Of a stretch of 64,000 nucleotides of DNA, positions 1 through 64,000 are shown in pieces. Position 1 is the first letter of the stretch. Each line of letters starts with the position of its first letter. Made by a program: the position numbers and the translations under genes. The notes beneath the pieces are model-generated. The model saw only the letters and a list, made by a program, of their open reading frames with translations, was not told the DNA's origin and made no database searches. This DNA is from Alloprevotella sp. (GTDB lineage Bacteria > Bacteroidota > Bacteroidia > Bacteroidales > Bacteroidaceae), in NCBI GenBank assembly GCA_017471505.1, contig JAFUTC010000004.1, positions 1-64,000 on the forward strand. Direction: 5' to 3'.

Positions 1-246
1 GTGGCTGGTTGTCTCCTCATTGGAATCCTGTGGGGAGCGACGAGCCGTTTCCAAAACGTCTCTCCATCTTTCTCTTTGTTCCTCATGGTAGGTTTTTGTG
101 GTGGGTTCACAACCTTCTCCACATTCTCAAAAGAAGGGCTGGCCATGCTACAGGCTGATAGCTACATCTTATTTTCGCTCTATGCAATAGGAAGTATGAT
201 GTTAGGTATTATGGCAGTAGCATTGGGATATTATACAACCAGGTAA
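1..246 (+). CDS. crcB: Fluoride channel CrcB/FluC, C-terminal part (5' truncated by window)
   Basis: This is the C-terminal 81 residues of a CrcB/FluC fluoride channel, a small inner-membrane protein that lets fluoride leave the cell. The diagnostic motif GFCGGFTTFSTFSKE is present at about residues 31-45, and the rest is hydrophobic, consistent with the last membrane helices. Family members are usually about 120 residues, and the frame is already open at base 1, so the N-terminus lies outside the window. The GTG at base 1 is probably an internal valine codon. Family identity is strong; the true start cannot be seen. Confidence 0.9.
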   Translation: MAGCLLIGILWGATSRFQNVSPSFSLFLMVGFCGGFTTFSTFSKEGLAMLQADSYILFSLYAIGSMMLGIMAVALGYYTTR

Positions 247-338
247 ATTCCAATTTAGCGGACAGGGAAAGCCTAAAGGCGGACGAACGTCTTAACTATT
301 TTTAGGATGGACGAAAAAGAGGGAACGGAATTATTGTG

Positions 339-346
339 TAACTTTG
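339..346 (+). promoter_or_regulatory. Promoter -7 element for lptB
   Basis: TAACTTTG matches the Bacteroidetes -7 consensus TAnnTTTG and lies 22 bases before the lptB ATG. No good -33 TTTG is visible at the usual spacing. It places lptB in a transcript separate from crcB. Confidence 0.55.
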
Positions 347-367
347 TAACAAATTCTACTGCTTCCC

Positions 368-1171
368 ATGGAGACTCAAACCCCCGCAAATAACAATCCA
401 GACGAAAAACTCGTTCTTCGCACGGAAGGACTGGTGAAGATTTACGGAAAACGCACCGTTGTCAACAACGTGTCCTTCGAGGTCCGTCAGGGCGAAATCG
501 TAGGACTGCTTGGCCCTAACGGGGCCGGCAAGACCACGTCGTTCTACATGACCACCGGACTCATCGTGCCGAATGGCGGCAAGATTTTCCTCAACGACAA
601 GGACATCACCTCCTACCCCGTCTACAAGCGAGCCCATGCAGGTATCGGCTACCTGGCCCAGGAAGCCAGCGTATTCCGCACGCTCAGCGTAGAAGACAAC
701 ATCATGTCGGTGCTCGAGATGACCGACCTCAACCTCGAGCAGCGCAAGGAACGCCTCGAGTCGCTCATCGCTGAGTTTCGCTTGCAGAAAGTGCGCAAGA
801 ACAAGGGCAACCAACTCTCCGGCGGCGAGCGGCGGCGTACCGAGATTGCCCGATGCCTGGCCATCGACCCGAAGTTCATCATGCTCGACGAGCCCTTTGC
901 CGGCGTCGACCCCATCGCCGTGGAAGACATCCAGTATATTGTCTGGAAACTCAAAGACCGCAACATCGGCATACTCATCACCGACCACAACGTGTCCGAG
1001 ACCCTCTCCATCACCGACCGGGCCTACCTACTCTTCGAGGGACAGATTCTGTTCCACGGCACGCCCGAAGAACTGGCCAACAACGAGGTGGTGCGCGAGA
1101 AATATCTAACCAAGTCGTTCAGCCTGAAGAAGAAAGACTTTCAGAAACTCGACCATTCCGACGAGAACTAA
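368..1171 (+). CDS. lptB: LPS export ABC transporter ATP-binding protein LptB
   Basis: LptB is the cytoplasmic ATPase that powers extraction of lipopolysaccharide from the inner membrane by LptFG and its delivery through the Lpt bridge. The 267-residue protein has Walker [10 protein letters not shown] (49-57), a Q-loop glutamine near 98, the signature LSGGE (150-154), Walker B IMLDEP (171-176) and the H-loop histidine (about 207). Length and the sequence following the signature fit LptB rather than a generic ABC ATPase. It has its own -7 element and heads a co-directional run of genes with gaps of 28-37 bases. The partner permease genes are not in the window. Confidence 0.93.
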
Positions 1172-1199
1172 CCCCTCAATCGGCTGAACGCCTTTGCCA

Positions 1200-2042
1200 A
1201 TGTCCCTTCCCACTTCCCTCTCCACCCTTCTTCCCAGCCTCTTGTGCGGTATCCTAATGCTGTGGTGCCCGGCGGCCCTGCAAGCCGAGTCGGCAGACAA
1301 GCGGCCCAAGAACGGCCATGCCTTGTCGGTCGAGGTGTCGCTTGAGCCCGACGCCCTGCCTGCGAAGCCCCCCGTCGAGAAGCCCGTGAAGCCCGCTGCG
1401 CCTCACCATCTGGCCGGCCAGACACTCGGAGCGGGACACATCAACACGCACTACGTGGAGGGCATCGACGTGTCGCACTATCAGGGCAACATCAACTGGG
1501 GCGTCGTAGGCCGCTACGAGCGCATCTCCTACGTATACATCAAAGCCACGGAAGGCGCCGACCTCATCGACGACTGCTACGAGCGCAACCTCAGGGGAGC
1601 GCGGCAGCAGGGACTGAGCGTGGGCAGCTACCACTTCTACCGCCCGAACGTGCCCTGGCAGCAACAGTTCAACAACATGGTGGCCGTGGTCAAGACCCAT
1701 GAGCAAGACCTCGTGCCCATAATCGACATCGAGCATGCAGGCCGCAACGAAGAGCGTTTCATAGCCGACCTGACCGCCTTCATACACCAGGTGGAGAGTC
1801 ACTACGGCAAGAAACCCATGCTCTATACCTACCAGAACTTCTACAACAAGCACTTCGTGGGACGCTTCACCAGCTATCCGTGGATGATAGCCAGCTACAA
1901 GGAAACAGCCCCGATGCTCAACGACCAACTCAACTACATCATCTGGCAATACTCCAGCAGCAGCCGCGTGCAAGGCATCGGCGGAAGCGTCGACCGCAGT
2001 CGCCTGATGTTCACCCACACACTCGAACGACTGCGCCTATAA
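1200..2042 (+). CDS. Secreted GH25 lysozyme-family muramidase
   Basis: This is a glycoside hydrolase family 25 protein, a family that cleaves the MurNAc-GlcNAc bond of peptidoglycan. The N-terminus (about 1-30) is a signal peptide ending near LQA, followed by a proline-rich linker (about 50-70). The catalytic domain begins with GIDVSHYQG (88-96), then ATEG (116-119), SYHFYRP (143-149) and the DIE pair (176-178) that carries the catalytic acids. I start at ATG 1200; a TTG two codons earlier is possible. It follows lptB by 28 bases. In Bacteroidetes such enzymes are periplasmic or outer-membrane facing; whether this one acts on self or foreign wall cannot be told. Confidence 0.9.
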   Translation: MSLPTSLSTLLPSLLCGILMLWCPAALQAESADKRPKNGHALSVEVSLEPDALPAKPPVEKPVKPAAPHHLAGQTLGAGHINTHYVEGIDVSHYQGNINWGVVGRYERISYVYIKATEGADLIDDCYERNLRGARQQGLSVGSYHFYRPNVPWQQQFNNMVAVVKTHEQDLVPIIDIEHAGRNEERFIADLTAFIHQVESHYGKKPMLYTYQNFYNKHFVGRFTSYPWMIASYKETAPMLNDQLNYIIWQYSSSSRVQGIGGSVDRSRLMFTHTLERLRL

Positions 2043-2078
2043 TCCATACATTTATTTCCCCACAAACCAAACCATCCC

Positions 2079-2519
2079 ATGCAAGACTGGTTCCTATGCA
2101 CCGTCAAATATGAAAAGACAGCCGAAGACGGCGGCCTGAAAAAAGTATCCGAATCCTATCTCGTAAGCGCCATCAACTTCACCGAGGCCGAAAAACGCAT
2201 CACCTCCGAGTTGGCCCCCTACATGTCGGGCGTATACGAGGTGAGCGACATTCGCCGCGCACGCTTTTCCGAGATTTTTCAATCCACTAAGGACGAGGAC
2301 GATAAGTTCTATAAGTTAAAGATTTCGTTTATTAGTCTCGACGAGAAGAGCGGCAAGGAAAAACGCCTGTCGCAGCAGGTGCTCGTGCAGGCCGGCCAAC
2401 TGAAGACGGCCATTGCCCATTTCGACGACGAAATGAAAGGCACCACCTTCGACTACGACATCGTGTCGGTGGCCGAAACGCCCATCGTCGACCTCTTCCC
2501 CTTCAAGGCCGACGAATAA
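2079..2519 (+). CDS. DUF4494 domain protein
   Basis: A 146-residue acidic, soluble protein of the DUF4494 family, which is common in Bacteroidetes. No signal peptide or membrane segment is visible. It opens with MQDWFLCTVKYEK, ends with an aspartate-rich tail and has no recognisable catalytic motif. It sits 36 bases after the lysozyme gene and 36 before the PLP-binding protein, so it is probably co-transcribed with them. Its function is unknown; the family name comes from recalled similarity. Confidence 0.8.
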   Translation: MQDWFLCTVKYEKTAEDGGLKKVSESYLVSAINFTEAEKRITSELAPYMSGVYEVSDIRRARFSEIFQSTKDEDDKFYKLKISFISLDEKSGKEKRLSQQVLVQAGQLKTAIAHFDDEMKGTTFDYDIVSVAETPIVDLFPFKADE

Positions 2520-2555
2520 GTCCCCAGCCCGCCGGCGCCACACACGCAACCGCCC

Positions 2556-3227
2556 ATGACTCCCATTCAGCAACGCCTGCAAGCCCTATGTAGCCAACTG
2601 CCGCCACACGTGCAGCTGGTTGCCGTGTCGAAGTTCCATCCCACCGAGGCCGTCGAGCAATGCTACCAGACCGGCCAGCGGCTCTTTGGCGAGAGCCGCG
2701 AGCAGGAACTCCGCCACAAGGCACCCGTCCTGCCAAAGGACATTGAGTGGCAGTTCATCGGCCACCTGCAGACCAACAAGGTCAGGCACGTAGTTCCCAT
2801 AGCCTCGCGCATACTCTCGGTCGATTCGCTGCGACTGCTTCAGGAAATCGAGAAGCAGGCCGCACGCATCGGCAAGCAGATGGGCGTACTGCTCGAACTG
2901 CACGTGACCGACGAGCCCACCAAGTCGGGATTCACCCCCGACGAATGCCTCGACATGCTCCAGTCGGGCGTGTGGCGCCAGATGTCCCACGTCCGCATCG
3001 AGGGAATCATGTGCATGGCCACGCTCACCGACGACGAAGCCGTCATCCGCAGCAACTTCCGCACGGCAATCCGTGCGTTCACCACCTACAAGGAGCAGTT
3101 CTTTGCCGACTCGCCGCACTTCTGCATCCGCTCGTGGGGCATGTCCGACGACTGGCCCATCGCCGTGGAGGAAGGCTCGAACATGGTGCGCATCGGCACC
3201 GACATCTTCGGACCGCGCGAGTATTAG
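2556..3227 (+). CDS. YggS/PLPBP-family pyridoxal phosphate homeostasis protein
   Basis: A 223-residue alanine-racemase-fold protein of the YggS/PROSC family. These proteins bind pyridoxal 5'-phosphate without known catalysis and help balance vitamin B6 and amino acid pools. The PLP lysine is in AVSKFHP (K26), FIGHLQTNK follows at 67-74, and the C-terminal phosphate-binding stretch contains GMSDDWPIAVEEGSNMVRIG. The length is typical and the ATG start is unambiguous. It is the middle gene of the lptB-SDR run. Confidence 0.93.
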   Translation: MTPIQQRLQALCSQLPPHVQLVAVSKFHPTEAVEQCYQTGQRLFGESREQELRHKAPVLPKDIEWQFIGHLQTNKVRHVVPIASRILSVDSLRLLQEIEKQAARIGKQMGVLLELHVTDEPTKSGFTPDECLDMLQSGVWRQMSHVRIEGIMCMATLTDDEAVIRSNFRTAIRAFTTYKEQFFADSPHFCIRSWGMSDDWPIAVEEGSNMVRIGTDIFGPREY

Positions 3228-3264
3228 CCGCACCGCTCACCCAACCGCCCATCGCCCCCACGCC

Positions 3265-4299
3265 ATGCCCCACTTCCCTGCCTGCCACATACTGTTTCCC
3301 ACGGCCGTCGAAGGAAGACACGTAGCCTTCTTCCTGGCCACCGAGGAGTACGTGGCGAAAAAATTCCCCAAGGACAGCTATTTCTTCACCTGGCGAGTAC
3401 CGGCCACCTGCATCTTCGGCATCAACCAAGACCCCCGGGCCGAACTCAACCTCGACTTCTGCCGCGCCAACCACATCCAACTGTGCCGGCGCAAGAGCGG
3501 AGGCGGCACGGTCTTTGCCGAGCAGAGCAACCTCATGCTCAGCCTCATCACCGAGAGCCTTCCCGTGGAGGAACTCTATGCCGAATATGCTCAGACCGTA
3601 GCCCAGACGCTCCGCAGCCTCGGCGCACCCGTGCAAGTCAGCGGCCGGAACGACATCGAGACCCTCGACCACCGCAAGATATGCGGCAACGCCTTCTATC
3701 GCATGCCCTGCCGGAACATCGTCCACGGCACCATGCTCTACGACACCGACCTGCCGCTCATGCTCGGCGCACTCACCCCCTCGTCCGAGAAACTCACCAC
3801 TCGCGGCGTCAAGAGCGTGCGCAGCCGCATCGGACTGCTCAAAGACTACCTCGCCATCAGCCTCGACGAACTGCGTGCCCACCTCATCGGCCAACTGACC
3901 GACCGCACCCTCACCCTCAGCGACGCCGACATGGCAGCCATCGAGCAAATCGAGCAGACCTACTACGACGAGGCCTACCTGTGGGGACGCCGCCACAATC
4001 GCCGCAGCATCGTGCGCAAAGCCTACATCGCAGGCTGCGGAACCATCGAGATACACCTCCACCTCACCCACGGACACATCGACCATATACATCTGCAAGG
4101 CGACTATTTCGAAACCGGCGAGCAGAGGACATCCGAGGCCTTCAGCCAAGCCTTTGCCGACTGCCCCTATACGCCCGAAGCCGTCGGACAGCGCATCCTG
4201 CGCTTCCATCCCGAACAAACCGTCGTGGGGCTCGGCGCCGACCAACTGGCCGCACTCCTTTGCCAGCCCTCCGACCAGCCCGACAGCGAACTCGCATAA
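3265..4299 (+). CDS. lplA: Lipoate-protein ligase A family protein
   Basis: This 344-residue enzyme should attach lipoate to lipoyl domains of 2-oxoacid dehydrogenase or glycine cleavage proteins through a lipoyl-AMP intermediate. RRKSGGGTVF (75-84) is the characteristic motif, HRKICGNAF carries the active lysine, and a C-terminal accessory domain is present. I start at ATG 3265, just upstream of the conserved N-terminus; longer in-frame readings run into the preceding gene. The stop codon TAA (4297-4299) lies inside the first core of a 21-bp repeat array. Confidence 0.9.
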   Translation: MPHFPACHILFPTAVEGRHVAFFLATEEYVAKKFPKDSYFFTWRVPATCIFGINQDPRAELNLDFCRANHIQLCRRKSGGGTVFAEQSNLMLSLITESLPVEELYAEYAQTVAQTLRSLGAPVQVSGRNDIETLDHRKICGNAFYRMPCRNIVHGTMLYDTDLPLMLGALTPSSEKLTTRGVKSVRSRIGLLKDYLAISLDELRAHLIGQLTDRTLTLSDADMAAIEQIEQTYYDEAYLWGRRHNRRSIVRKAYIAGCGTIEIHLHLTHGHIDHIHLQGDYFETGEQRTSEAFSQAFADCPYTPEAVGQRILRFHPEQTVVGLGADQLAALLCQPSDQPDSELA

Positions 4300-4387
4300 T
4301 GCCCTGCAGAAATCGCATAATTGTCCGCGAGAATTCAATAATCCGATTTCGAAACTCCATAATCCCGTTTGAACATACCATTATGGA
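4293..4387. repeat. 21-bp phased palindromic repeat array A (five cores)
   Basis: Five cores start at 4295, 4316, 4337, 4358 and 4379, each exactly 21 bp after the last. They read CATAATG, CATAATT, AATAATC, CATAATC and CATTATG. The first contains the lplA stop and the last contains the ATG of the SDR gene. Spacers are AT-rich and less conserved. It belongs to the same family as arrays B-F. Confidence 0.85.
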
Positions 4388-5132
4388 AACCACGCAACCC
4401 GTAAAGAAAGCCCTCGTCATGGGTGCCACGTCGGGCATCGGCAAGGAGGTGGCGCACCTGCTCGCCATGAAAGGCTGGCAACTGGCACTGGCCGGACGCC
4501 GCATCGACGTGCTCCGACAGTTGCAGAGCGAGTGGCCCGGCATCAGAGCCGTCGCACAAATCGACTTGACCGACAGCCAGGCCCCCACCCTCATCCGCCA
4601 ACTGATTGACACCATGGGCAGCATCGACCTCTACTTCCACTCGTCGGGCATCGGGTTTCAGAACGTGGCGCTCGACCCCGAAAAGGAGGAACGCACCGTG
4701 GCCACGAACGCCGTGGGGTTCACGCGAGCGCTGACGGCCGTCTTTAACCACTGCACCTCCGACCCCTCGCAACCGCTCCATATCGCCGTCATCTCGTCGA
4801 TAGCACGCACCAAAGGACTGGGCGCCGCTCCAGCCTATTCGGCCACCAAGCGATTTCAGAGCCACTATGTGGAAGGCCTGCAGCAACTGGCCGCCATCCG
4901 CCGCCTGCCCGTCACGTTCACCGACGTGCGTCCGGGATTCGTGGACACCGCTCTCATCGAAGGCTCCGACTTTCCGCTGAAACTGCAGCCCGCACGCGTG
5001 GCACGGCAGATTGTGCGTGCCGTCGAACGCCGCCGCTCCGTCGTCACCATCGACTGGCGCTACCGCCTGCTCGTGGCTGCCTGGCGACTGGTGCCGCGGT
5101 GGCTGTGGGTGCGCCTGCCCATACGCCGCTAA
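4383..5132 (+). CDS. Short-chain dehydrogenase/reductase (SDR)
   Basis: A 249-residue classical SDR oxidoreductase of unknown substrate. It has the NAD(P)-binding motif GATSGIG (14-20), an Asn at 109 in NAVG, a serine in VISSIA (about 138) and the catalytic YSATK (Y152, K156). The C-terminus is basic and rich in Trp, Arg and Leu (about 228-249), which could be a membrane-associating tail. The only sensible ATG (4383) lies in the last core of repeat array A, so its leader is repeat sequence. A weak hairpin with a T-run follows at about 5146-5172. Confidence 0.9.
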   Translation: METTQPVKKALVMGATSGIGKEVAHLLAMKGWQLALAGRRIDVLRQLQSEWPGIRAVAQIDLTDSQAPTLIRQLIDTMGSIDLYFHSSGIGFQNVALDPEKEERTVATNAVGFTRALTAVFNHCTSDPSQPLHIAVISSIARTKGLGAAPAYSATKRFQSHYVEGLQQLAAIRRLPVTFTDVRPGFVDTALIEGSDFPLKLQPARVARQIVRAVERRRSVVTIDWRYRLLVAAWRLVPRWLWVRLPIRR

Positions 5133-5199
5133 CCGCCCACGCTGACCGGCACGGAAGCCGGACCCCGTTTTTCTTTGCAAATAATGTCGGAATGCATAG

Positions 5200-6861
<1,662 letters not shown>

Positions 6862-6885
6862 AAACTACAACCTGATACTGAATAA

Positions 6886-8754
6886 ATGGATAAGAACACC
6901 ATTACCGGACTCATACTCATCGTGCTTGTCTTCATAGGATTCTCCTATCTGAACGCACCCCAACCCGTTGAGCCGACCGACACCGCAACCACCGACACCG
7001 CACAAGTGGCACCGCCCGCTGACAAGGCTGCCGCCACCACAGCAACCCTGGCCCAGCAGCCAGACACTACCGACCTGTTCTATGCGGCCGCTGCCGACAG
7101 CGCCGGCGAAATCGTCCTGCAGAACGAGAAGATTGCCGTAAAAATCGCTTCCAAAGGCGGTTGCATCGAAGAAGTCACACTGAAGGACTATAAGTCGTAC
7201 GCCGACTTCGCCGCCCACAAGGATGCCACCCTGTCGCTTTTCGACAAGACTACGGCATCGTGGAATATGGCCTTTGAAAGCCTCGGCGGACTGCACTTCA
7301 CCGAAAACTACCCATTCGCCCCCGTCGCACAAACCGACTCGTCGGCCACGCTTGCACTGGTCAGCACAAAGGGCGACAGCCTGCTCATCACCTACGAACT
7401 TATCCCCCACACCTACTTGGTAAACACCAAGGTGCAGACCATTGGCGCCAACTTCAAAGGCAACGACCTGCTCGTCAGCTGGAAGGACAAGGTCCATCAG
7501 TTAGAGAAAGGCCTGCGCTTCGAGAGCCAGTATTCGACGCTCACCTATAAGGACAGCGAGAAAGGCACCAAGAAACTGGCCGAACTCAAGGCCGACGCGA
7601 AAGACGACATCGTTGCCGCCGACTGGATAGCCTTTAAGAACCAATACTTCAGCGCAGTGGTGATTGCCGGCAACAAGAACTTCCGCCAGGTAAGCCTGCA
7701 GAGCGACACGTGCGGCAAGGGTTCCGGATTCGTGAAGAACTACGCCGCCGAGTTCAAACTGTCGGGCGAGGCAGCCAAGCAGTCAGGCGCTACCTTCCAA
7801 TACTACTTCGGTCCCAACCAATACCGCTACCTGAAGAGCATGGAGCAGTACCGGCTCAGCGAAAGCAAACTCGACCTGCAAGACCTCGTCTATCTGGGCT
7901 GGCCGATAGTGCGCTGGATTAACCGGTTCTTCACCATCTACGTCTTCGACTTCCTCACGGGCATCGGACTGAACATGGGCATCGTTCTCCTGTTGATTAC
8001 CCTGCTGCTGCGCGTGCTTGTCTACCCTGCCACGAAGAAGAGTTTCCTCAGCAGCGCGAAGATGCGCGTCCTGAAACCGAAACTGGACGAACTGACAAAG
8101 AAATACCCCAACAAGGAAGACGCCCTGAAGCGCCAGCAAGAGATGACGCAAATCTACAGTCAGTACGGCGTCAGTCCGATGGGCGGATGCCTGCCTATGC
8201 TCATACAGATGCCCATCTGGATTGCCATGTTCAACTTTGTGCCTAATGCATTCGAACTGCGCCAGCAGTCGTTCCTATGGGCCGAGGACCTCTCGACCTA
8301 CGACAGCCTGCTTTCGTGGGGAAAGGACATTTGGCTCATCGGCGACCACCTGAGCATCTTCTGCCTGCTCTTTTGCGGCACCAACCTGCTATACTCCTGG
8401 CTGATGATGCGACAGCAGAAAGACACCATGAGCGGCGAGCAAGCACAGCAGATGAAGATGATGCAATGGATGATGATGCTCATGCCGCTGTTCTTCTTCT
8501 TCATGTTCAACGAGTACTCAAGCGGCCTGAACTACTACTACTTCATCTCGCTCCTCGTGTCGGCACTGACCATGTGGTATCTGCGTAAGACCACCGACGA
8601 CAAGAAACTGATGGAGCAACTCGAAGCCAACTACAAGGCCAACAAGGAAGACCCCAACCGCAAGCCCTCGGGACTGGCCGCACGCCTGCAGGCCCTGCAG
8701 GAACAGCAAGAGGAAATCAAGAAACGCCAGCAGCATCTGGGCCGGCGCGACTGA
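6886..8754 (+). CDS. yidC: Membrane protein insertase YidC
   Basis: YidC inserts inner-membrane proteins alone or with SecYEG. The 622-residue protein has one N-terminal helix (about 5-23), a linker rich in Thr, Ala and Pro, a large periplasmic beta domain (about 80-330) and the conserved C-terminal insertase domain with several helices (from about 345), including LLLRVLVYPATKKS and the methionine-rich cytoplasmic loop QQMKMMQWMMMLMPLFF. A basic tail (about 580-622) may contact ribosomes. It is co-transcribed with pyrG and ends at a strong terminator. Confidence 0.97.
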   Translation: MDKNTITGLILIVLVFIGFSYLNAPQPVEPTDTATTDTAQVAPPADKAAATTATLAQQPDTTDLFYAAAADSAGEIVLQNEKIAVKIASKGGCIEEVTLKDYKSYADFAAHKDATLSLFDKTTASWNMAFESLGGLHFTENYPFAPVAQTDSSATLALVSTKGDSLLITYELIPHTYLVNTKVQTIGANFKGNDLLVSWKDKVHQLEKGLRFESQYSTLTYKDSEKGTKKLAELKADAKDDIVAADWIAFKNQYFSAVVIAGNKNFRQVSLQSDTCGKGSGFVKNYAAEFKLSGEAAKQSGATFQYYFGPNQYRYLKSMEQYRLSESKLDLQDLVYLGWPIVRWINRFFTIYVFDFLTGIGLNMGIVLLLITLLLRVLVYPATKKSFLSSAKMRVLKPKLDELTKKYPNKEDALKRQQEMTQIYSQYGVSPMGGCLPMLIQMPIWIAMFNFVPNAFELRQQSFLWAEDLSTYDSLLSWGKDIWLIGDHLSIFCLLFCGTNLLYSWLMMRQQKDTMSGEQAQQMKMMQWMMMLMPLFFFFMFNEYSSGLNYYYFISLLVSALTMWYLRKTTDDKKLMEQLEANYKANKEDPNRKPSGLAARLQALQEQQEEIKKRQQHLGRRD

Positions 8755-8795
8755 TTGGGCTTCCCCACACATAGCGACACACAAACGCTCCCCCA

Positions 8796-8823
8796 AAATA
8801 GCACCTGCGGCAGGTGCTATTTA
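8796..8823 (+). terminator. Intrinsic terminator after yidC
   Basis: A perfect 12-bp stem, AAATAGCACCTG (8796-8807) with CAGGTGCTATTT (8811-8822) around a CGG loop, followed by TTATATATAT. The T-tract is short but the stem is strong. Confidence 0.7.
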
Positions 8824-8880
8824 TATATATGGCCGACAATGAAAAAAAGCCGAGGCATAGACAATCTCACAATAATATGT

Positions 8881-8888
8881 TACTTTTG
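8881..8888 (+). promoter_or_regulatory. Promoter -7 element for dpp5
   Basis: TACTTTTG fits TAnnTTTG and lies 41 bases before the dpp5 ATG. No clear -33 element is seen. It follows the yidC terminator, as expected for a new transcription unit. Confidence 0.55.
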
Positions 8889-8929
8889 CCTTAATTTAGT
8901 ATAAATGGGCACCAGCCCACCCCAACCGA

Positions 8930-11029
8930 ATGAAAGCAAAGACAATACTTATGGCAACAGCCCTGATGGCATCGGGCGCTGCAGCGCAGCAACCGACCGA
9001 CGTGCTTACCCCCGAACTGCTTTGGGAAATGGGCCGCATCGGCAGCGCCACGCTCTCGCCCGACGGCAACACGCTCCTCTACAGCGTCACCCACTACAGT
9101 AAAAAACAGAACAACAGCACCAGCCGCATCTGGCAGAAAAACCTTGCCGACGGCAGCCAGCGCCAGCTGGCACAAGGTGCGGCAGCCGCCTACATCGGCG
9201 ACGGCACGCGCGTGGCCTATCTGCGCGGCGGAAAGCTCTATGTAGGTACGGCACAAGGCGGCGACTTCAAGGCCGTGGCCGAAGAGGTGGGCGACTTTCT
9301 CTTCTCGCCCGACGGCAGCAAGGTGATTCTGGTGAAGGAAGTACCCATGCACGAAAGCATCGCCAAGAACGACGACGACCTACCCAAAGCCACCGGAATG
9401 GTTATCAACGACCTTATGTACAAGCATTGGGACCATTACGTCACGGCAGTGCCCCACCCCTTCATCGCCTCGTTCGACGGCCAGACACTGACCGACGAGA
9501 CCGATCTGCTTGCCGGCGAACCGTTTGAGAGCCCCATGGAGCCCTTCGGCGGCATCGAGCAACTGGCCTGGAGCCCCGACGGACGATACATTGCCTACAC
9601 CTGCCGCAAGAAGACCGGCGTGGACTATGCCATCTCCACCGACTCCGACATCTATCTCTACGACACGACGACCCACCAGACCGTCAAGAATCTGTGCAAG
9701 CCCGAAGGCTGGCAGGCTCCGGCAGTCAAAACCACCGAGAGCCTCGAGCACCAGGCTCCCAACAACGGCACCGAAGAACGCTTTGCAGGCTACGACCAAA
9801 ACCCGCAGTTCTCGCCCGACGGCAAGTATGTGGCTTGGACGAGCATGGCTCGCGACGGCTACGAAAGCGACCGCACGCGCCTCTGCGTCTACACGCTGAA
9901 GAACGGCAAGTTCGACTTCGTGACCGAGAGCCTCGAGACCGGCGTGGAGACCTTCGTATGGGGTGCCGACAGCAAGACCCTCTACTTCACCGCCTGCTGG
10001 CACGGAAAGATAAACATCTATCAGACCACGCTGAAAGGCAAGGTTGAACAACTGACCGACGACGTGGCCGACTACAGCATCTGCGAACTGACGCCCGACA
10101 AGCAAGGCCTGCTCGTGAAGAAGCACTCAATGAGCCACCCCGACGACGTCTTCACGCTGTCGCTCGACAAGAAAGGCGCACAACTGACTCAACTGACCGA
10201 CGAGAACAAAGACATCTTCGCGCAAATCACCACCGGCGAAGTGAAAGAACGCTGGGTGAAGACCGTGGACGGCAAGGAAGAACAGTGCTGGGTAATCTAT
10301 CCGCCCCACTTCGACCCCACCAAGAAATATCCGACCCTGCTCTACTGCGAAGGCGGCCCGCAATCTCCCGTCAGCCAATTTTGGAGTTTCCGCTGGAACT
10401 TCCAGATGATGGCTGCCAACGGCTATATCATCATCGCTCCGAACCGTCGAGGCCTGCCGGGCTATGGCATGGAATGGCTTGAGGAGATTAGCGGCAACTA
10501 CACCGGCCTTTGCATGCAAGACTACCTTTCGGCCATCGACGACATCAGCAAAGAAAACTACGTGGACAAGGACCGCCGCGGTGCCGTAGGAGCCAGTTTC
10601 GGTGGCTTCAGCGTCTATTGGCTGGCCGGAAACCACCACGGACGCTTCAAGGCCTTCATTGCCCACGACGGCATATACAACACCCAACAGCAATACGTGG
10701 AAACCGAAGAGATGTGGTTCCCCAACTGGGACCTGGGCGGCGCACCCTGGCTGAAGCCCAATGACGGACAGATGCGCAAGGCCTACGCGCAGAGCCCGCA
10801 CCTGTATGTAGACCAGTGGGACACTCCCATACTGTGCATCCACGGTCAGCGCGACTTCCGCATCGAATATACACAGGCCGAAAGCGCATTTGCTGCCGCA
10901 CGCCTCCGTGGCATCGACGCACAACTGCTTCTCTTCCCCGACGAAAACCACTGGGTGCTCAAACCCCAAAACGGCATTCTGTGGCAACGCACATTCTTCC
11001 GCTGGCTCGATAAGTGGTTAAAGAAATAA
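8930..11029 (+). CDS. dpp5: Dipeptidyl peptidase 5, S9 prolyl oligopeptidase family
   Basis: A 699-residue periplasmic serine exopeptidase closely resembling DPP5 of Porphyromonas gingivalis, which removes dipeptides from the N-termini of oligopeptides in amino-acid-fermenting Bacteroidetes. A signal peptide (about 1-19, ending ASGAAAQ) precedes a beta-propeller domain with repeated SPDG blades. The alpha/beta hydrolase domain holds the triad: Ser556 in GASFGGF, Asp642 in HGQRDFR and His674 in DENHW. Other family hallmarks are [11 protein letters not shown] and [16 protein letters not shown]. Start ATG 8930 is set by the signal peptide. The thrS promoter lies just past its stop. Confidence 0.93.
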
Positions 11030-11036
11030 AATTGCC

Positions 11037-11044
11037 TACCTTTG
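11037..11044 (+). promoter_or_regulatory. Promoter -7 element for thrS
   Basis: TACCTTTG fits TAnnTTTG. It lies 8 bases after the dpp5 stop and 47 before the thrS ATG. It also argues against the longer in-frame thrS start at 11014, which would lie upstream of the promoter. Confidence 0.55.
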
Positions 11045-11091
11045 CAGTCTCAACCATCCAAACAAGCACATACACAATAACCAACCCCTAT

Positions 11092-13041
11092 ATGATAAAG
11101 ATTACGTTTCCCGACTCTTCCGTTCGAGAGTATTCAGAAGGAATCACCGGCTACGAGATTGCCGAAAGCATCTCCCCGGCGCTTGCACGAGACCTCATCT
11201 CCTGCAGCATAAATGATGAAATCATAGAAATCAACCGCCCCATCACGGCCGACGGAGCCATCAAACTGTTCAAGTGGGACGCCCCCGAAGCCAAGCACGC
11301 GTTCTGGCACACCAGCGCCCACCTGATGGCAGAGGCCATGCAGGAACTATGGCCCGGCACACAGTTTGGCATCGGTCCCGCAATTGAAAACGGCTTCTAC
11401 TACGACGTGATGCCGCCAGAAGGCGTGACCATCACCGAGAGCGACTTCGAGAAAATAGAAAAGAAAATGTACGAGTTGGCCGCCAAGAAAGAAGCACTCG
11501 TCCGCCAAAGCATCAGCAAAGCCGACGCACTCGACTTCTTCGGCAAACACGGCCAGACCTACAAGCAAGAACTGATTGCCGAACTGGAAGACGGACAAAT
11601 CACCACCTACACACAAGGCAACTATACCGACCTGTGCCGTGGTCCGCACCTTACCACCACTGCTCCTATCAAGGCCGTCAAAGTGATGGCCGTGTCGAGC
11701 GCCTACTGGCGTGGCGATGAGAAACGCCCCCAACTGACACGCGTCTACGGCATTTCCTTCCCCAAGAAGAAAATGCTCGACGAATACCTCCAGTTGCTTG
11801 AAGAGGCAAAACGCCGCGACCACCGCAAAATCGGTAAGGAAATGGAACTGTTCATGTTCTCCGAACTCGTGGGCAAAGGGCTTCCCATCTGGCTTCCCAA
11901 AGGTACCGTGTTGCGCCTGCAACTTGAAGACTTCCTCAAGCGCATCCAGAAACGATTCGGCTATCAGCAGGTGATGACCCCCCACATCGGCTCGAAAAAC
12001 CTCTATGTAACCAGCGGACACTACGCTAAATACGGCAAAGACAGTTTCCAGCCCATCCACACGCCCGAAGAAGGCGAAGAATACATGCTGAAACCGATGA
12101 ACTGCCCCCACCACTGCTCGATATTCGCTTGGAAACCGCGTTCGTACAAAGACCTTCCGCTTCGCATTGCCGAATTCGGAACCGTCTATCGCTATGAGCA
12201 GAGCGGCGAACTCCACGGACTTACTCGCGTGCGCGGGTTTACGCAGGACGATGCCCACATCTTCTGCCGTCCCGATCAGGTGAAGGGCGAATTCTGCCGC
12301 GTGATGGACATCATCATGATAATCTTCAAGGCCCTGAAGTTCGACAAGTTCGAGGCACAAATCTCACTTCGCGACAAGGTGAACCGTGAAAAATACATCG
12401 GCAGCGACGAAGTGTGGGAAAAGGCCGAGCAAGCCATCATCGAGGCCTGTGAAGAAAAAGGACTTCCCGCCAAGGTCGAGTACGGAGAAGCCGCCTTCTA
12501 CGGTCCGAAACTGGACTTCATGGTGAAAGACGCCCTGGGCCGCCGTTGGCAATTAGGCACCATCCAGGTGGACTACAACCTGCCCGAGCGCTTCCAGCTG
12601 GAATACACCGGCGAGGACAACAAGAAGCACCGCCCCGTCATGATTCACCGCGCACCCTTTGGCTCGATGGAACGCTTCGTAGCCGTGCTGATTGAGCACA
12701 CCGCCGGAAAATTCCCCCTCTGGCTCACGCCCGACCAGTGCGTCGTACTCCCCATCTCCGACAAATACAACGACTACGCCGAGCAGGTTCGCAAGCAACT
12801 CGAAGACAACGACATCCGCTGCGCTATCGATGACCGCAGCGAAAAGATAGGCCGCAAGATTCGCGACAACGAACTCAAGCACATCCCCTATCTGCTCATC
12901 GTCGGCGAGAAAGAATGCGAGAACCAGACACTAAGCGTGCGCCGACAGGGAGAAGGCGACCAAGGCTCGCTGAGCATTGAGCAATTTGTAGAGAAAATAA
13001 AGAACGAAGTCGAGGCTGAAAAGAATCAATACGCTTCCTAA
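11092..13041 (+). CDS. thrS: Threonine-tRNA ligase
   Basis: Threonyl-tRNA synthetase, 649 residues. Domains in order: TGS (1-60, starting [10 protein letters not shown]), the SAD editing domain with [11 protein letters not shown] and a later cysteine in TDLCRGPHL, the class II catalytic core with MNCPHHC and [21 protein letters not shown], then the anticodon-binding domain (about 545-649, from [14 protein letters not shown]). The ATG at 11092 is chosen because it gives the normal TGS start and lies downstream of the -7 element. A tRNA-Thr gene is also in the window, about 11 kb away. Confidence 0.97.
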
Positions 13042-13062
13042 CTCATTTTATTTCAGTAAAAA

Positions 13063-13093
13063 TTCGTTTATTCCAAAACTCTTTATATTTTTG
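13063..13093 (+). promoter_or_regulatory. Promoter of infC-rpmI-rplT
   Basis: TTCG (13063-13066, a near -33 element), 19 bases, then TATTTTTG (13086-13093). Transcription should begin near 13100, only about 12 bases before ATG 13112. The upstream TTG at 13091 lies inside this promoter and cannot be the infC start. Confidence 0.65.
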
Positions 13094-13111
13094 CAACCGC
13101 AAAATTCCAGA

Positions 13112-13765
13112 ATGGCAATAAAAAACGACAAAAACAAGTTGCAATACCGCACGAATCGCCAAATACGCGTGCCCGAAGTGCGCGTCGTAATGGAGGGCGG
13201 TGGCGCATCTATCATGCCGACTCGTCAGGCGCTTCAACTGGCCGAAAGCCAGGACCTGGACCTCGTTGAGATATCCCCCAACGCCGATCCCCCTGTATGC
13301 CGAATCATCGACTACAGCAAATTCCTCTACCAGCAGAAGAAGCACCAGAAAGAGATGAAGCAAAAGCAGGTCAAGATGGAGGTTAAGGAGATACGCTTCG
13401 GACCTCAGACCGATGACCACGACTACAACTTCAAACTCAAGCACGCCAAGGAATTCCTATCCGAAGGCAACAAGGTGAAGGCATACGTCTTCTTCCGCGG
13501 ACGCTCCATTTTGTTCAAAGAACAAGGCGAAATCCTGCTCCTGCGCTTTGCCAACGACTTGGAAGAATACGGAAAAGTCGACAACATGCCCGTCCTGGAA
13601 GGAAAGCGAATGACGGTTTTCATTTCGCCACAAAAGACCAGCAAAGGAAACAATGCTCCGAAAGAAGTGGAGAAAGAAGAAACGCCACAGCGCGAAAAAC
13701 GTCAGATGCAACAACGCGGACCGAAAGAATACACCGGCCCGAAAATCGAAGGAGAAGATTTCTAA
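13112..13765 (+). CDS. infC: Translation initiation factor IF-3
   Basis: IF-3 binds the 30S subunit and monitors initiator tRNA and start codon choice. The 217-residue protein has the N-terminal domain ([16 protein letters not shown]...), the linker and hallmark [21 protein letters not shown], and the C-terminal domain ([21 protein letters not shown]). A charged tail (about 180-217) is typical of Bacteroidetes versions. Here the start appears to be an ordinary ATG, although many bacteria use a rare AUU-type codon for this gene; an ATA two codons later is an alternative. First gene of infC-rpmI-rplT. Confidence 0.96.
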
Positions 13766-13852
13766 ATCAATCACTTTAATAATTCCATTAACAACGAGAG
13801 CGCGCTGTGTACGGCAAACTCACTCAGCCGCCTCATAAAAAACAAAAGAAGA

Positions 13853-14050
13853 ATGCCAAAAGTTAAAACAAACTCGGGTGCAAAGAAAAGATTTGTACTT
13901 ACCGGAACCGGCAAAGTTGTGCGTCGCCACGCTTATCACAGCCACATCCTTACCAAGAAGACCAAAAAGCAAAAGCGTAATCTTGACCACGTAGCCATCG
14001 TCGACAAGACCAACGTTAAACAAATCCGCGAACTACTCTGTCTTCGTTAA
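13853..14050 (+). CDS. rpmI: 50S ribosomal protein L35
   Basis: A 65-residue, very basic protein beginning [14 protein letters not shown], diagnostic of L35 (bL35). It has the conserved H-x5-KTKKQKR core. It lies 87 bases after infC and 82 before rplT in the conserved IF3-L35-L20 operon. Confidence 0.97.
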
Positions 14051-14073
14051 TCAACCCACTCATTCACTAATCT

Positions 14074-14116
14074 GAATGTCCAGCCAGAAAGACTGCCAAC
14101 GGCAGCGCTGACATTC
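14074..14116 (+). promoter_or_regulatory. Structured RNA hairpin between rpmI and rplT (possible L20 control site)
   Basis: The leader of rplT can fold into a 43-base imperfect hairpin: GAATGTC (14074-14080) with GACATTC (14110-14116), AGC (14082-14084) with GCT (14107-14109) and CTGCC (14093-14097) with GGCAG (14101-14105), with an AAC loop. No T-tract follows, so it is not a terminator. L20 autoregulates its operon in other phyla by binding leader structures; assigning that role here is inference. Confidence 0.45.
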
Positions 14117-14132
14117 GCAAAGAAACAAAAAA

Positions 14133-14477
14133 ATGCCTAGATCAGTAAATCACGTTGCATCTCGCGCAAAACGCAAAAGAATACTCAAACTAACTCGTGG
14201 CTACTTTGGCGCCCGCAAAAACGTATGGACCGTTGCCAAGAACACTTGGGAAAAAGGTCTGACCTACGCCTATCGCGACCGCCGCAATAAGAAGCGCAAC
14301 TTCCGCGCCCTCTGGATTCAGCGTATCAACGCTGCTGCCCGCCTGGAAGGCCTTTCCTACTCGCAGCTTATGGGCGCTCTCCATAAGAACGGTATCGAAA
14401 TCAACCGCAAGGTCCTTGCCGACCTCGCCGTGAACAATGCCGCCGCTTTCAAGGCCATTGTAGAGAAAGTAAAATAA
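14133..14477 (+). CDS. rplT: 50S ribosomal protein L20
   Basis: A 114-residue, lysine- and arginine-rich protein starting [19 protein letters not shown] with the classic [14 protein letters not shown] segment; this is bL20, essential for early 50S assembly. Standard length. Last gene of the infC operon, followed by a strong terminator. Confidence 0.97.
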
Positions 14478-14498
14478 ACGTACATACTTCCCAACCCG

Positions 14499-14535
14499 AG
14501 TCCCGTCGTGTTTCCACATACGACGGGACTTTTTT
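14499..14535 (+). terminator. Intrinsic terminator of infC-rpmI-rplT
   Basis: An 11-bp perfect stem, AGTCCCGTCGT (14499-14509) with ACGACGGGACT (14520-14530), followed by a run of six T. A textbook rho-independent terminator. Confidence 0.88.
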
Positions 14536-14630
14536 ATGCCCTCCATCCCCGTCCGAATAACAGCCCCTCCGACCCTCTGCCTGCAGAAAGCCACGAAAAA
14601 CATAAGAAATATGGCCGGCCGGTCAAATAA

Positions 14631-14681
14631 AAAGAAATATAATTTCTTTATTCTATTGGAATTCTATATTTTTACATTTCG
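14631..14681 (+). promoter_or_regulatory. dnaN upstream region: AT-rich inverted repeat and probable -7 element
   Basis: The gap 14536-14731 holds no gene. An inverted repeat AAAGAAAT (14631-14638) / ATTTCTTT (14642-14649) is followed by a TACATTTCG-like -7 element (14673-14681), with TTGG about 14 bases upstream. It probably contains the dnaN promoter; the match is imperfect. Confidence 0.4.
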
Positions 14682-14731
14682 ATAAGTTGACTACATTTAC
14701 CGACGAAATAATAATACACAAATCTACCAAT

Positions 14732-15856
14732 ATGAAGTTTTCCATCTCCAGCGGTCTGCTCTCCGACCGCCTTCAGTTAATCAAAAACGTTGTTGACGAC
14801 AAGAACCCGCTCCCTATCCTGAGCAACTTCTTGTTTGAAATTACTGGCAAGACCCTTAAGATAACCGCCAGCAACAGTGAGTCCACCCTCATTGCTACGG
14901 CAGCGCTCGACGAGTGCGAGAAAGACATCCGCTTCGTCATCAATGCCAAGACCATCGAAGAGTCGGTAAAGCAACTGCCCGAGCAGCCTCTTGACATCTA
15001 TGTCAATGAAACGAACTGGGAAACCACCGTTCGCTACCAGAACGGCCAATATAACTTCATGGCCCAGGCTGCCGACGAATATCCCGAGTTCAGCGAAGAC
15101 ACGGCCAACAGTGTCAGCTTCAACATCGACGCACAAAAACTGGCCAATGCCGTCAGTCGCACCACGTTTGCCTCTGCCGACGACCCCTTGCGCCCTGTAA
15201 TGAACGGCGTATTCTTCCATCTCAACCAGAACGCCCTTTCGTTTGTGGCAAGCGACGGTCTGAAACTAGCCTGCAACAAAGTGCTCAATGTCGGCAATGA
15301 CACTACCGGCGGATTCATCCTTCCCAAGAAACCGTGCGGACTGATTAAGAACATCTTCTCCAAGGAAAGCGGAAACGTAGAAATATCGTTCACCGAGCGC
15401 AATGCCACGTTCAAGAGCGAGAACTTCGAGTTCCACAGCCGCCTGACCGAAGGACGCTATCCCGACTATACGCGCGTCATCCCGCAAGACAATCCGAACC
15501 ACGCCACCGTTAATCGCGAAGCCCTGATTGCCGCACTTCGTCGCATCTACATCTTCTCCAACGTGGCCAGCGGACTGATTAAGCTGGAGATTGGCAACAG
15601 CAAACTCACCATGTCTTCGCAGGACACTGACTATTCTATGTCGGCCAACGAATCGCTCCTATGCGACTACAACGGCACTCCCATCAGCATCGGCTTTAAA
15701 GGTCCGAACCTGCTCGACGTAGTAAACAACATCCAGGCAGAAGAAATTGTGCTGCAACTTGCAGACGCCAGCCGTGCGGGAATCATCGTGCCCGTAGAGA
15801 ATCAGCCCGACGTAGAGTCGCTGATGCTTATCATGCCCATGATGCTTGCCCACTAA
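14732..15856 (+). CDS. dnaN: DNA polymerase III beta sliding clamp
   Basis: The 374-residue beta clamp encircles DNA and tethers polymerase III and repair enzymes. It begins MKFSISSGLLSDRLQLIKNVV, shows the three repeated clamp subdomains and ends with the conserved VMLIMPM-type strand (here LMLIMPMMLAH). The start is at the conserved MKF; a TTG 15 codons upstream is in frame but would add an atypical extension. It is followed after 12 bases by the PorD-like gene. Confidence 0.97.
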   Translation: MKFSISSGLLSDRLQLIKNVVDDKNPLPILSNFLFEITGKTLKITASNSESTLIATAALDECEKDIRFVINAKTIEESVKQLPEQPLDIYVNETNWETTVRYQNGQYNFMAQAADEYPEFSEDTANSVSFNIDAQKLANAVSRTTFASADDPLRPVMNGVFFHLNQNALSFVASDGLKLACNKVLNVGNDTTGGFILPKKPCGLIKNIFSKESGNVEISFTERNATFKSENFEFHSRLTEGRYPDYTRVIPQDNPNHATVNREALIAALRRIYIFSNVASGLIKLEIGNSKLTMSSQDTDYSMSANESLLCDYNGTPISIGFKGPNLLDVVNNIQAEEIVLQLADASRAGIIVPVENQPDVESLMLIMPMMLAH

Positions 15857-15868
15857 TCCTTCGACACC

Positions 15869-16783
15869 GTGGCACAACTCATCCGCAAAATCCTTATCGT
15901 AATGGGCGCATACTTTTGTGTGTGCCCATTACTTCATGCCCAGGAGATAAACGCCCAAGTTGTCGTCACACACCTTAAGGTTGACCAGTCGTCGAACGCC
16001 GTTTTCCAAGACTTGCAGAAGTCGCTCCTCGACTTTATCAATAATCGCCAGTGGACCAACATGCAATTCCGCCGCAACGAACGCATCAACTGCGTCTTCA
16101 ATATTACGGTGGAAAACTACATTGAGGCCGACAAGCGCTTCGAATGCGTGCTGCGCGTCCAGGCCACGCGTCCAGTCTACAACTCGGGCTATACCACCAC
16201 CCTGTTCAGCAATCAAGACGACACGTTCACCTTCAACTACCAGGAATTCGACAAACTTGATTTCCGCGCCGACCTCATCGACAACGAGCTGACTGCACTG
16301 GTGGCCTACTACATCTATCTGATTATCGGCATCGACGAAGATGCCATGGCGCCGCTCGGAGGTACAGAGTATTTGGAAACGGCTCGCACCATCGTCAATA
16401 ATGCGCAGAACCTGTCGTCGAGTGGATGGAAGGCTTTCGGCAATCTGAAAAGCCGCTACACCATCATCAACGACATCCTGGACAGCGGCATGGAACCGTG
16501 GCGCAGACTTCAGTACAAATACTTCCGCGACGGACTCGACACCATGGCTGAGAACTCCGAGCGTGGCCGTGCTGCCATTGCCGATGCCATCGCATTGCTC
16601 GGCGAAGCACATGCCGACAAGCCGCTGTCGCAGTTGCCCGAACTCTTTACCGAATACAAGTCGGACGAAATCGTCCAAATCTTCAAGAAAAAGGGTTCCA
16701 TGTCCGAACGCGAGAAAGTCGTAGAGACGCTCCTCAATATCAACGCATCGAAATCGTCTGAGTGGAGCGAGATTCTCAACTAG
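15869..16783 (+). CDS. DUF4835 family protein (PorD-like)
   Basis: A 304-residue secreted protein of the DUF4835 family, annotated in some databases as type IX secretion protein PorD. The signal peptide (about 1-25) ends LLHAQ; the mature part begins with INAQVVVTHLKVDQSS, which is typical of the family, and has no obvious catalytic motif. I choose GTG 15869 because it gives a full basic-plus-hydrophobic signal; ATG 15902 would leave a short one. The dnaN-DUF4835-recN order with gaps of 12 and 2 bases suggests one transcript. The T9SS role is by family name only. Confidence 0.8.
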   Translation: MAQLIRKILIVMGAYFCVCPLLHAQEINAQVVVTHLKVDQSSNAVFQDLQKSLLDFINNRQWTNMQFRRNERINCVFNITVENYIEADKRFECVLRVQATRPVYNSGYTTTLFSNQDDTFTFNYQEFDKLDFRADLIDNELTALVAYYIYLIIGIDEDAMAPLGGTEYLETARTIVNNAQNLSSSGWKAFGNLKSRYTIINDILDSGMEPWRRLQYKYFRDGLDTMAENSERGRAAIADAIALLGEAHADKPLSQLPELFTEYKSDEIVQIFKKKGSMSEREKVVETLLNINASKSSEWSEILN

Positions 16784-16785
16784 CC

Positions 16786-18450
16786 ATGCTTCAACACCTA
16801 CACATATCCAACTATGCACTCATCGAAAATCTCGACGTAGATTTATCGGATGGGCTCACAGTCATTACCGGCGAAACGGGTGCAGGCAAGAGCATTCTGC
16901 TTGGTGCCCTCAACTTGCTGGCAGGTGGCAAACCGGAAGCACGCATCATAAAGCAAGGTGCCGCGAAGTGTGTGGTAGAAGCCGAGTTCGCCGATTTGAG
17001 CCAATCAACCCTACTGCTTCTCGAAGAAGAAGGCTACGACGTCGAGCCCACCTGCATTGTGCGCCGCGAATTCATGGCTACAGGCAAGAACCGCGCCTTT
17101 GTCAACGACTCGCCCGCAACGGTGGCATTTCTGAAGAAACTCTCCGAACAACTCATCGACATTCATTCGCAGCATCAGAACCTGCTCCTGGGACAGCATC
17201 ACTTTCTCCTGCAGACGCTCGATGCCATTATCCCCCAAAAACAAATTAACGACTACGCAAAAGCCTATGCTGCCTGGCGCGACTGCGTAGAACAACTCAA
17301 CCGGCTCAAGACCGAAAGCGAAAAGAACCTCAAGGAAGAGGAATTTCTGCGGTTTCAGCACCAGCAACTCGCCGAGGCCGACTTGCAGCCCGACGAACTC
17401 GAAGCACTCGAAGAGGAAAGCAACCTGCTCGAGCATGCAAGCGAAATCAAACAGCATCTCTACGACAGCCTTCAGCAACTGACCGGACAGCAAGACACGC
17501 TGGCCATGCTACGCGACAGCGAAAACAGCCTGCAACACATTGCCGCCGTCTATCCCAACGCGCAGTCGCTGTCCGAACGCCTTGCCTCCGTGCGCATCGA
17601 ACTGGACGACATCGTGGCAGAAATCGAAAATCAGGCCGACGAAGTGGACCTCGACCCCAAACGCCTTGCCTTCGTCCAGGAACGTCTCGACGCCCTCTAC
17701 TCGCTCCTTAAGCGACACAACGCCACCACCGTGGCCGAACTCTGCGCCATAAGGCAGCAACTCGAAAGCCGACTGAACGCCATCGACGACTATAGCGAAA
17801 ACCTACAGCAAGCCGAGAAACAACTGCGCTTGTCGCTTGCAGAGGTCGAGGCGGCAGGATTGGCACTCACTAAGAGCCGCCAAGCCGTGGCCGCAAAAGT
17901 AGAAAAAGAAATCCTGCTGAAGATTCAGCAACTGGGCATGCCGCATGCCGTCGTCAAGTTCGACTTTCAACGCACCGACGAGCCTGCCGCAAACGGATAC
18001 GACGCCATCACCCTGCTGTTTAGTTTCAACAAGGCCGTCAGCCCACAGAACGTGACACAAATTGCATCCGGCGGCGAAACGTCGCGACTGATGCTTGCAC
18101 TCAAATCGTTCATGTCCACGCAGAAAAACCTGCCCACCATCATCTTTGACGAGATTGACAGCGGCGTATCGGGTTCCATGGCCGAAAAAATGGCATTGGA
18201 AATGGACCGCATGGCCACTTGCCGGCAGGTTATATGCATCACCCATCTGCCGCAAATAGCAGCCTGGGGCAAACACCACTTCCGCGTCTACAAAGCCGAC
18301 TCGGCCGAAGCCGTTTCCTCGCACATCGAAAAACTTTCCGACAAGTCGCGCGTCACGGAAATAGCCAACATGCTCTCCGGCGAGTCGCTCACGCAGGCCG
18401 CCATCGACAACGCGAAATCACTCTTATCCCACCAATCCGACCAACTATGA
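16786..18450 (+). CDS. recN: DNA repair protein RecN
   Basis: RecN is an SMC-like ATPase that acts early in double-strand break repair. In the 554-residue protein the N-terminal half has Walker A GETGAGKS (29-36), the centre is a long Gln/Glu/Leu-rich coiled coil (about 155-370), and the C-terminal half has the ABC signature SGGETSRLMLALK and Walker B PTIIFDEIDSGVSG. The start MLQHLHISNYALIE is characteristic. Its stop overlaps the next start by four bases (ATGA), so translation of the two is coupled. Confidence 0.96.
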   Translation: MLQHLHISNYALIENLDVDLSDGLTVITGETGAGKSILLGALNLLAGGKPEARIIKQGAAKCVVEAEFADLSQSTLLLLEEEGYDVEPTCIVRREFMATGKNRAFVNDSPATVAFLKKLSEQLIDIHSQHQNLLLGQHHFLLQTLDAIIPQKQINDYAKAYAAWRDCVEQLNRLKTESEKNLKEEEFLRFQHQQLAEADLQPDELEALEEESNLLEHASEIKQHLYDSLQQLTGQQDTLAMLRDSENSLQHIAAVYPNAQSLSERLASVRIELDDIVAEIENQADEVDLDPKRLAFVQERLDALYSLLKRHNATTVAELCAIRQQLESRLNAIDDYSENLQQAEKQLRLSLAEVEAAGLALTKSRQAVAAKVEKEILLKIQQLGMPHAVVKFDFQRTDEPAANGYDAITLLFSFNKAVSPQNVTQIASGGETSRLMLALKSFMSTQKNLPTIIFDEIDSGVSGSMAEKMALEMDRMATCRQVICITHLPQIAAWGKHHFRVYKADSAEAVSSHIEKLSDKSRVTEIANMLSGESLTQAAIDNAKSLLSHQSDQL

Positions 18451-20129
18451 AGAAAATCATACTCCTAACCCTGCTCATCGGCTTCACGAGCATTTTCGCC
18501 CAGGCCGCCAAAGACCCTCGTCAGGCAGTCTTTCAAGTGACCACCTACCAGAAAGACGGTACGGTGCTGCATACGGGCAACGGCTTCTTGGTCGGCAGCA
18601 ATGGCACGGGAGTGGCTCCCTACAGCCTGTTTCGCGATGCCTACCGCGCCGAGATTACCGATTCGAAGGGAAAGAAGCACGCTGTAGGTCGCATACTGGG
18701 TGCCAACAGCGCGAGCGACGTGGTCAAGTTCACCATCGACGATGCCAAAAGCATGGCCCCCCTCAGCGTAGCCACGCAGATGCCTTCGAGCGGTGCACGC
18801 GTCTACTATCCAACGGCCGGCAAAAGTGGCGCCGCCACCACTGCTACCACCGTCAGCAAGGCCAGCCCATACAACGACTATCAATACTATGAACTGGCCG
18901 CGCCCAACCGGGCCGAACTCTTCGGTCTGCCGCTTCTCAACGCAAACGGCGATGTGGTGGCCATCATTCAGGAGAACGTGGCACGAAATGCCTCTTCGGC
19001 ATGCGCTCTCGATGCCCGCTTCGTCCAGTCGCTCACTATCAGTTCGGTGAGCGCCCTCAACGACGAACTCAACCATATTCACATTGCCAAGGCGCTGCCC
19101 GAAACGGAAGCCGACGCCACGGCCTTCCTCTATTTCCTCAATCCCTCCGATTCGCTGGTGACGGCCACGATGCTCCACGACTATGTGGCACGCTACCCCA
19201 ACAATGCCGAGGGCTACATGAACCGGGCTTCGTTCTTCGCGCAGCACACTGACTACGCACGCGCCAACGACGACTACGCCACGGCCCTCTCCATAGCCGA
19301 AAAGAACACTGCCGGCGTACGCCCCGAGGATGTGCACTATCAGTTGAGCCGCACCATGTTCAACACGGTCAATGTGCAGCGTCCCACGTCCTATTGGTCG
19401 CTCGACCGGGCCGCCGAAGAGGCTGCCGCCGCCTATCGTATCAACCCCAACCCCGTCTATCTCAACCAGCAGGCACGTTGCCTCTATGCGCAAAACAAGT
19501 TCTCCGACGCCTATCGCCTCTACATGCAGGTGAACCAGTCGCCCATCGCCTCGGCCGAGACCTATTTCGACGCGGCGCAGGCACTCGATGCCACGCACAC
19601 CGACTCTGCCGGCGTGCTCACCCTGCTCGACAGTTGCGTAGTCCGACTGGAGAAACCCTACTCCGTGGGTGCCGCGCAATATGTCTTTGCCCGCGCACAG
19701 TATGAGATGAAGATGGGAAAATACCGCGCAGCTGTCAACGACCTCAACGAATACGAAAAAGCACTCGGACCGTCGAACCTCAGTGCGCAATTCTACTACC
19801 TGCGCATGCAGTGCGAGAAAGCGGCCCGCATGTACCAGCAGGCACTCTCCGACATCATGTACGCCCAGACCATCGCCTCGCGAAACCAAGCCTTCGAATA
19901 CGGCATCGAAGAAGCGCTGCTACTCATGCAGGTCGGCATGTACGAAGATGTCATTGCAAAAGCCAGACAACTCGTCGACCAACGCCCCGACGACGCCGAC
20001 TGCCATAAGATTCTCGGCATAGCCTACGGCGAGACCAAGCAGCGAGCCAAGGCCCTCGACCATCTCAACAAGGCACGCGCACTCGGAGACACGACGGCCG
20101 ACACCTACATCAAGCGCTATAATAAGTAA
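18447..20129 (+). CDS. Secreted trypsin-like pseudoprotease with TPR repeats
   Basis: A 560-residue exported protein: signal peptide (about 1-20, ending FAQA), a region resembling a trypsin/HtrA fold (about 25-195) and then tetratricopeptide-like helical repeats (about 210-560). In the protease-like part the usual catalytic His position reads VAPYSLF and the usual GNSGGPLLN serine loop reads LFGLPLLN, so two of the three catalytic residues appear lost; only the SDVVKF aspartate remains. It may be a binding or scaffold protein in the periplasm. It is coupled to recN by an ATGA overlap. Fold assignment is by eye. Confidence 0.65.
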   Translation: MKKIILLTLLIGFTSIFAQAAKDPRQAVFQVTTYQKDGTVLHTGNGFLVGSNGTGVAPYSLFRDAYRAEITDSKGKKHAVGRILGANSASDVVKFTIDDAKSMAPLSVATQMPSSGARVYYPTAGKSGAATTATTVSKASPYNDYQYYELAAPNRAELFGLPLLNANGDVVAIIQENVARNASSACALDARFVQSLTISSVSALNDELNHIHIAKALPETEADATAFLYFLNPSDSLVTATMLHDYVARYPNNAEGYMNRASFFAQHTDYARANDDYATALSIAEKNTAGVRPEDVHYQLSRTMFNTVNVQRPTSYWSLDRAAEEAAAAYRINPNPVYLNQQARCLYAQNKFSDAYRLYMQVNQSPIASAETYFDAAQALDATHTDSAGVLTLLDSCVVRLEKPYSVGAAQYVFARAQYEMKMGKYRAAVNDLNEYEKALGPSNLSAQFYYLRMQCEKAARMYQQALSDIMYAQTIASRNQAFEYGIEEALLLMQVGMYEDVIAKARQLVDQRPDDADCHKILGIAYGETKQRAKALDHLNKARALGDTTADTYIKRYNK

Positions 20130-20150
20130 CCCGCCAAAACACATACACAC

Positions 20151-20579
20151 ATGAAGAAAACCATTTTGTTCTGCCTTCTTGCCGTCCTCTGCCTCCAGGG
20201 CTTTGCCAAGAAACCCAAGGCCGCTCCCAAGCAGGTCTATCTGATGGGCGTGGGCATCAGTCTCAACGACAGCACGCTCTACATAACCCCCATACAGAGC
20301 CTTTCCGACGTCACCCTCGAGCCTAAAACCGGTTTTCTGGAGAATCGGACGTTCTACTCCCTCCAACTGAAAAACCACATGGAGGCTGCCGGCATCCAGA
20401 ATGCCATTTGCGCCACGCTCTTCGACACCGACGAGAAAGCACTCAACAAGAAACTGGCCAAAATCACCCAGCGGCGCAACAAGAAGAACATTGCCCGCAT
20501 CGTATACATCCACGAGAACGAGTTCTCCTATAAGCCCTACACCGTGGCTTCCGAGGCAGACGAAGACGTAGCCGAATAG
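20151..20579 (+). CDS. Secreted hypothetical protein
   Basis: A 142-residue protein with a clear signal peptide (MKKTILFCLLAVLCLQGFA) and a small basic-then-acidic mature domain ending in EADEDVAE. I do not recognise the family. It starts 21 bases after the TPR protein and is likely co-transcribed. The gap downstream (20580-20778) contains no gene and includes repeat array B. Confidence 0.7.
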   Translation: MKKTILFCLLAVLCLQGFAKKPKAAPKQVYLMGVGISLNDSTLYITPIQSLSDVTLEPKTGFLENRTFYSLQLKNHMEAAGIQNAICATLFDTDEKALNKKLAKITQRRNKKNIARIVYIHENEFSYKPYTVASEADEDVAE

Positions 20580-20671
20580 CCCGCACGTAACCGTCTGCCC
20601 ACGGACATTAAACCCGACTGCCCTTCCCCCATCTAACAGACAAATTTCCGAAGCCCGTCATGCACGGCACA

Positions 20672-20750
20672 AATTGCACTATGCAACCGACAAACTGCAT
20701 TATGCAATCCGCCAGTTGCATAAGCGGATTTTCAAATTCCATAATCCCAT
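20672..20750. repeat. 21-bp phased palindromic repeat array B (four cores)
   Basis: Cores start at 20677, 20698, 20719 and 20740, exactly 21 bp apart, reading CACTATG, CATTATG, CATAAGC and CATAATC. They are preceded by TTG or TTC as in the other arrays. Degenerate neighbours flank it on both sides. It lies between two co-directional genes. Confidence 0.8.
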
Positions 20751-20778
20751 TTTCCATTCTCACCACACCCCGACAGAA

Positions 20779-21720
20779 ATGCGACAGTTTGAAGAAGAAC
20801 TAACCCCGCAGGAACAGCCCCAGCCGCAGTCCGCCAAGCGCGGAAAGAGCAAGGGCTGCGCCGCCACACTTATCGTCGGTGCCATCCTGGCTATCGCAGC
20901 CATCGGCATCGGCGTCTATTTCTTCCTGCAGTATAAGCATCAGGAACAACAAGAGGCAGAAGCCTTCGAAGCACTTCAGTCGAGCAATTCGAGTGCCGAC
21001 TTCGCTTCGTTTCTTGAACGCTTCCCCCAAAGCGAGCACCAGGCCGTCGTAAAAGAACGCTACGAACAACTGAAAACCGTAGAAGAGGCCTGGATGAAAA
21101 TACGCCAGTCGTCGAACATCGTCAGTTTTCAGCATTTCCGCAAGAACTGTAGCGAGCCGTTCTACCTGGCCCTGTGCGACCAGAAGATAGACTCGCTCGA
21201 CTGGGTGTCGGCACAAAAGGAAAACACGCTTGAGTCCTACACCGCCTACACCGCCGTTCATCCCGAAGGCCTCTATGTGGCCGAAGCCACCCTACTGATG
21301 GAGAAACTCGAAAAATCCACCCTCACCGCCACCGAAGAGGAACAGGTGCAGACGGTGCTGAACAATTTCTTCCGCTACCTCGGGTCTAACAGCCAGAACG
21401 CCATGGCATCGACCATCACGCCCGTCATGTCGCGCTTCCTCACGAAGAAAAATGCCACCAAGGCCGACGTTATGAACATGATGGACCAGATGTTCAACGA
21501 GCACATATACTACAGCGCCTTCCGCCCTAACGGCGACTACGTCATCACACGCGAAGGCATCGACACCCCCGAGCCCTACTACAAGGCCACGTTCACCGTC
21601 GACCAGTACATACAGCGCGACGACGAGGGCAAGACCTTCGGAAACTATCAGGTTACGGCCGAACTGGACAGCCACCTGAAAGTGCGCATGCTCACCATGA
21701 ACGAGATTTCACGCAGATAG
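20779..21720 (+). CDS. Hypothetical protein with one membrane helix
   Basis: A 313-residue protein with an acidic and Gln-rich N-terminus, a basic patch (AKRGKSKG), then a single strong membrane helix (about 31-54, TLIVGAILAIAAIGIGVYFFLQY), giving a signal-anchor topology with most of the protein outside the cytoplasm. The domain after the helix is helical and charged; the C-terminal part (about 220-313) looks like a compact beta-rich domain. I do not recognise a family. Start ATG 20779 lies just after repeat array B. Confidence 0.7.
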   Translation: MRQFEEELTPQEQPQPQSAKRGKSKGCAATLIVGAILAIAAIGIGVYFFLQYKHQEQQEAEAFEALQSSNSSADFASFLERFPQSEHQAVVKERYEQLKTVEEAWMKIRQSSNIVSFQHFRKNCSEPFYLALCDQKIDSLDWVSAQKENTLESYTAYTAVHPEGLYVAEATLLMEKLEKSTLTATEEEQVQTVLNNFFRYLGSNSQNAMASTITPVMSRFLTKKNATKADVMNMMDQMFNEHIYYSAFRPNGDYVITREGIDTPEPYYKATFTVDQYIQRDDEGKTFGNYQVTAELDSHLKVRMLTMNEISRR

Positions 21721-21744
21721 AAACCAACCAAACGCATTAACTCC

Positions 21745-22212
21745 ATGCAACAACTCATAATCAACTCCTACGACGACTTTGCCGCACGCATCGGTCAGCC
21801 TCTTGGCGAGAGCGATTGGCTCGAAGTCACACAAGACCGCATCAACCTCTTCGCCGATGCCACCCTCGACCATCAGTGGATTCATATCGACCCGGAACGC
21901 GCCAAGGTGGAAAGCCCCTATAAGTCGACCATCGCCCACGGCTACCTTACCATGTCGCTCCTTCCCTACCTCTGGGGACAGATTGTCAAAGTCAACAATC
22001 TCAAAATGCTCGTCAACTACGGCATGGACAAGATGCGATTCGGCCAGCCCGTACTGCCCGGTCAGCGCGTGCGCCTCACGACCGTTCTCAACGACATCCA
22101 AAACCTCCGCGGCATTTGCAAGACGGAAATCAAGTTTGCCATAGAGATTGAAGGCGAGCGCAAACATGCCCTCGACGGCGTTTGCACGTTCCTCTACTAC
22201 TTCAACAACTAA
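21745..22212 (+). CDS. MaoC-family hydratase/dehydratase
   Basis: A 155-residue hot-dog-fold protein of the MaoC/NodN type. FADATLDHQWIHIDPERA carries the Asp-His catalytic motif of R-specific enoyl hydratases, and IAHGYLTMSLLPYL is the second family motif. The likely substrate is a thioester of a short acyl chain, not identifiable from sequence. It lies 24 bases after the preceding gene and 18 before the YigZ gene. Confidence 0.9.
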   Translation: MQQLIINSYDDFAARIGQPLGESDWLEVTQDRINLFADATLDHQWIHIDPERAKVESPYKSTIAHGYLTMSLLPYLWGQIVKVNNLKMLVNYGMDKMRFGQPVLPGQRVRLTTVLNDIQNLRGICKTEIKFAIEIEGERKHALDGVCTFLYYFNN

Positions 22213-22230
22213 TCCGTCGCACTCTCTGCC

Positions 22231-22842
22231 GTGGCCGACGACTGCTTCCACATACTCAGCGAACCTTCGGAGGGATTCTATTCCGAGAAACGCAGCAAGT
22301 TTCTTGCCTTTGCATTCCCGATTGAAACGAAGGACGAGGCCATGGAACAGTTGCGCAGCCTCCGAAACAAATACCACGACGCCCGCCACGTGTGCTTTGC
22401 CTACACGCTGGGCATCGACCAGATAGAAGAACGCTGCAACGACGACGGCGAACCATCGGGCACCGGCGGAAGGCCCATTCTCGGACAAATTCATTCGTTC
22501 GGCCTCCACAACACCCTTCTGGCCGTCGTCCGCTACTATGGCGGCACACCGCTCGGAGCAGCCAATCTGGGCAGAGCCTACCAGCAGGCCGCACAGGATG
22601 CACTCCAGCAGGCACGCATCACAAGCCGCCAACTCACGGCCACGCTCCGGCTCGCCGCCACCTACGAGGACGTGGACCGCGTCATGCGACTCGCAAAAAA
22701 ACACAACGCCCGCGTCGACTACACCGCCCATCGCGCCGATGGAGTGGACATTTCCGTTGAAGTCAGCCGGGCGCAGGCCGAAAGCCTACACGGCGAACTG
22801 CGCCAGATACATACGCTACAGTGGCCCGACGACCATGCGTAG
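22231..22842 (+). CDS. YigZ/IMPACT family protein
   Basis: A 203-residue protein of the UPF0029/IMPACT family with the hallmark GEPSGTGGRPIL and RYYGGTPLGAANLGRAY. Members are thought to act in translation-related stress, but the bacterial role is not settled. The start is GTG (22231), giving the usual N-terminus with SEGFYSEKRSKFLAFAFP. The second domain (about 130-203) matches the usual ferredoxin-like C-terminal part. Confidence 0.9.
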   Translation: MADDCFHILSEPSEGFYSEKRSKFLAFAFPIETKDEAMEQLRSLRNKYHDARHVCFAYTLGIDQIEERCNDDGEPSGTGGRPILGQIHSFGLHNTLLAVVRYYGGTPLGAANLGRAYQQAAQDALQQARITSRQLTATLRLAATYEDVDRVMRLAKKHNARVDYTAHRADGVDISVEVSRAQAESLHGELRQIHTLQWPDDHA

Positions 22843-22890
22843 CGGCACCTTGCCGGACAAGCCTCTCAAAACGACCATAACCACAGACAC

Positions 22891-23226
22891 ATGTACTATA
22901 TTGAAAAGCAACTGGAGATTTCGTTTGCCCACAAACTGAATCTCAACTACGAAAGCAAGTGCACCAACCTGCACGGCCATAATGCCATTATCCGAATCTA
23001 CTGCAAAGCCGAGCAGCTCGACGCAAACGGCATGGTGACTGACTTTTCCGTCATCAGCCAGCGCATTAAAGACGCGCTCGACCATAAGTATATGAACGAA
23101 CTCTTCCCATTCAATCCGACGGCCGAGAATCTAGCACGCTGGATATGCGAGCAAGTTCCCAACTGCTATAAGGTTAGTTTCCAAGAGTCCGAGGACAACG
23201 TGGCCGTCTATGAATGCGACCTTTAA
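22891..23226 (+). CDS. queD: 6-carboxy-5,6,7,8-tetrahydropterin synthase QueD
   Basis: QueD converts dihydroneopterin triphosphate to 6-carboxytetrahydropterin, the first dedicated step to queuosine. The 111-residue protein has zinc ligands His14, His28 and His30 (FAHKL, LHGHN) and the catalytic Cys24 in SKCTNLHGH. The gene overlaps queE by 17 bases, giving a compact queuosine pair. The related 6-pyruvoyl-tetrahydropterin synthase is the alternative, but the queE neighbour favours QueD. Confidence 0.94.
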   Translation: MYYIEKQLEISFAHKLNLNYESKCTNLHGHNAIIRIYCKAEQLDANGMVTDFSVISQRIKDALDHKYMNELFPFNPTAENLARWICEQVPNCYKVSFQESEDNVAVYECDL

Positions 23227-23806
23227 GATAAACGAGATTTTCTATTCGCTCCAGGGAGAAGGTTTCTTCGTGGGCACGCCTTCCGTCTTCGTGCGCTTTT
23301 CCGGCTGCAACCTGGCCTGTCCGTTCTGCGACACCGACCATCAGAGCGGCTCGCACCTTACGGCGACGGACATAGCCGACAAGGTGGCGGCATTCCCGGC
23401 CCGTCATGTCGTGCTGACCGGCGGAGAACCGAGCCTGTTTGTCACCTCCGAACTGACCGAAGCACTGCACCGCATCGGCAAGTTCGTATGCATTGAGACG
23501 AACGGCACCCGCCCCCTGCCCGAAGGCATCGACTGGGTGACGCTTTCGCCCAAGGACGCCTTCGCGGCCACTACCGAAGCCAAGCCTGCGATTGTGCGGT
23601 GCGACGAACTGAAAGTGGTGTTCACCGACGCCGACAGCCTTCCCGACTATTCACATATCGAGGCGGCCCATCGCTACCTACAACCCTGCGACACCGGCCT
23701 CCCCGACGAAAACAAGCGTATTCAGCAAGCCTGCATCGACTACTGCCTGAACCATCCGCAATGGGCACTTTCGTTGCAGACACACAAGTTGCTCGGCATA
23801 CAATAA
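23210..23806 (+). CDS. queE: 7-carboxy-7-deazaguanine synthase QueE
   Basis: QueE is the radical-SAM enzyme that contracts 6-carboxytetrahydropterin to 7-carboxy-7-deazaguanine. The 198-residue protein has the Cx3Cx2C iron-sulfur motif in SGCNLACPFCDTDH (C33, C37, C40), followed by VLTGGEPSLF and FVCIETNGTRP, the usual SAM-binding segments. It overlaps queD by 17 bases in another frame. No other queuosine genes are in the window. Confidence 0.95.
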   Translation: MNATFKINEIFYSLQGEGFFVGTPSVFVRFSGCNLACPFCDTDHQSGSHLTATDIADKVAAFPARHVVLTGGEPSLFVTSELTEALHRIGKFVCIETNGTRPLPEGIDWVTLSPKDAFAATTEAKPAIVRCDELKVVFTDADSLPDYSHIEAAHRYLQPCDTGLPDENKRIQQACIDYCLNHPQWALSLQTHKLLGIQ

Positions 23807-23839
23807 TGCAGTCCGTGCAAAAAAGAAAGCCGAAAAAAC

Positions 23840-23869
23840 TTTGTAATATACAAAAACCTTGTATCTTTG
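23840..23869 (+). promoter_or_regulatory. Promoter of tRNA-Thr
   Basis: TTTG (23840-23843), 18 bases, then TATCTTTG (23862-23869), a near-perfect Bacteroidetes promoter. The tRNA begins 20 bases downstream. Confidence 0.8.
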
Positions 23870-23888
23870 CACTCGCTTTCCATTGCAA

Positions 23889-23961
23889 GCCGAAATAGCT
23901 CAGTTGGTAGAGCGACTCATTCGTAATGAGTAGGTCGCCGGTTCGAGTCCGGCTCTCGGCT
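23889..23961 (+). tRNA. tRNA-Thr (anticodon CGT)
   Basis: A 73-base cloverleaf: 7-bp acceptor stem (one A-C mismatch), D arm with AGTTGGTA, anticodon stem ACTCA/TGAGT with loop TTCGTAA giving anticodon CGT (codon ACG), and T arm GCCGG-TTCGAGT-CCGGC. The discriminator is T and no CCA is encoded. It has its own promoter and terminator, so it is transcribed alone. Confidence 0.95.
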
Positions 23962-23986
23962 CAAAAGTCAGTTAAAGTATTAGAGG

Positions 23987-24028
23987 AAGGGTTATGAGTA
24001 GCAACCGCGAAAATAGCCCTTTTCTTTT
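23987..24028 (+). terminator. Terminator after tRNA-Thr
   Basis: AAGGGTTAT (23987-23995) pairs with ATAGCCCTT (24013-24021), with one G-U pair, followed by TTCTTTT. A plausible rho-independent terminator 25 bases after the tRNA. Confidence 0.65.
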
Positions 24029-24081
24029 GTACCATAGGCAGATTGCCACGGACGCCAGACCAGCAAGCCGAGCCGATTTGC

Positions 24082-24089
24082 TAACTTTG
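24082..24089 (+). promoter_or_regulatory. Promoter -7 element for the SpoU methyltransferase
   Basis: TAACTTTG matches TAnnTTTG, 23 bases before ATG 24112. The -33 element is unclear. Confidence 0.5.
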
Positions 24090-24111
24090 CCCCAACCTAA
24101 GCATCGCACCG

Positions 24112-24915
24112 ATGAACAACGAGATTATCACCAGCACGCAAAACCCGCGCGTCAAGCGCTATATGGTCCTGCAGCAAAAGTCGTCCGAGCGTCGCAAGAC
24201 CGGACTCTTTGTGGTCGAGGGCCAGCGCGAAATCGAGCACTGCCTGTCCACCGGCCACACGATTGAAAGTCTCTTTGTGTGCACGGACATAGCCGGCGAG
24301 CGCGTCCCCTATGCCTCCTACCCGAGCGAGCAGGGCTGCACGTTCGTCAGTGCCCACGTCTATCGGAAAATAGCCTATCGCGACGGCACCGAAGGCGTGG
24401 TCGCCATCGTCCGCAGCCAACCGCGCACCCTTGCCTCACTGCAACTGTCCGACAACCCGCTCATCGTCGTGCTCGAGAGTGTCGAGAAACCCGGCAACCT
24501 TGGAGCCGTGCTGCGCTCGGCCGACGCCGCGAAGGCCGATGCCGTCATCGTATGCGACCCGCTTACCGACCTCTGCAATCCCAACCTCATACGCAGTTCC
24601 ATCGGCGCGTTCTTCACCGTTCCCACCGTGGCGTGCACCTCGGAAGAGTGCATCGCGTTCCTGAAGAGCAAGCACATACAAATTCTCACGGCCCAACTGC
24701 AGGACTCCTCACTCTACTACGCCACCGACATGCGCAGGCCGACGGCCATCGTCATGGGAACAGAGTCAACGGGACTTACCACGCAATGGCGCGAGGCAGC
24801 CGATGCCCACATCCGTATTCCGATGCTCGGCAAACTCGATTCGCTCAACGTGTCGGTCAGTACGGCCATACTGCTCTACGAAGCAGTACGCCAGCGTCTT
24901 ACGGCCACCGACTGA
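24112..24915 (+). CDS. TrmH/SpoU family rRNA or tRNA 2'-O-methyltransferase
   Basis: A 267-residue SPOUT-fold RNA ribose methyltransferase. The N-terminal substrate-binding domain (about 1-95) has STQNPRVKRYMVLQQKSSERRKTGLFVVEG. The catalytic knot domain has ESVEKPGNLGAVLRSADA (motif 1, with the catalytic Arg), IVMGTESTGL (motif 2) and LNVSVSTAILLYE (motif 3). The closest types are RlmB or the TsnR-like group; the exact target nucleotide cannot be told. It ends just before repeat array C, convergent with the GH2 gene. Confidence 0.88.
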   Translation: MNNEIITSTQNPRVKRYMVLQQKSSERRKTGLFVVEGQREIEHCLSTGHTIESLFVCTDIAGERVPYASYPSEQGCTFVSAHVYRKIAYRDGTEGVVAIVRSQPRTLASLQLSDNPLIVVLESVEKPGNLGAVLRSADAAKADAVIVCDPLTDLCNPNLIRSSIGAFFTVPTVACTSEECIAFLKSKHIQILTAQLQDSSLYYATDMRRPTAIVMGTESTGLTTQWREAADAHIRIPMLGKLDSLNVSVSTAILLYEAVRQRLTATD

Positions 24916-24916
24916 C

Positions 24917-25011
24917 GCCATAATCGGATAGAAAAATGGCATAATGGAATAGAAAAATGCCATTATGCAAAATGAAAAAAGCATTATGCAATCTGCGAAT
25001 TGCATAATGCT
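24917..25011. repeat. 21-bp phased palindromic repeat array C (five cores)
   Basis: Cores start at 24919, 24940, 24961, 24982 and 25003, exactly 21 bp apart, reading CATAATC, CATAATG, CATTATG, CATTATG and CATAATG. Two of the spacers share the stretch ATAGAAAAATG. The array fills the gap between two convergent genes and its last two units form a terminator-like hairpin. Confidence 0.88.
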
Positions 25012-25015
25012 TTTT
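24976..25015. terminator. Bidirectional terminator built from two array C repeat units
   Basis: AAAAAGCATTATGCAA (24976-24991) pairs perfectly with TTGCATAATGCTTTTT (25000-25015), extendable by one T-A pair, around a short loop. With A and T tracts at its ends it can terminate both convergent transcripts (the SpoU gene and the GH2 gene). Confidence 0.75.
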
Positions 25016-25048
25016 CCGTAACTGAATAAGAGGTTCTGACTGAACGAC

Positions 25049-27547
25049 TTACTTGCTCTGCAGTTTCACCTTGGCCGCCTTCAGTCCCCTACTCTTTGCT
25101 TCGAGGACGATAGAGCCGGCTTTCTCCGTGCTCGACACGATGGCGATCATCATACCCGAGAACACTTTCATCTGCGGGCGCTGGAACGATTCGAGCGAGG
25201 CCGGATTGCCGTTGGCGCCTGCCCGGTAGGTGCCCGCGCCTTTAACCGTGAAACTAATCTCGTTCTCGGCCGTCGGACATAGGTTTCCGTCCTTGTCAAC
25301 CACTTTCACGGTCACGAACGACAGGTCGCGGCCGTCGGCCGACAGATGCGTGCGGTCGGGCTCTAACACGATGTGGTGAGGAGCGCCGGCCGTCTTGAGC
25401 GTAGCCTCGGCTCGGGCGTGGCCGTCCTTATCGTAGGCAACCACACGTATCTCGCCTGGCTCGTAGCGCGTGTCCATCCACATCAGTCGATAGCGCTTCT
25501 GGCGTTTCAGTTGCGACGTCGAGAGCGAGTCGGCACTGTTGGCAATCGTCACGCTAAGGTCTTTCGTGCGCTTGCCCTGGCTCTTGCCGTTGATGAACAG
25601 TTCGGCCGTCGGATAGTTGGTATATACGAAGACCGGAGTAACCTCGCCTTCGCGTCCGGGCCACGTCCAATGTGGCAATATGTGAAGCGTCTCGGCCGAC
25701 TTGTTCCAATGGCTGCGATAAAGGTAGTATCGGTCCTTGGGAATGCCCGCCAGGTCGATGATGCCGAATAAGGAGGAGTGGCTGGGCCAATCGGAATAAT
25801 AAGGAGTAGGCTCGCCAAGATAGTCGTAGCCCGTCCATACGAATTCGCCCAACGTGTTGGGCAGTTCGTCGTGTTGGATAAAATCGTCCTCGGGCGTATT
25901 CGACCAGCCGCAAACCTCGACATCGTAAGAGGAAGCCTGATGGTCGGCGTATTTTGCCATGGCCTTCCGCTCTACCGGGAACTTGTATATGCCGCGCGAA
26001 CTGACTGTCGAAGCGGTTTCTGACCCCAACAGGAAATTCTGAGGCAGACGCTTCAGGTTTTCCACATACTTGTGCGGCCGGTAGTTAAAGCCGGGAATGT
26101 CCATCACGGCAGCCATGCCGTTGGCCATCACTGCATCGGGCGCATCCATGCCTTGCGTGACCGGACGCGTGGGGTCTTCGCGGTGGCATATCTGCTGCAA
26201 CTGCAACGAAAGACGCGGGCCTCGCTCGGCATTCCATTGGTCGGAAACCTCGTTGCCGATGCACCACATCACGACACTCGGGTTGTTGCGATACTGGCGT
26301 ATGAGATTGGTCAGGTCGCGCTCCACCCACTCAGGGAAGAAGCGGTTGTAGCCGTTCTGCACCTTCGGAGTCTGCCATTCGTCGAACGATTCGAGCATGA
26401 GCATCATACCTTCCTCGTCACAGATGCGCACCAATTCGGGAGCCGGCATATTGTGCGACGTACGAATGGCGTTGCATCCCATGTCCTTAAGAGTCTTCAC
26501 CTGCCGGCGAATGGCCGACTCGTTGACAGCCGTACCCAGCGGACCGAGGTCGTGGTGATTGCACACGCCCTGAAACTTCAGTTTTTCTCCGTTCAGGAAA
26601 AATCCCTCGCCCTGACGGACTTCCGTGGTGCGAATACCGAAGCGCGTGGTGTAAGTATCAACCAAGCGCTTGCCTTCATACACCTTCGTTTCCGACACAT
26701 AGAGCACGGGAGACGAAGGCGTCCACAACTGCGGATTGCTGACCACGAAATGCTGCGTCAGCCTATGGTCGGAGTAGTCGTCGTACTTCCCCTCGGCGCT
26801 GGCCACCACCTTGCCGGCAGCATCCTTAATCTGGGTTTTCAGCCGATAGTCGGCGGCGTTCGCACCCATGGGCAACTGCAGCGAGGTAGTCTGCGACAGG
26901 CAGGCATAAGCAGGCGTCAGCCTCTCGGTAACGACCTGCGTGCCCCATACGGGGACATGTGCCTTGGACGTAGTAAGAAAGTGGACGTTGCGATAGAGTC
27001 CGGCTCCGGGATACCAACGGGAACTCTCGGTCAGGTTCTCCAGACGCACGGCCACCACGTTGTCTCCGGCGCGAAGATGGGGCGTGGCATCGACCACAAA
27101 CGAGTTGTAGCCATACGGCCATACCGCTGCCAGCGCTCCGTTTATGTAGACCTGAGCCTGGCTCATGGCTCCGTCGAACACCAGCGTGTAGTCGCGCTGC
27201 GGGTCAATCCGGTCAATCAACAGGTGCCTGCGATACCAGCCTACGCCTACGAACGGAAGTCCTCCCGTACGGCCGGCGTGCTCCATCGCCTCGGTCTGCC
27301 CGTCTTGCGCAATGGCCACGTTCTGCTTGTCGTTACTGATGGAAAACGGGCCGTATATTGCCCAGTCGTGCGGTACGCGGACCTGCTGCCATCCCGCCTC
27401 CGACACATTCACGTCCTTATTGGCCGGACTGTCGTCGTGCGTGAAAAACCAGTCTTTCTCCCACAACTGTTCGGTTCGCACCTGTGCCGAGGCCGACAGC
27501 CCTATGGCAAACAGGCACGTCAATATCCAATGGGTTGGTTTATACAT
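25049..27547 (-). CDS. Secreted GH2 family beta-galactosidase-like enzyme
   Basis: An 832-residue exported glycoside hydrolase. The signal peptide (about 1-21, ending ASAQ) is followed by the sugar-binding and sandwich domains and the GH2 TIM barrel. Glu433 in CIGNEVSD is the expected acid/base and Glu510 in LLGSETAST the expected nucleophile. A DUF4982-like domain and a C-terminal Ig-like domain (about 730-832) follow. The likely activity is beta-galactosidase on host or plant glycans in the periplasm; substrate is inferred from family. It lies 36 bases after the uridine phosphorylase gene on the same strand. No SusC/SusD genes are nearby. Confidence 0.88.
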   Translation of the reverse strand: MYKPTHWILTCLFAIGLSASAQVRTEQLWEKDWFFTHDDSPANKDVNVSEAGWQQVRVPHDWAIYGPFSISNDKQNVAIAQDGQTEAMEHAGRTGGLPFVGVGWYRRHLLIDRIDPQRDYTLVFDGAMSQAQVYINGALAAVWPYGYNSFVVDATPHLRAGDNVVAVRLENLTESSRWYPGAGLYRNVHFLTTSKAHVPVWGTQVVTERLTPAYACLSQTTSLQLPMGANAADYRLKTQIKDAAGKVVASAEGKYDDYSDHRLTQHFVVSNPQLWTPSSPVLYVSETKVYEGKRLVDTYTTRFGIRTTEVRQGEGFFLNGEKLKFQGVCNHHDLGPLGTAVNESAIRRQVKTLKDMGCNAIRTSHNMPAPELVRICDEEGMMLMLESFDEWQTPKVQNGYNRFFPEWVERDLTNLIRQYRNNPSVVMWCIGNEVSDQWNAERGPRLSLQLQQICHREDPTRPVTQGMDAPDAVMANGMAAVMDIPGFNYRPHKYVENLKRLPQNFLLGSETASTVSSRGIYKFPVERKAMAKYADHQASSYDVEVCGWSNTPEDDFIQHDELPNTLGEFVWTGYDYLGEPTPYYSDWPSHSSLFGIIDLAGIPKDRYYLYRSHWNKSAETLHILPHWTWPGREGEVTPVFVYTNYPTAELFINGKSQGKRTKDLSVTIANSADSLSTSQLKRQKRYRLMWMDTRYEPGEIRVVAYDKDGHARAEATLKTAGAPHHIVLEPDRTHLSADGRDLSFVTVKVVDKDGNLCPTAENEISFTVKGAGTYRAGANGNPASLESFQRPQMKVFSGMMIAIVSSTEKAGSIVLEAKSRGLKAAKVKLQSK

Positions 27548-27583
27548 AGGATGAATCGGTGTGATAAGTTTGCATTCGGAATA

Positions 27584-28462
27584 CTAAAGGCGGTCGAGCA
27601 CCAACTGTATGAGGCTGTCGATGCTGTTCTTGTAGTTGGGATTTGCCTTACCGCTGCGGCGATTGGCAATTACCATGCAGCACGTCATGGCCCGGTGTCC
27701 GAGCAAACGCGACAGACCTGCCACGGCCGACGACTCCATCTCGAAATTGGTTATATTAAGACCGTCGTACTCAAATGCTTCTACCTTCTCGTTCTGATTA
27801 GGGTCGGCAAGCGGCACACGCAGGCGGCGCCCCTGCGGGCCAAAGAAACCGCCGCAGGCAATAGTGATGCCGCGCACCATGTCGGTACCTGCCACGCGAT
27901 CCAACAGTTCCTTGTCGGCATCAATCACGTAGGGATGAGCGATACAAGTATTGCCCGTCCACCCCATGTGCTTCAAAAACGCCTCTTCCAAAGCCAAGTC
28001 GCACACTTCATTGCGGCCGGCGTAGAAATTCAATAATCCGTCGTAGCCGATGCTCTTTTGGCTGGCCACGAAAGTGCCTTCCGGCGTGTAGAGTTGCAGG
28101 CCCCCGCACGTGCCGATGCGTACAATGTTCAGACTTCTCAGCGTTTCTTTCTCGGTGCGCGTTTCAAAATCAATGTTGGCACATGCATCGAGTTCGTTCA
28201 ATACGATATCGATGTTGTCGCAGCCAATTCCGGTCGAAACCACCGTTATTCTCTTTCCCTTGTATGTTCCGGTGATGGTGCGGAACTCGCGGCTGGCCAC
28301 GTCGCACTCGGTTGTCTCAAAATGCTGAGCCACTGTCGGCACGCGTCCCGGGTCGCCCACGAGGATGACATTGTCGGCTAAGTTTTCGGGCTTGAGATGC
28401 AAATGGAAAATACTACCGTCTGAATTGATAATCAACTCTGATTCAGGAAAAAATCTCTTCAT
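27584..28462 (-). CDS. udp: Uridine phosphorylase-family nucleoside phosphorylase
   Basis: A 292-residue nucleoside phosphorylase that should split uridine into uracil and ribose 1-phosphate for salvage. VILVGDPGRVPTVAQHF is the phosphate-binding start, IVRIGTCGGLQ follows, and ITNFEMESSAVAGLSRLLGHR carries the ribose-binding Met-Glu motif. It is longer than the enteric enzyme (about 250 residues), as in other Bacteroidetes. It is preceded by a long structured leader and followed by the GH2 gene. Exact nucleoside preference is not provable from sequence. Confidence 0.87.
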   Translation of the reverse strand: MKRFFPESELIINSDGSIFHLHLKPENLADNVILVGDPGRVPTVAQHFETTECDVASREFRTITGTYKGKRITVVSTGIGCDNIDIVLNELDACANIDFETRTEKETLRSLNIVRIGTCGGLQLYTPEGTFVASQKSIGYDGLLNFYAGRNEVCDLALEEAFLKHMGWTGNTCIAHPYVIDADKELLDRVAGTDMVRGITIACGGFFGPQGRRLRVPLADPNQNEKVEAFEYDGLNITNFEMESSAVAGLSRLLGHRAMTCCMVIANRRSGKANPNYKNSIDSLIQLVLDRL

Positions 28463-28492
28463 AGTTCAATTAGTATTATAAGTTAAGTTATT

Positions 28493-28620
28493 GGCAATGA
28501 CCGATGCCGCAACAACCCTGTCCCATGGCAGCGACGAACCGTCAAACCAGCGAAAGCGACCGTGACGGCAACGCGTCGGAACAGACCTCGGCACGGGACG
28601 ACAGGCTTGTATATGGTTGC
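28493..28620 (-). ncRNA. Structured leader or small RNA upstream of udp
   Basis: The minus-strand RNA from this gap can form one long imperfect hairpin. In plus-strand coordinates, GCAAC (28509-28513) pairs with GTTGC (28616-28620), 28517-28527 pairs with 28592-28605 with a three-base bulge, CGACG (28532-28536) with CGTCG (28574-28578), and CCGTCA (28539-28544) with TGACGG (28563-28568). The position-25/94 pair is a G-U wobble only in the minus-strand RNA, which favours that strand. A second small hairpin is at 28493-28508. It resembles no RNA family I can name. Confidence 0.45.
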
Positions 28621-28622
28621 AA

Positions 28623-28630
28623 CGAAAGTA
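28623..28630 (-). promoter_or_regulatory. Probable -7 element for the udp leader
   Basis: Read on the minus strand this is TACTTTCG, one mismatch from TAnnTTTG. It would start transcription right at the base of the long hairpin, about 155 bases before the udp ATG. No clear -33 element is present. Confidence 0.4.
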
Positions 28631-28750
28631 CGAAATCTTTTCTTATGGCATAAATTATTTTGCACAAAATAGCATCTAAACACGAGCTTTTAAGTATTTT
28701 CGCCCATAATCCATCTGACTCTACAACCCATCCAATCCGAAAAAGCCATC

Positions 28751-30034
28751 ATGAAGCCAATGCATAACACCCGCCTGCTCTTCATTCAATGCTTTCTGTT
28801 TTTCCTATGCCTTAACCTGTCGGCCCAAACTACAAAGCACGTAGTGAGCAAGGGCGAGACCCTCTACCGCATCTCCGTGCAGCACGGCACTACCGTAGAT
28901 GCGCTGCTCCGATTGAACCCTGGCGTAACGCCGGAAACCCTGCAGGAAGGCCAGGAACTCATTCTCCCACACACACAGCAGTCCGTTGGCGCGCAAAAGA
29001 AAGTGGCAGTCATTCTGCCGCTCGAGTCAAATAGTCTGGAAGGCACTCGTAGCGTTGAGTTCTACCGCGGTCTGCTCATGGCGGCCAATCGGCTGTGCTC
29101 GGATGGTCAGCGAATCCAGATAAACACCTATACGGAAACACCGAAGGCCAATTCCATCGACCCGATTCTCGAAGAACTGGCTCAACTGAAACCAGATATG
29201 ATTGTCGGCCCCGTATATCCCAGCCACTTTACCAAGTTGTCGCAGTTCGCCGAAGCCAACAATTCGCCGCTCTACATACCCTTTTCCTCGAAAGCAGAGA
29301 CCATCATAAACCATTCACAGGTGAATCTGGTCAATCCGCCTGTCAACTACAGGAACAAACTGCTTGCCCACCTGCTTCCCATATTGTTCAAGGACTACCG
29401 CTTTACCTTCTTGCACTACTCGCAAGGAGATGACGGCGAATTGGCCAATGAACTGAAGAAACTGCTCACGGCCAACAAAATCGTATTTACCTCGTTCAAT
29501 GCCGATGCGCCTATCGCGCAGATGCATTCGGCTATTCCCAAAAACAAAGCCACTATCGTCATCCCCGACTCGTCGAGACCTGAGCACGTGAAGGACGCGC
29601 TCAACAAGATGATTCAATACCACTCGTCCTATCCGCAACGCGCAGTGGCACTCATGGGACTTATGGAATGGAACGACGTGCTACAGGCCTACGACCACTC
29701 GAGCCTCTACGCAACCGACATCTTTATACCCACGACGTCGGCCTATAATGCCAACGACCCGCAGACCCAAGCCGTCGAACGAGAGTATAAGAAACTCTTC
29801 CGCACCGACCTGCTTGCCACCACGCCCAAGATGGCTTTGCTCGGCTACGATATGGGCATGAAACTGTTTGGCAAAGGCACACAGGCAGACAACTACCAGG
29901 AAACCCAAAGCCGCATTTCCTTCACCCCAATATCTAAGGCTGGCGGCAAAGTGCTCAACAGCATTTTCCTCTACCACTATAAACCAACTCAGCAAATCGA
30001 CCTAATCAGTCCGAAGGTGGACGTTTCGCTATGA
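28751..30034 (+). CDS. LysM domain plus periplasmic-binding-protein-like protein
   Basis: A 427-residue exported protein. The signal peptide (about 1-25, ending LSAQ) is followed by a LysM peptidoglycan-binding domain (about 28-73, HVVSKGETLYRISVQHG... LILPH) and then a type 1 periplasmic-binding fold (about 84-410, KKVAVILPLESNS... EFYRGLLMAANRL). The latter resembles amino-acid receptor or LpoA-like domains. This suggests a wall-anchored sensor or regulator of peptidoglycan enzymes, but no function is shown. Its stop overlaps the next start (ATGA), and a lytic transglycosylase is three genes downstream. Confidence 0.8.
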   Translation: MKPMHNTRLLFIQCFLFFLCLNLSAQTTKHVVSKGETLYRISVQHGTTVDALLRLNPGVTPETLQEGQELILPHTQQSVGAQKKVAVILPLESNSLEGTRSVEFYRGLLMAANRLCSDGQRIQINTYTETPKANSIDPILEELAQLKPDMIVGPVYPSHFTKLSQFAEANNSPLYIPFSSKAETIINHSQVNLVNPPVNYRNKLLAHLLPILFKDYRFTFLHYSQGDDGELANELKKLLTANKIVFTSFNADAPIAQMHSAIPKNKATIVIPDSSRPEHVKDALNKMIQYHSSYPQRAVALMGLMEWNDVLQAYDHSSLYATDIFIPTTSAYNANDPQTQAVEREYKKLFRTDLLATTPKMALLGYDMGMKLFGKGTQADNYQETQSRISFTPISKAGGKVLNSIFLYHYKPTQQIDLISPKVDVSL

Positions 30035-30747
30035 AAAAAATAATCCTTCTCCTCCTTCTCCTTTATCTTCCCGTCCAGCTGCAGGCACAACTCGGCGAAC
30101 CGCGCCGCATTTTGTCCGTAGGAGCCTCGGCCGGAGTCAACTTCAATAGTATCGGCTTCTCGCCCACCATTAAGCAGAACAAACACATCGGTCCGACGGC
30201 CGGCGTGGCCTTTCGCGTGACCAGCGAGAAGTATTTCAAACTGCTGTGCGCCTTGCAGATTGAACTGAACTATGCTCAACTGGGTTGGAACGAGAACATT
30301 ATCGACTCAAACAGCCAGCCTCTGCCCGACTCCTATAAGCGCCACATCAACTATGTGCAGATGCCCATACTGGCCCGCTTAGCCTATGGAAAAGAAGACC
30401 GCGGACTGGCCGGCTACCTCGTAATCGGACCGCAAATCGGCTATGCATTCTCCGAGTCGGAAACCCGTTCGGCCGAGTGGACGGTCAATGGTGAAGGAAA
30501 TCCCGACAGGCCCAACGACATGTTCGCCCAATACAGCATGGACCTGGAACGACCTTTCGACTACGGCATCACTGCAGGTCTCGGACTGGAGTTTAACGCC
30601 AACCGGGGCCACTATTCGGTCGAAGTGCGCTACTATTACGGACTGGGAAACATCTTTTCCAACCGCAAGAAAGACGTCTTTGAGCGCTCCAACCATAACA
30701 CGCTCAGCGCACGCCTCACCTATTTCTTCGACATCAAAAAGAAATAA
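30031..30747 (+). CDS. PorT-family outer-membrane beta-barrel protein
   Basis: A 238-residue protein with signal peptide MKKIILLLLLLYLPVQLQAQ and a beta-barrel domain of alternating strands (SVGASAGVNFNSIGF, IGPTAGVAFRV, LQIELNYAQLGW, YGITAGLGLEF, YSVEVRYYYGL), ending in an aromatic strand (LSARLTYFFDIKKK). This is the PorT/OmpA-like small barrel family common in Bacteroidetes. It is translationally coupled to the LysM protein by an ATGA overlap. Its role is unknown; PorT proper works in T9SS, but most family members do not. Confidence 0.8.
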   Translation: MKKIILLLLLLYLPVQLQAQLGEPRRILSVGASAGVNFNSIGFSPTIKQNKHIGPTAGVAFRVTSEKYFKLLCALQIELNYAQLGWNENIIDSNSQPLPDSYKRHINYVQMPILARLAYGKEDRGLAGYLVIGPQIGYAFSESETRSAEWTVNGEGNPDRPNDMFAQYSMDLERPFDYGITAGLGLEFNANRGHYSVEVRYYYGLGNIFSNRKKDVFERSNHNTLSARLTYFFDIKKK

Positions 30748-30769
30748 TCGCCTGAACGACTATCCCCCC

Positions 30770-31081
30770 ATGCCACACTACCGCCACATCGTCCAGTTCA
30801 AATTAGATTCGAGCCTGTCGCCAGAGGAAATCGAAACCGTCTACCGTGCCTTCAAGGCAAAGATTGAGGCCTTGCCCGCACACATCCCCACCATTCAGCG
30901 CATAGAAGTATCGCTCAACCTCAACCCCAAGGAGTCTTGGCACGTATGCCTGTTCTCCGAGTTCGCTTCACTGGAGGAAATCAACGACTACAGCATTCAT
31001 CCGCTCCACTTGGAGGCTGTAAAAGAAATCAAACCCTATCTGGCCGAACGAAGTTGCACCGACTGCCTGTCGGCCCTATAA
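30770..31081 (+). CDS. Dabb (stress-responsive A/B barrel) domain protein
   Basis: A 103-residue cytoplasmic protein starting MPHYRHIVQFKL, typical of the Dabb ferredoxin-like dimeric fold, with the later NDYSIHPLHLEAVKEIKPYL segment that marks the family. Its function is unknown. The stop TAA overlaps the next ATG by one base (TAATG), so it is translationally coupled to the transglycosylase gene. Confidence 0.85.
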   Translation: MPHYRHIVQFKLDSSLSPEEIETVYRAFKAKIEALPAHIPTIQRIEVSLNLNPKESWHVCLFSEFASLEEINDYSIHPLHLEAVKEIKPYLAERSCTDCLSAL

Positions 31082-32307
31082 TGCCCGTGCACAAATTTTC
31101 CCTGCTGCTCATTGTCGCAAGCGTGTTTCTCGCACTTTCCTCGTGCAAGAAAGACACACCCAAACTGCTGTCGTCCGACCCCACTATGACGGTCGACGAG
31201 ACAGCCGGCATTTCATGGAACGACATTGTGACGTCGGGCGAGTTTATAGTGGGCACCATCAGTGGCCCCGACACCTACTTCGACTACAATGGCCAGGCGA
31301 GCGGCAAACAATACATGCTGCTCTCCAACTTTGCCCGAAACCACGGTCTGCGTATCCGGGTCGAAATCATGCACAGCCTGCACGAGCTCTGCACCCAGTT
31401 GCAGGACAACACCATCGACCTGGCAATGTTCCCCATAAGCGTCGACACCATCAGCCACTATGACCTGCTCACGGCCGGCAATGCAAACGACACGTGCGCC
31501 TGGGCTGTGCGTCCCAACAATAAGGATTTGAAAAAAGAACTCGACACCTGGTACGCCAACCTGACTAAGGACACTTTCAGCCAGATAGAAAAGGCAGCCA
31601 CGGCCATAACACGCCCAAGAGTTACGCGAAAGGTGCGCTCGCCCTACCTATCGCGCGAGAAAGGCATCATATCCATCTATGACCAGCAGTTTAAGAAGGC
31701 AGCCCAGTCCATAGGCTGGGACTGGCGTCTGATAGCGTCGCAATGCTACCAAGAGAGCGGATTCGACCCCAATGCCGTTTCGTCGGCCGGCGCAAGAGGT
31801 CTAATGCAAATCATGCCTATGACTGCGAAGCATTTGGGACTTTCACGGATTGAAGACCCCAATGAAAACATCGCGGCCGCGGCACGCTACTTGGCAGAAA
31901 TCAATCAGAACTTCAGCCAGATACGCGATGCGCAAGAGCGAGTCCGTTTTGTACTTGCATCCTATAATGGCGGCATCGGACACATACGCGACGCGCAGGC
32001 ACTGGCTAAGAAAAACGGACAGAACCCCAATACCTGGGCAGGCATCCGACCCTACATTCTCGGACTGCAAGAGTCGCGTTTCTATTTGGACCCCGTGGTC
32101 CGCAACGGCTACATGATTGGCAGCCAGACGGTGGACTATGTGGAGAGCATCCTCATAAGGTTTCAGCAATACGGCGGGCACGTGTCGGTCAGCAAGTCGG
32201 TCGAGTCGTACACGCCAAGTCCCGTGCCGCCCAAGAACAGCCGCTATCGCAAGGAGACGCATATACTGAAGCCCGTCCTGCCCAGTTCTTCATCGGCCGA
32301 CAACTAG
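31081..32307 (+). CDS. MltF-like lytic transglycosylase lipoprotein
   Basis: A 408-residue lipoprotein with lipobox LALSSC (Cys at about 21). An N-terminal solute-binding-like domain (about 50-190) is followed by an SLT lytic transglycosylase domain (about 205-380) with the catalytic glutamate in CYQESGFDPNAVSSAGARGL, then LMQIMPMTAKHLG and LASYNGGIGHIRDA. The order matches MltF, which cleaves peptidoglycan glycan strands with formation of 1,6-anhydroMurNAc. A Pro/Ser-rich tail ends the protein. Last gene of a coupled envelope cluster starting with the LysM protein. Confidence 0.92.
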   Translation: MPVHKFSLLLIVASVFLALSSCKKDTPKLLSSDPTMTVDETAGISWNDIVTSGEFIVGTISGPDTYFDYNGQASGKQYMLLSNFARNHGLRIRVEIMHSLHELCTQLQDNTIDLAMFPISVDTISHYDLLTAGNANDTCAWAVRPNNKDLKKELDTWYANLTKDTFSQIEKAATAITRPRVTRKVRSPYLSREKGIISIYDQQFKKAAQSIGWDWRLIASQCYQESGFDPNAVSSAGARGLMQIMPMTAKHLGLSRIEDPNENIAAAARYLAEINQNFSQIRDAQERVRFVLASYNGGIGHIRDAQALAKKNGQNPNTWAGIRPYILGLQESRFYLDPVVRNGYMIGSQTVDYVESILIRFQQYGGHVSVSKSVESYTPSPVPPKNSRYRKETHILKPVLPSSSSADN

Positions 32308-32362
32308 TCTGCGCTTTCGTTGGAACGACTTCTGTCTCGGCAGATAGTTGTCGTAGCGACGC

Positions 32363-32382
32363 ACATTTGTTTCAACAAATGT
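32363..32382. repeat. Inverted repeat upstream of rprX
   Basis: ACATTTGTT (32363-32371) and AACAAATGT (32374-32382) form a perfect 9-bp palindrome with a 2-base centre. No T-tract follows, so an operator site is more likely than a terminator. The rest of the gap 32308-32483 holds AT-rich sequence with no gene and no clear -7 element. Confidence 0.45.
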
Positions 32383-32483
32383 TAAAATTTAGAAAATTGC
32401 GCGGATTTCCTTAAATTTTCCGGCTCCTATACGCGCAAAAAAATCAAACTTTGTAGCAATAGCATCCTTCACTACGCTACAAG

Positions 32484-33962
32484 ATGAGAAAATCCACCAT
32501 TTGGTTTATCGCATTAGCAATGGCATTTTCGTTCCTGTCGTTGCTATACATACAAACGCGCTATTTCCAGGAAACCATACACCTTCGCAAAGAACAATTT
32601 GACGAAAACGTGAAACGTGGTTTGTGGATGGTGGCACACCGCCTGGAAATTGACGAAGCCAAGGGCTTGCTTCAAAATTCCATGTCGGAGAAGGACAAAG
32701 AAGAGTTCCTCGCAAACGACAGCATAGGCATCTGGCCGAAAAACCTGACCTCCCTGCCTGGAAATGCGTCGCAGCAACTGGCACTGCAGTCATCCGGGAA
32801 AAAAGAATCCTACCTGCAGAAACGCCAGAGTGAGTTCCTCGCCAAATACCTACAACATAAGAACCTGTTGGAGGAAGTAATCTATTCGTCGCTCTATATC
32901 GACGACGACGAACCCCTGTCCGAGCGGACCAAGCAACTCGACTCTTATCTGAAAGCCGAACTCAAGCATTGCGGCATCGATATCGAACATCTGCAATACC
33001 ACTACGTAGTGCTCGACAACGAGGGCGACACGGTTTCTATCTGCCCCGACTACAACGACAAGGGCTTGCAGTATTCCTATCCGCAAACCCTTTTCGCCAA
33101 CAGCACGCCCGAACAGGTCGGCACGCTTATCGTACACTTCCCCAGCCTGCACTCCTATCTGCTTTCGAACATCCGCTTCCTGATTCCCGCTATCTTGTTC
33201 ACGCTCTTCTTGCTGATTGTGTTTTCCTACACTATCTACATCATTTTCCGCCAAAAGAAACTGAGCGAAATGAAGACGGATTTCGTCAACAACATGACGC
33301 ACGAGTTCAAGACGCCAATATCCACCATCTCGCTGGCTGCGCAGATGCTGGGCGACAGTTCTATCACCAAGTCGGAAACCATGTTCAAGCACATCTCCCA
33401 CACTATCACCGAGGAGACTCGCCGCCTGCGCTTCCAGGTGGAGAAGGTACTGCAGATGTCGATGTTCGAGGAAAATCGCGGCACCTTTAGGATGGAGGAA
33501 GTCGATATGCACGCCATCATCAACAACGGCGTAGATTCGTTCCGGCTGAAGGTTTCTTCCATCGGGGGCGACATTACGGTCAACCTGAACGCCGAGGAAA
33601 GCGTTGTTTACGGCGATGAAGTCCACCTGACGAACCTCATATTCAACCTGCTTGAGAATGCTGTCAAGTATCGCGACAATGAACGCCAGCTGCAACTTAA
33701 CATAACGACCGCCAACCAGGGCAAGCACATCAACATTGCCATATCCGACAACGGCATCGGCATAAAGAGCGACGACGTGAAACGCGTGTTCGAGAAGTTC
33801 TATCGGTCGCATACGGGCAACCGACACGACGTGAAAGGATTCGGCTTAGGCCTGGCATACGTCAAAAAGGTGGTGCTCAACCACAACGGCCACATACACG
33901 TTGAGAGCGAAGTCGGAAAAGGCAGTCGCTTTGTCATCTCGCTTCCGCTCATCAGCCAATAG
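32484..33962 (+). CDS. rprX: Sensor histidine kinase RprX
   Basis: A 492-residue membrane histidine kinase matching RprX of Bacteroides. Membrane helix 1 is at about 5-24, a periplasmic sensor region at 25-230, helix 2 at about 231-254. The HisKA domain has the phospho-accepting His273 in NNMTHEFKTP; the HATPase domain has NLLENAVKYRD, DNGIGI and GFGLGLAYVKKV. It is 41 bases upstream of its response regulator. The pair was named in B. fragilis, where overexpression alters outer-membrane-related phenotypes; the signal is not known. Confidence 0.9.
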   Translation: MRKSTIWFIALAMAFSFLSLLYIQTRYFQETIHLRKEQFDENVKRGLWMVAHRLEIDEAKGLLQNSMSEKDKEEFLANDSIGIWPKNLTSLPGNASQQLALQSSGKKESYLQKRQSEFLAKYLQHKNLLEEVIYSSLYIDDDEPLSERTKQLDSYLKAELKHCGIDIEHLQYHYVVLDNEGDTVSICPDYNDKGLQYSYPQTLFANSTPEQVGTLIVHFPSLHSYLLSNIRFLIPAILFTLFLLIVFSYTIYIIFRQKKLSEMKTDFVNNMTHEFKTPISTISLAAQMLGDSSITKSETMFKHISHTITEETRRLRFQVEKVLQMSMFEENRGTFRMEEVDMHAIINNGVDSFRLKVSSIGGDITVNLNAEESVVYGDEVHLTNLIFNLLENAVKYRDNERQLQLNITTANQGKHINIAISDNGIGIKSDDVKRVFEKFYRSHTGNRHDVKGFGLGLAYVKKVVLNHNGHIHVESEVGKGSRFVISLPLISQ

Positions 33963-34003
33963 ACCCGAAGAATAATCAAACAAATCAATAAAACCCTACC
34001 ATT

Positions 34004-34735
34004 ATGCTAAACAACACTCCCAACAACCGACAGAAGATTCTTCTCTGCGAGGACGACGAGAATCTGGGCATGCTGCTCCGTGAATACATGCAGGCCAAAG
34101 GTTACGACACCGACCTCTACCCCGATGGCGAGCAAGGACTCTATGCCTTCAACGAGAACCACTACGACCTCTGCATCTTCGACGTGATGATGCCCAAAAA
34201 GGACGGTTTCACGCTGGCCAAGGAGATTCGCCTCAACAACGAGGAGGTTCCTATCATTTTCCTCACTGCCAAGACGCTCAAAGAGGATATTCTCGAGGGC
34301 TTCAAAATCGGTGCCGACGACTATCTGACCAAGCCTTTCTCCATGGAAGAACTCATGATGCGCATCGAGGCCGTGTTCCGTCGCGTAAAAGGCCGTCACC
34401 ACAACGAGCAGACACAGTACCACCTGGGCTCGTTCCTATTCGACACGCAGAAGCAAGTATTGGAGCGCAACGGAAAACAAGTGCGCCTGACCACCAAAGA
34501 GAACGAACTGCTCGCGCTGCTATGCGTCCACATGAACGACATACTCTATCGCAGCCTCGCCCTTAAGACCATCTGGGTGGACGATAATTTCTTCAACGCC
34601 CGCTCTATGGACGTCTATATCACCAAACTGCGCAAATTGCTGCAAGACGACCCAAGCGTCGAAATCATCAATATTCACGGCAAGGGCTATAAGCTTGTGA
34701 CGCCCGACTCCGCCAAAAACGAAACCTCAGAATAA
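34004..34735 (+). CDS. rprY: Response regulator RprY
   Basis: A 243-residue OmpR-family response regulator. The receiver domain starts KILLCEDDENLGMLLREYMQ, with acidic pocket residues at 16-18, phospho-accepting Asp60 in CIFDVMMPKKDG and the conserved lysine in DDYLTKPFSMEE. The winged-helix DNA-binding domain (about 140-235) ends NIHGKGYKLVTP. It matches Bacteroides RprY closely. Its 3' end overlaps the convergent hemW by 9 bases, so the two coding tails share sequence and no terminator fits between them. Confidence 0.93.
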   Translation: MLNNTPNNRQKILLCEDDENLGMLLREYMQAKGYDTDLYPDGEQGLYAFNENHYDLCIFDVMMPKKDGFTLAKEIRLNNEEVPIIFLTAKTLKEDILEGFKIGADDYLTKPFSMEELMMRIEAVFRRVKGRHHNEQTQYHLGSFLFDTQKQVLERNGKQVRLTTKENELLALLCVHMNDILYRSLALKTIWVDDNFFNARSMDVYITKLRKLLQDDPSVEIINIHGKGYKLVTPDSAKNETSE

Positions 34736-35824
34736 GTCCGACAACACGTCGTCGCTGCGGAACAGGCCTTTGCGCGTAAGGCGCAGCGTGCCATCCGCCT
34801 CCTCCAGGTTCCCTGCCGCAAGGTGGGGAACCTTTTTTTGGTCGAGTTGCGGCCGAAAAGGCTCGGGCACGTCGGCCAGACGAAGGCCGCGACGCGTGCG
34901 AAGGCGCGTCATCAGCAGTTCCTCGTAGCGCATCTGGTCGGTAAGCATCTCCAGTTCGAAATACGGCTGCCCGTCCGCTGCCACATACTGCGCCACATCG
35001 GCCACATTCCAGCGCCGGCACGCCCCATCGTACGAATGGGCCGCCGCACCGAGTCCCACGTAGAAAGTGCCGTCCCAGTAGCCGCTGTTGTGCTTGGCGA
35101 CATAGCCGGGCTTGGCAAAATTGGAAATCTCATAGTGCTCGTAGCCGGCATCGGCGAGCCGATTCATCAGCAGGTCGTACATCTCCCACTCCGCCTCGTC
35201 GGACGTCTCGGTCAGACTGCCCTCGTGCCGCAGCCTCCATAGCCGCGTGCCTTCCTCGTAGGTCAGCGCATAGGCCGAGATATGCGGCACGCCCATGGCA
35301 ATGGCCGTCTCCACGTCACGACGGAAGTCGTCGACCGTCTGCAAGGGAAGCCCGTAGATAAGGTCGATGCTCACATTGCCCACCAGGTCGAGCGCCAGTG
35401 CAGCCGCCTTCCGGGCAGCCGTCGCACTATGGCGTCGGCCCACAAAGCGCAGCACGTCGTCGTTGAAACTCTGCACGCCGAGACTCACACGGTTGAATCC
35501 GGCCGTCCGGGCATGGCGCAGCCAGTCGGCACTGATGTCGTCGGGGTTGGCCTCTATGGTACACTCCGAAGGCTGCAGTCGGCGGCCCCGCTCTGACAAC
35601 ACCCCCATCAGCCGCCCCATGTCGTCGGGACACATCAGCGAGGGAGTGCCACCGCCCACATAGACATGCTGCACCTCGCCGCTGATACGCGCCTCGGCCT
35701 CGCGGCACAGCGCATCGACATAGCGATGCTGCACGTCGGCACCCAAGAGCGTGCTGTAGAAATCGCAGTAGGCGCACCGGCTCCGACAAAAAGGAAAGTG
35801 GACATAAACGTTCTGCCTTGCCAT
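34727..35824 (-). CDS. hemW: Radical SAM heme chaperone HemW (HemN-like)
   Basis: A radical-SAM protein of about 365 residues with HFPFCRSRCAYCDF (Cx3Cx2C plus the extra cysteine typical of HemW), YVGGGTPSLM, and the HemN-like C-terminal domain. HemW proteins hand heme to target proteins and are often mislabelled coproporphyrinogen oxidase. I start at ATG 35824 (MARQNVYVHFPFC); a GTG at 35845 is in frame but falls inside the promoter. Its 3' end overlaps rprY by 9 bases tail to tail. Confidence 0.9.
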   Translation of the reverse strand: MARQNVYVHFPFCRSRCAYCDFYSTLLGADVQHRYVDALCREAEARISGEVQHVYVGGGTPSLMCPDDMGRLMGVLSERGRRLQPSECTIEANPDDISADWLRHARTAGFNRVSLGVQSFNDDVLRFVGRRHSATAARKAAALALDLVGNVSIDLIYGLPLQTVDDFRRDVETAIAMGVPHISAYALTYEEGTRLWRLRHEGSLTETSDEAEWEMYDLLMNRLADAGYEHYEISNFAKPGYVAKHNSGYWDGTFYVGLGAAAHSYDGACRRWNVADVAQYVAADGQPYFELEMLTDQMRYEELLMTRLRTRRGLRLADVPEPFRPQLDQKKVPHLAAGNLEEADGTLRLTRKGLFRSDDVLSDLF

Positions 35825-35844
35825 CTCACAATCGTTTCTGCCCA

Positions 35845-35852
35845 CAAAAGTA
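35845..35852 (-). promoter_or_regulatory. Promoter -7 element for hemW
   Basis: On the minus strand this reads TACTTTTG, a full match to TAnnTTTG, 20 bases before the hemW ATG at 35824. It covers the GTG alternative start and so decides for the ATG. Confidence 0.6.
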
Positions 35853-35887
35853 GCAAATTTTCGCTCAACGCAGTCCGCCCGGCACGT

Positions 35888-36000
35888 CCCATTATGGAAC
35901 GCACAAATTGCATAATGCGATTTCAGAATTGCATAATGCGATTTTCAAATTACATAATGCCATTTCGCGATGGTATTATGCAATTTTTCCGACACATCGC
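35888..36000. repeat. 21-bp phased palindromic repeat array D (six cores)
   Basis: Cores start at 35890, 35911, 35932, 35953, 35974 and 35995, exactly 21 bp apart, reading CATTATG, CATAATG, CATAATG, CATAATG, TATTATG and a degenerate CATCGC. It lies between the divergent hemW and dnaX promoters without overlapping either. Confidence 0.88.
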
Positions 36001-36020
36001 ACAATTCATCCCGCCGCATA

Positions 36021-36052
36021 TTTGGTCACTCACAAAAGAGTGTGTAAATTCG
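36021..36052 (+). promoter_or_regulatory. Promoter of dnaX
   Basis: TTTG (36021-36024), 20 bases, then TAAATTCG (36045-36052), close to TTTG-N19-TAnnTTTG. ATG 36072 follows after a short leader. Confidence 0.6.
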
Positions 36053-36071
36053 CTATTCAAACACACTACGC

Positions 36072-37817
36072 ATGGACAACTATATCGTATCAGCCCGGAA
36101 ATACCGCCCGCAGACCTTTGAAAGCGTGGTCGGCCAGCATGCCCTTACGCAAACGCTCAAGAACGCGATAGCCAGCGGCAAACTGGCCCATGCCTACCTG
36201 TTCTGCGGACCGCGCGGCGTGGGAAAGACTACTTGCGCACGCATCTTCGCCAAGACCATCAACTGCTTCAACCTTTCGGCCGACGGAGAAGCCTGCAACG
36301 AATGCGAAAGCTGCAAGGCCTTCAACGAAAACCGCTCGATGAACATCTTCGAACTCGACGCGGCGTCGAACAATTCCATAAACGACATCCGCTCCATCGT
36401 AGAGCGAGTGAACATTCCCCCGCAGATAGGCCGCTACAAGGTATTCATCATCGACGAGGTGCACATGCTGTCGCAGGCCGCCTTTAACGCATTCCTGAAG
36501 ACGCTCGAGGAACCGCCTGCCCACGTAATCTTCATCATGGCCACCACCGAGAAGCACAAGGTAATCCCCACCATCCTGTCGCGCTGCCAAATCTACGACT
36601 TCCAGCGCATGGACCTGGGCGACATCATCGGGCACCTGCGCTACGTGGCCAAGCAGGAAGACATCGAAGCCGAAGACGCAGCGCTCCACCTCATAGCCCA
36701 GAAGGCCGACGGCGGCATGCGCGACGCCCTCTCCATATTCGACCAGGTGTGCAACTACTCGCAGGGAAAGGTGACCTATAACACCGTCATCGAAGACCTC
36801 AATATTCTCGACTACGAATACTATTTCAAAGCCACCGACGACTTCCTTCGCATCGACTACAAGAGTGCCCTGCTCACGCTCAACGAGATTCTCAACAAAG
36901 GCTTCGATGCCCAGCAATACATAGGCGGACTTGCCTCGCACTTCCGCAATCTGCTCGTGGCACGCGACAAGGAAACATTGCCGCTGCTCGAAGTGAGCGA
37001 CGACGTACGCAATCGCTACCACGAACAAGCCAATCGCTGCAATCCGCGCTTCCTTTATAAGGCCATAAAAATCTGCAGCGACTGCGACGCCCAGTACCGC
37101 ACAAGCCGGAACAAGCGGCTCACCGTCGAACTGGCCCTTATCGAACTGGCACAAATTGAGCAAGCCGATGCAGACCCCTCGTCGGGGCTTGGCCCTACAC
37201 GAAGACTTAAACCACTAGCCAAGACCGCCACACAAAAAGCACAGGCCACCCCATCCCCGTCACCCAAGTCCGAACCCGCCTCAAAGGCTTCCGCACCGGA
37301 CGCACCGAAGCCGAAGCCTGTCGCCCCCCAGCCCTCAAGGCCCGGCACTATCAGCCGGAGCATCTCGCTAAAGGGCAACCGGCCGGGCAATAGCGCATCC
37401 GACGCCTCCCTCAGCACTACCGGCTCGTCGCAACCGACACCGGCACCAGACGACAGCCCGTTTACCGAAGAAGAAATGCGTTCGCAGTGGGTGAACTATT
37501 ATCTCAACCTGCCGCAAGAAGAATCGGCCCTGCAAGGCCGCATGAAAATCATACAGCCCACGCTTGTAGGCACCGAGGAAGTACTTGTCAAGGTCAGCAA
37601 CGAATGGGTACTGAACGATTTCAATCGAATTAAACCAGAAATCGAACAGTATTTCCACAAAAACCTAAACAACAGCAAGATAAGACTGCGCATCGAACAA
37701 GTAGAACACGATGCATCGACCCGTCCCATAACCCGGGCCGAAGTGTTCGATGCAATAAAAAAAGAATACCCTGCCGTACGAGACTTCTGCAACAGTCTTG
37801 AACTGAAACTCTATTAG
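36072..37817 (+). CDS. dnaX: DNA polymerase III subunit gamma/tau
   Basis: The clamp-loader ATPase, 581 residues. Walker A GPRGVGKTT (46-54), the zinc module C65-C75-C78-C81, Walker B/DEVH IIDEVH (126-131), sensor 1 TTEKHKVIPTILSRCQ, then domain III. A linker rich in Pro, Ser and Lys (about 365-470) precedes a tau-like C-terminal domain. dnaN and dnaX are both in this window but about 20 kb apart. I saw no convincing slippery site for a short gamma product. First gene of dnaX-slyD-aroC. Confidence 0.96.
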   Translation: MDNYIVSARKYRPQTFESVVGQHALTQTLKNAIASGKLAHAYLFCGPRGVGKTTCARIFAKTINCFNLSADGEACNECESCKAFNENRSMNIFELDAASNNSINDIRSIVERVNIPPQIGRYKVFIIDEVHMLSQAAFNAFLKTLEEPPAHVIFIMATTEKHKVIPTILSRCQIYDFQRMDLGDIIGHLRYVAKQEDIEAEDAALHLIAQKADGGMRDALSIFDQVCNYSQGKVTYNTVIEDLNILDYEYYFKATDDFLRIDYKSALLTLNEILNKGFDAQQYIGGLASHFRNLLVARDKETLPLLEVSDDVRNRYHEQANRCNPRFLYKAIKICSDCDAQYRTSRNKRLTVELALIELAQIEQADADPSSGLGPTRRLKPLAKTATQKAQATPSPSPKSEPASKASAPDAPKPKPVAPQPSRPGTISRSISLKGNRPGNSASDASLSTTGSSQPTPAPDDSPFTEEEMRSQWVNYYLNLPQEESALQGRMKIIQPTLVGTEEVLVKVSNEWVLNDFNRIKPEIEQYFHKNLNNSKIRLRIEQVEHDASTRPITRAEVFDAIKKEYPAVRDFCNSLELKLY

Positions 37818-37827
37818 CAAACCCACG

Positions 37828-37835
37828 TATTTTTG
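37828..37835 (+). promoter_or_regulatory. Possible -7 element before slyD
   Basis: TATTTTTG fits TAnnTTTG, 19 bases before ATG 37854; no -33 match. It may be an internal promoter of the dnaX-slyD-aroC unit. Confidence 0.4.
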
Positions 37836-37853
37836 CCTATAACCAACTTGCAC

Positions 37854-38492
37854 ATGAATACAAACGAACCCAAACTCATTACCGTGGCCTACCGCCTCTA
37901 TTCCTTCAACGCCGACCAAGCAGAAGAACTCGTCGAGGAAGCCACCGTAAACGCACCGTTCCAGTTTATCAGCCAACTCGGCATTACCCTCGAAGCCTTC
38001 GAGGCAAAGATTCTGCCGCTGAACAAGGGCGACCAGTTCGACTTCACCCTTTCGCCGGCCGAAGCCTATGGCGAATACGAAGACAAGCACGTCGTAGCCC
38101 TCGACAAGAGCATGTTTGAAATCGACGGACACTTCGACAGCCAAAACATATATTTGGGCAACGTCATCCCCTTGGTCAACGAAGACGGACTCCGCTTCCA
38201 AGGCGAGGTAACCGCCGTGGGCGACGACACGGTCACTATCGACCTCAACCATCCGCTGGCCGGATTCTCGCTCCACTTTACGGGCGAAGTCGTTGAGTCG
38301 CGTCCTGCCACAAAAGACGAACTCGAAGGCATGATACAGATGCTTCAAGGCGACGGATGCCACTGTGGCTGCCACGACGAAGACGGCGAATGCCACCACC
38401 ACGACGGCGATTGCTGTCACCACCATAAGGACGGCTGCGAACACCACGGCGAAGGCCACCACCATTGCCACCATCACCACGACGACAACTGA
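37854..38492 (+). CDS. slyD: FKBP-type peptidyl-prolyl isomerase SlyD with His-rich tail
   Basis: A 212-residue SlyD-type prolyl isomerase and chaperone. The FKBP half-domains flank an insert-in-flap domain; motifs include FTLSPAEAYGEY and DLNHPLAGFSLHFTGEVVE. The C-terminal tail (about 165-212) is strikingly rich in His, Cys, Asp and Glu (CHCGCHDEDGECHHHDGDCC and more), a metal-binding tail, probably for nickel or zinc. I use ATG 37854; the upstream TTG reading overlaps the -7 element. It is 16 bases before aroC. Confidence 0.92.
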   Translation: MNTNEPKLITVAYRLYSFNADQAEELVEEATVNAPFQFISQLGITLEAFEAKILPLNKGDQFDFTLSPAEAYGEYEDKHVVALDKSMFEIDGHFDSQNIYLGNVIPLVNEDGLRFQGEVTAVGDDTVTIDLNHPLAGFSLHFTGEVVESRPATKDELEGMIQMLQGDGCHCGCHDEDGECHHHDGDCCHHHKDGCEHHGEGHHHCHHHHDDN

Positions 38493-38508
38493 CCTGGCAA
38501 CCCGCACG

Positions 38509-39585
38509 ATGAGCAACACCTTCGGTCGCATATTGCAACTGACCACCTTCGGCGAGAGCCACGGCGCCGCCATAGGTGGCGTGCTCGACGGCTACCCTGC
38601 CGGCATAGCCATCGACAAGGCATTTGTGGACGCTGAAGTAAGAAAGCGAGCCACCGGACAGTCGCATTTCTCATCAAGCCGGAAGGAAACGGACGAAATA
38701 GAGTTTCTGTCGGGCATCTACAACGGAAAGTCGCTCGGCACCCCTATCGCGTTCATCGTTCGCAACACGAACCAGCGGCCGGCCGACTATGACAGCCTCC
38801 ACTATGCCTATCGGCCGTCGCACGCCGACTATACCTACAAAGCGAAATACGGCATCCGCGACCCGCGAGGCGGCGGAAGAGCCTCGGCGCGAGAGACCCT
38901 TGCCCGCGTAGTTGCCGGAGCACTGGCCAAAATGGCTCTGCAACAGAAAAACATCCGCATAAAAGCCTTCACCTCGGCTATCGGACCGATAGAACTGAAC
39001 CACGACTATACGCACTACGACCTCGAACAGGCCGATGCCAACGAGATGCGCTGCCCCGATGCCGAGACGGCGGCAAAGATGTACGACTACCTGCAACAGG
39101 TCAAGGACGGGCACGACAGTGCCGGCGGCATTGTCACCTGCGTCGTCGAGGGATGTCCGGCCGGCATAGGCGAACCCGTCTACGGCAAGTTGCAAGCCGC
39201 GCTCGCTTCGGCCATGCTGTCCATCCCCTCTGTCAAAGGCTTTGACTATGGCGGCGGTTTCGACATGGCCCATGGTCGTGGCAGCGAGATGAACGACGCT
39301 TTTGTGCTGGCCCATAGCGAAGTGCACACAAAAACCAACCATAGCGGAGGCATCCAAGGCGGCATTTCCAACGGAGAACCCATTTATTTTCGCGTGGCAT
39401 TCAAGCCCGTGGCCTCCATCGCTATGCCGCAGACCACACTCACCGTGGCGCACGAACCGACCATTATAGAAATCAGCGGACGCCATGATGTGTGCGTCGT
39501 TCCGAGAGCCGTAGCGGTGGTCGAGGCTATGGCCGCGCTCGTCGTTCTCGATGGACTGCTGCAACATCGCGCCACCTGTCTATAG
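38509..39585 (+). CDS. aroC: Chorismate synthase
   Basis: Chorismate synthase (358 residues) converts EPSP to chorismate with reduced FMN, the last step of the shikimate pathway. It begins MSNTFGRILQLTTFGESHG, the family signature, followed by RPSHADYTYKAKYGIRDPRGGGRASARET and FKPVASI near the C-terminus. The ATG at 38509 gives the standard N-terminus. It ends at a bidirectional hairpin. Confidence 0.97.
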   Translation: MSNTFGRILQLTTFGESHGAAIGGVLDGYPAGIAIDKAFVDAEVRKRATGQSHFSSSRKETDEIEFLSGIYNGKSLGTPIAFIVRNTNQRPADYDSLHYAYRPSHADYTYKAKYGIRDPRGGGRASARETLARVVAGALAKMALQQKNIRIKAFTSAIGPIELNHDYTHYDLEQADANEMRCPDAETAAKMYDYLQQVKDGHDSAGGIVTCVVEGCPAGIGEPVYGKLQAALASAMLSIPSVKGFDYGGGFDMAHGRGSEMNDAFVLAHSEVHTKTNHSGGIQGGISNGEPIYFRVAFKPVASIAMPQTTLTVAHEPTIIEISGRHDVCVVPRAVAVVEAMAALVVLDGLLQHRATCL

Positions 39586-39603
39586 ACACCCCTATCCAAC
39601 AAG

Positions 39604-39640
39604 AAGCGGCACCTATGCAGTTGCACAGGCGCCGCTTTGT
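39604..39640. terminator. Bidirectional terminator between aroC and the TlpA-like gene
   Basis: AAGCGGC (39604-39610) pairs with GCCGCTT (39631-39637), and the stem continues with two mismatches to a small AGTT loop. It lies between convergent genes and has a short T-rich end on the plus strand. Confidence 0.6.
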
Positions 39641-39655
39641 CTATATACCGACAGA

Positions 39656-40738
39656 CTACTTGTCGTAGAGTTCGCTTAGTTTGGCGGCCAAGTCCTCACC
39701 CGTCAGGTTGGCGGCAACTATGGTGCCATCCGGTCCGACGAGCAGCGTGAACGGAATCGACATTACGCCGTAGGTCTTCGCTGCTTTCGTGTTCCAAAAT
39801 GCCAAGTCTGACAGATGATGCCACGGCAGTTTCATTCTGTCTATAGCTCCCAACCACGCCTTCTTATCGCGGTCGAAACTCAGGCCAACGATGTCGAAGC
39901 CTTTTGCATGATACTTTTCGTAGAGAGCCTTGACATTGGGCATCTCGCGCATACACGGCCCGCACCAACTTGCCCAGAAGTCAATCAGCACATAATTGCC
40001 ATTGCCCACATATTCCGACAGTTTGTGCATCTCACCGTTCGGGTCGGGTTCCTCAATATCGGTGAAGGCTTTTCCAGGCAGGGACCGACGCCAGCCATCG
40101 ATATTCTTCGTAATCGGCTCCAGCAACGGCGTCTTCATATAGGCGGCACCGTTGTCGGCATAGGCAATCAGTTTGGCGCGGTCAAAGTAAAAGTAATTTT
40201 TATAGAGGAACCAGGCCGGGAAGATATACGACTGATTCTCTTCAACGGCCTTCTCCATGATAGCAAGTCCGGCCGTCATCAGCGAATCGTAGTCGCGCTC
40301 CAATTGCTCCCGCCCTTTCTCCATTTCTTCGCGCGACATTTTCGAAGCGCGCTCCTGCAGGTCGTTGATACCTTGGTTCGGGCCCAGCAACTCAAGCATA
40401 TACTTGTTTAGCAGGTTGTTCTCTTCCGAGCCGCTTACCTTGTAGGTGTCAAGGTCCACAGTCATCGGTCCGTCCAACAAGAGAGTCAGTCCGCTTGGAT
40501 AGCCGTTTTTATTGATAATCTTGGCAAACACCTTTCCGTCGGCATTGCCCTTGAACGAAAATCGGCCGTTTCTTACCACGGCACTGTCGGGCTGGGCACC
40601 GCGAGCCGCCTGCTGATTGGCCAGATAGACTACGGCCCCTTCCTTGCTATAGGTGCCGTCAATCTGATAGTCCTGCGCCATCACGGCACCGACCATCAAA
40701 AATAAAACTGCGCTAAACGTAAGTCTCAGATTATTCAT
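39656..40738 (-). CDS. TlpA-family thioredoxin-like protein with DUF4369 domain
   Basis: A 360-residue exported protein: signal peptide (about 1-21, ending VMAQ), an N-terminal DUF4369 beta domain (about 22-130), a helical middle and a C-terminal thioredoxin-like domain with active site WASWCGPCMREMP. This is the common Bacteroidetes periplasmic thiol:disulfide oxidoreductase architecture. Its partner substrate is unknown. It is transcribed alone from a divergent promoter region shared with the GT2 gene. Confidence 0.92.
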   Translation of the reverse strand: MNNLRLTFSAVLFLMVGAVMAQDYQIDGTYSKEGAVVYLANQQAARGAQPDSAVVRNGRFSFKGNADGKVFAKIINKNGYPSGLTLLLDGPMTVDLDTYKVSGSEENNLLNKYMLELLGPNQGINDLQERASKMSREEMEKGREQLERDYDSLMTAGLAIMEKAVEENQSYIFPAWFLYKNYFYFDRAKLIAYADNGAAYMKTPLLEPITKNIDGWRRSLPGKAFTDIEEPDPNGEMHKLSEYVGNGNYVLIDFWASWCGPCMREMPNVKALYEKYHAKGFDIVGLSFDRDKKAWLGAIDRMKLPWHHLSDLAFWNTKAAKTYGVMSIPFTLLVGPDGTIVAANLTGEDLAAKLSELYDK

Positions 40739-40757
40739 TGTAGTAAAGTATATATTT

Positions 40758-40765
40758 CAAAGGTA
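40758..40765 (-). promoter_or_regulatory. Promoter -7 element for the TlpA-like gene
   Basis: On the minus strand TACCTTTG, a match to TAnnTTTG, 20 bases before the start codon. No good -33 element was found. Confidence 0.5.
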
Positions 40766-40867
40766 AAATTAACAACGGCATGCCACTGTTTCAAGACAAT
40801 TTTATTAAAAAAACTTATTGGCCGCATTTTTTCCATTGTTTGAGGGGAAAAACAACTTACAAACCTT

Positions 40868-40875
40868 TAATTTTG
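40868..40875 (+). promoter_or_regulatory. Promoter -7 element for the GT2 gene
   Basis: TAATTTTG, a match to TAnnTTTG, 32 bases before ATG 40907. A TTTG lies at 40839-40842, but the 25-base spacing is longer than usual. Confidence 0.5.
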
Positions 40876-40906
40876 TATAGTTAACCCAACAAACATCCCA
40901 TTTGTC

Positions 40907-41647
40907 ATGAGCGATAGCATAATCATCATTCCCACTTACAACGAGATTGAAAATATTGAGAAGATTATTCGTGCCGTAAAGTCACTGCCGAAGAAGTTCG
41001 ACATACTTATAATCGACGACGGGTCCCCCGATGGCACGGCCGACGTAGTGAAACGGCTTCAAACGACAGACTTCGCCGACGAACTGTTCTTGATAGAGCG
41101 CAGCGGCAAACTCGGACTGGGTACGGCCTATATTGCCGGCTTCGAATGGGCCATCGCTCACAAATACGACTATATCTTTGAAATGGATGCGGACTTTAGT
41201 CACAATCCGAACGACCTTATTCCGCTCTACGAGGCCTGTGCAACCGAAGGCTTCGATATGTCGGTCGGCTCGCGCTACGTGAGTGGTGTGAATGTAGTCA
41301 ACTGGCCCATGGGACGAATCCTTATGAGTTACTATGCCTCGATGTACGTGCGCATCGTGTTGGGTATCAAATTGCGCGACACTACGGCCGGATTTGTATG
41401 CTACAAGCGCAAGGTGCTTGAAACCATCGATCTGGCGAATATTCGGTTTAAGGGCTACGCATTCCAGATTGAGATGAAATACACCACGCTAAGGCTTGGA
41501 TTCAAAATCAAGGAAGTGCCCGTCGTTTTCGTAAACCGCCAGGAAGGCACGAGCAAGATGAGCGGCGGAATCTTTAGCGAAGCACTCTTCGGCGTTATCC
41601 GGCTGCGTTTCGCCTCACTCTTCGGAAAAATAAAGCCTCGCCAATAG
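40907..41647 (+). CDS. Polyprenol-phosphate mannosyltransferase-like GT2 enzyme
   Basis: A 246-residue soluble GT-A glycosyltransferase close to dolichol-phosphate mannose synthase. Motifs: IIIPTYNEIENI, IIDDGSPDGTADV, EMDADFSHNPNDL (the DxD-type metal site) and TAGFVCYKR. It lacks the C-terminal membrane domain of some members. It should transfer a sugar from a nucleotide donor to polyprenyl phosphate at the inner membrane, giving donors for surface glycans. A GtrA-family protein encoded 3.3 kb downstream could flip such a lipid-sugar, but the pairing is inference. Confidence 0.88.
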   Translation: MSDSIIIIPTYNEIENIEKIIRAVKSLPKKFDILIIDDGSPDGTADVVKRLQTTDFADELFLIERSGKLGLGTAYIAGFEWAIAHKYDYIFEMDADFSHNPNDLIPLYEACATEGFDMSVGSRYVSGVNVVNWPMGRILMSYYASMYVRIVLGIKLRDTTAGFVCYKRKVLETIDLANIRFKGYAFQIEMKYTTLRLGFKIKEVPVVFVNRQEGTSKMSGGIFSEALFGVIRLRFASLFGKIKPRQ

Positions 41648-41697
41648 GCTCGCCACTCCGTTCAATCATCAGGTCCAACTATTTAGGTTGCCACGAC

Positions 41698-43056
41698 ATG
41701 AGACAAACATTTGTCATCCACAACGCCACCATCGTAAACGAGGGTCGTTCCTTCGTGGGATATATCGTTGTAGAGGACGACCATATTGCAGCCGTTGCCG
41801 AAGGCTGTCTTCCCCACGCACAATACAGCGACGTGGAGCAAATTGATGCTTCCGGCTGCTATCTTCTCCCCGGAATCATTGACGGACACGTACATTTTCG
41901 CGAGCCGGGCCTTACAGCCAAGGCCGATTTCGGCAGCGAGAGCCGAGCAGCCGCATCGGGCGGAGTGACATCTGTATTGGACATGCCCAACACCCTGCCC
42001 GAGACAACCACAACCGAAGCGCTCGAACTGAAAAAACAACTGGCACAAGAAAAATGCATCGTGAACTACGGATTTTTCTTTGGCGCCAGCAAGCAAAATG
42101 CTGACTGTCTGGCCGACTTGCCTACCGACCAAATTGCCGGAATAAAACTCTTCTTCGGCTCCTCTACGGGAAACATGCAGATTGAAGACCTTCCGATTCA
42201 GGAAAAAGTCTTCAAGAACAGTCCGATTGGCATCGTTGCCCATTGCGAGGACTCGTCCGTCATTCGCCATAATATGGCTCAATTCCAAGCACTTTATGGC
42301 GACGACCCCGATGTTCGTTTCCACGCGGACATCCGTTCGGCAGAGAGTTGCTATAAGAGCACGCAGCAAGCCATCGCCCTTGCACGCCGATACCAAAAGC
42401 CGCTGCATGTGGCTCATATTTCCACCGCCAACGAACTCAGTCTGTTCACCCCAGACGACTCGCTTGTCAGCGCCGAAGCCTGTGTGCCGCACCTGATGTT
42501 CAGCAGCGACGACTACGCACGCTTAGGAAGTCGAATCAAATGCAACCCCTCCATCAAAACATCTCACGACCGCGAGGCACTAAGAAAGGCTCTGTCGAAC
42601 GGCCTCATACGCACTATCGCCACCGACCACGCACCTCACACCATCGTTGATAAGCGTGGCGGAGCAAAGGTAGCGAAGTCGGGAATGCCAACCTTGCAGT
42701 TTTCGTTAGTCTCGATGCTCGAACTGGTCAGCAAGCAGGTGCTTTCGATAGAGCGCATGGTGGAACTGATGTGCCACAACCCAGCCCGGCTTTATGGAAT
42801 AATGCAACGCGGATTTTTGCGCGTCGGACAAAAAGCCGACATGGTACTGGTGCGTCCGGACACTTGTTGGACCGTCACCCCCAATAAGATTTGGAGCAAA
42901 TGCAACTGGTCTCCGTTCGAGGGACACACGTTCCATTGGCGAGTGGAACGGACTTTCTGCAACGGTGCGTCCGTTTATCGCCACGATACTCAGACATTCC
43001 TGTCGGGAGAAAGTCAGTCCTTGGTTTTTGACCATTCGTCGTTGAACCACCAATAA
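41698..43056 (+). CDS. pyrC: Dihydroorotase
   Basis: Dihydroorotase cyclises carbamoyl aspartate in pyrimidine synthesis. The 452-residue protein has the zinc-binding GIIDGHVHFREPGLT, the SNMQ-type catalytic region with LFFGSSTGNMQ, HVAHIST and ATDHAPH. Length and motifs fit class I dihydroorotase rather than hydantoinase. ATG 41698 gives the normal start (MRQTFVIHNATIVNEG). Co-directional with genes on both sides, 9 bases before the metallophosphoesterase gene. Confidence 0.93.
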   Translation: MRQTFVIHNATIVNEGRSFVGYIVVEDDHIAAVAEGCLPHAQYSDVEQIDASGCYLLPGIIDGHVHFREPGLTAKADFGSESRAAASGGVTSVLDMPNTLPETTTTEALELKKQLAQEKCIVNYGFFFGASKQNADCLADLPTDQIAGIKLFFGSSTGNMQIEDLPIQEKVFKNSPIGIVAHCEDSSVIRHNMAQFQALYGDDPDVRFHADIRSAESCYKSTQQAIALARRYQKPLHVAHISTANELSLFTPDDSLVSAEACVPHLMFSSDDYARLGSRIKCNPSIKTSHDREALRKALSNGLIRTIATDHAPHTIVDKRGGAKVAKSGMPTLQFSLVSMLELVSKQVLSIERMVELMCHNPARLYGIMQRGFLRVGQKADMVLVRPDTCWTVTPNKIWSKCNWSPFEGHTFHWRVERTFCNGASVYRHDTQTFLSGESQSLVFDHSSLNHQ

Positions 43057-43065
43057 GCCAAGCAC

Positions 43066-44238
43066 ATGATTACGCGCATTCTTCCGTTTCTGATATGCCT
43101 GCTTCTCTTTCCTCCCGTAATTATATGGGCTTGCTGGAAAAAGAAACTGGAAAAGAGGTGTTGGAAATTTGCGCTATTCATACCTGCCCTAGCCTGTAGC
43201 CTATGGCTGGCCGCCCTTTCAATAAACGAATCGTACAGCACCACGGCCGACCACGTCAAGCAGCTTACGATGGTTTTCACCATCTGCCTCATCACCGTCG
43301 GCATCCTACTGGCATTGATTGCCGGAATAGGCCGGTGGTGCCGACTCGACCGACATTTCAAGCCGTTTCTCACCATATCGCTACTGATTGTACTGACTGT
43401 TTTGGGAACGCTCATATATGGTTTCGCCATTGGTCCGACTCGCTTGCAGATTCGACACGCACGATATTCGCATTCGCGCATTCCACCGCAGTTTGAAAAC
43501 TATAAAATCGCATTTTTCTCCGACTTGCATCTGGGTACGCTAATCCACCAGAAAGATTTCGTAGATAGAATCGTCAACGAAATAAACCGCCAGAAAGCCG
43601 ACATGGTGGTGTTCGGCGGCGACATAGTCAACTATCGTGCCAACGAACTGGAACCGTTTGCCCCCCTACTCCGGCAAATTCGTGCCACAGACGGAGTGGT
43701 CGCCATCTTAGGCAATCACGACTATCTCGACTATTTTCAATTTCCGTCCGACAAAGCAAAACGCGCAGAACAGGATGAAGTCGTCCGTCAGATGCAGGCA
43801 TTCGGATGGACCGTCTTATTGAATGAAAACAAAGTCATTGAGCGGGGAAACGACCGCATAGTGGTTATCGGGACGGAAAATAGTGGAAACCGCCCGAACT
43901 TCCCCAAGCGTGCAAAACTTGGACAGGCCTCGCAGGGAATATCTGACTCCGATTTCCAGATACTACTACAACACGACCCCAGTTATTGGAGGGACAGCGT
44001 GGTCGGACAGACCGACATCCCCCTGACCTTATCGGGCCACACGCATGCCATGCAGTTGCAAATGGGCAATTGGTCGCCTGCCAAATGGTTTTATAAGGAA
44101 TGGAGCGGTTTCTATATGTCTGATAGCCGGCAAGTGATTTTCGTTTCTCCGGGCATCGGAGAAGTTTTCGTGCCGTTCCGACTTGGTGCCTGGCCCGAAT
44201 TAGATATCATCACCCTGCACCACGCCTCCAATCGTTAG
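43066..44238 (+). CDS. Membrane metallophosphoesterase
   Basis: A 390-residue protein with four N-terminal membrane helices (about 4-23, 30-50, 66-88, 105-125) and a calcineurin-like phosphoesterase domain: FFSDLHLGT, VFGGDIVNYR, ILGNHDYLDY, LQHDP and LSGHTHAMQL supply the two-metal site. It resembles YkuE and the LpxG group, which cleave UDP-diacylglucosamine in lipid A synthesis in some bacteria; that function here is only a possibility. It is followed 25 bases later by plsC. Confidence 0.85.
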   Translation: MITRILPFLICLLLFPPVIIWACWKKKLEKRCWKFALFIPALACSLWLAALSINESYSTTADHVKQLTMVFTICLITVGILLALIAGIGRWCRLDRHFKPFLTISLLIVLTVLGTLIYGFAIGPTRLQIRHARYSHSRIPPQFENYKIAFFSDLHLGTLIHQKDFVDRIVNEINRQKADMVVFGGDIVNYRANELEPFAPLLRQIRATDGVVAILGNHDYLDYFQFPSDKAKRAEQDEVVRQMQAFGWTVLLNENKVIERGNDRIVVIGTENSGNRPNFPKRAKLGQASQGISDSDFQILLQHDPSYWRDSVVGQTDIPLTLSGHTHAMQLQMGNWSPAKWFYKEWSGFYMSDSRQVIFVSPGIGEVFVPFRLGAWPELDIITLHHASNR

Positions 44239-44263
44239 CCTATTATCACACCATCTCCATACT

Positions 44264-44989
44264 ATGAAACTGCTTTATCGAATATACCAACTGCTAATCG
44301 TCCTACCTCTCGGAGTTGCCTGCACTATTGTGGCCGCCACAATCACCAGTATTGGTTGCACGTTCGGTAATGGACATTTCTGGGGCTACCATCCTGCCCG
44401 CATCTGGGCCTGGACAATATGCCGACTCCTCTTGCTTCCCGTCCGAGTGGAGCGACATGCCGACATTTCCGATAACCAAAGTTATGTGTTCATCGCTAAT
44501 CATCAGGGATCCCTCGATATCTTTTTAGTGTATGCATTCTTGGGCAGAAATTTCAAATGGATGATGAAGCAATCGCTACGGAACATTCCATTTGTCGGAT
44601 ATGCCTGCATGAAATCACGCCACATCTTCGTGGACAACACAAAGGCCAGCCACATCAAGCACAGTATAGAACAAGGCCGCGACATACTTCAGGGCGGCAC
44701 CAGCCTAACCGTGTTCCCCGAAGGAGCACGCACTTTTACCGGCAAGATGCGCCCGTTCCACAAAGGAGCCTTTTCCTTGGCCTGCGAATTGGGGCTTCCT
44801 ATCGTTCCCATAACCATAAATGGCTGCTTCCGTGCCCTGCCGCGGACAAAAGGGTTCTATTTCGTCAACTGGACGCCCCTTGAACTCATCATACATAGAC
44901 CGATAGACACACGCAACTATACGGCCGACACAATGAATGAACTGATGGACGAATCGCACCGCATCATCGAATCAAGACTTAAAGACTGA
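44264..44989 (+). CDS. plsC: 1-acyl-sn-glycerol-3-phosphate acyltransferase
   Basis: A 241-residue membrane-associated acyltransferase that should form phosphatidic acid from lysophosphatidic acid. It has the HX4D motif in NHQGSLDIF and the FPEGAR substrate motif, with an N-terminal hydrophobic stretch (about 8-32). The downstream GtrA gene starts after 10 bases. Confidence 0.92.
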   Translation: MKLLYRIYQLLIVLPLGVACTIVAATITSIGCTFGNGHFWGYHPARIWAWTICRLLLLPVRVERHADISDNQSYVFIANHQGSLDIFLVYAFLGRNFKWMMKQSLRNIPFVGYACMKSRHIFVDNTKASHIKHSIEQGRDILQGGTSLTVFPEGARTFTGKMRPFHKGAFSLACELGLPIVPITINGCFRALPRTKGFYFVNWTPLELIIHRPIDTRNYTADTMNELMDESHRIIESRLKD

Positions 44990-44999
44990 CGCTCAACCC

Positions 45000-45392
45000 A
45001 TGCTTTCGCAAACCGAACTGAAATACGTCGCAAAATACGCCACTATCGGTGTGGGCAACACGCTGCTGTCGTTCATCATCTACTATGCACTCCTGGCTTG
45101 CAGCATAAATCCCGACGCCAGCAATGCTATCAGCTATTTGGTCGGCATAGTCAACAGTTTTCTCTGGAATAAGTTCTGGACATTCAAGACACCTGCCAAA
45201 AACTTGTGGCACGAAGCGGCGGGATTCTTCCTTTGCGCTTTCGTCTGCTGGGTGGCACAGTGGCTTGTATTCCGACTATGCCTCTGGTGGACAAATGCCT
45301 ACTGGGCATACGTTGTAGCCTTCCCCGTGTATCCTGTCCTGAACTATCTGCTCAACCGACTCTTCATTTTCCATCCAAACAAAACCAACTGA
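45000..45392 (+). CDS. GtrA-family membrane protein
   Basis: A 130-residue protein with four membrane helices (about 10-32, 38-58, 75-95, 100-121), matching the GtrA family, often thought to move polyprenyl-phosphate-linked sugars across the inner membrane. It starts ELKYVAKYATIGVGNTLLSF and ends YLLNRLFIFHPN, both typical. It is four bases upstream of fkp and close to the GT2 and plsC genes, consistent with a role in surface glycan assembly. Confidence 0.9.
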   Translation: MLSQTELKYVAKYATIGVGNTLLSFIIYYALLACSINPDASNAISYLVGIVNSFLWNKFWTFKTPAKNLWHEAAGFFLCAFVCWVAQWLVFRLCLWWTNAYWAYVVAFPVYPVLNYLLNRLFIFHPNKTN

Positions 45393-45396
45393 CCCA

Positions 45397-48237
45397 ATGA
45401 AGAAACTCCTATCGCTTCCGCCTTATCTTGTGGACCAGTTCCATCGTCTGACAAACTACTCGGAGGATGATTTTTTCTGCTCGTCCGACCCTGCCGACCA
45501 AAAACTCGGTTCTGGTGGCGGAACCCTTTGGCTGTTGCACCAAGCCTATAGGCACGAGCAAGACCGGAACGATGAGTCAAGGCTTTCAGATGGATTTCCC
45601 GCTTGGCTGGCCCGAGAAAAGAGAGTCATTGTCCATGCCGGCGGTCAAAGTCGCCGACTTGCCGCCTACGCTCCCAGTAGTAAACTGCTGTTGCCCACAC
45701 CTTTCTATCTGCAAGACGGTAGTCAGCCCATGCACCGCTATCTGCTCGACATGCAACTGCCACTTGCCGAAAGGATTCTTAAGGCCGCACCTTCACTCAT
45801 GCATACGCTGGTCGTGAGTGGCGATGTTTTCATCCACTACGACAAACCTCTGCCCCAGATGAACAATGCCGACGTCATCTGCTTCGGCATACCCGGAAGC
45901 GAAGAACTATTGAGCCATCATGGAGCATTCTACATGCACCACGACAACCCCGAGCAACTCGACTTTATGCTTCAGAAACCAACTGTTGCCATACAGCGGC
46001 AGTTGAATGCCACACACAGCGCACTGATGGACATCGGACTTTGGTTGCTATCCGACAAAGCCGTTGAACGGATTAATCGTAAAACCCATCCGAAGCACGA
46101 TGGTGCCAACTGGAGCTATTATGACCTATACAGCGATTTCGGTGGTGCGCTCGGCAACCACCCGTCGGCGCCCCGCGAAGAACTGTCGTCGCTGAAAGTG
46201 TGCATATTGGCCCTCGATGGCGGAGCATTCTATCATTTCGGAACTGCGGCCGAAGTCATCTCCTCCACTATCGCCCTGAACAAAATGCTACCGACCGCAA
46301 CGCCACAAGACAGTTCTGTACTGGCGCAAAACAGTTTCGTGGAAGCAGCAACCTATGAAGGACACAAAAACATCTGGATTGAGAACAGCCACGTCGGACC
46401 TAAATGGCAGTTGCATACGGACCATTTGATAACGGGCGTTCCCAAAAACGACTGGGCCATTTCTCTACCGGCAAATGTCTGTCTTGACATCGTGCCCTAT
46501 GAGGAAAGAAAATGGGTGGTCCGTCTTTACGGCATACACGACCGTTTTAGCGGTTCGCTCCATGATGCCCAGACCACCTATCTTAATGAGCCCTTTTCCC
46601 AATGGCTTCAATCGCGGCAACTCAACCTGTCGATGTTCACGCCCGATACGGATATTCAGCAGACTCCTATTTTCCCCGTCTGCGACGACATTGCTCTCAT
46701 TCCACAACTGATTGATTTCATCTTATTTGGCAAGGGAGACTGCTCCCTCTATACTGGTGCCGAAAAATTGTCGGCGGCCCAACTAACCGACCGAGCCAAC
46801 TTGAGGCGACTTTTCCAGCAGCGCAACGAATTGGCACTATGCACACACCTTGCCTCACTGTCAGACCAGCCGGAAGAATGGCTCTCTCAGTTTGACTTGA
46901 AAGAGATGGCGAAGGTTTGCCATAGCCAACGCCAGCGTTTCCCCACCTTGTCTGCCAATGCCACCGCAACCGCACAGTCGCACTATAGTATGATGCAAGC
47001 CGAAATGGCTCGGCTCGCAAACAACGATGAGGCTGCAAAGCCAAGCGAGGCAGATGCCTTTCAAGTGCTAAGGCATACCATCTTGTCCGACAGCGGTGTC
47101 GAACCGGCCGAACCACATTGCGACGTGCATCCCGACCAAATGGTTTGCGCACATAGTGCGGTGCGCATCGACCTGGCTGGCGGATGGACCGACACCCCAC
47201 CTTTTAGTATCTATAAGGGAGGAAATGTCGTAAACATGGCTATAAACCTCAACGACCAGCAACCTATCCAAGTTTATGTCAAGGCTTGCCCGGAACTTCA
47301 CATAAAATGCAGGTCGATAGACCTTGGCGCGGAGGAGACTATCGAGACCTACGAGCAGGTTGCCAACTACAACCGCCTGCGTTCTCCATTCTCCATTCCG
47401 AAAGCAGCCTTGGCTCTCTGTGGATTCCTGCCCGACCGCAGTACAAGACCGTTTGCCTCGCTACGCGACCAGTTGGCCGCCTTCGGAGGTGGCTTCGAGG
47501 TGTCGCTCGTAGCAGCCATTCCGGCCGGAAGTGGCTTGGGCACAAGTTCTGTACTATCGGCCGCCGTGCTGGCAGCGCTCTCTGATTTCTGCGGACTGCA
47601 TTGGGCAACCGACACCATAGGAAAGCAAACCTTGCTGCTCGAACAAATGCTCACGTCGGGCGGAGGTTGGCAGGACCAGTATGGTGGCATTCTCCCGGGA
47701 GTCAAACTTCTCCATTCCGAGGCCGGCAGTCGCCAGCAGATTGTAGCCGACCCGCTGTCCGACAGCCTATTCACGGGCGAGCACAGCGACTGCCATTTGC
47801 TCTACTACACAGGCATAACCCGCACGGCCAAAGACATTTTGGGAGAAATCGTGCGTAACATGTTCCTGAACGAGCGTGAAACCACGCGCATACTCTATGA
47901 GATGAAGGAACATGCCCTGAGAATGGCAGCCGCCATACAGTCCGGCCAGTTTGAAGAATACGGCCGTCTGGTCGGAAAGTCGTGGGAACTGAACAAACGA
48001 CTTGACAAAGGCACCTGCCCGCCAACGATACAGGCACTCTGCCAAATGATTGACGACTATTGCTTTGGCTACAAACTGCCAGGCGCCGGCGGAGGCGGCT
48101 TCCTCTATATGGTAGCAAAAGACCCCACTGCCGCACAGTCCATCCGCAATATCCTGCAGCCAAATCCGCTTACTCCCACAGCACGCTTCGTAGGGCTGTC
48201 GATTTCGGAAAAAGGCCTCAACGTGACAAGGTCATAG
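45397..48237 (+). CDS. fkp: Bifunctional L-fucokinase / L-fucose-1-phosphate guanylyltransferase
   Basis: A 946-residue two-domain enzyme that turns free L-fucose into GDP-L-fucose, letting Bacteroidales decorate capsule and glycoproteins with host fucose. The N-terminal guanylyltransferase half has HAGGQSRRLAAY (about 80-91). The C-terminal GHMP kinase half has RIDLAGGWTDTPP, the ATP motif AGSGLGTSSVLSAAVLAAL (about 709-727) and GAGGGGFLYMVAKD. The length matches Fkp of B. fragilis (about 950). It starts four bases after gtrA. No fucose permease is seen in this window. Confidence 0.95.
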   Translation: MKKLLSLPPYLVDQFHRLTNYSEDDFFCSSDPADQKLGSGGGTLWLLHQAYRHEQDRNDESRLSDGFPAWLAREKRVIVHAGGQSRRLAAYAPSSKLLLPTPFYLQDGSQPMHRYLLDMQLPLAERILKAAPSLMHTLVVSGDVFIHYDKPLPQMNNADVICFGIPGSEELLSHHGAFYMHHDNPEQLDFMLQKPTVAIQRQLNATHSALMDIGLWLLSDKAVERINRKTHPKHDGANWSYYDLYSDFGGALGNHPSAPREELSSLKVCILALDGGAFYHFGTAAEVISSTIALNKMLPTATPQDSSVLAQNSFVEAATYEGHKNIWIENSHVGPKWQLHTDHLITGVPKNDWAISLPANVCLDIVPYEERKWVVRLYGIHDRFSGSLHDAQTTYLNEPFSQWLQSRQLNLSMFTPDTDIQQTPIFPVCDDIALIPQLIDFILFGKGDCSLYTGAEKLSAAQLTDRANLRRLFQQRNELALCTHLASLSDQPEEWLSQFDLKEMAKVCHSQRQRFPTLSANATATAQSHYSMMQAEMARLANNDEAAKPSEADAFQVLRHTILSDSGVEPAEPHCDVHPDQMVCAHSAVRIDLAGGWTDTPPFSIYKGGNVVNMAINLNDQQPIQVYVKACPELHIKCRSIDLGAEETIETYEQVANYNRLRSPFSIPKAALALCGFLPDRSTRPFASLRDQLAAFGGGFEVSLVAAIPAGSGLGTSSVLSAAVLAALSDFCGLHWATDTIGKQTLLLEQMLTSGGGWQDQYGGILPGVKLLHSEAGSRQQIVADPLSDSLFTGEHSDCHLLYYTGITRTAKDILGEIVRNMFLNERETTRILYEMKEHALRMAAAIQSGQFEEYGRLVGKSWELNKRLDKGTCPPTIQALCQMIDDYCFGYKLPGAGGGGFLYMVAKDPTAAQSIRNILQPNPLTPTARFVGLSISEKGLNVTRS

Positions 48238-48260
48238 CCTGCTATTCCACTAATTTATCG

Positions 48261-48268
48261 TATCTTTG
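48261..48268 (+). promoter_or_regulatory. Promoter -7 element for the 5'-nucleotidase-aguAB unit
   Basis: TATCTTTG matches TAnnTTTG, 23 bases before ATG 48292 in the 54-base gap after fkp. No clear -33 element. Confidence 0.5.
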
Positions 48269-48291
48269 ACTCAAATAAAACCATCTGAAAC

Positions 48292-49920
48292 ATGAATACC
48301 ATCGCAAGGCATTTCGTTTATGCCATCACTTTGCTGTTCACTCTTTCAACCGCAAAGGCCTATGCCGACAATCCGCCCCATACGGTAACGATTGCGGTGT
48401 TCTCTATCAATGACTTCCATGGCGCATTTGTGCAGGATTTGGATAAGGGCATTCCTGGCGCTCCCTCTGTACTGCATTGCCTAGACTCCCTTAAGGCCGT
48501 CTATCCCTATCATCTGACGGTGGCTGCTGGAGACAATTTTGGCGGCAGTTATTTCTACAAGGCAACCAAAGGACTTCTGCTGCCGCCGTTCTTTGACATG
48601 GCCGAAATCAATATTAGCGCCGTCGGAAACCACGAATTCGACGACGGACAGCCAGAACTTGCACGCAAATGGCAAGGCGATGCACTACGTCCGGCTAATT
48701 GGCAATTCGACTATATCTGTGCGAACATCTACGACGAGAAAGGAATGAATCCGCCCTATATGGCGCCTTACAAGATTGCCGAAGTGCGCGTGTCGCCTAC
48801 ACAGTCGGTCAAGGTGGCATTCATAGGATTGCTCGCATCTTCCGCCAAAGAGCAAATAAAGGCACGGAACACCATCGGCCTTACCTTCTCCGGCAGATAC
48901 ACACGCGTATTGGACAGCCTCAAAAGCCTGCCCGAGTTCCAGGAAGTACGCGAGGCCGCCGTCCACAACCTACTCATACACATCGGCACCAGAATGAAGG
49001 ACGGAAAGCCCCAATGGGTTGACAAGAGCCTGGACGAACTCTATGCCATCGGCGACAATCTTATCGACGGAATTTTCTCTGGTCACAGCCACGACCCCGT
49101 TTGCGGACTTATCAACGACAAGCAATATCCCGTGGTACAAGGTCATTGGCACGGAAACTATATTTCCATGATTAAGTATGTCGTGGACCTTGACCAGAAC
49201 AAAGTCATCAGCGCCACGCCCGAGATTGTAAAAGTTCCGGCCAAAAGTAAAGAGCAATTGATAGGCCGGGCATTGCGCCTGCAGGAACTTACCGATTCGC
49301 TGCTGGACAATACGAAGACCACGGCCGGCGTGCCTATCGGCACACAACTTACGGTGTGCACCGAAGTGCTTCCTCACGACCGCACAGAGATGTTTGTGGA
49401 CAGTCCGGTGGGCAAACTTGTGTGCAGTTCGTTCTCTGAAACATTCCGAAAGGTGGCTCACAAGAAAGACAAGGAAGTCATTGTCGGTGTAAACCACTTT
49501 GGCGGAATCCGCGCCAACCTTCCCAAAGGCAAGATAAGCGTACTTGACGTGGGCGAGGTGCTTCCCTTCGGCAACCCGCTTTGTGTGTACGAAATGACGG
49601 GTAAGGAACTCTATCGGCTCATCGATGCCGGATTCAACAACCACTATTTTGGACGCATACAGCGCTCGAACCTGAATGTGGAACTTAATGGCGACGGCCA
49701 TGTGAAACGACTTGTCTATGTCAGTCCAAAGGGCAAGAAGAAAGTAATCAAGGACAACACCCGCTGCTATGTAGTAGCCGACGAATACATGACTACCGGC
49801 GGCGACGACTATAGTCCGGAACTCTTCCCCAACGAGAAGCGCGTGAAAGTTGGACTACCGCTTACCACCGACTGCTTTATTGACTACCTGCGCCAACAGC
49901 CGCAAATCCCCGTCAAATAA
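48292..49920 (+). CDS. Secreted 5'-nucleotidase/metallophosphatase family protein
   Basis: A 542-residue exported protein of the UshA/5'-nucleotidase family. Signal peptide (about 1-25), then a metallophosphatase domain with NDFHGAF, AAGDNFGGS, GNHEFDDG, HIGTR and GIFSGHSHDP, then the C-terminal nucleotide-binding domain (about 350-540) with VNHFGGIRANLP and TTGGDDY. It should release phosphate from extracellular nucleotides. Its stop shares a base with the aguA start (TAATG), so the genes are coupled. Confidence 0.9.
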   Translation: MNTIARHFVYAITLLFTLSTAKAYADNPPHTVTIAVFSINDFHGAFVQDLDKGIPGAPSVLHCLDSLKAVYPYHLTVAAGDNFGGSYFYKATKGLLLPPFFDMAEINISAVGNHEFDDGQPELARKWQGDALRPANWQFDYICANIYDEKGMNPPYMAPYKIAEVRVSPTQSVKVAFIGLLASSAKEQIKARNTIGLTFSGRYTRVLDSLKSLPEFQEVREAAVHNLLIHIGTRMKDGKPQWVDKSLDELYAIGDNLIDGIFSGHSHDPVCGLINDKQYPVVQGHWHGNYISMIKYVVDLDQNKVISATPEIVKVPAKSKEQLIGRALRLQELTDSLLDNTKTTAGVPIGTQLTVCTEVLPHDRTEMFVDSPVGKLVCSSFSETFRKVAHKKDKEVIVGVNHFGGIRANLPKGKISVLDVGEVLPFGNPLCVYEMTGKELYRLIDAGFNNHYFGRIQRSNLNVELNGDGHVKRLVYVSPKGKKKVIKDNTRCYVVADEYMTTGGDDYSPELFPNEKRVKVGLPLTTDCFIDYLRQQPQIPVK

Positions 49921-51050
49921 TGGGACTATTCAGTCTGCCACCACAAAAGAAACAGGCCGACGTCCATTTTGAGGACTTACTCAAAGCGGACTCCGCAACC
50001 AACTATTCCGCGGCTGCCAAACGCACGCTTGCACCGGAATGGGCGCCGCAAAGCGGTGTGCAGCTTACTTGGCCGCACGCACAGACCGACTGGCTGCCCA
50101 CGCTCGACGAGGTTACCGCCACCTATCTGCGCATGGCCTACGAAATTGCCCTACGCGAGCCGCTGATTATCGTACACCCCGACCCCGAAGAACTGGCCTC
50201 GCTGCTCAGACAACAGTTGCCCCAGCGGGCACTGGAATACATCCGGCTGATTGCAGCCGACACGAACGACACGTGGGCACGCGACCACGCGTTTTTGTCG
50301 GTGACGGACACTGACGGCATCGAGTTGCACGACTACGGGTTCAACGGATGGGGCGGAAAGTTTGAGGCCACCAAAGACAACGCCATCAACCGCACTGTGG
50401 CCAACAGCCCATTCGTCCGCGGAACCTATGTGGACCATCTGGACTTTATTTTGGAAGGCGGAAGCATTGAGACCGACGGACGAGGCACCTTGCTGACCAC
50501 ATCGAAGTGCCTGCTCAACAAAAACCGCAATCCACGTCTCGACCGGCAGACCATTGAAACGAACCTCTGCCAATGGCTTGGCATCGAGAAGGTGCTTTGG
50601 CTCGACTACGGACACCTTGAAGGCGACGACACCGACGCACATATCGACACGCTGGCCCGACTGTGCCCGCAGAATCAGTTGGTTTATGTGCAGTGCGACA
50701 ATCCGGTCAATCCGGCCTACGAAGAATTCCAGCAGATGGAAGCCCAACTGCGCACATTCCGCAATGCCGACGGCGAGCCGTATAGGCTGGTGCCCCTACC
50801 CTGGCCCGAAAAAATCGTGTACGACGGAGAACAGTTGCCCGCCACCTATGCCAACTATCTGATACTTAACGGGGCCATCCTGCTGCCTACTTACAACCAG
50901 CCGGAACTCGATGAGAAAGCGGCAAAGGTGCTTGCTTCCGTCTTTCCCACCTACGACATCATTCCCATACCCAGTCTTTCGCTCATCAAGCAGCATGGTT
51001 CCGTCCATTGCGCCACGATGCAATATCCGAAAGGCGTAATAAAATTTTGA
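49920..51050 (+). CDS. aguA: Agmatine deiminase
   Basis: Agmatine deiminase (376 residues) turns agmatine into N-carbamoylputrescine and ammonia. It has TWPHAQTDW near the start, DTWARDHAFLSV, LEGGSIETDG, GHLEGDDTDAHID and the nucleophile Cys364 in GSVHCATMQYP. It is translationally coupled to the upstream nucleotidase and is followed 11 bases later by aguB, giving the two-step agmatine to putrescine route. Confidence 0.95.
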   Translation: MGLFSLPPQKKQADVHFEDLLKADSATNYSAAAKRTLAPEWAPQSGVQLTWPHAQTDWLPTLDEVTATYLRMAYEIALREPLIIVHPDPEELASLLRQQLPQRALEYIRLIAADTNDTWARDHAFLSVTDTDGIELHDYGFNGWGGKFEATKDNAINRTVANSPFVRGTYVDHLDFILEGGSIETDGRGTLLTTSKCLLNKNRNPRLDRQTIETNLCQWLGIEKVLWLDYGHLEGDDTDAHIDTLARLCPQNQLVYVQCDNPVNPAYEEFQQMEAQLRTFRNADGEPYRLVPLPWPEKIVYDGEQLPATYANYLILNGAILLPTYNQPELDEKAAKVLASVFPTYDIIPIPSLSLIKQHGSVHCATMQYPKGVIKF

Positions 51051-51061
51051 AAACCAACAAC

Positions 51062-51988
51062 ATGTCTGCAAAAACATCCAGTCAACTCGCCCCAAAGCCT
51101 AACCTGTTGCGCGTGGCCTTAGTGCAGCAACCGTGCAGTGCCGACCTTGCCGACAACATGCAAAGGCTATGCAGCCACATCCGGGAAGCCGCCGAGAAAG
51201 GCGCCCAACTTATCGTGCTGCAGGAACTGCATAACACCCCCTACTTCTGTCAGACCGAAATGGTAGATAATTTCGACCTTGCCGAAACCATTCCCGGCCC
51301 CACCACCCATACATTCTGCGAACTGGCCGGGCAACTTGGCGTGGTCATTGTGGCTTCTCTGTTTGAAAAACGCGCTGCCGGACTCTACCACAATACGGCA
51401 GTCGTCATAGAGAAAGATGGAACCATTGCCGGCACCTATAGAAAGATGCACATTCCCGACGACCCCGCCTACTACGAAAAGTTCTATTTCACGCCGGGCG
51501 ACCTCGGATTCCGCCCCATCCCTACGAGTGTGGGCAACCTGGGCGTCCAAGTGTGCTGGGACCAATGGTATCCGGAAGGCGCAAGACTCATGGCGCTCCA
51601 TGGTGCCGACCTGCTGATTTATCCGACAGCCATCGGCTTCGAGAGCACTGATACTCCCGACGAGCAGCAACGGCAACGCCACGCCTGGCAAACGGTTCAG
51701 CGCGGACATGCCGTGGCCAACGGTCTTCCTGTGGTATCGGTCAATCGCGTAGGCTACGAGCCCGACCCGAGCGGACAGACCAACGGCATCCGATTCTGGG
51801 GAAGCAGTTTCGCATGTGGCCCGCAGGGAGAATTGCTCTACGAGGCCTCGGCCACAGACGAGGAAGTCGGGCTGATTGACCTCGACCTTGCCCGCAGCGA
51901 ACAGGTGCGCCGATGGTGGCCCTTCTTGCGCGACCGGAGAATAGACGCCTACGACCCCATATTAGAGCGTTTCGTCGATGCGGAATAG
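51062..51988 (+). CDS. aguB: N-carbamoylputrescine amidase
   Basis: A 308-residue nitrilase-superfamily amidohydrolase that hydrolyses N-carbamoylputrescine to putrescine. The catalytic Glu-Lys-Cys triad is in LQELHNTPYF, YRKMHIPDDP and GVQVCWDQWYPE (Cys165). The start at 51062 gives a short extension before LRVALVQQP; a longer in-frame reading overlaps aguA. It ends just before a bidirectional terminator. Confidence 0.95.
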   Translation: MSAKTSSQLAPKPNLLRVALVQQPCSADLADNMQRLCSHIREAAEKGAQLIVLQELHNTPYFCQTEMVDNFDLAETIPGPTTHTFCELAGQLGVVIVASLFEKRAAGLYHNTAVVIEKDGTIAGTYRKMHIPDDPAYYEKFYFTPGDLGFRPIPTSVGNLGVQVCWDQWYPEGARLMALHGADLLIYPTAIGFESTDTPDEQQRQRHAWQTVQRGHAVANGLPVVSVNRVGYEPDPSGQTNGIRFWGSSFACGPQGELLYEASATDEEVGLIDLDLARSEQVRRWWPFLRDRRIDAYDPILERFVDAE

Positions 51989-52000
51989 CACGACAAAAGA

Positions 52001-52039
52001 AAAGGCTTTGCCTCACAGTTGAGTGGCAAAGCCTTTTTT
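52001..52039. terminator. Bidirectional terminator between aguB and purT
   Basis: GGCTTTGCC (52004-52012) pairs with GGCAAAGCC (52025-52033), flanked by an A-run on the left and six T on the right, so it works for both convergent genes. Confidence 0.85.
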
Positions 52040-52068
52040 GTGGGAATATAATCCGCTGTTTCCGTCGG

Positions 52069-53229
52069 CTAATAGACTTCGACGTAGGAAGCCAGCCGCT
52101 TGGCTTTATCGCGGAGGTCGTCGATGGAAGCCTTATCGTCGCCAGACACAAGTACGACACCCATGCGGCGATGCAAGCGCGTGAACGGCTTGCCGAATAT
52201 GCGCAGGTCGGCATCCTCCTCGCAGGTAAGTTCGATGCCCTTGTAGCGAGGCGGCTCAAACGAGGCAATGGGCGACAGGATTACGGCACTGGCACCCTTG
52301 CGCAGTTGCTTGATGCACGGGATAGGCATGCCGAGCACGGCGCGCAGGTGAAGTTCGAACTCGCTAAAGTTCTGCGTGCCGGCAAGCGTCACCATTCCAG
52401 TGTCGTGCGGACGTGGCGACAACTCGGAGAAATAGACCTCGTCGCCTTTCAGGAAAAACTCCACGCCCCATATTCCGGCGCCGGTGAGAGCCTTGGTCAC
52501 CTGGTCGGCCATCCGTTGTGCCTTTTCAATCTGTACTTCCGTCACGCAGGCGGGCTGATAGCTCTCGCGATAGTCGCCGTGCTTCTGAACGTGGCCAATA
52601 GGTGCGCAGAACAAAGTCGGTCCGTTCTTCTGCGTAACCGTGAGCAACGTAATCTCACTGTCGAACGGTATGAATTCTTCAACGATGACCTCAGCCAAAT
52701 CGCCGCGGCTTCCGTCCATAGCTTCTTTCCACGCGGCGCGAAGTTCGTCCTCATTGTCCACGCGACTCTGTCCGTGGCCGCTTGACGACATCAACGGCTT
52801 GATGATGCAGGGGAATCCAATGACGCGGGTTGCCTCCTCGAGTTCGGCATAGGTGCGTGCATAGCGATAGTTAGCGGTTTTGAGGCCAAGTTCCTTGGCG
52901 GCGAGGTCGCGAATGGCCTTTCGGTTCATCGTATAGTTGACCGCGCGGGCCGAAGGCACCACCTGGATGCCAATCTTCTCGAAGTCGTAGAGTTTCTCGG
53001 TGCGGATAGCCTCAATCTCGGGCACAATGATGTCGGGGTTATGCTTGCGCACCACTTGGTCAAGGGCTTCGCCGTCGAGCATACTGAAAACCTCAGCCTC
53101 CTGCGCCACTTGCTGAGCGGGAGCGCCTGCATAACTGTCGCAGGCTACTACGTAATGTCCCAGCCGCAATGCAGCAATCGTAAACTCCTTGCCAAGCTCG
53201 CCGGAGCCTAATAGAAGAATTTTTTTCAT
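52069..53229 (-). CDS. purT: Formate-dependent phosphoribosylglycinamide formyltransferase PurT
   Basis: PurT is an ATP-grasp enzyme (386 residues) that formylates glycinamide ribonucleotide using formate and ATP, an alternative to PurN in purine synthesis. It begins [25 protein letters not shown] and contains [29 protein letters not shown] and [28 protein letters not shown]. PurK is related but shorter. It is preceded by repeat array E, and the efflux operon ends on the far side of that array. Confidence 0.95.
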
Positions 53230-53289
53230 ACCGTAAAATTGATGGTTAATACTACTTGCCAGACGACTTTCTGCCGCCTATGCAATTTT

Positions 53290-53385
53290 AGCATAATCCG
53301 ATGAAAAAATCCCATAATACAATCGAAAAATTGCATTATGGAATTTGAAAATTGCATTATACAATTTTTTTATCGCATAATGCAA
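53290..53385. repeat. 21-bp phased palindromic repeat array E (five cores)
   Basis: Cores start at 53292, 53313, 53334, 53355 and 53376, exactly 21 bp apart, reading CATAATC, CATAATA, CATTATG, CATTATA and CATAATG. A degenerate TATAAG sits in register at 53397. The array lies in the gap (53230-53418) upstream of purT and downstream of the efflux operon, both on the minus strand. Confidence 0.88.
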
Positions 53386-53418
53386 TTTCTTTGCTCTATA
53401 AGGATATCAAAAGCACGC

Positions 53419-54651
53419 CTATTGGCGGACGGCAGAATCGGTCTTGTGCGCCGGAAAACGAAGGCGAATCTTGACCAGTCCCCTATAGTAGGTGAAGATG
53501 GTAGTGACGGCATAGACCACAACCTGGCCCCACAGCCACAACAGTTCGTTCTCGGCCTCGGCAAGTGAGGCGCCCATATTGTTGAGTTTGATGAATGCGC
53601 GCACGCCATGCGTGGACGGGAATATATGGGCAAACAGCTGCCAGAACCGGGGTATGGAGTCCCACGGCCAACTGATGCCCGACAGGAACAGCAGCGGCAA
53701 ACTCGAAAACACGATTATCATCATGCAGTTTTCGCGGTGTCGTATCAGTCCGCTGATGGTCATTCCGAAGAAAATGCATGCCAGCAGGAACGGCACGGCA
53801 ATAGCCCACACGTCGATGGCATCCGACAACTGCGGCAGATGAAAAACATGCGGAATGATGCCCAGGCAAAACACCACGTTCCAAAGATATAGCACGAAAT
53901 AGGCCGCACCCTTTCCGGTGATGATACGGATGAGTCCGTGGTGATGTTCGTGCACCGGAAGCAACTGATAGAGCTTGTTGGATTCGCGCTCGGTGCCTGC
54001 CGACAGGCAAATGCCCAACAAGAGCGTCTGATGGAGCAGTATGACCATCACGGCGGGTATCAGGAACTGAGCAAAGCCCGACGACGGATTAAACAGCGTG
54101 ACCTGCTCGTAGCGTATAGGCGCCGTCACCGCCTGCTCATCGGCACGCGTCGAAAGGCCCGGGGTGCGCATCAGCTTGATTTCCCTGTTCATCTGCAACG
54201 ATACCTCGGTGTTGGCCAGCAGCATGGTCTTGTAGTACAGCAGTCCGCCCATGTCGACGAAGATGGACACATGGGTCTGTTTCATATTGGCAATGTCGTC
54301 AGCCATCGTGGCCGGGATGACCACCACCCCGTAGGCGTCGCGCTTCCTTACCCACTCCTCGGCTTCCTCCATGTCGGCCGCATAGCCTGCTATGCGAACC
54401 TCCGACGTGCCGTCGAGTCGGCGCAGATAGTCGCGACTCATTGCCGACTTGCTATTATCGACCACCACGATAGGTGTCTCGTGCAGGGTCTCATTGTTAT
54501 AAATCAGCGTGTAGAGTATGGGATATGCGAGCGGGACAAGGATAAAGAAGATGAGCAGCGCACCGTCGTGGAAGATGTTATACATCTCCCGTTGGAAAAT
54601 ATAGTTCCAGTCGCGCCAGGCTTCGCGAAACAAAACAAGAAACCGCTTCAT
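53419..54651 (-). CDS. ABC-2 type transporter permease (second of pair)
   Basis: A 410-residue membrane protein of the ABC-2 permease family (YhhJ/YbhR-like): one N-terminal helix (about 31-51), a large extracytoplasmic domain (about 55-205), then five C-terminal helices. It starts three bases after the first permease. No ABC ATPase gene lies in this operon. It probably forms a heterodimer with the first permease to move a drug or lipid toward the HlyD and TolC partners. Confidence 0.88.
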   Translation of the reverse strand: MKRFLVLFREAWRDWNYIFQREMYNIFHDGALLIFFILVPLAYPILYTLIYNNETLHETPIVVVDNSKSAMSRDYLRRLDGTSEVRIAGYAADMEEAEEWVRKRDAYGVVVIPATMADDIANMKQTHVSIFVDMGGLLYYKTMLLANTEVSLQMNREIKLMRTPGLSTRADEQAVTAPIRYEQVTLFNPSSGFAQFLIPAVMVILLHQTLLLGICLSAGTERESNKLYQLLPVHEHHHGLIRIITGKGAAYFVLYLWNVVFCLGIIPHVFHLPQLSDAIDVWAIAVPFLLACIFFGMTISGLIRHRENCMMIIVFSSLPLLFLSGISWPWDSIPRFWQLFAHIFPSTHGVRAFIKLNNMGASLAEAENELLWLWGQVVVYAVTTIFTYYRGLVKIRLRFPAHKTDSAVRQ

Positions 54652-54654
54652 CGT

Positions 54655-55815
54655 TTAGGGAATATATTTCATGTAGGAAATAATGTTCTTCAACCGGCGT
54701 GCAAACAGGCACGGCAAGACAGTAAATCCGATTAGCGCAGCCATATATGGCCAGGCATTGAACAACCCATAGCCGTTGAGCGCCGTATTCACATACAACA
54801 GATAGTAATGACGGAGCGGGAAGAGCAGACTAAGGCCCTGTATCCACCCGTCCATGGCTATCACCGGGAAAGACATGCCGCAGATGCTGAAAGAAACGAC
54901 GCCCCACAGCGAGGCAAAGCTCAGCGAGAGCCGCAGCGTAGGCAAAACGATGAACATGAATATGCCCATGCCCTGACAGCCTATCACGTAGAGCAGCATC
55001 ACTATGAGCATGCGCCAGATGCCCCCGTAGCAGGGGAAGTGGAGTATGGCATAGAAATAGATGATCATCAGAAATCCCACGCTGAGGAAGAAAATGGTTG
55101 GCAGGAACATCTTGGCACTGACGGCCTTTATCAGACTGCCGCGAGCCAGCGACATAAGTTCCTGTCCAGTGCCGTTCTTAATCTCATAGCCGAAGGTATA
55201 GACCGTCAGCATAAAGATAAAAATGCCGAGGATGCCGGGCACCAGTATGTTCGACAGATATACGTTGTAGTCCAACCATGGGTTGCCGATGGGATGCGTA
55301 TCTATGACGATGGGCTGTAGGAAAGCCATCGCCTGCGCATCGGTTGCACCACGGGCGCGTAATACCTTACGGCCGGCGGCGCCCGATGCCAGTTCGGACA
55401 TCATTCGCATATCGCGGCCCAACAGCGAGCCGGCCACCATAAACGAGTTGTTGGTGTAGAAAGAAACGACGGGCGAATGTTGCATATTGGCCTCTGCCGT
55501 CGTTCCCTTGGGTATGAGGAAATAGGCATAGATTTCGCCGCGCTGCACCGCCTTGCGTGCCTCGGTCACATTGGCATAATGCGCCACAATCTTGGTCTGC
55601 TCAAATGCATCAAGGTTGCGCACAATCTGGCGAGTCGTCGGCGTATTGTCGAGGTCGACGATGCCCGTCGGCATCTCCGTGGGAAGGCCCGCCCCCATAA
55701 GCGTGGTGAAGAACACCAGGCAGAAAATGGGCGCCACGATAAGACAAAACCAATAGACTGGCTCATGCCTCATCTGACGGAACTCTCTGACTACAATTTG
55801 CCAAAAGGGATTCAT
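54655..55815 (-). CDS. ABC-2 type transporter permease (first of pair)
   Basis: A 386-residue ABC-2 permease with the same topology as its neighbour: an N-terminal helix (about 22-42), an extracytoplasmic domain and about five C-terminal helices, including GIFIFMLTVYTFGYEIKNGTGQ. It lies 35 bases after the HlyD gene and three before the second permease. Confidence 0.88.
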   Translation of the reverse strand: MNPFWQIVVREFRQMRHEPVYWFCLIVAPIFCLVFFTTLMGAGLPTEMPTGIVDLDNTPTTRQIVRNLDAFEQTKIVAHYANVTEARKAVQRGEIYAYFLIPKGTTAEANMQHSPVVSFYTNNSFMVAGSLLGRDMRMMSELASGAAGRKVLRARGATDAQAMAFLQPIVIDTHPIGNPWLDYNVYLSNILVPGILGIFIFMLTVYTFGYEIKNGTGQELMSLARGSLIKAVSAKMFLPTIFFLSVGFLMIIYFYAILHFPCYGGIWRMLIVMLLYVIGCQGMGIFMFIVLPTLRLSLSFASLWGVVSFSICGMSFPVIAMDGWIQGLSLLFPLRHYYLLYVNTALNGYGLFNAWPYMAALIGFTVLPCLFARRLKNIISYMKYIP

Positions 55816-55850
55816 GCTGTTTCTCTTTTCCGCCGCCTCAGGACGCTATG

Positions 55851-56855
55851 CTATTTCAGCAAAACCGACATGCCCGGACGCACGCCTTCGGGCTTCTTGA
55901 CAAAACGTCCCTTCACCTCGAAGGTTTTCATATCGAAGCGACCCGTGGCCTTGGTGGCTTTCCATGCCGCATAGCTGCCCAGGTCCTTCATATAATAGAT
56001 GTTCAGCTCCTCATCCTCCAACTGGAGCGCGGGAATATCGACTTTGATGGTCTCGCCCACCTTGAAGCGACTCAGATAGTCTTCGCGCACGTTGAAAGAG
56101 ACCCACATCTGGTCCATAATAGACACGGTCATGATTGGACTACCGGTTCCCACCAGTTCGCCCACCTTCGGGAAGATTTCCGTGACTTCTCCGTCGGCAG
56201 AGGCGGTGAGAATGGTTTCGTCGATATAGGAACTGACTTCTTTCACTACGCCCTGAGCCCGTGCCACCATTGCCTGGGCCGCGCTCTTATCTTCTCGGCG
56301 CGCACCCGATACGGCCATGTCGTATTGCGACTTGGCGGCCTTCTCGGTGGCTATTGCGGCGTCGCGCTGAGCCTTGGCCTCGTCGAGTTTCTGCGTAGGA
56401 AGCACACCCTCGGAAGCAAGACGCTGGACGCGCTGATAAGTCTTTTCGGCAATCTCACTGCCGGCCTTGGCCTTCTGCCAAATGTCGTAGGCGCCTTGTA
56501 TCTCCTCCTTGCGCGCACCGTTATTGGCTTTCTCGCTTTGCGCATTGGCGGCCCAGCGGGCTGCCTCGGCCTGAGCCAGTTTAGCATCTACGTCGGGTGC
56601 TTCCAAGATGGCCAGCGTGTCGCCTTTATGGACGAAGTCGCCTTCTTTGACCTTTAGTTCCAAAATCCTTGCCGGCACCTTGCTGGATACGCGGTATTCG
56701 TCGACATCTACCTCGCCCTGGATGGTTTCATCGTTCGAGCGGAAGACATATACACTGGTCAGCGCGACAATCGCTATGACAAGCATAAACAACAATAGTG
56801 CCGGAACCGGACTAATACGTTTGGAGGTTGATTCCTCCGACTTCTGTGCATTCAT
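55851..56855 (-). CDS. HlyD-family periplasmic adaptor protein
   Basis: A 334-residue membrane-fusion protein. A single N-terminal helix (about 19-38) anchors it; the biotinyl-lipoyl halves (VSSKVPARILELKVKEGDFVHKG and TASADGEVTEIFPKVGELV) flank a coiled-coil hairpin rich in Ala, Lys and Glu (about 92-205), with a beta-barrel domain at the C-terminus. It should bridge the inner-membrane permeases to the TolC-type channel encoded seven bases upstream. Confidence 0.93.
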   Translation of the reverse strand: MNAQKSEESTSKRISPVPALLLFMLVIAIVALTSVYVFRSNDETIQGEVDVDEYRVSSKVPARILELKVKEGDFVHKGDTLAILEAPDVDAKLAQAEAARWAANAQSEKANNGARKEEIQGAYDIWQKAKAGSEIAEKTYQRVQRLASEGVLPTQKLDEAKAQRDAAIATEKAAKSQYDMAVSGARREDKSAAQAMVARAQGVVKEVSSYIDETILTASADGEVTEIFPKVGELVGTGSPIMTVSIMDQMWVSFNVREDYLSRFKVGETIKVDIPALQLEDEELNIYYMKDLGSYAAWKATKATGRFDMKTFEVKGRFVKKPEGVRPGMSVLLK

Positions 56856-56862
56856 ATCTGTG

Positions 56863-58374
56863 CTAATTGTTTTCGTTTATGGTAAGCGTGCCCAGGCTCT
56901 TATTCCACAACGAGCGAGCAAGCAGGATGTCAATCTCTGCATCTATCTTGTTGCTGTTTGCCTCAAGCCATCCGGTCTCGGCCAATAGAACATCGGACAG
57001 GGGAATCACTCCTTCCTGATAGCCCAAGGTTGCGATGCGCACATTCTCGTCGGCTTTCGACAGGCTCTTCTGTGCCAGCGCCAACTTGCGCTGTGCTTCC
57101 GTCAGACGGAACCGCGATTGGGTCACCTGCAACTCTATTTTCTCGCGAGCCTCATATAGCCGCTCCTGGTTCATGCGGGCCTCGGCCTCGGCGGCACGGA
57201 CTTTGTGGCGGCCTTCACCCCAGTTCCAAATCGGAACTTGGAGCAACAGCCCCACATGCCAGTCGCCCCGAAATTTTTTCTCGAAACTATTGTAGACAGA
57301 AGGGTACGTCATGGCGTAGCCTCCGACCAACGAAAGATGAGGAAGGAAGTCGGAACGTACGAGTTTGACTTTTTCGCCATATATATTATTAGCCGTCTCA
57401 AGCATGGCTATCTCCGGACGATGGGCATAGGCCTTCTCCACCCCGTCAGGTTCGGCTGCGGGGATGGAACTGGCTATGTCGTCCTGTGCCTCTTCCTTCA
57501 GGCTGAACTCACTGTCCAACGGCAGTCCGCAAAGTTGGCACAGCAACATCCGACTAAGTACCAGACCGTCGTCTACCTTCGTCTGGAGCATTTCAGCCTC
57601 GTTCAGACGCACGGCGACCTGCAATTCGTCGGAGCGCGTAGCAAACCCCTCGCCTACCAGTTTCTGCACGTCGGCATCTAACTTCTGCAACGTGGCCAGA
57701 TACTTGTCGGCCAATCTCTTCCTATGCGCCAGCGACACAACCTGCCAGTAGGCCTGGTCGACCTCAAGGATTGTCTCCTGTTCGTCGGCCGAAATCTGCA
57801 GGTCGGCAAGGTTTTCGCTGTATCGCGTAATCTTGTCGTATGCTCTGATTTTGCCACCCATATACAGGGGCTGCTTCAGGAGCAACGCGCCCATTGCCAT
57901 GTTGCGCGTGTCGGTGCGAAATGCGTCGGCCACGCCACTTCCCAACTGGTTCAGTCCTGCGGCGGCCTGCTGCAACGGTTCGCTGAATGCCGGCAACAGT
58001 CGGGCCAGGTCGGGGAAGCGGGTTACGACTTCCTGCATCTTTTCGGCCAAACTGTTCGATACGATTGTACCGCCGTTTCTCAAGGCATTCTTCTGGTCGT
58101 CACTAAGAATGGAAATCTCTTTACCCGACAACACATAGCCCGCCGTAAGCGAAATTTTCGGCAAGTAGTTCGTGCCGGCAGCCTTCTTTGTATGGGTAGC
58201 CATTTCCTTCTTCAGTCGGCTCTGCGCCAAGGTGCGGTTGTTCTGCACGGCAAGGCTTCGGCAACTGTCGAGGGTCAAGACGCGCTGACCGCTTATGGGA
58301 ACAGTGGCAAGTGACGACATTCCCACTGCTAGCACCACTGCTTTTATAGAAAGACACATGCGTTTCATTTGCAT
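56863..58374 (-). CDS. TolC-family outer-membrane efflux protein
   Basis: A protein of about 503 residues with a signal peptide (ending VPISGQ) and two TolC repeats (outer_membrane_efflux), with long alpha-helical stretches such as EARMNQERLYEAREKIELQVTQ. The start is ATG 58374 or 58368; both follow the promoter closely, and the longer in-frame reading would lie upstream of the -7 element. It is the first gene of the TolC-HlyD-permease-permease operon. Confidence 0.92.
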   Translation of the reverse strand: MQMKRMCLSIKAVVLAVGMSSLATVPISGQRVLTLDSCRSLAVQNNRTLAQSRLKKEMATHTKKAAGTNYLPKISLTAGYVLSGKEISILSDDQKNALRNGGTIVSNSLAEKMQEVVTRFPDLARLLPAFSEPLQQAAAGLNQLGSGVADAFRTDTRNMAMGALLLKQPLYMGGKIRAYDKITRYSENLADLQISADEQETILEVDQAYWQVVSLAHRKRLADKYLATLQKLDADVQKLVGEGFATRSDELQVAVRLNEAEMLQTKVDDGLVLSRMLLCQLCGLPLDSEFSLKEEAQDDIASSIPAAEPDGVEKAYAHRPEIAMLETANNIYGEKVKLVRSDFLPHLSLVGGYAMTYPSVYNSFEKKFRGDWHVGLLLQVPIWNWGEGRHKVRAAEAEARMNQERLYEAREKIELQVTQSRFRLTEAQRKLALAQKSLSKADENVRIATLGYQEGVIPLSDVLLAETGWLEANSNKIDAEIDILLARSLWNKSLGTLTINENN

Positions 58375-58389
58375 TATTATTTTGTGATG

Positions 58390-58419
58390 CAAAATTATAA
58401 CACAATTATGGCATTCAAT
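58390..58419 (-). promoter_or_regulatory. Promoter of the efflux operon
   Basis: On the minus strand ATTG (58416-58419), 18 bases, then TAATTTTG (58390-58397), close to the Bacteroidetes consensus. Transcription would start near 58383, giving a leader of only about 10-15 bases. Confidence 0.6.
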
Positions 58420-58486
58420 ATTGCGCGATGCCAATTTATTGAACGTCTAACCACATTTTCCGCCATTTTGACCAAAATGCAGTATC

Positions 58487-58530
58487 AAAAAAGGACATTT
58501 CACCCCCTTTTGGATGCAAAACAAGGGGGT
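58487..58530 (-). terminator. Possible terminator after addB
   Basis: ACCCCCTT (58502-58509) and AAGGGGGT (58523-58530) form an 8-bp stem. On the minus strand a T-run follows about ten bases later (near 58487-58492), a looser arrangement than a classical terminator. The rest of the gap 58420-58569 shows nothing I recognise. Confidence 0.4.
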
Positions 58531-58569
58531 TATTGCCGAAAATCCTATCCGCCGAAATGCTGCTATGCC

Positions 58570-61368
58570 TTAGTAGTCGACCTTGTCTTTCAGACACAGC
58601 AACCGGTAGTCGCAAAACCTGCATACCATTGACTTGTCTGAACCTGAGAATGTGTTGTCATCGGCGAACATACGGTTATTCAACATTTTCATAAACTCAT
58701 CTTCATAGGCCTTAAAATCCTTGTCGTCGATGATATATGGTTCCTTGCCATAACCCACGAAGTGGTGCCGGCTGCCGTATGGATGGAACAATTGGGCCGA
58801 TACTTTTTGGCCCTTTGCTATTTGGTCGCGCACAATCAGCGCATACAGGAAAATCTGCAGATAGTACCGGTCGTGCATGCCAACGTTGTCGGTCGTGAAG
58901 AAATGCTTCATGTCGGTTACCCCTTCGGCTTTCCGACCCGTCTTGTAGTCGAGCACACGCACCACACGCTCGCCAGAATCATCGTCATAGGAATCGAGGC
59001 GGTCGATAATACCGCCTATCGGTATCTGAATTTTCTTTCCCTTGAAATCGACTTCGAAATAGCGAGTCATGGTATGCTCGAGAGCCAGAATACGTAGGTT
59101 CTTCCGCTTCGCATCTTCGTCGGTAAGAATTGTCAACTGGCGCCGCAGCGTCTCCATGACCAGCGGATTCTTCGGAGCCTTGGTTTCGTCAAAGACAAGG
59201 TCGAGTATCTCCTCCACGAAGTTGTTGTCGGCCGCAAAGCGCTTCAGTTCGTTGCAATCCACGGGTTTGTCAATCCATGTATTCTTGTCGGAAATGGCAT
59301 CCTTAGGCTCCATTTGGCAAAGCATAGCCTTGTAGAAAGTCATAGCCATCAAGTGAAACAGATTACCGAAGGTTCTGCCGTCAATATCATCGTCCAGAAT
59401 CTCTTCCCTCTTCAGCCGGGCCACATTGTTATAGTAGAACTGCAGCGGACAATCGATAAAGCTATTTATTGCCGACGGCGAGAGATAAGGATCCTTGAGA
59501 TGGCGCGAGCGAAGCAGCAATTCGACCATATTGGCGGGTTTGCCGTACCTCGGACTTACAAAAGGCGTGGGCTGCGTATGGCATTCAATCGCATACTTAC
59601 GGATGGGGTGCTTCCCACTGACCAGCAACTGCAACAGATAGCGCGAGCGGTCGCAGGGTTGCCCGTTGTTCTCGGAACCGTTATAGACGAACGTCACCTT
59701 ACTGGCTCGTTGCAGTAACCGATAGAAATGATAGGACGTGGCAGCCGTCTTGTGCTCCGGAAGCGTTAGTTCGTAGGCTTTACGCAGTATGTAGGGAATG
59801 TAGGAGTCGGCCATCTTTGTCTGCGGAAGGTAGTTCTCGTTGGCCGACAGTATGAGAATATGCTCAAAGTCGAGGTTTCGCGTCTCGAGCATGCCCAAAA
59901 TCTGCACGCCTACCAATGGGTCGCCTTCAAACGGTATGGTCTGTGCGCCGATTAACTGCCGTACCAATCGGTGCAAAGTGCTTATGTTCACGTCGAACAG
60001 GCCTTTCTGATGCAGGGTATAGAGGCGGTTGAGCGAGGCATAGACCTGGAAGAGCGCCTCGGCATCGAGCAGAGCCATAAAGCGGGAATACGACGAGGGC
60101 TGTCGGTCGGGCTGGCCGGCTTGCGCCTCGGCTTCGGCCGTCTCCAAGTCCTCCAGCCGACTTGCTGCCTGCTGTGTAGCCGTGCCAACATGGTCGAGCA
60201 ATTCGCTAAAGGCTTTTAGCGTGGTTAGTGTCTTCTTCTGGCTTCGGCGGAAGTATTCGTCCACAATGGCATAGGCCGACGTGCGCACAACCGGGTAGCC
60301 CTTGGTCAGGTTAACGTCGGCCACGCTGACAGTAGGAAGGGCATGGACAATGCCGTCTATTAAATCTTCGTTGCAAAGCACCACTGCAGTCTTGCGAGCA
60401 TCGTCGCGGGTCAGGTTTTGGGCAATCCAAGCCGGGGCATAATAGGCCTGTCCATTTTCCGTCTGAGCCTGCACGAATTCAAACTCTTTCTGGCCTTCAT
60501 AATTATGGAACAGGTCCTCGCCTAACTGGTTCGGGAAATCCTTCAGGTTCTTCTTCAGGAAAAGACCGGCCTCCATGCCTGGATTTTCCTTTAAGTAATA
60601 TGTGTCATAATCCCAGTAAAACAGTGCCTTATTGTTTTTCCTTGCAGCCTCAAACAATTCTCGCTCGACACGCGACAAAATGTTAAATCCGACAAAGACA
60701 AGCGTCTGCTTCGGCAGTCGGTTTTCGAGGTCATTATTTACGACGCGGCGCTGCAACGCTCCTTCGTAGGCCAAGCCCTCTCCCTCGAGTTCGTGGTTGA
60801 ATTGCGTATAGATGTCAAACAGTTTCGCCCACACACGCGCAAATCTTTCCTGCACCTTCGACGCTTCATTTGCGCTGTTGCGACATACGGCATTCAAGGC
60901 CGACCTTTGTTCTTCGGTCAAGTAGTTGAAAACATCCAGTTCGTGCAGGTCTTTCGCGTTCTTCAATAGCGACTCGGCACTGTAGTTGAATGGAAGATTG
61001 CGGTCGATGTCGTTAAAATCTTCCAGCAATATTTCTCCCCACGACCAGAATTGGTCGAGCGTCTCGTTGCTCTGCATAATGTTCTTATAAACATTATAGA
61101 GCCGGCACACAGCCTCGATGGAATCGACGAGCTGAAGGTCGGACAGCGAGGCAAACAGTTCCGCTATCGACAAATACTTAGGCGTCCAGACCTCACCCCC
61201 CACCTTGCGATAGAGCGCATCGTTGAAGAAAGCCGAGGCACGCTTGTTGGGAAACACCACCATATAGTTGCTGAAGTCGTTCCCGGTGGTTTTCTTCACC
61301 AGGTCGGACACAACCGTTTCAAGAAAAGTCATAGGTTTTGTCTTGCTATTTGCGTTTTCAGTTTGCAT
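58570..61368 (-). CDS. addB: AddB-like PD-(D/E)XK exonuclease of the AddAB recombination complex
   Basis: A 932-residue protein with a degenerate helicase-like N-terminal part and a C-terminal PD-(D/E)XK nuclease. The nuclease shows RVVRVLDYKTGRK. The iron-sulfur cysteines are at CPLQFYYN and CRFCDYRLLC (Cx2Cx5C), as in AddB. AddAB unwinds and resects double-strand breaks, like RecBCD. It lies downstream of addA on the same strand, separated by repeat array F. Its start codon (61366-61368) falls in register with that array. Confidence 0.88.
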   Translation of the reverse strand: MQTENANSKTKPMTFLETVVSDLVKKTTGNDFSNYMVVFPNKRASAFFNDALYRKVGGEVWTPKYLSIAELFASLSDLQLVDSIEAVCRLYNVYKNIMQSNETLDQFWSWGEILLEDFNDIDRNLPFNYSAESLLKNAKDLHELDVFNYLTEEQRSALNAVCRNSANEASKVQERFARVWAKLFDIYTQFNHELEGEGLAYEGALQRRVVNNDLENRLPKQTLVFVGFNILSRVERELFEAARKNNKALFYWDYDTYYLKENPGMEAGLFLKKNLKDFPNQLGEDLFHNYEGQKEFEFVQAQTENGQAYYAPAWIAQNLTRDDARKTAVVLCNEDLIDGIVHALPTVSVADVNLTKGYPVVRTSAYAIVDEYFRRSQKKTLTTLKAFSELLDHVGTATQQAASRLEDLETAEAEAQAGQPDRQPSSYSRFMALLDAEALFQVYASLNRLYTLHQKGLFDVNISTLHRLVRQLIGAQTIPFEGDPLVGVQILGMLETRNLDFEHILILSANENYLPQTKMADSYIPYILRKAYELTLPEHKTAATSYHFYRLLQRASKVTFVYNGSENNGQPCDRSRYLLQLLVSGKHPIRKYAIECHTQPTPFVSPRYGKPANMVELLLRSRHLKDPYLSPSAINSFIDCPLQFYYNNVARLKREEILDDDIDGRTFGNLFHLMAMTFYKAMLCQMEPKDAISDKNTWIDKPVDCNELKRFAADNNFVEEILDLVFDETKAPKNPLVMETLRRQLTILTDEDAKRKNLRILALEHTMTRYFEVDFKGKKIQIPIGGIIDRLDSYDDDSGERVVRVLDYKTGRKAEGVTDMKHFFTTDNVGMHDRYYLQIFLYALIVRDQIAKGQKVSAQLFHPYGSRHHFVGYGKEPYIIDDKDFKAYEDEFMKMLNNRMFADDNTFSGSDKSMVCRFCDYRLLCLKDKVDY

Positions 61369-61457
61369 ATTTCAATTTCCCGTTTCAAGGCTTGGAATTT
61401 GTATTTCAAGGCTTGAAACGGACATTCCAAGCCTTGGAATGGAATGAGACATAATGC
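61366..61457. repeat. 21-bp phased repeat array F with a switched palindromic core
   Basis: Core centres lie at 61390, 61411, 61432 and 61453, exactly 21 bp apart. The first three are palindromes TTTCAAGGCTTGGAA, TTTCAAGGCTTGAAA and ATTCCAAGCCTTGGAAT. The fourth is CATAATG, the core of the other arrays. A degenerate CATATTT, centred at 61369, holds the addB start. It fills the addA-addB gap. Confidence 0.85.
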
Positions 61458-61459
61458 GG

Positions 61460-64000
61460 TCATTCGACGGCAACCACTTTTTGCTGTTCCGGATACCACA
61501 AGTAGCCTTTCACATTGGCATGACCCACGCTGCGAAGCAGGTGCATGTATTCGCGAACCTGCGGCCGGTAGCGTTCATAGTTGGTGTCGGCCGAAAACTT
61601 GAAGTCGACGACCACGGTCTCATCACCGCGCGTCATGATGCGGTCGGGCCGTTTTGCGCGATAAGGCGCTGCAGCCGAACCGCCCGCGCAGAGAAAGGTG
61701 GTCTCGTTGTGTACCGTCCAACTGCCGTCGAACCACTCGGCCGCATCGGGCTGTCGGACGTATTCACGGAATTCGCCGACCAGTTTCTTACGCTCCTCGT
61801 CGTTGCAAAGACCAAGCCGATAGACGGTATTGACCGCCTTGTCCACATCAGCAGCGGTAGTGGTGAGTTCCATTATCTTGTGGCACAACTTGCCGTGTTC
61901 AATCAGTGCACGCCACTGAGGTTGGCTGCCGTGGCTCGTGGCAAGATAGTCCTTTGCACGGTTCGACTGGCGCATGCGAGGCAACGTGGAATTCGTTTGC
62001 CAAACAAACGAAATGGCCTGCGAGTTGTCGTCGAACAAATCGTGCTTCGACGAATCGGCTGGAGCAGGCTGCAGATTCGCCACCTCGCCGCACTCGACAA
62101 CTTGTACCTGGCAGGTGTTTCCCTCCTCATCAGACACATCGGCCGTGTTAGTCTGCACGCCTGTGACCTCTTTCATAGCCGCCTGCAGGTGCGCACCAAA
62201 CTGCTGGTTAGACGCCCAGACCAGCAGGTTTTGCTTGGGGCGCGTGAAGGCCACATAGGCCATGTTCAGGCAGTCAATGCGTTTTTCATTCATTTCCTCC
62301 TCGTATTGGTCGCAGAAACTTTTGGAGTTGGCTATCTCCTTCGGCATTTTCACCGGCACACGCTGATATTGATTGAACGGAGACTCCGTCGGCTGGAACC
62401 AATAGTAGGACTTTCCGTCTTTGGTAGAACTGTCGACCTCCCAACTGGCTTCCGGAATCAGCACCGTATGGAATTCGAGGCCTTTTGCCTTGTGAAGGGT
62501 CATTATCTTTACTCCGTCGACCTGTGTGGCAGGTATCGTCTTTTCGCACATTACTTCGTCGAAATAGTCCAAGAATGCAGCCAGGTCGTTTCCCTCGCGT
62601 CCCACGTATCTCCCTACTTCGTCGAAGAAACTCAGCAAGAATGCGTCCTCGCGCTTCACAAGTTCGTCGAGGTCCAACAATTCTATCACGCGATGGCATA
62701 GTTCGACGAGCGGCAGCGACAATAGCATTTCTGCCTCGTCGAGCACATTTGCGAAGGCACGACGGAGGTCGGGATAGTCGTCACTATCCGGATGGACGGC
62801 AGGCTGGACAGGCATCACCGCCAGACGAGCACGCAGTTCGACCATGTAGGCGGCCGACACGCTGTCGTACTTGCACTCGGCGACATTGCCCACATATTGG
62901 CGATTGGCATACAGCCAACGAAGCGTCGCCATTATGGCCAGCACCAATTGCGAAGCAGCATACTGGAACATCTCACTCGTCACGAGGTGGATGTCTTCTA
63001 TTTGGGAATAGAGGTGGTCCTTGATGGCCGCTATCGTCTTCTTCTGGCGCACGAGGATGGCCATGTCGTTCCATTTGATACCCTCATCGTGCAACCGCTG
63101 CATCTGGCTGGCCAACGAATGCTCGCTTTTACCGTAAACCACTTTCGACCTGGCCGGATAGAAGCAGAAACGGACGTATCCGCCTTGCCCCTTTTTCGGA
63201 TTCTGTACGGTAGTTGCCTCCGCATATAGTTCCTCGCACTGATTCGTGCCGAATTGCTTGTCGAAATGTCGGCCCAACGCCGGAAACAGACTATTATTGA
63301 ACCCGACCACATTGGACAGCGTGCGGTAATTATCCTTCAGCGTCTCAACGTTAGGCTGGCACAGCCGCGTGATTTCCTGCTCCGTGTGCATGCCATAAAG
63401 GATGCGCCAGTCGCCATTGTTCCATCGGTAGATGCTCTGCTTGATATCGCCCACCACAAGGCACGAGAACCCACTGGCCATATTGTTGAGCAGCAATTTC
63501 TTAAGATTCTTCCACTGCGTAAGGGCCGTGTCTTGGAATTCGTCTATCATGATGTAGTTGTAGCGGGTTCCAACACGCTCGAACACAAAGGGAACGTCGT
63601 CGTCGCCTATCATGCGGTGGAAAATCAGTTTTGTGCGCGACAGCAGTAATGTGTTGTTGAGCCGGAGCACCTCGTCGAGTTTCGATTCCATATCAAGAAG
63701 CAGCCGCAAGGGACGGATATTTTCCAGTATCAGCCGTGCCGTCAGCACATCGGAATAGTTCGCCGCCAGCCCCTTCAGCAGTTGCTCGAGCGCAGCACGC
63801 ACATACTGCTCATCTGCATCAGTCGCCGGCCCCGAAAATTTCGACAGGAACAACGGTTTGCCACTGTTTGCCTTACCTTCAATACTCTTCCGCACCGCGG
63901 AATACGAGACATTCTTGTACGCACTGCGTGGTTTCGAATTGTCAAACAGTGTTTTCAGTTTGCTGAAGAAACCTTCGTAATCGCCCCAACGAGCCAGTTT
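61460..64000 (-). CDS. addA: UvrD-like helicase/nuclease AddA, C-terminal part (5' end outside window)
   Basis: The frame is open from the stop at 61460 to the window edge, giving the C-terminal 846 or so residues of a UvrD-family helicase with a nuclease domain. Visible are helicase motif II MIDEFQDTALTQW, GDIKQSIYRWNNGD (motif III), MTLHKAKGLEF (motif V), YVAFTRPKQNLLVW (motif VI) and the C-terminal PD-(D/E)XK motif DRIMTRGDETVVVDFKF. This fits AddA, partner of AddB. The N-terminal Walker A part is beyond 64000. An in-frame GTG at 63895 is not the true start. Confidence 0.9.
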   Translation of the reverse strand, partial: KLARWGDYEGFFSKLKTLFDNSKPRSAYKNVSYSAVRKSIEGKANSGKPLFLSKFSGPATDADEQYVRAALEQLLKGLAANYSDVLTARLILENIRPLRLLLDMESKLDEVLRLNNTLLLSRTKLIFHRMIGDDDVPFVFERVGTRYNYIMIDEFQDTALTQWKNLKKLLLNNMASGFSCLVVGDIKQSIYRWNNGDWRILYGMHTEQEITRLCQPNVETLKDNYRTLSNVVGFNNSLFPALGRHFDKQFGTNQCEELYAEATTVQNPKKGQGGYVRFCFYPARSKVVYGKSEHSLASQMQRLHDEGIKWNDMAILVRQKKTIAAIKDHLYSQIEDIHLVTSEMFQYAASQLVLAIMATLRWLYANRQYVGNVAECKYDSVSAAYMVELRARLAVMPVQPAVHPDSDDYPDLRRAFANVLDEAEMLLSLPLVELCHRVIELLDLDELVKREDAFLLSFFDEVGRYVGREGNDLAAFLDYFDEVMCEKTIPATQVDGVKIMTLHKAKGLEFHTVLIPEASWEVDSSTKDGKSYYWFQPTESPFNQYQRVPVKMPKEIANSKSFCDQYEEEMNEKRIDCLNMAYVAFTRPKQNLLVWASNQQFGAHLQAAMKEVTGVQTNTADVSDEEGNTCQVQVVECGEVANLQPAPADSSKHDLFDDNSQAISFVWQTNSTLPRMRQSNRAKDYLATSHGSQPQWRALIEHGKLCHKIMELTTTAADVDKAVNTVYRLGLCNDEERKKLVGEFREYVRQPDAAEWFDGSWTVHNETTFLCAGGSAAAPYRAKRPDRIMTRGDETVVVDFKFSADTNYERYRPQVREYMHLLRSVGHANVKGYLWYPEQQKVVAVE

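Follow-up and report, generated by a model that had tools for sequence, protein, structure and literature searches.

Six places in a 64,000-nucleotide stretch of an Alloprevotella sp. genome (the window) carry short palindromic cores repeated at a pitch of 21 bp, raising the question of what such arrays are and what they might do on the chromosome. Genomes are coded below as G000 (the source genome), G002 (its closest relative) and further G numbers for the other genomes compared.

The arrays of the window and of the source genome

All six arrays reported in the first-pass annotation were located with their 21-bp core pitch (Table 1), and the core CATWATG, described as common to five of them, was seen in A to E. 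Four to six cores per array had been claimed; this stood for A to E, which have four or five units, but array F contains only three strong cores, TTTCAAGGCTTGAAA-like and of the same pitch as A to E, with CATATT (61369) and CATAATG (61453) on either side in the 21-bp register. The placement in gaps between genes was likewise borne out for the other arrays, but array A is only partly intergenic: it lies inside an ORF by our gene calls and probably bridges two genes, covering the last part of one and the first part of the other. Gene calls were crude longest-ORF predictions, and some arrays therefore score as inside ORFs. The gene beside array D (36072-37817) is presumably dnaX-like, as judged by its N-terminal sequence, and the one beside array E (52069-53229, minus strand) is taken to be purT-like.

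Table 1. Position and composition of the palindrome arrays in the window
Array	Position	Strand	Composition and setting
A	4288..4392	.	five CATWATG-type units, centres 4298, 4319, 4340, 4361, 4382
B	20670..20753	.	four units, centres 20680, 20701, 20722, 20743
C	24912..25016	.	five CATWATG units, centres 24922-25006, convergent gap
D	35883..35987	.	five CATWATG units, centres 35893-35977, divergent gap upstream of dnaX-like gene
E	53285..53389	.	five CATWATG units, centres 53295-53379, upstream of purT-like gene
F	61380..61442	.	three units TTTCAAGGCTTGGAA / TTTCAAGGCTTGAAA / TTCCAAGCCTTGGAA, second core type, centres 61390-61432

GCATWATGC occurs eight times in the window, with 0.53 expected and none of 100 shuffles reaching eight, while CATWATG-N14-CATWATG was found six times and never in 100 shuffles. 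A genome-wide excess at lag 21, whose absence had been set beforehand as the main refutation, was present: CATWATG pairs at 21 bp lie at 97 places in the 1.44-Mb G000 genome (reversed pattern, 0), and in the autocorrelation of its intergenic DNA (344 kb) lag 21 ranked first of 47 lags. Palindrome pairs in the same 344 kb numbered 70 at lag 21, the other lags averaging 8.4. The original observation is confirmed as genuine and is bigger than first claimed; the species-specific cores and the even spacing described below are beyond the reach of one window.

The view that no already named repeat family is involved also holds, as the Rfam scan of the window at gathering scores returned a single match, a tRNA, and no described element of the 21-bp phased palindrome-array type was present among the literature matches listed. 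CRISPR is not matched (the units diverge, there is no separate spacer, and core pairs lie at 97 places), nor is a tandem minisatellite (linkers vary, and the usual number is five in G000 or four inner units in G036). CATWATG triples occur in at least 100 genome stretches among the matches listed; the 22 viewed share the period of 21 and the tandem CATWATG, but are mostly near-identical tandem copies by eye, whereas the arrays studied here keep only the palindrome and its A/T flanks.

Build and symmetry

Forty chains of units were found in G000, of which seven with fewer than three units were left out; the mode among the remaining 33 is five units (22 chains). These 22 five-unit arrays have sharp edges, with 23-28 bits per unit inside and 2.5-3.8 outside, and their consensus is symmetric as a whole. 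Within the units, conservation is limited to the palindrome and the A/T positions beside it, and the linkers vary. In G036 exactly four inner units are present in 17 of 18 arrays, one array with variant inner units being kept as two units, and the outer units number about four per side by consensus and eye, or 0 to 4 by a strict tract count in which about half the sides score 0. In 16 of 17 G036 arrays one central half-site, and never both, is variant (zero overlap, P = 4e-4 in a post hoc test), and this one-sided central mark gives the arrays a polarity; one array without a central variant was left out of the orientation test. Chains elsewhere comprise 2-4 units in G064, 2-5 in G065 and G032, and 3-6 in G002. 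Palindromy is established in G000, G002, G036 and G064. Both the fixed 21-bp phasing and the twofold symmetry noticed at first sight hold.

The units are palindromic and intergenic, and some are followed by T runs, as could be expected of RNA hairpins (terminators or stabilisers) or of REP/BIME-type elements. This explanation is very improbable. No compensatory covariation was found at any dyad, within or between units, among 186 unit pairs taken from 47 arrays of G000 and G002, and therefore the symmetry lies in half-sites and not in stems; divergent gaps also hold arrays. Compensated changes near 73,686 and 103,937 of contig C1 had looked suggestive of hairpin or cruciform selection, but the 47-array test found none. 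BIMEs bind gyrase. REP/BIME elements are described, in the excerpt of PMC3733652 consulted, as dispersed intergenic palindromes in many copies and several families, some of them species-specific, in all of which the present arrays resemble them; these differ in their strict 21-bp phasing, odd-centred palindromes, usual unit number and even spacing. The same excerpt places a GTAG or CGTC tetranucleotide at one palindrome end of REP/RAYT elements (PMC3733652). This tag is absent from the consensus of the 22 G000 arrays; the G065 unit consensus has CTAC in one half and GTAG in the other, which speaks for such elements. A REP-type hairpin kept by pairing would show complementary base combinations more often than expected at the unit dyad, and no such surplus was seen in the 186 pairs. 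The PF01797 transposase was detected in 5 of 12 genomes, including one copy each in the array-bearing G036 and G064, but not in the array-bearing G000 (77% complete), G002 (58%), G065 (95%), G032 (96%) and G013 (89%), the figures for G000 and G002 referring to incomplete genomes.

Intrinsic curvature was rejected as an explanation because the 10.5-bp A/T signal is weak (A/T-step power 0.91 vs 0.38 shuffled). Adjacent units have more bases in common than expected under independence, by 3.5% at lag 21, a hint of local copying.

Cores and orthologous gaps in related species

CATWATG pairs at 21 bp were found at 19 places in one genome of the same genus, while 33 of the other 35 have none and two have one. 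Arrays of the same pitch with other cores occur in other Alloprevotella, namely TTACAAASTTTGTAA (231 pairs in one species), CTCNGAG (two species) and TTTCACASTGTGAAA, and their distribution among species is patchy. Direct lag-21 similarity ranks first in G065, G032 and G004; core-free palindrome pairs at lag 21 show no excess there (4 vs 4.2, 7 vs 6.3 and 3 vs 3.5, respectively). Lag 21 did not rank first in 60-kb samples of G017 and G025, nor in 40 kb from each of three other genera. The reversed control of the first search of relatives also gave matches in G036 (5) and G034 (1), those of G036 being attributed to linkers within the arrays of that genome. A second genus with arrays was considered from reversed-control matches in G213 (9), G173 (1) and G144 (2) and rejected, these being for the most part copies of a single sequence on several contigs. 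One 21-bp array within this set looks related.

Five stretches of the viral collection contain CATWATG triples. Three were viewed, and one of these (L176) has three palindromes at 21 bp. Phages, as far as the three viewed stretches go, were rejected as the source of the arrays.

At three of five gaps orthologous to G000 arrays, G002 has the other core type, and at two it has no array. A TTTCACASTGTGAAA x3 array occupies both the G002 gap corresponding to array B and that upstream of purT (array E), arrays with other cores lie upstream of dnaX (array D) in G002 and G036, and the 3' end of the gene orthologous to that at array C is without one in G002. No array was found upstream of dnaX in 15 of 22 species or upstream of purT in 16 of 18. 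Only 81 conserved gene pairs were available in the stretches compared for synteny, and one has an array in either species. In one case, an array-bearing gap of 387 bp in G013 matches a gap of 27 bp in G002.

Palindromic, species-specific cores and shifting specificity are usual for transcription regulators, and two arrays, D and E, are found upstream of genes; the arrays could serve one or two global regulators as the operators of a large regulon. We regard this as improbable, since convergent, divergent and co-directional gaps are occupied about in proportion and even chromosomal spacing is not expected of a regulon. The earlier statement that the arrays are not tied to one promoter type agrees with this count: orientation classes did not differ between 25 clearly intergenic arrays and the remaining gaps 100 bp or longer (P = 0.27, chi-square test).

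Spacing along the chromosome and possible function

The arrays of G000 and G036 are spaced too evenly for random placement, with weaker support in four more species. In G000 the spacing is about 10 kb (32 arrays after a weak chain at C1:183,580 was also dropped; CV 0.42 vs 0.97 for random intergenic gaps, P < 5e-5, minimum 4.25 kb), and with all 33 chains the CV is 0.46 and the minimum 1.9 kb. In G036 it is about 20 kb (CV 0.23 vs 0.68 null, P < 1e-4), or CV 0.28 and P = 0.0006 when an array truncated close to the end of the C13 stretch is added. Evenness was also found in G065 (19 chains, including weak ones with scores from 23, for which the reversed control was 0; CV 0.33, P < 5e-5), in G064 (eight chains plus two arrays of another core, P = 0.009) and in G032 (P = 0.0097). 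The 21 arrays of G002, where a hybrid array at 146.7 kb was counted as type 1 and six of the seven type-2 chains entered the test, gave P = 0.013, and their minimum of 7.4 kb gave P = 1e-4; the type-1 arrays alone were not significantly even (P = 0.135). Among 22 intervals between listed positions on other G002 contigs, none is below 8.3 kb. The closest approach of the two core types exceeds chance in G000 (P = 0.001) and G002 (P = 0.009), with no significance for their mean distance in G002 (P = 0.14). One 54-kb stretch of G002 without arrays contains housekeeping genes, as judged from 10 of its 47 called proteins, which gave no support to a mobile island.

The preferred reading, to which we give slightly less than an even chance (about 0.47), is that the arrays are docking sites for cooperative, fast-evolving dimeric DNA-binding proteins that probably anchor chromosome domains. 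It builds on what the analysis established: the 21-bp pitch, a typical unit count for G000 and for G036, symmetric arrays that are evenly spaced, and cores that are species-specific and differ at orthologous gaps; from these sequence features we infer the protein, its cooperativity and the anchoring. One putative dimer per 21-bp palindrome would place all dimers on one helix face, and together they may form a complex of defined size, usually of five units in G000 and of four inner plus outer units in G036. Such a complex would occur about every 10 kb in G000 and every 20 kb in G036, and the even spacing suggests that it could anchor chromosome loops or supercoil domains or mark their limits. 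Binding specificity would change fast, the core differing between species, and at several loci in place, with pitch and spacing kept. A protein on one helix face, proposed from the window, fits the absence of compensatory pairing, as it does the defined number of units seen in both G000 and G036, and the suggested domain-organising role gained support from the even spacing; no candidate for the putative binder was found in the sequence analysis. A more specific version, in which the arrays are a sequence-encoded ruler, is somewhat less probable: sites of defined build every 10-20 kb would set the length of loops or supercoil domains, and binder and palindrome would co-evolve fast enough for sister species to have different palindromes at the same loci, likened to the turnover of eukaryotic centromere repeats, with polarity in at least one species.

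The main rival is a dispersed non-autonomous mobile element, whose arrays would be bound by a transposase or recombinase, with target immunity over several kb giving the even spacing and families differing by species. The idea of a repeat spreading between loci had been raised at the outset, and arrays are indeed more alike than independent columns predict, with a maximum pair identity of 0.786 in G036 (0.694 in the column-independent null) and of 0.867 in G000 (0.799); it is kept as a rival. Like the whole-array symmetry, this likeness invites comparison with MITEs, whose copies are alike throughout and have terminal inverted repeats and a target-site duplication; flank identity equals the null mean (0.28-0.32), and the most alike pair of flanks lies above the null. 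The polarity given by the G036 central mark, the patchy distribution and the single G013 gap also fit. However, uneven array quality can raise pair identity as well, orienting the G036 arrays by the mark gave no significant gain in similarity elsewhere (P = 0.074), and another core at the same gap in three of five cases is unexpected under random insertion. The varying unit number of other species and the failing core-free counts in G065 and G032 weigh somewhat against the anchor and ruler readings and for the mobile element; the latter is nevertheless considered unlikely.

Another reading is that of self-marking sites, which a nuclease, a loop extruder, a modification system or some other processive enzyme would read so as to spare chromosomal DNA, in the manner of Chi. 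Arrays that are evenly spaced and differ in core between sister species could fit it, and symmetric sites would be usable from both directions. This reading is more doubtful than the regulon, as no such enzyme could be linked to the arrays and only five stretches of the viral collection have CATWATG triples.

The sites of matS/MatP, Noc and SlmA are dispersed palindromes for one protein that organises the chromosome, and they are single sites with conserved cores. The arrays, known here from sequence, resemble them in being palindromic and dispersed along the chromosome and differ in being phased, evenly spaced and of different core in sister species. Iterons, parS clusters and Lrp/Fur arrays are phased repeats with cooperative dimer binding at one or few loci; the phased repeats of this study occur once per 10-20 kb instead.

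The bacterial chromosome is viewed as a set of supercoil domains each about 10 kb long, and we know of no evenly placed sequence elements that set them. Diffusible supercoils move in 10-kb domains, according to the excerpt of PMC3420936 consulted. Being countable, of defined build and different between sister species, the arrays make the question of what sets such domains directly testable. If true, the exchange of one core for another at shared loci of close relatives would mean that a DNA-binding protein and about a hundred sites co-evolve fast, something rarely seen in bacteria. The unusually even spacing of roughly 10 to 20 kb in some of these gut bacteria, together with the mostly different palindromes of the species compared, suggests an undescribed system, perhaps for chromosome anchoring or partitioning.

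Unit structure and array anatomy

The first-pass annotation described six intergenic arrays (A-F) with cores 21 bp apart, and all six are present in the window, far above chance expectation. The core pair CATWATG-N14-CATWATG was also in excess throughout the genome containing the window, G000 (1.44 Mb in 15 contigs, 77% complete), with 97 places found and none for the reversed control. The profile derived from CATWATG pairs on contig C1 of G000 (344 kb) gave a symmetric 21-bp unit with the consensus AAATTGCATWATGCAATTT. Searching C1 with this profile revealed 40 chains, 33 of them with at least three units, of which 22 had five. Information per unit in these five-unit arrays was 23-28 bits, against 2.5-3.8 bits in the adjoining 21-mers, and the array as a whole was symmetric, its first and last units being relaxed in their inner halves. 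Array F represents a second type, consisting of three units of TTTCAAGSCTTGAAA, with two further copies on C1. Three units were found in 3/3 type-2 arrays of G000 and in 6/7 of G002, a genome of the same genus that includes contig JAFVDF010000009.1 of Alloprevotella sp. RGIG5064.

Over 395 kb of G036, a second species, the number of inner GTTACAAASTTTGTAAC units was exactly four in 17 of 18 arrays. Both sides carried outer units of a different kind, which have tracts of T or A and centres that vary (such as CTCCGAG, CTGCGCAG or CTTATAG); visual inspection and the consensus put them at about four per side, a strict tract count at 0-4. For the 17 four-unit arrays, 16/17 half-site variants fell at the two half-sites closest to the array centre. 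Exactly one of these two was changed in 16/17 arrays, mostly from TTAC to TTAG, the right one in nine and the left one in seven; the zero overlap of the two changes had P = 4e-4 in a post hoc test. After orientation of the arrays by this central mark, polarity elsewhere in the array was not significant (P = 0.074). Chain length was less uniform in other genomes (2-4 units in G064, 2-5 in G065 and G032, 3-6 in G002).

The independence of the symmetric half-sites, the pitch equal to two turns of the helix, the preferred number of units and the sharp edges point to dimers of a putative binding protein, which would assemble on one DNA face into a complex of defined size. Maintenance of the palindromes by base pairing was rejected, as the 186 pairs of adjacent units in 47 arrays gave a complementary excess of -1.6% at the unit dyad, -0.4% between units and about +1% at the best dyad anywhere. 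Same-base sharing in these pairs was 3.5% over independence, a hint of some local copying. DNA curvature as the main feature was ruled against.

Features and loci with coordinates
Feature	Sequence	Position	Observation
tRNA-Thr (CGT)	window	23889-23962	sole RNA gene found in the window
dnaX-like gene	window	36072-37817	array D lies upstream
purT-like gene	window	52069-53229 (minus)	array E lies upstream
Gene	window	58,570-61,368	no array upstream of it in G002
Gene	window	24,112-24,915	no array 3' of it in G002
L151	G002, contig C15	base 32,001	
L242	G036, contig C3	~25,750-25,860	outer-type units present, inner units absent
L270	G213, different genus, same family	~1400-1570	21-bp array, units such as TCTAACTCCGTGG, CTAAGAGCCTTGA
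L176	viral contig	3540-3588	palindrome GGACATAATGTCC present three times at a 21-bp pitch
L227	G013, contig C2	100-420; 7330-7640; 16150-16440	composite elements, ~290 bp each, 7-9 kb apart

Distribution among relatives and orthologous gaps

Across 61 genomes searched, the CATWATG pair occurred at 19 places in G002 besides those in G000, and at a single place, about chance level, in five others, of which two belong to the 35 further same-genus genomes. A search without an assumed core detected other 21-bp arrays in stretches of relatives. Pairs of TTACAAASTTTGTAA (up to 3 mismatches) numbered 231 in G036 and 0 in 57 other whole genomes, and pairs of TTTCACASTGTGAAA (up to 2 mismatches) 82 in G002, 12 in G030 and none in any of the 56 others. 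Among 151 family genomes, triples of CTCNGAG with at most 1 mismatch were found in G064 (117), G065 (24) and G031 (1), with 0 in the remaining 148; the reversed control of this search gave 9 hits in G213, 2 in G144 and 1 in G173. CTCCGAG-like arrays were present in G032 and G013; the composite elements of L227 carry a recurring AATAAAGGG or its complement in the middle and CTCSGAG units on either side.

By intergenic autocorrelation, lag 21 ranked first of 47 lags in 10/12 genomes sampled for 60 kb or more (6th in G017, 18th in G025; the G015 signal is partly a tandem repeat) and in 0/15 genomes with smaller samples. When odd palindromes at a 21-bp distance were counted with no core assumed, they were in clear excess in G000, G002, G036 and G064, and not in G065, G032 or G004. 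No 21-bp signal was observed in 40 kb from each of three other genera. The L270 array may extend the phenomenon to a second genus; the rest of the G213 hits are mostly one sequence repeated across several contigs. Arrays of 21 bp with CATAATG or CATTATG were also seen at L101 and L107 (Paradesertivirga mongoliensis; nine units each) and L119 (a Sphingobacteriaceae MAG), the two organisms having similar linkers.

Five array-bearing gaps of G000 were examined at their G002 counterparts. Three carried arrays (those 5' of the dnaX-like and purT-like genes and of the gene following array B), all with three TTTCACASTGTGAAA units in G002 versus four or five CATWATG units in G000. By our own arithmetic, the chance of three type-2 arrays in five gaps is ~0.0025 (taking ~7 type-2 arrays in every 108 gaps), and that of three gaps with arrays of whatever type ~0.05. 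Since close relatives thus differ in core at the same gap, selection on place or spacing is argued for. In more distant species, conservation of array position is not above density expectation. Of 22 species compared upstream of dnaX, G000, G002, G036 and G061 had clear 21-bp arrays, G022 gave a weak signal, G073 and G075 showed a period of 22 bp, and 15 had no array (for one of these the stretch was 183 bp long); at the G073 locus (L296) the repeated unit is the even palindrome TCACCGTGGTGA. For purT, the upstream region carried arrays in just two of 18 species, G000 and G002.

Spacing along chromosomes and proposed role

Array-to-array intervals were compared with random choices of intergenic gaps. 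The mean interval in G000 was 10.6-10.9 kb, with a coefficient of variation (CV) of 0.46 for 33 chains, 0.42 for 32 arrays after one weak chain was dropped (null 0.97, P < 5e-5) and 0.41 once three type-2 arrays were included. Nine intervals of G036 (15.0-29.3 kb) gave a CV of 0.23 (null 0.68, P < 1e-4), or 0.28 (P = 0.0006) with a tenth of 34.2 kb to a partial array at the end of the analysed part of contig C13. Evenness was also found in G065 (19 chains, CV 0.33, P < 5e-5), G064 (10 arrays, CV 0.42, P = 0.009) and G032 (9 chains, CV 0.41, P = 0.0097).

Type-1 arrays of G002 alone were not significantly even (P = 0.135); both types combined gave a CV of 0.59 for 21 arrays (P = 0.013) and a smallest interval of 7.4 kb (P = 1e-4). 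At their closest, arrays of the two types were far apart in both G000 (5.6 kb, P = 0.001) and G002 (7.4 kb, P = 0.009); their mean distance showed an effect in G000 (P = 0.003) and was not significant in G002 (P = 0.14). On other contigs, outside the spacing tests, none of 22 intervals among the matches listed was under 8.3 kb in G002, and none of 7 under 6.1 kb in G000. Counter to even spacing, one 54-kb stretch of G002 with housekeeping genes inside had no array found.

A dispersed element with target immunity is the alternative that explains most. Array-array likeness exceeded a column-shuffled null, as such an element would have it, although this could also stem from uneven array quality. 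As regards REP/BIME-type elements, the incomplete genomes of G000 and G002 yielded no PF01797 transposase. Among the matches listed from the literature, PMC12306157 and PMC3733652 included and with most subscription journals and bioRxiv outside the scope, no paper described phased 21-bp palindrome arrays or such evenly spaced intergenic elements.

The proposed independence from promoter type held, as orientation classes did not differ between 25 array-bearing gaps and other gaps (P = 0.27). Because even spacing runs across convergent, divergent and co-directional gaps, the arrays point to a role along the chromosome, not at promoters. The simplest such role would be anchoring of loops or supercoil domains.
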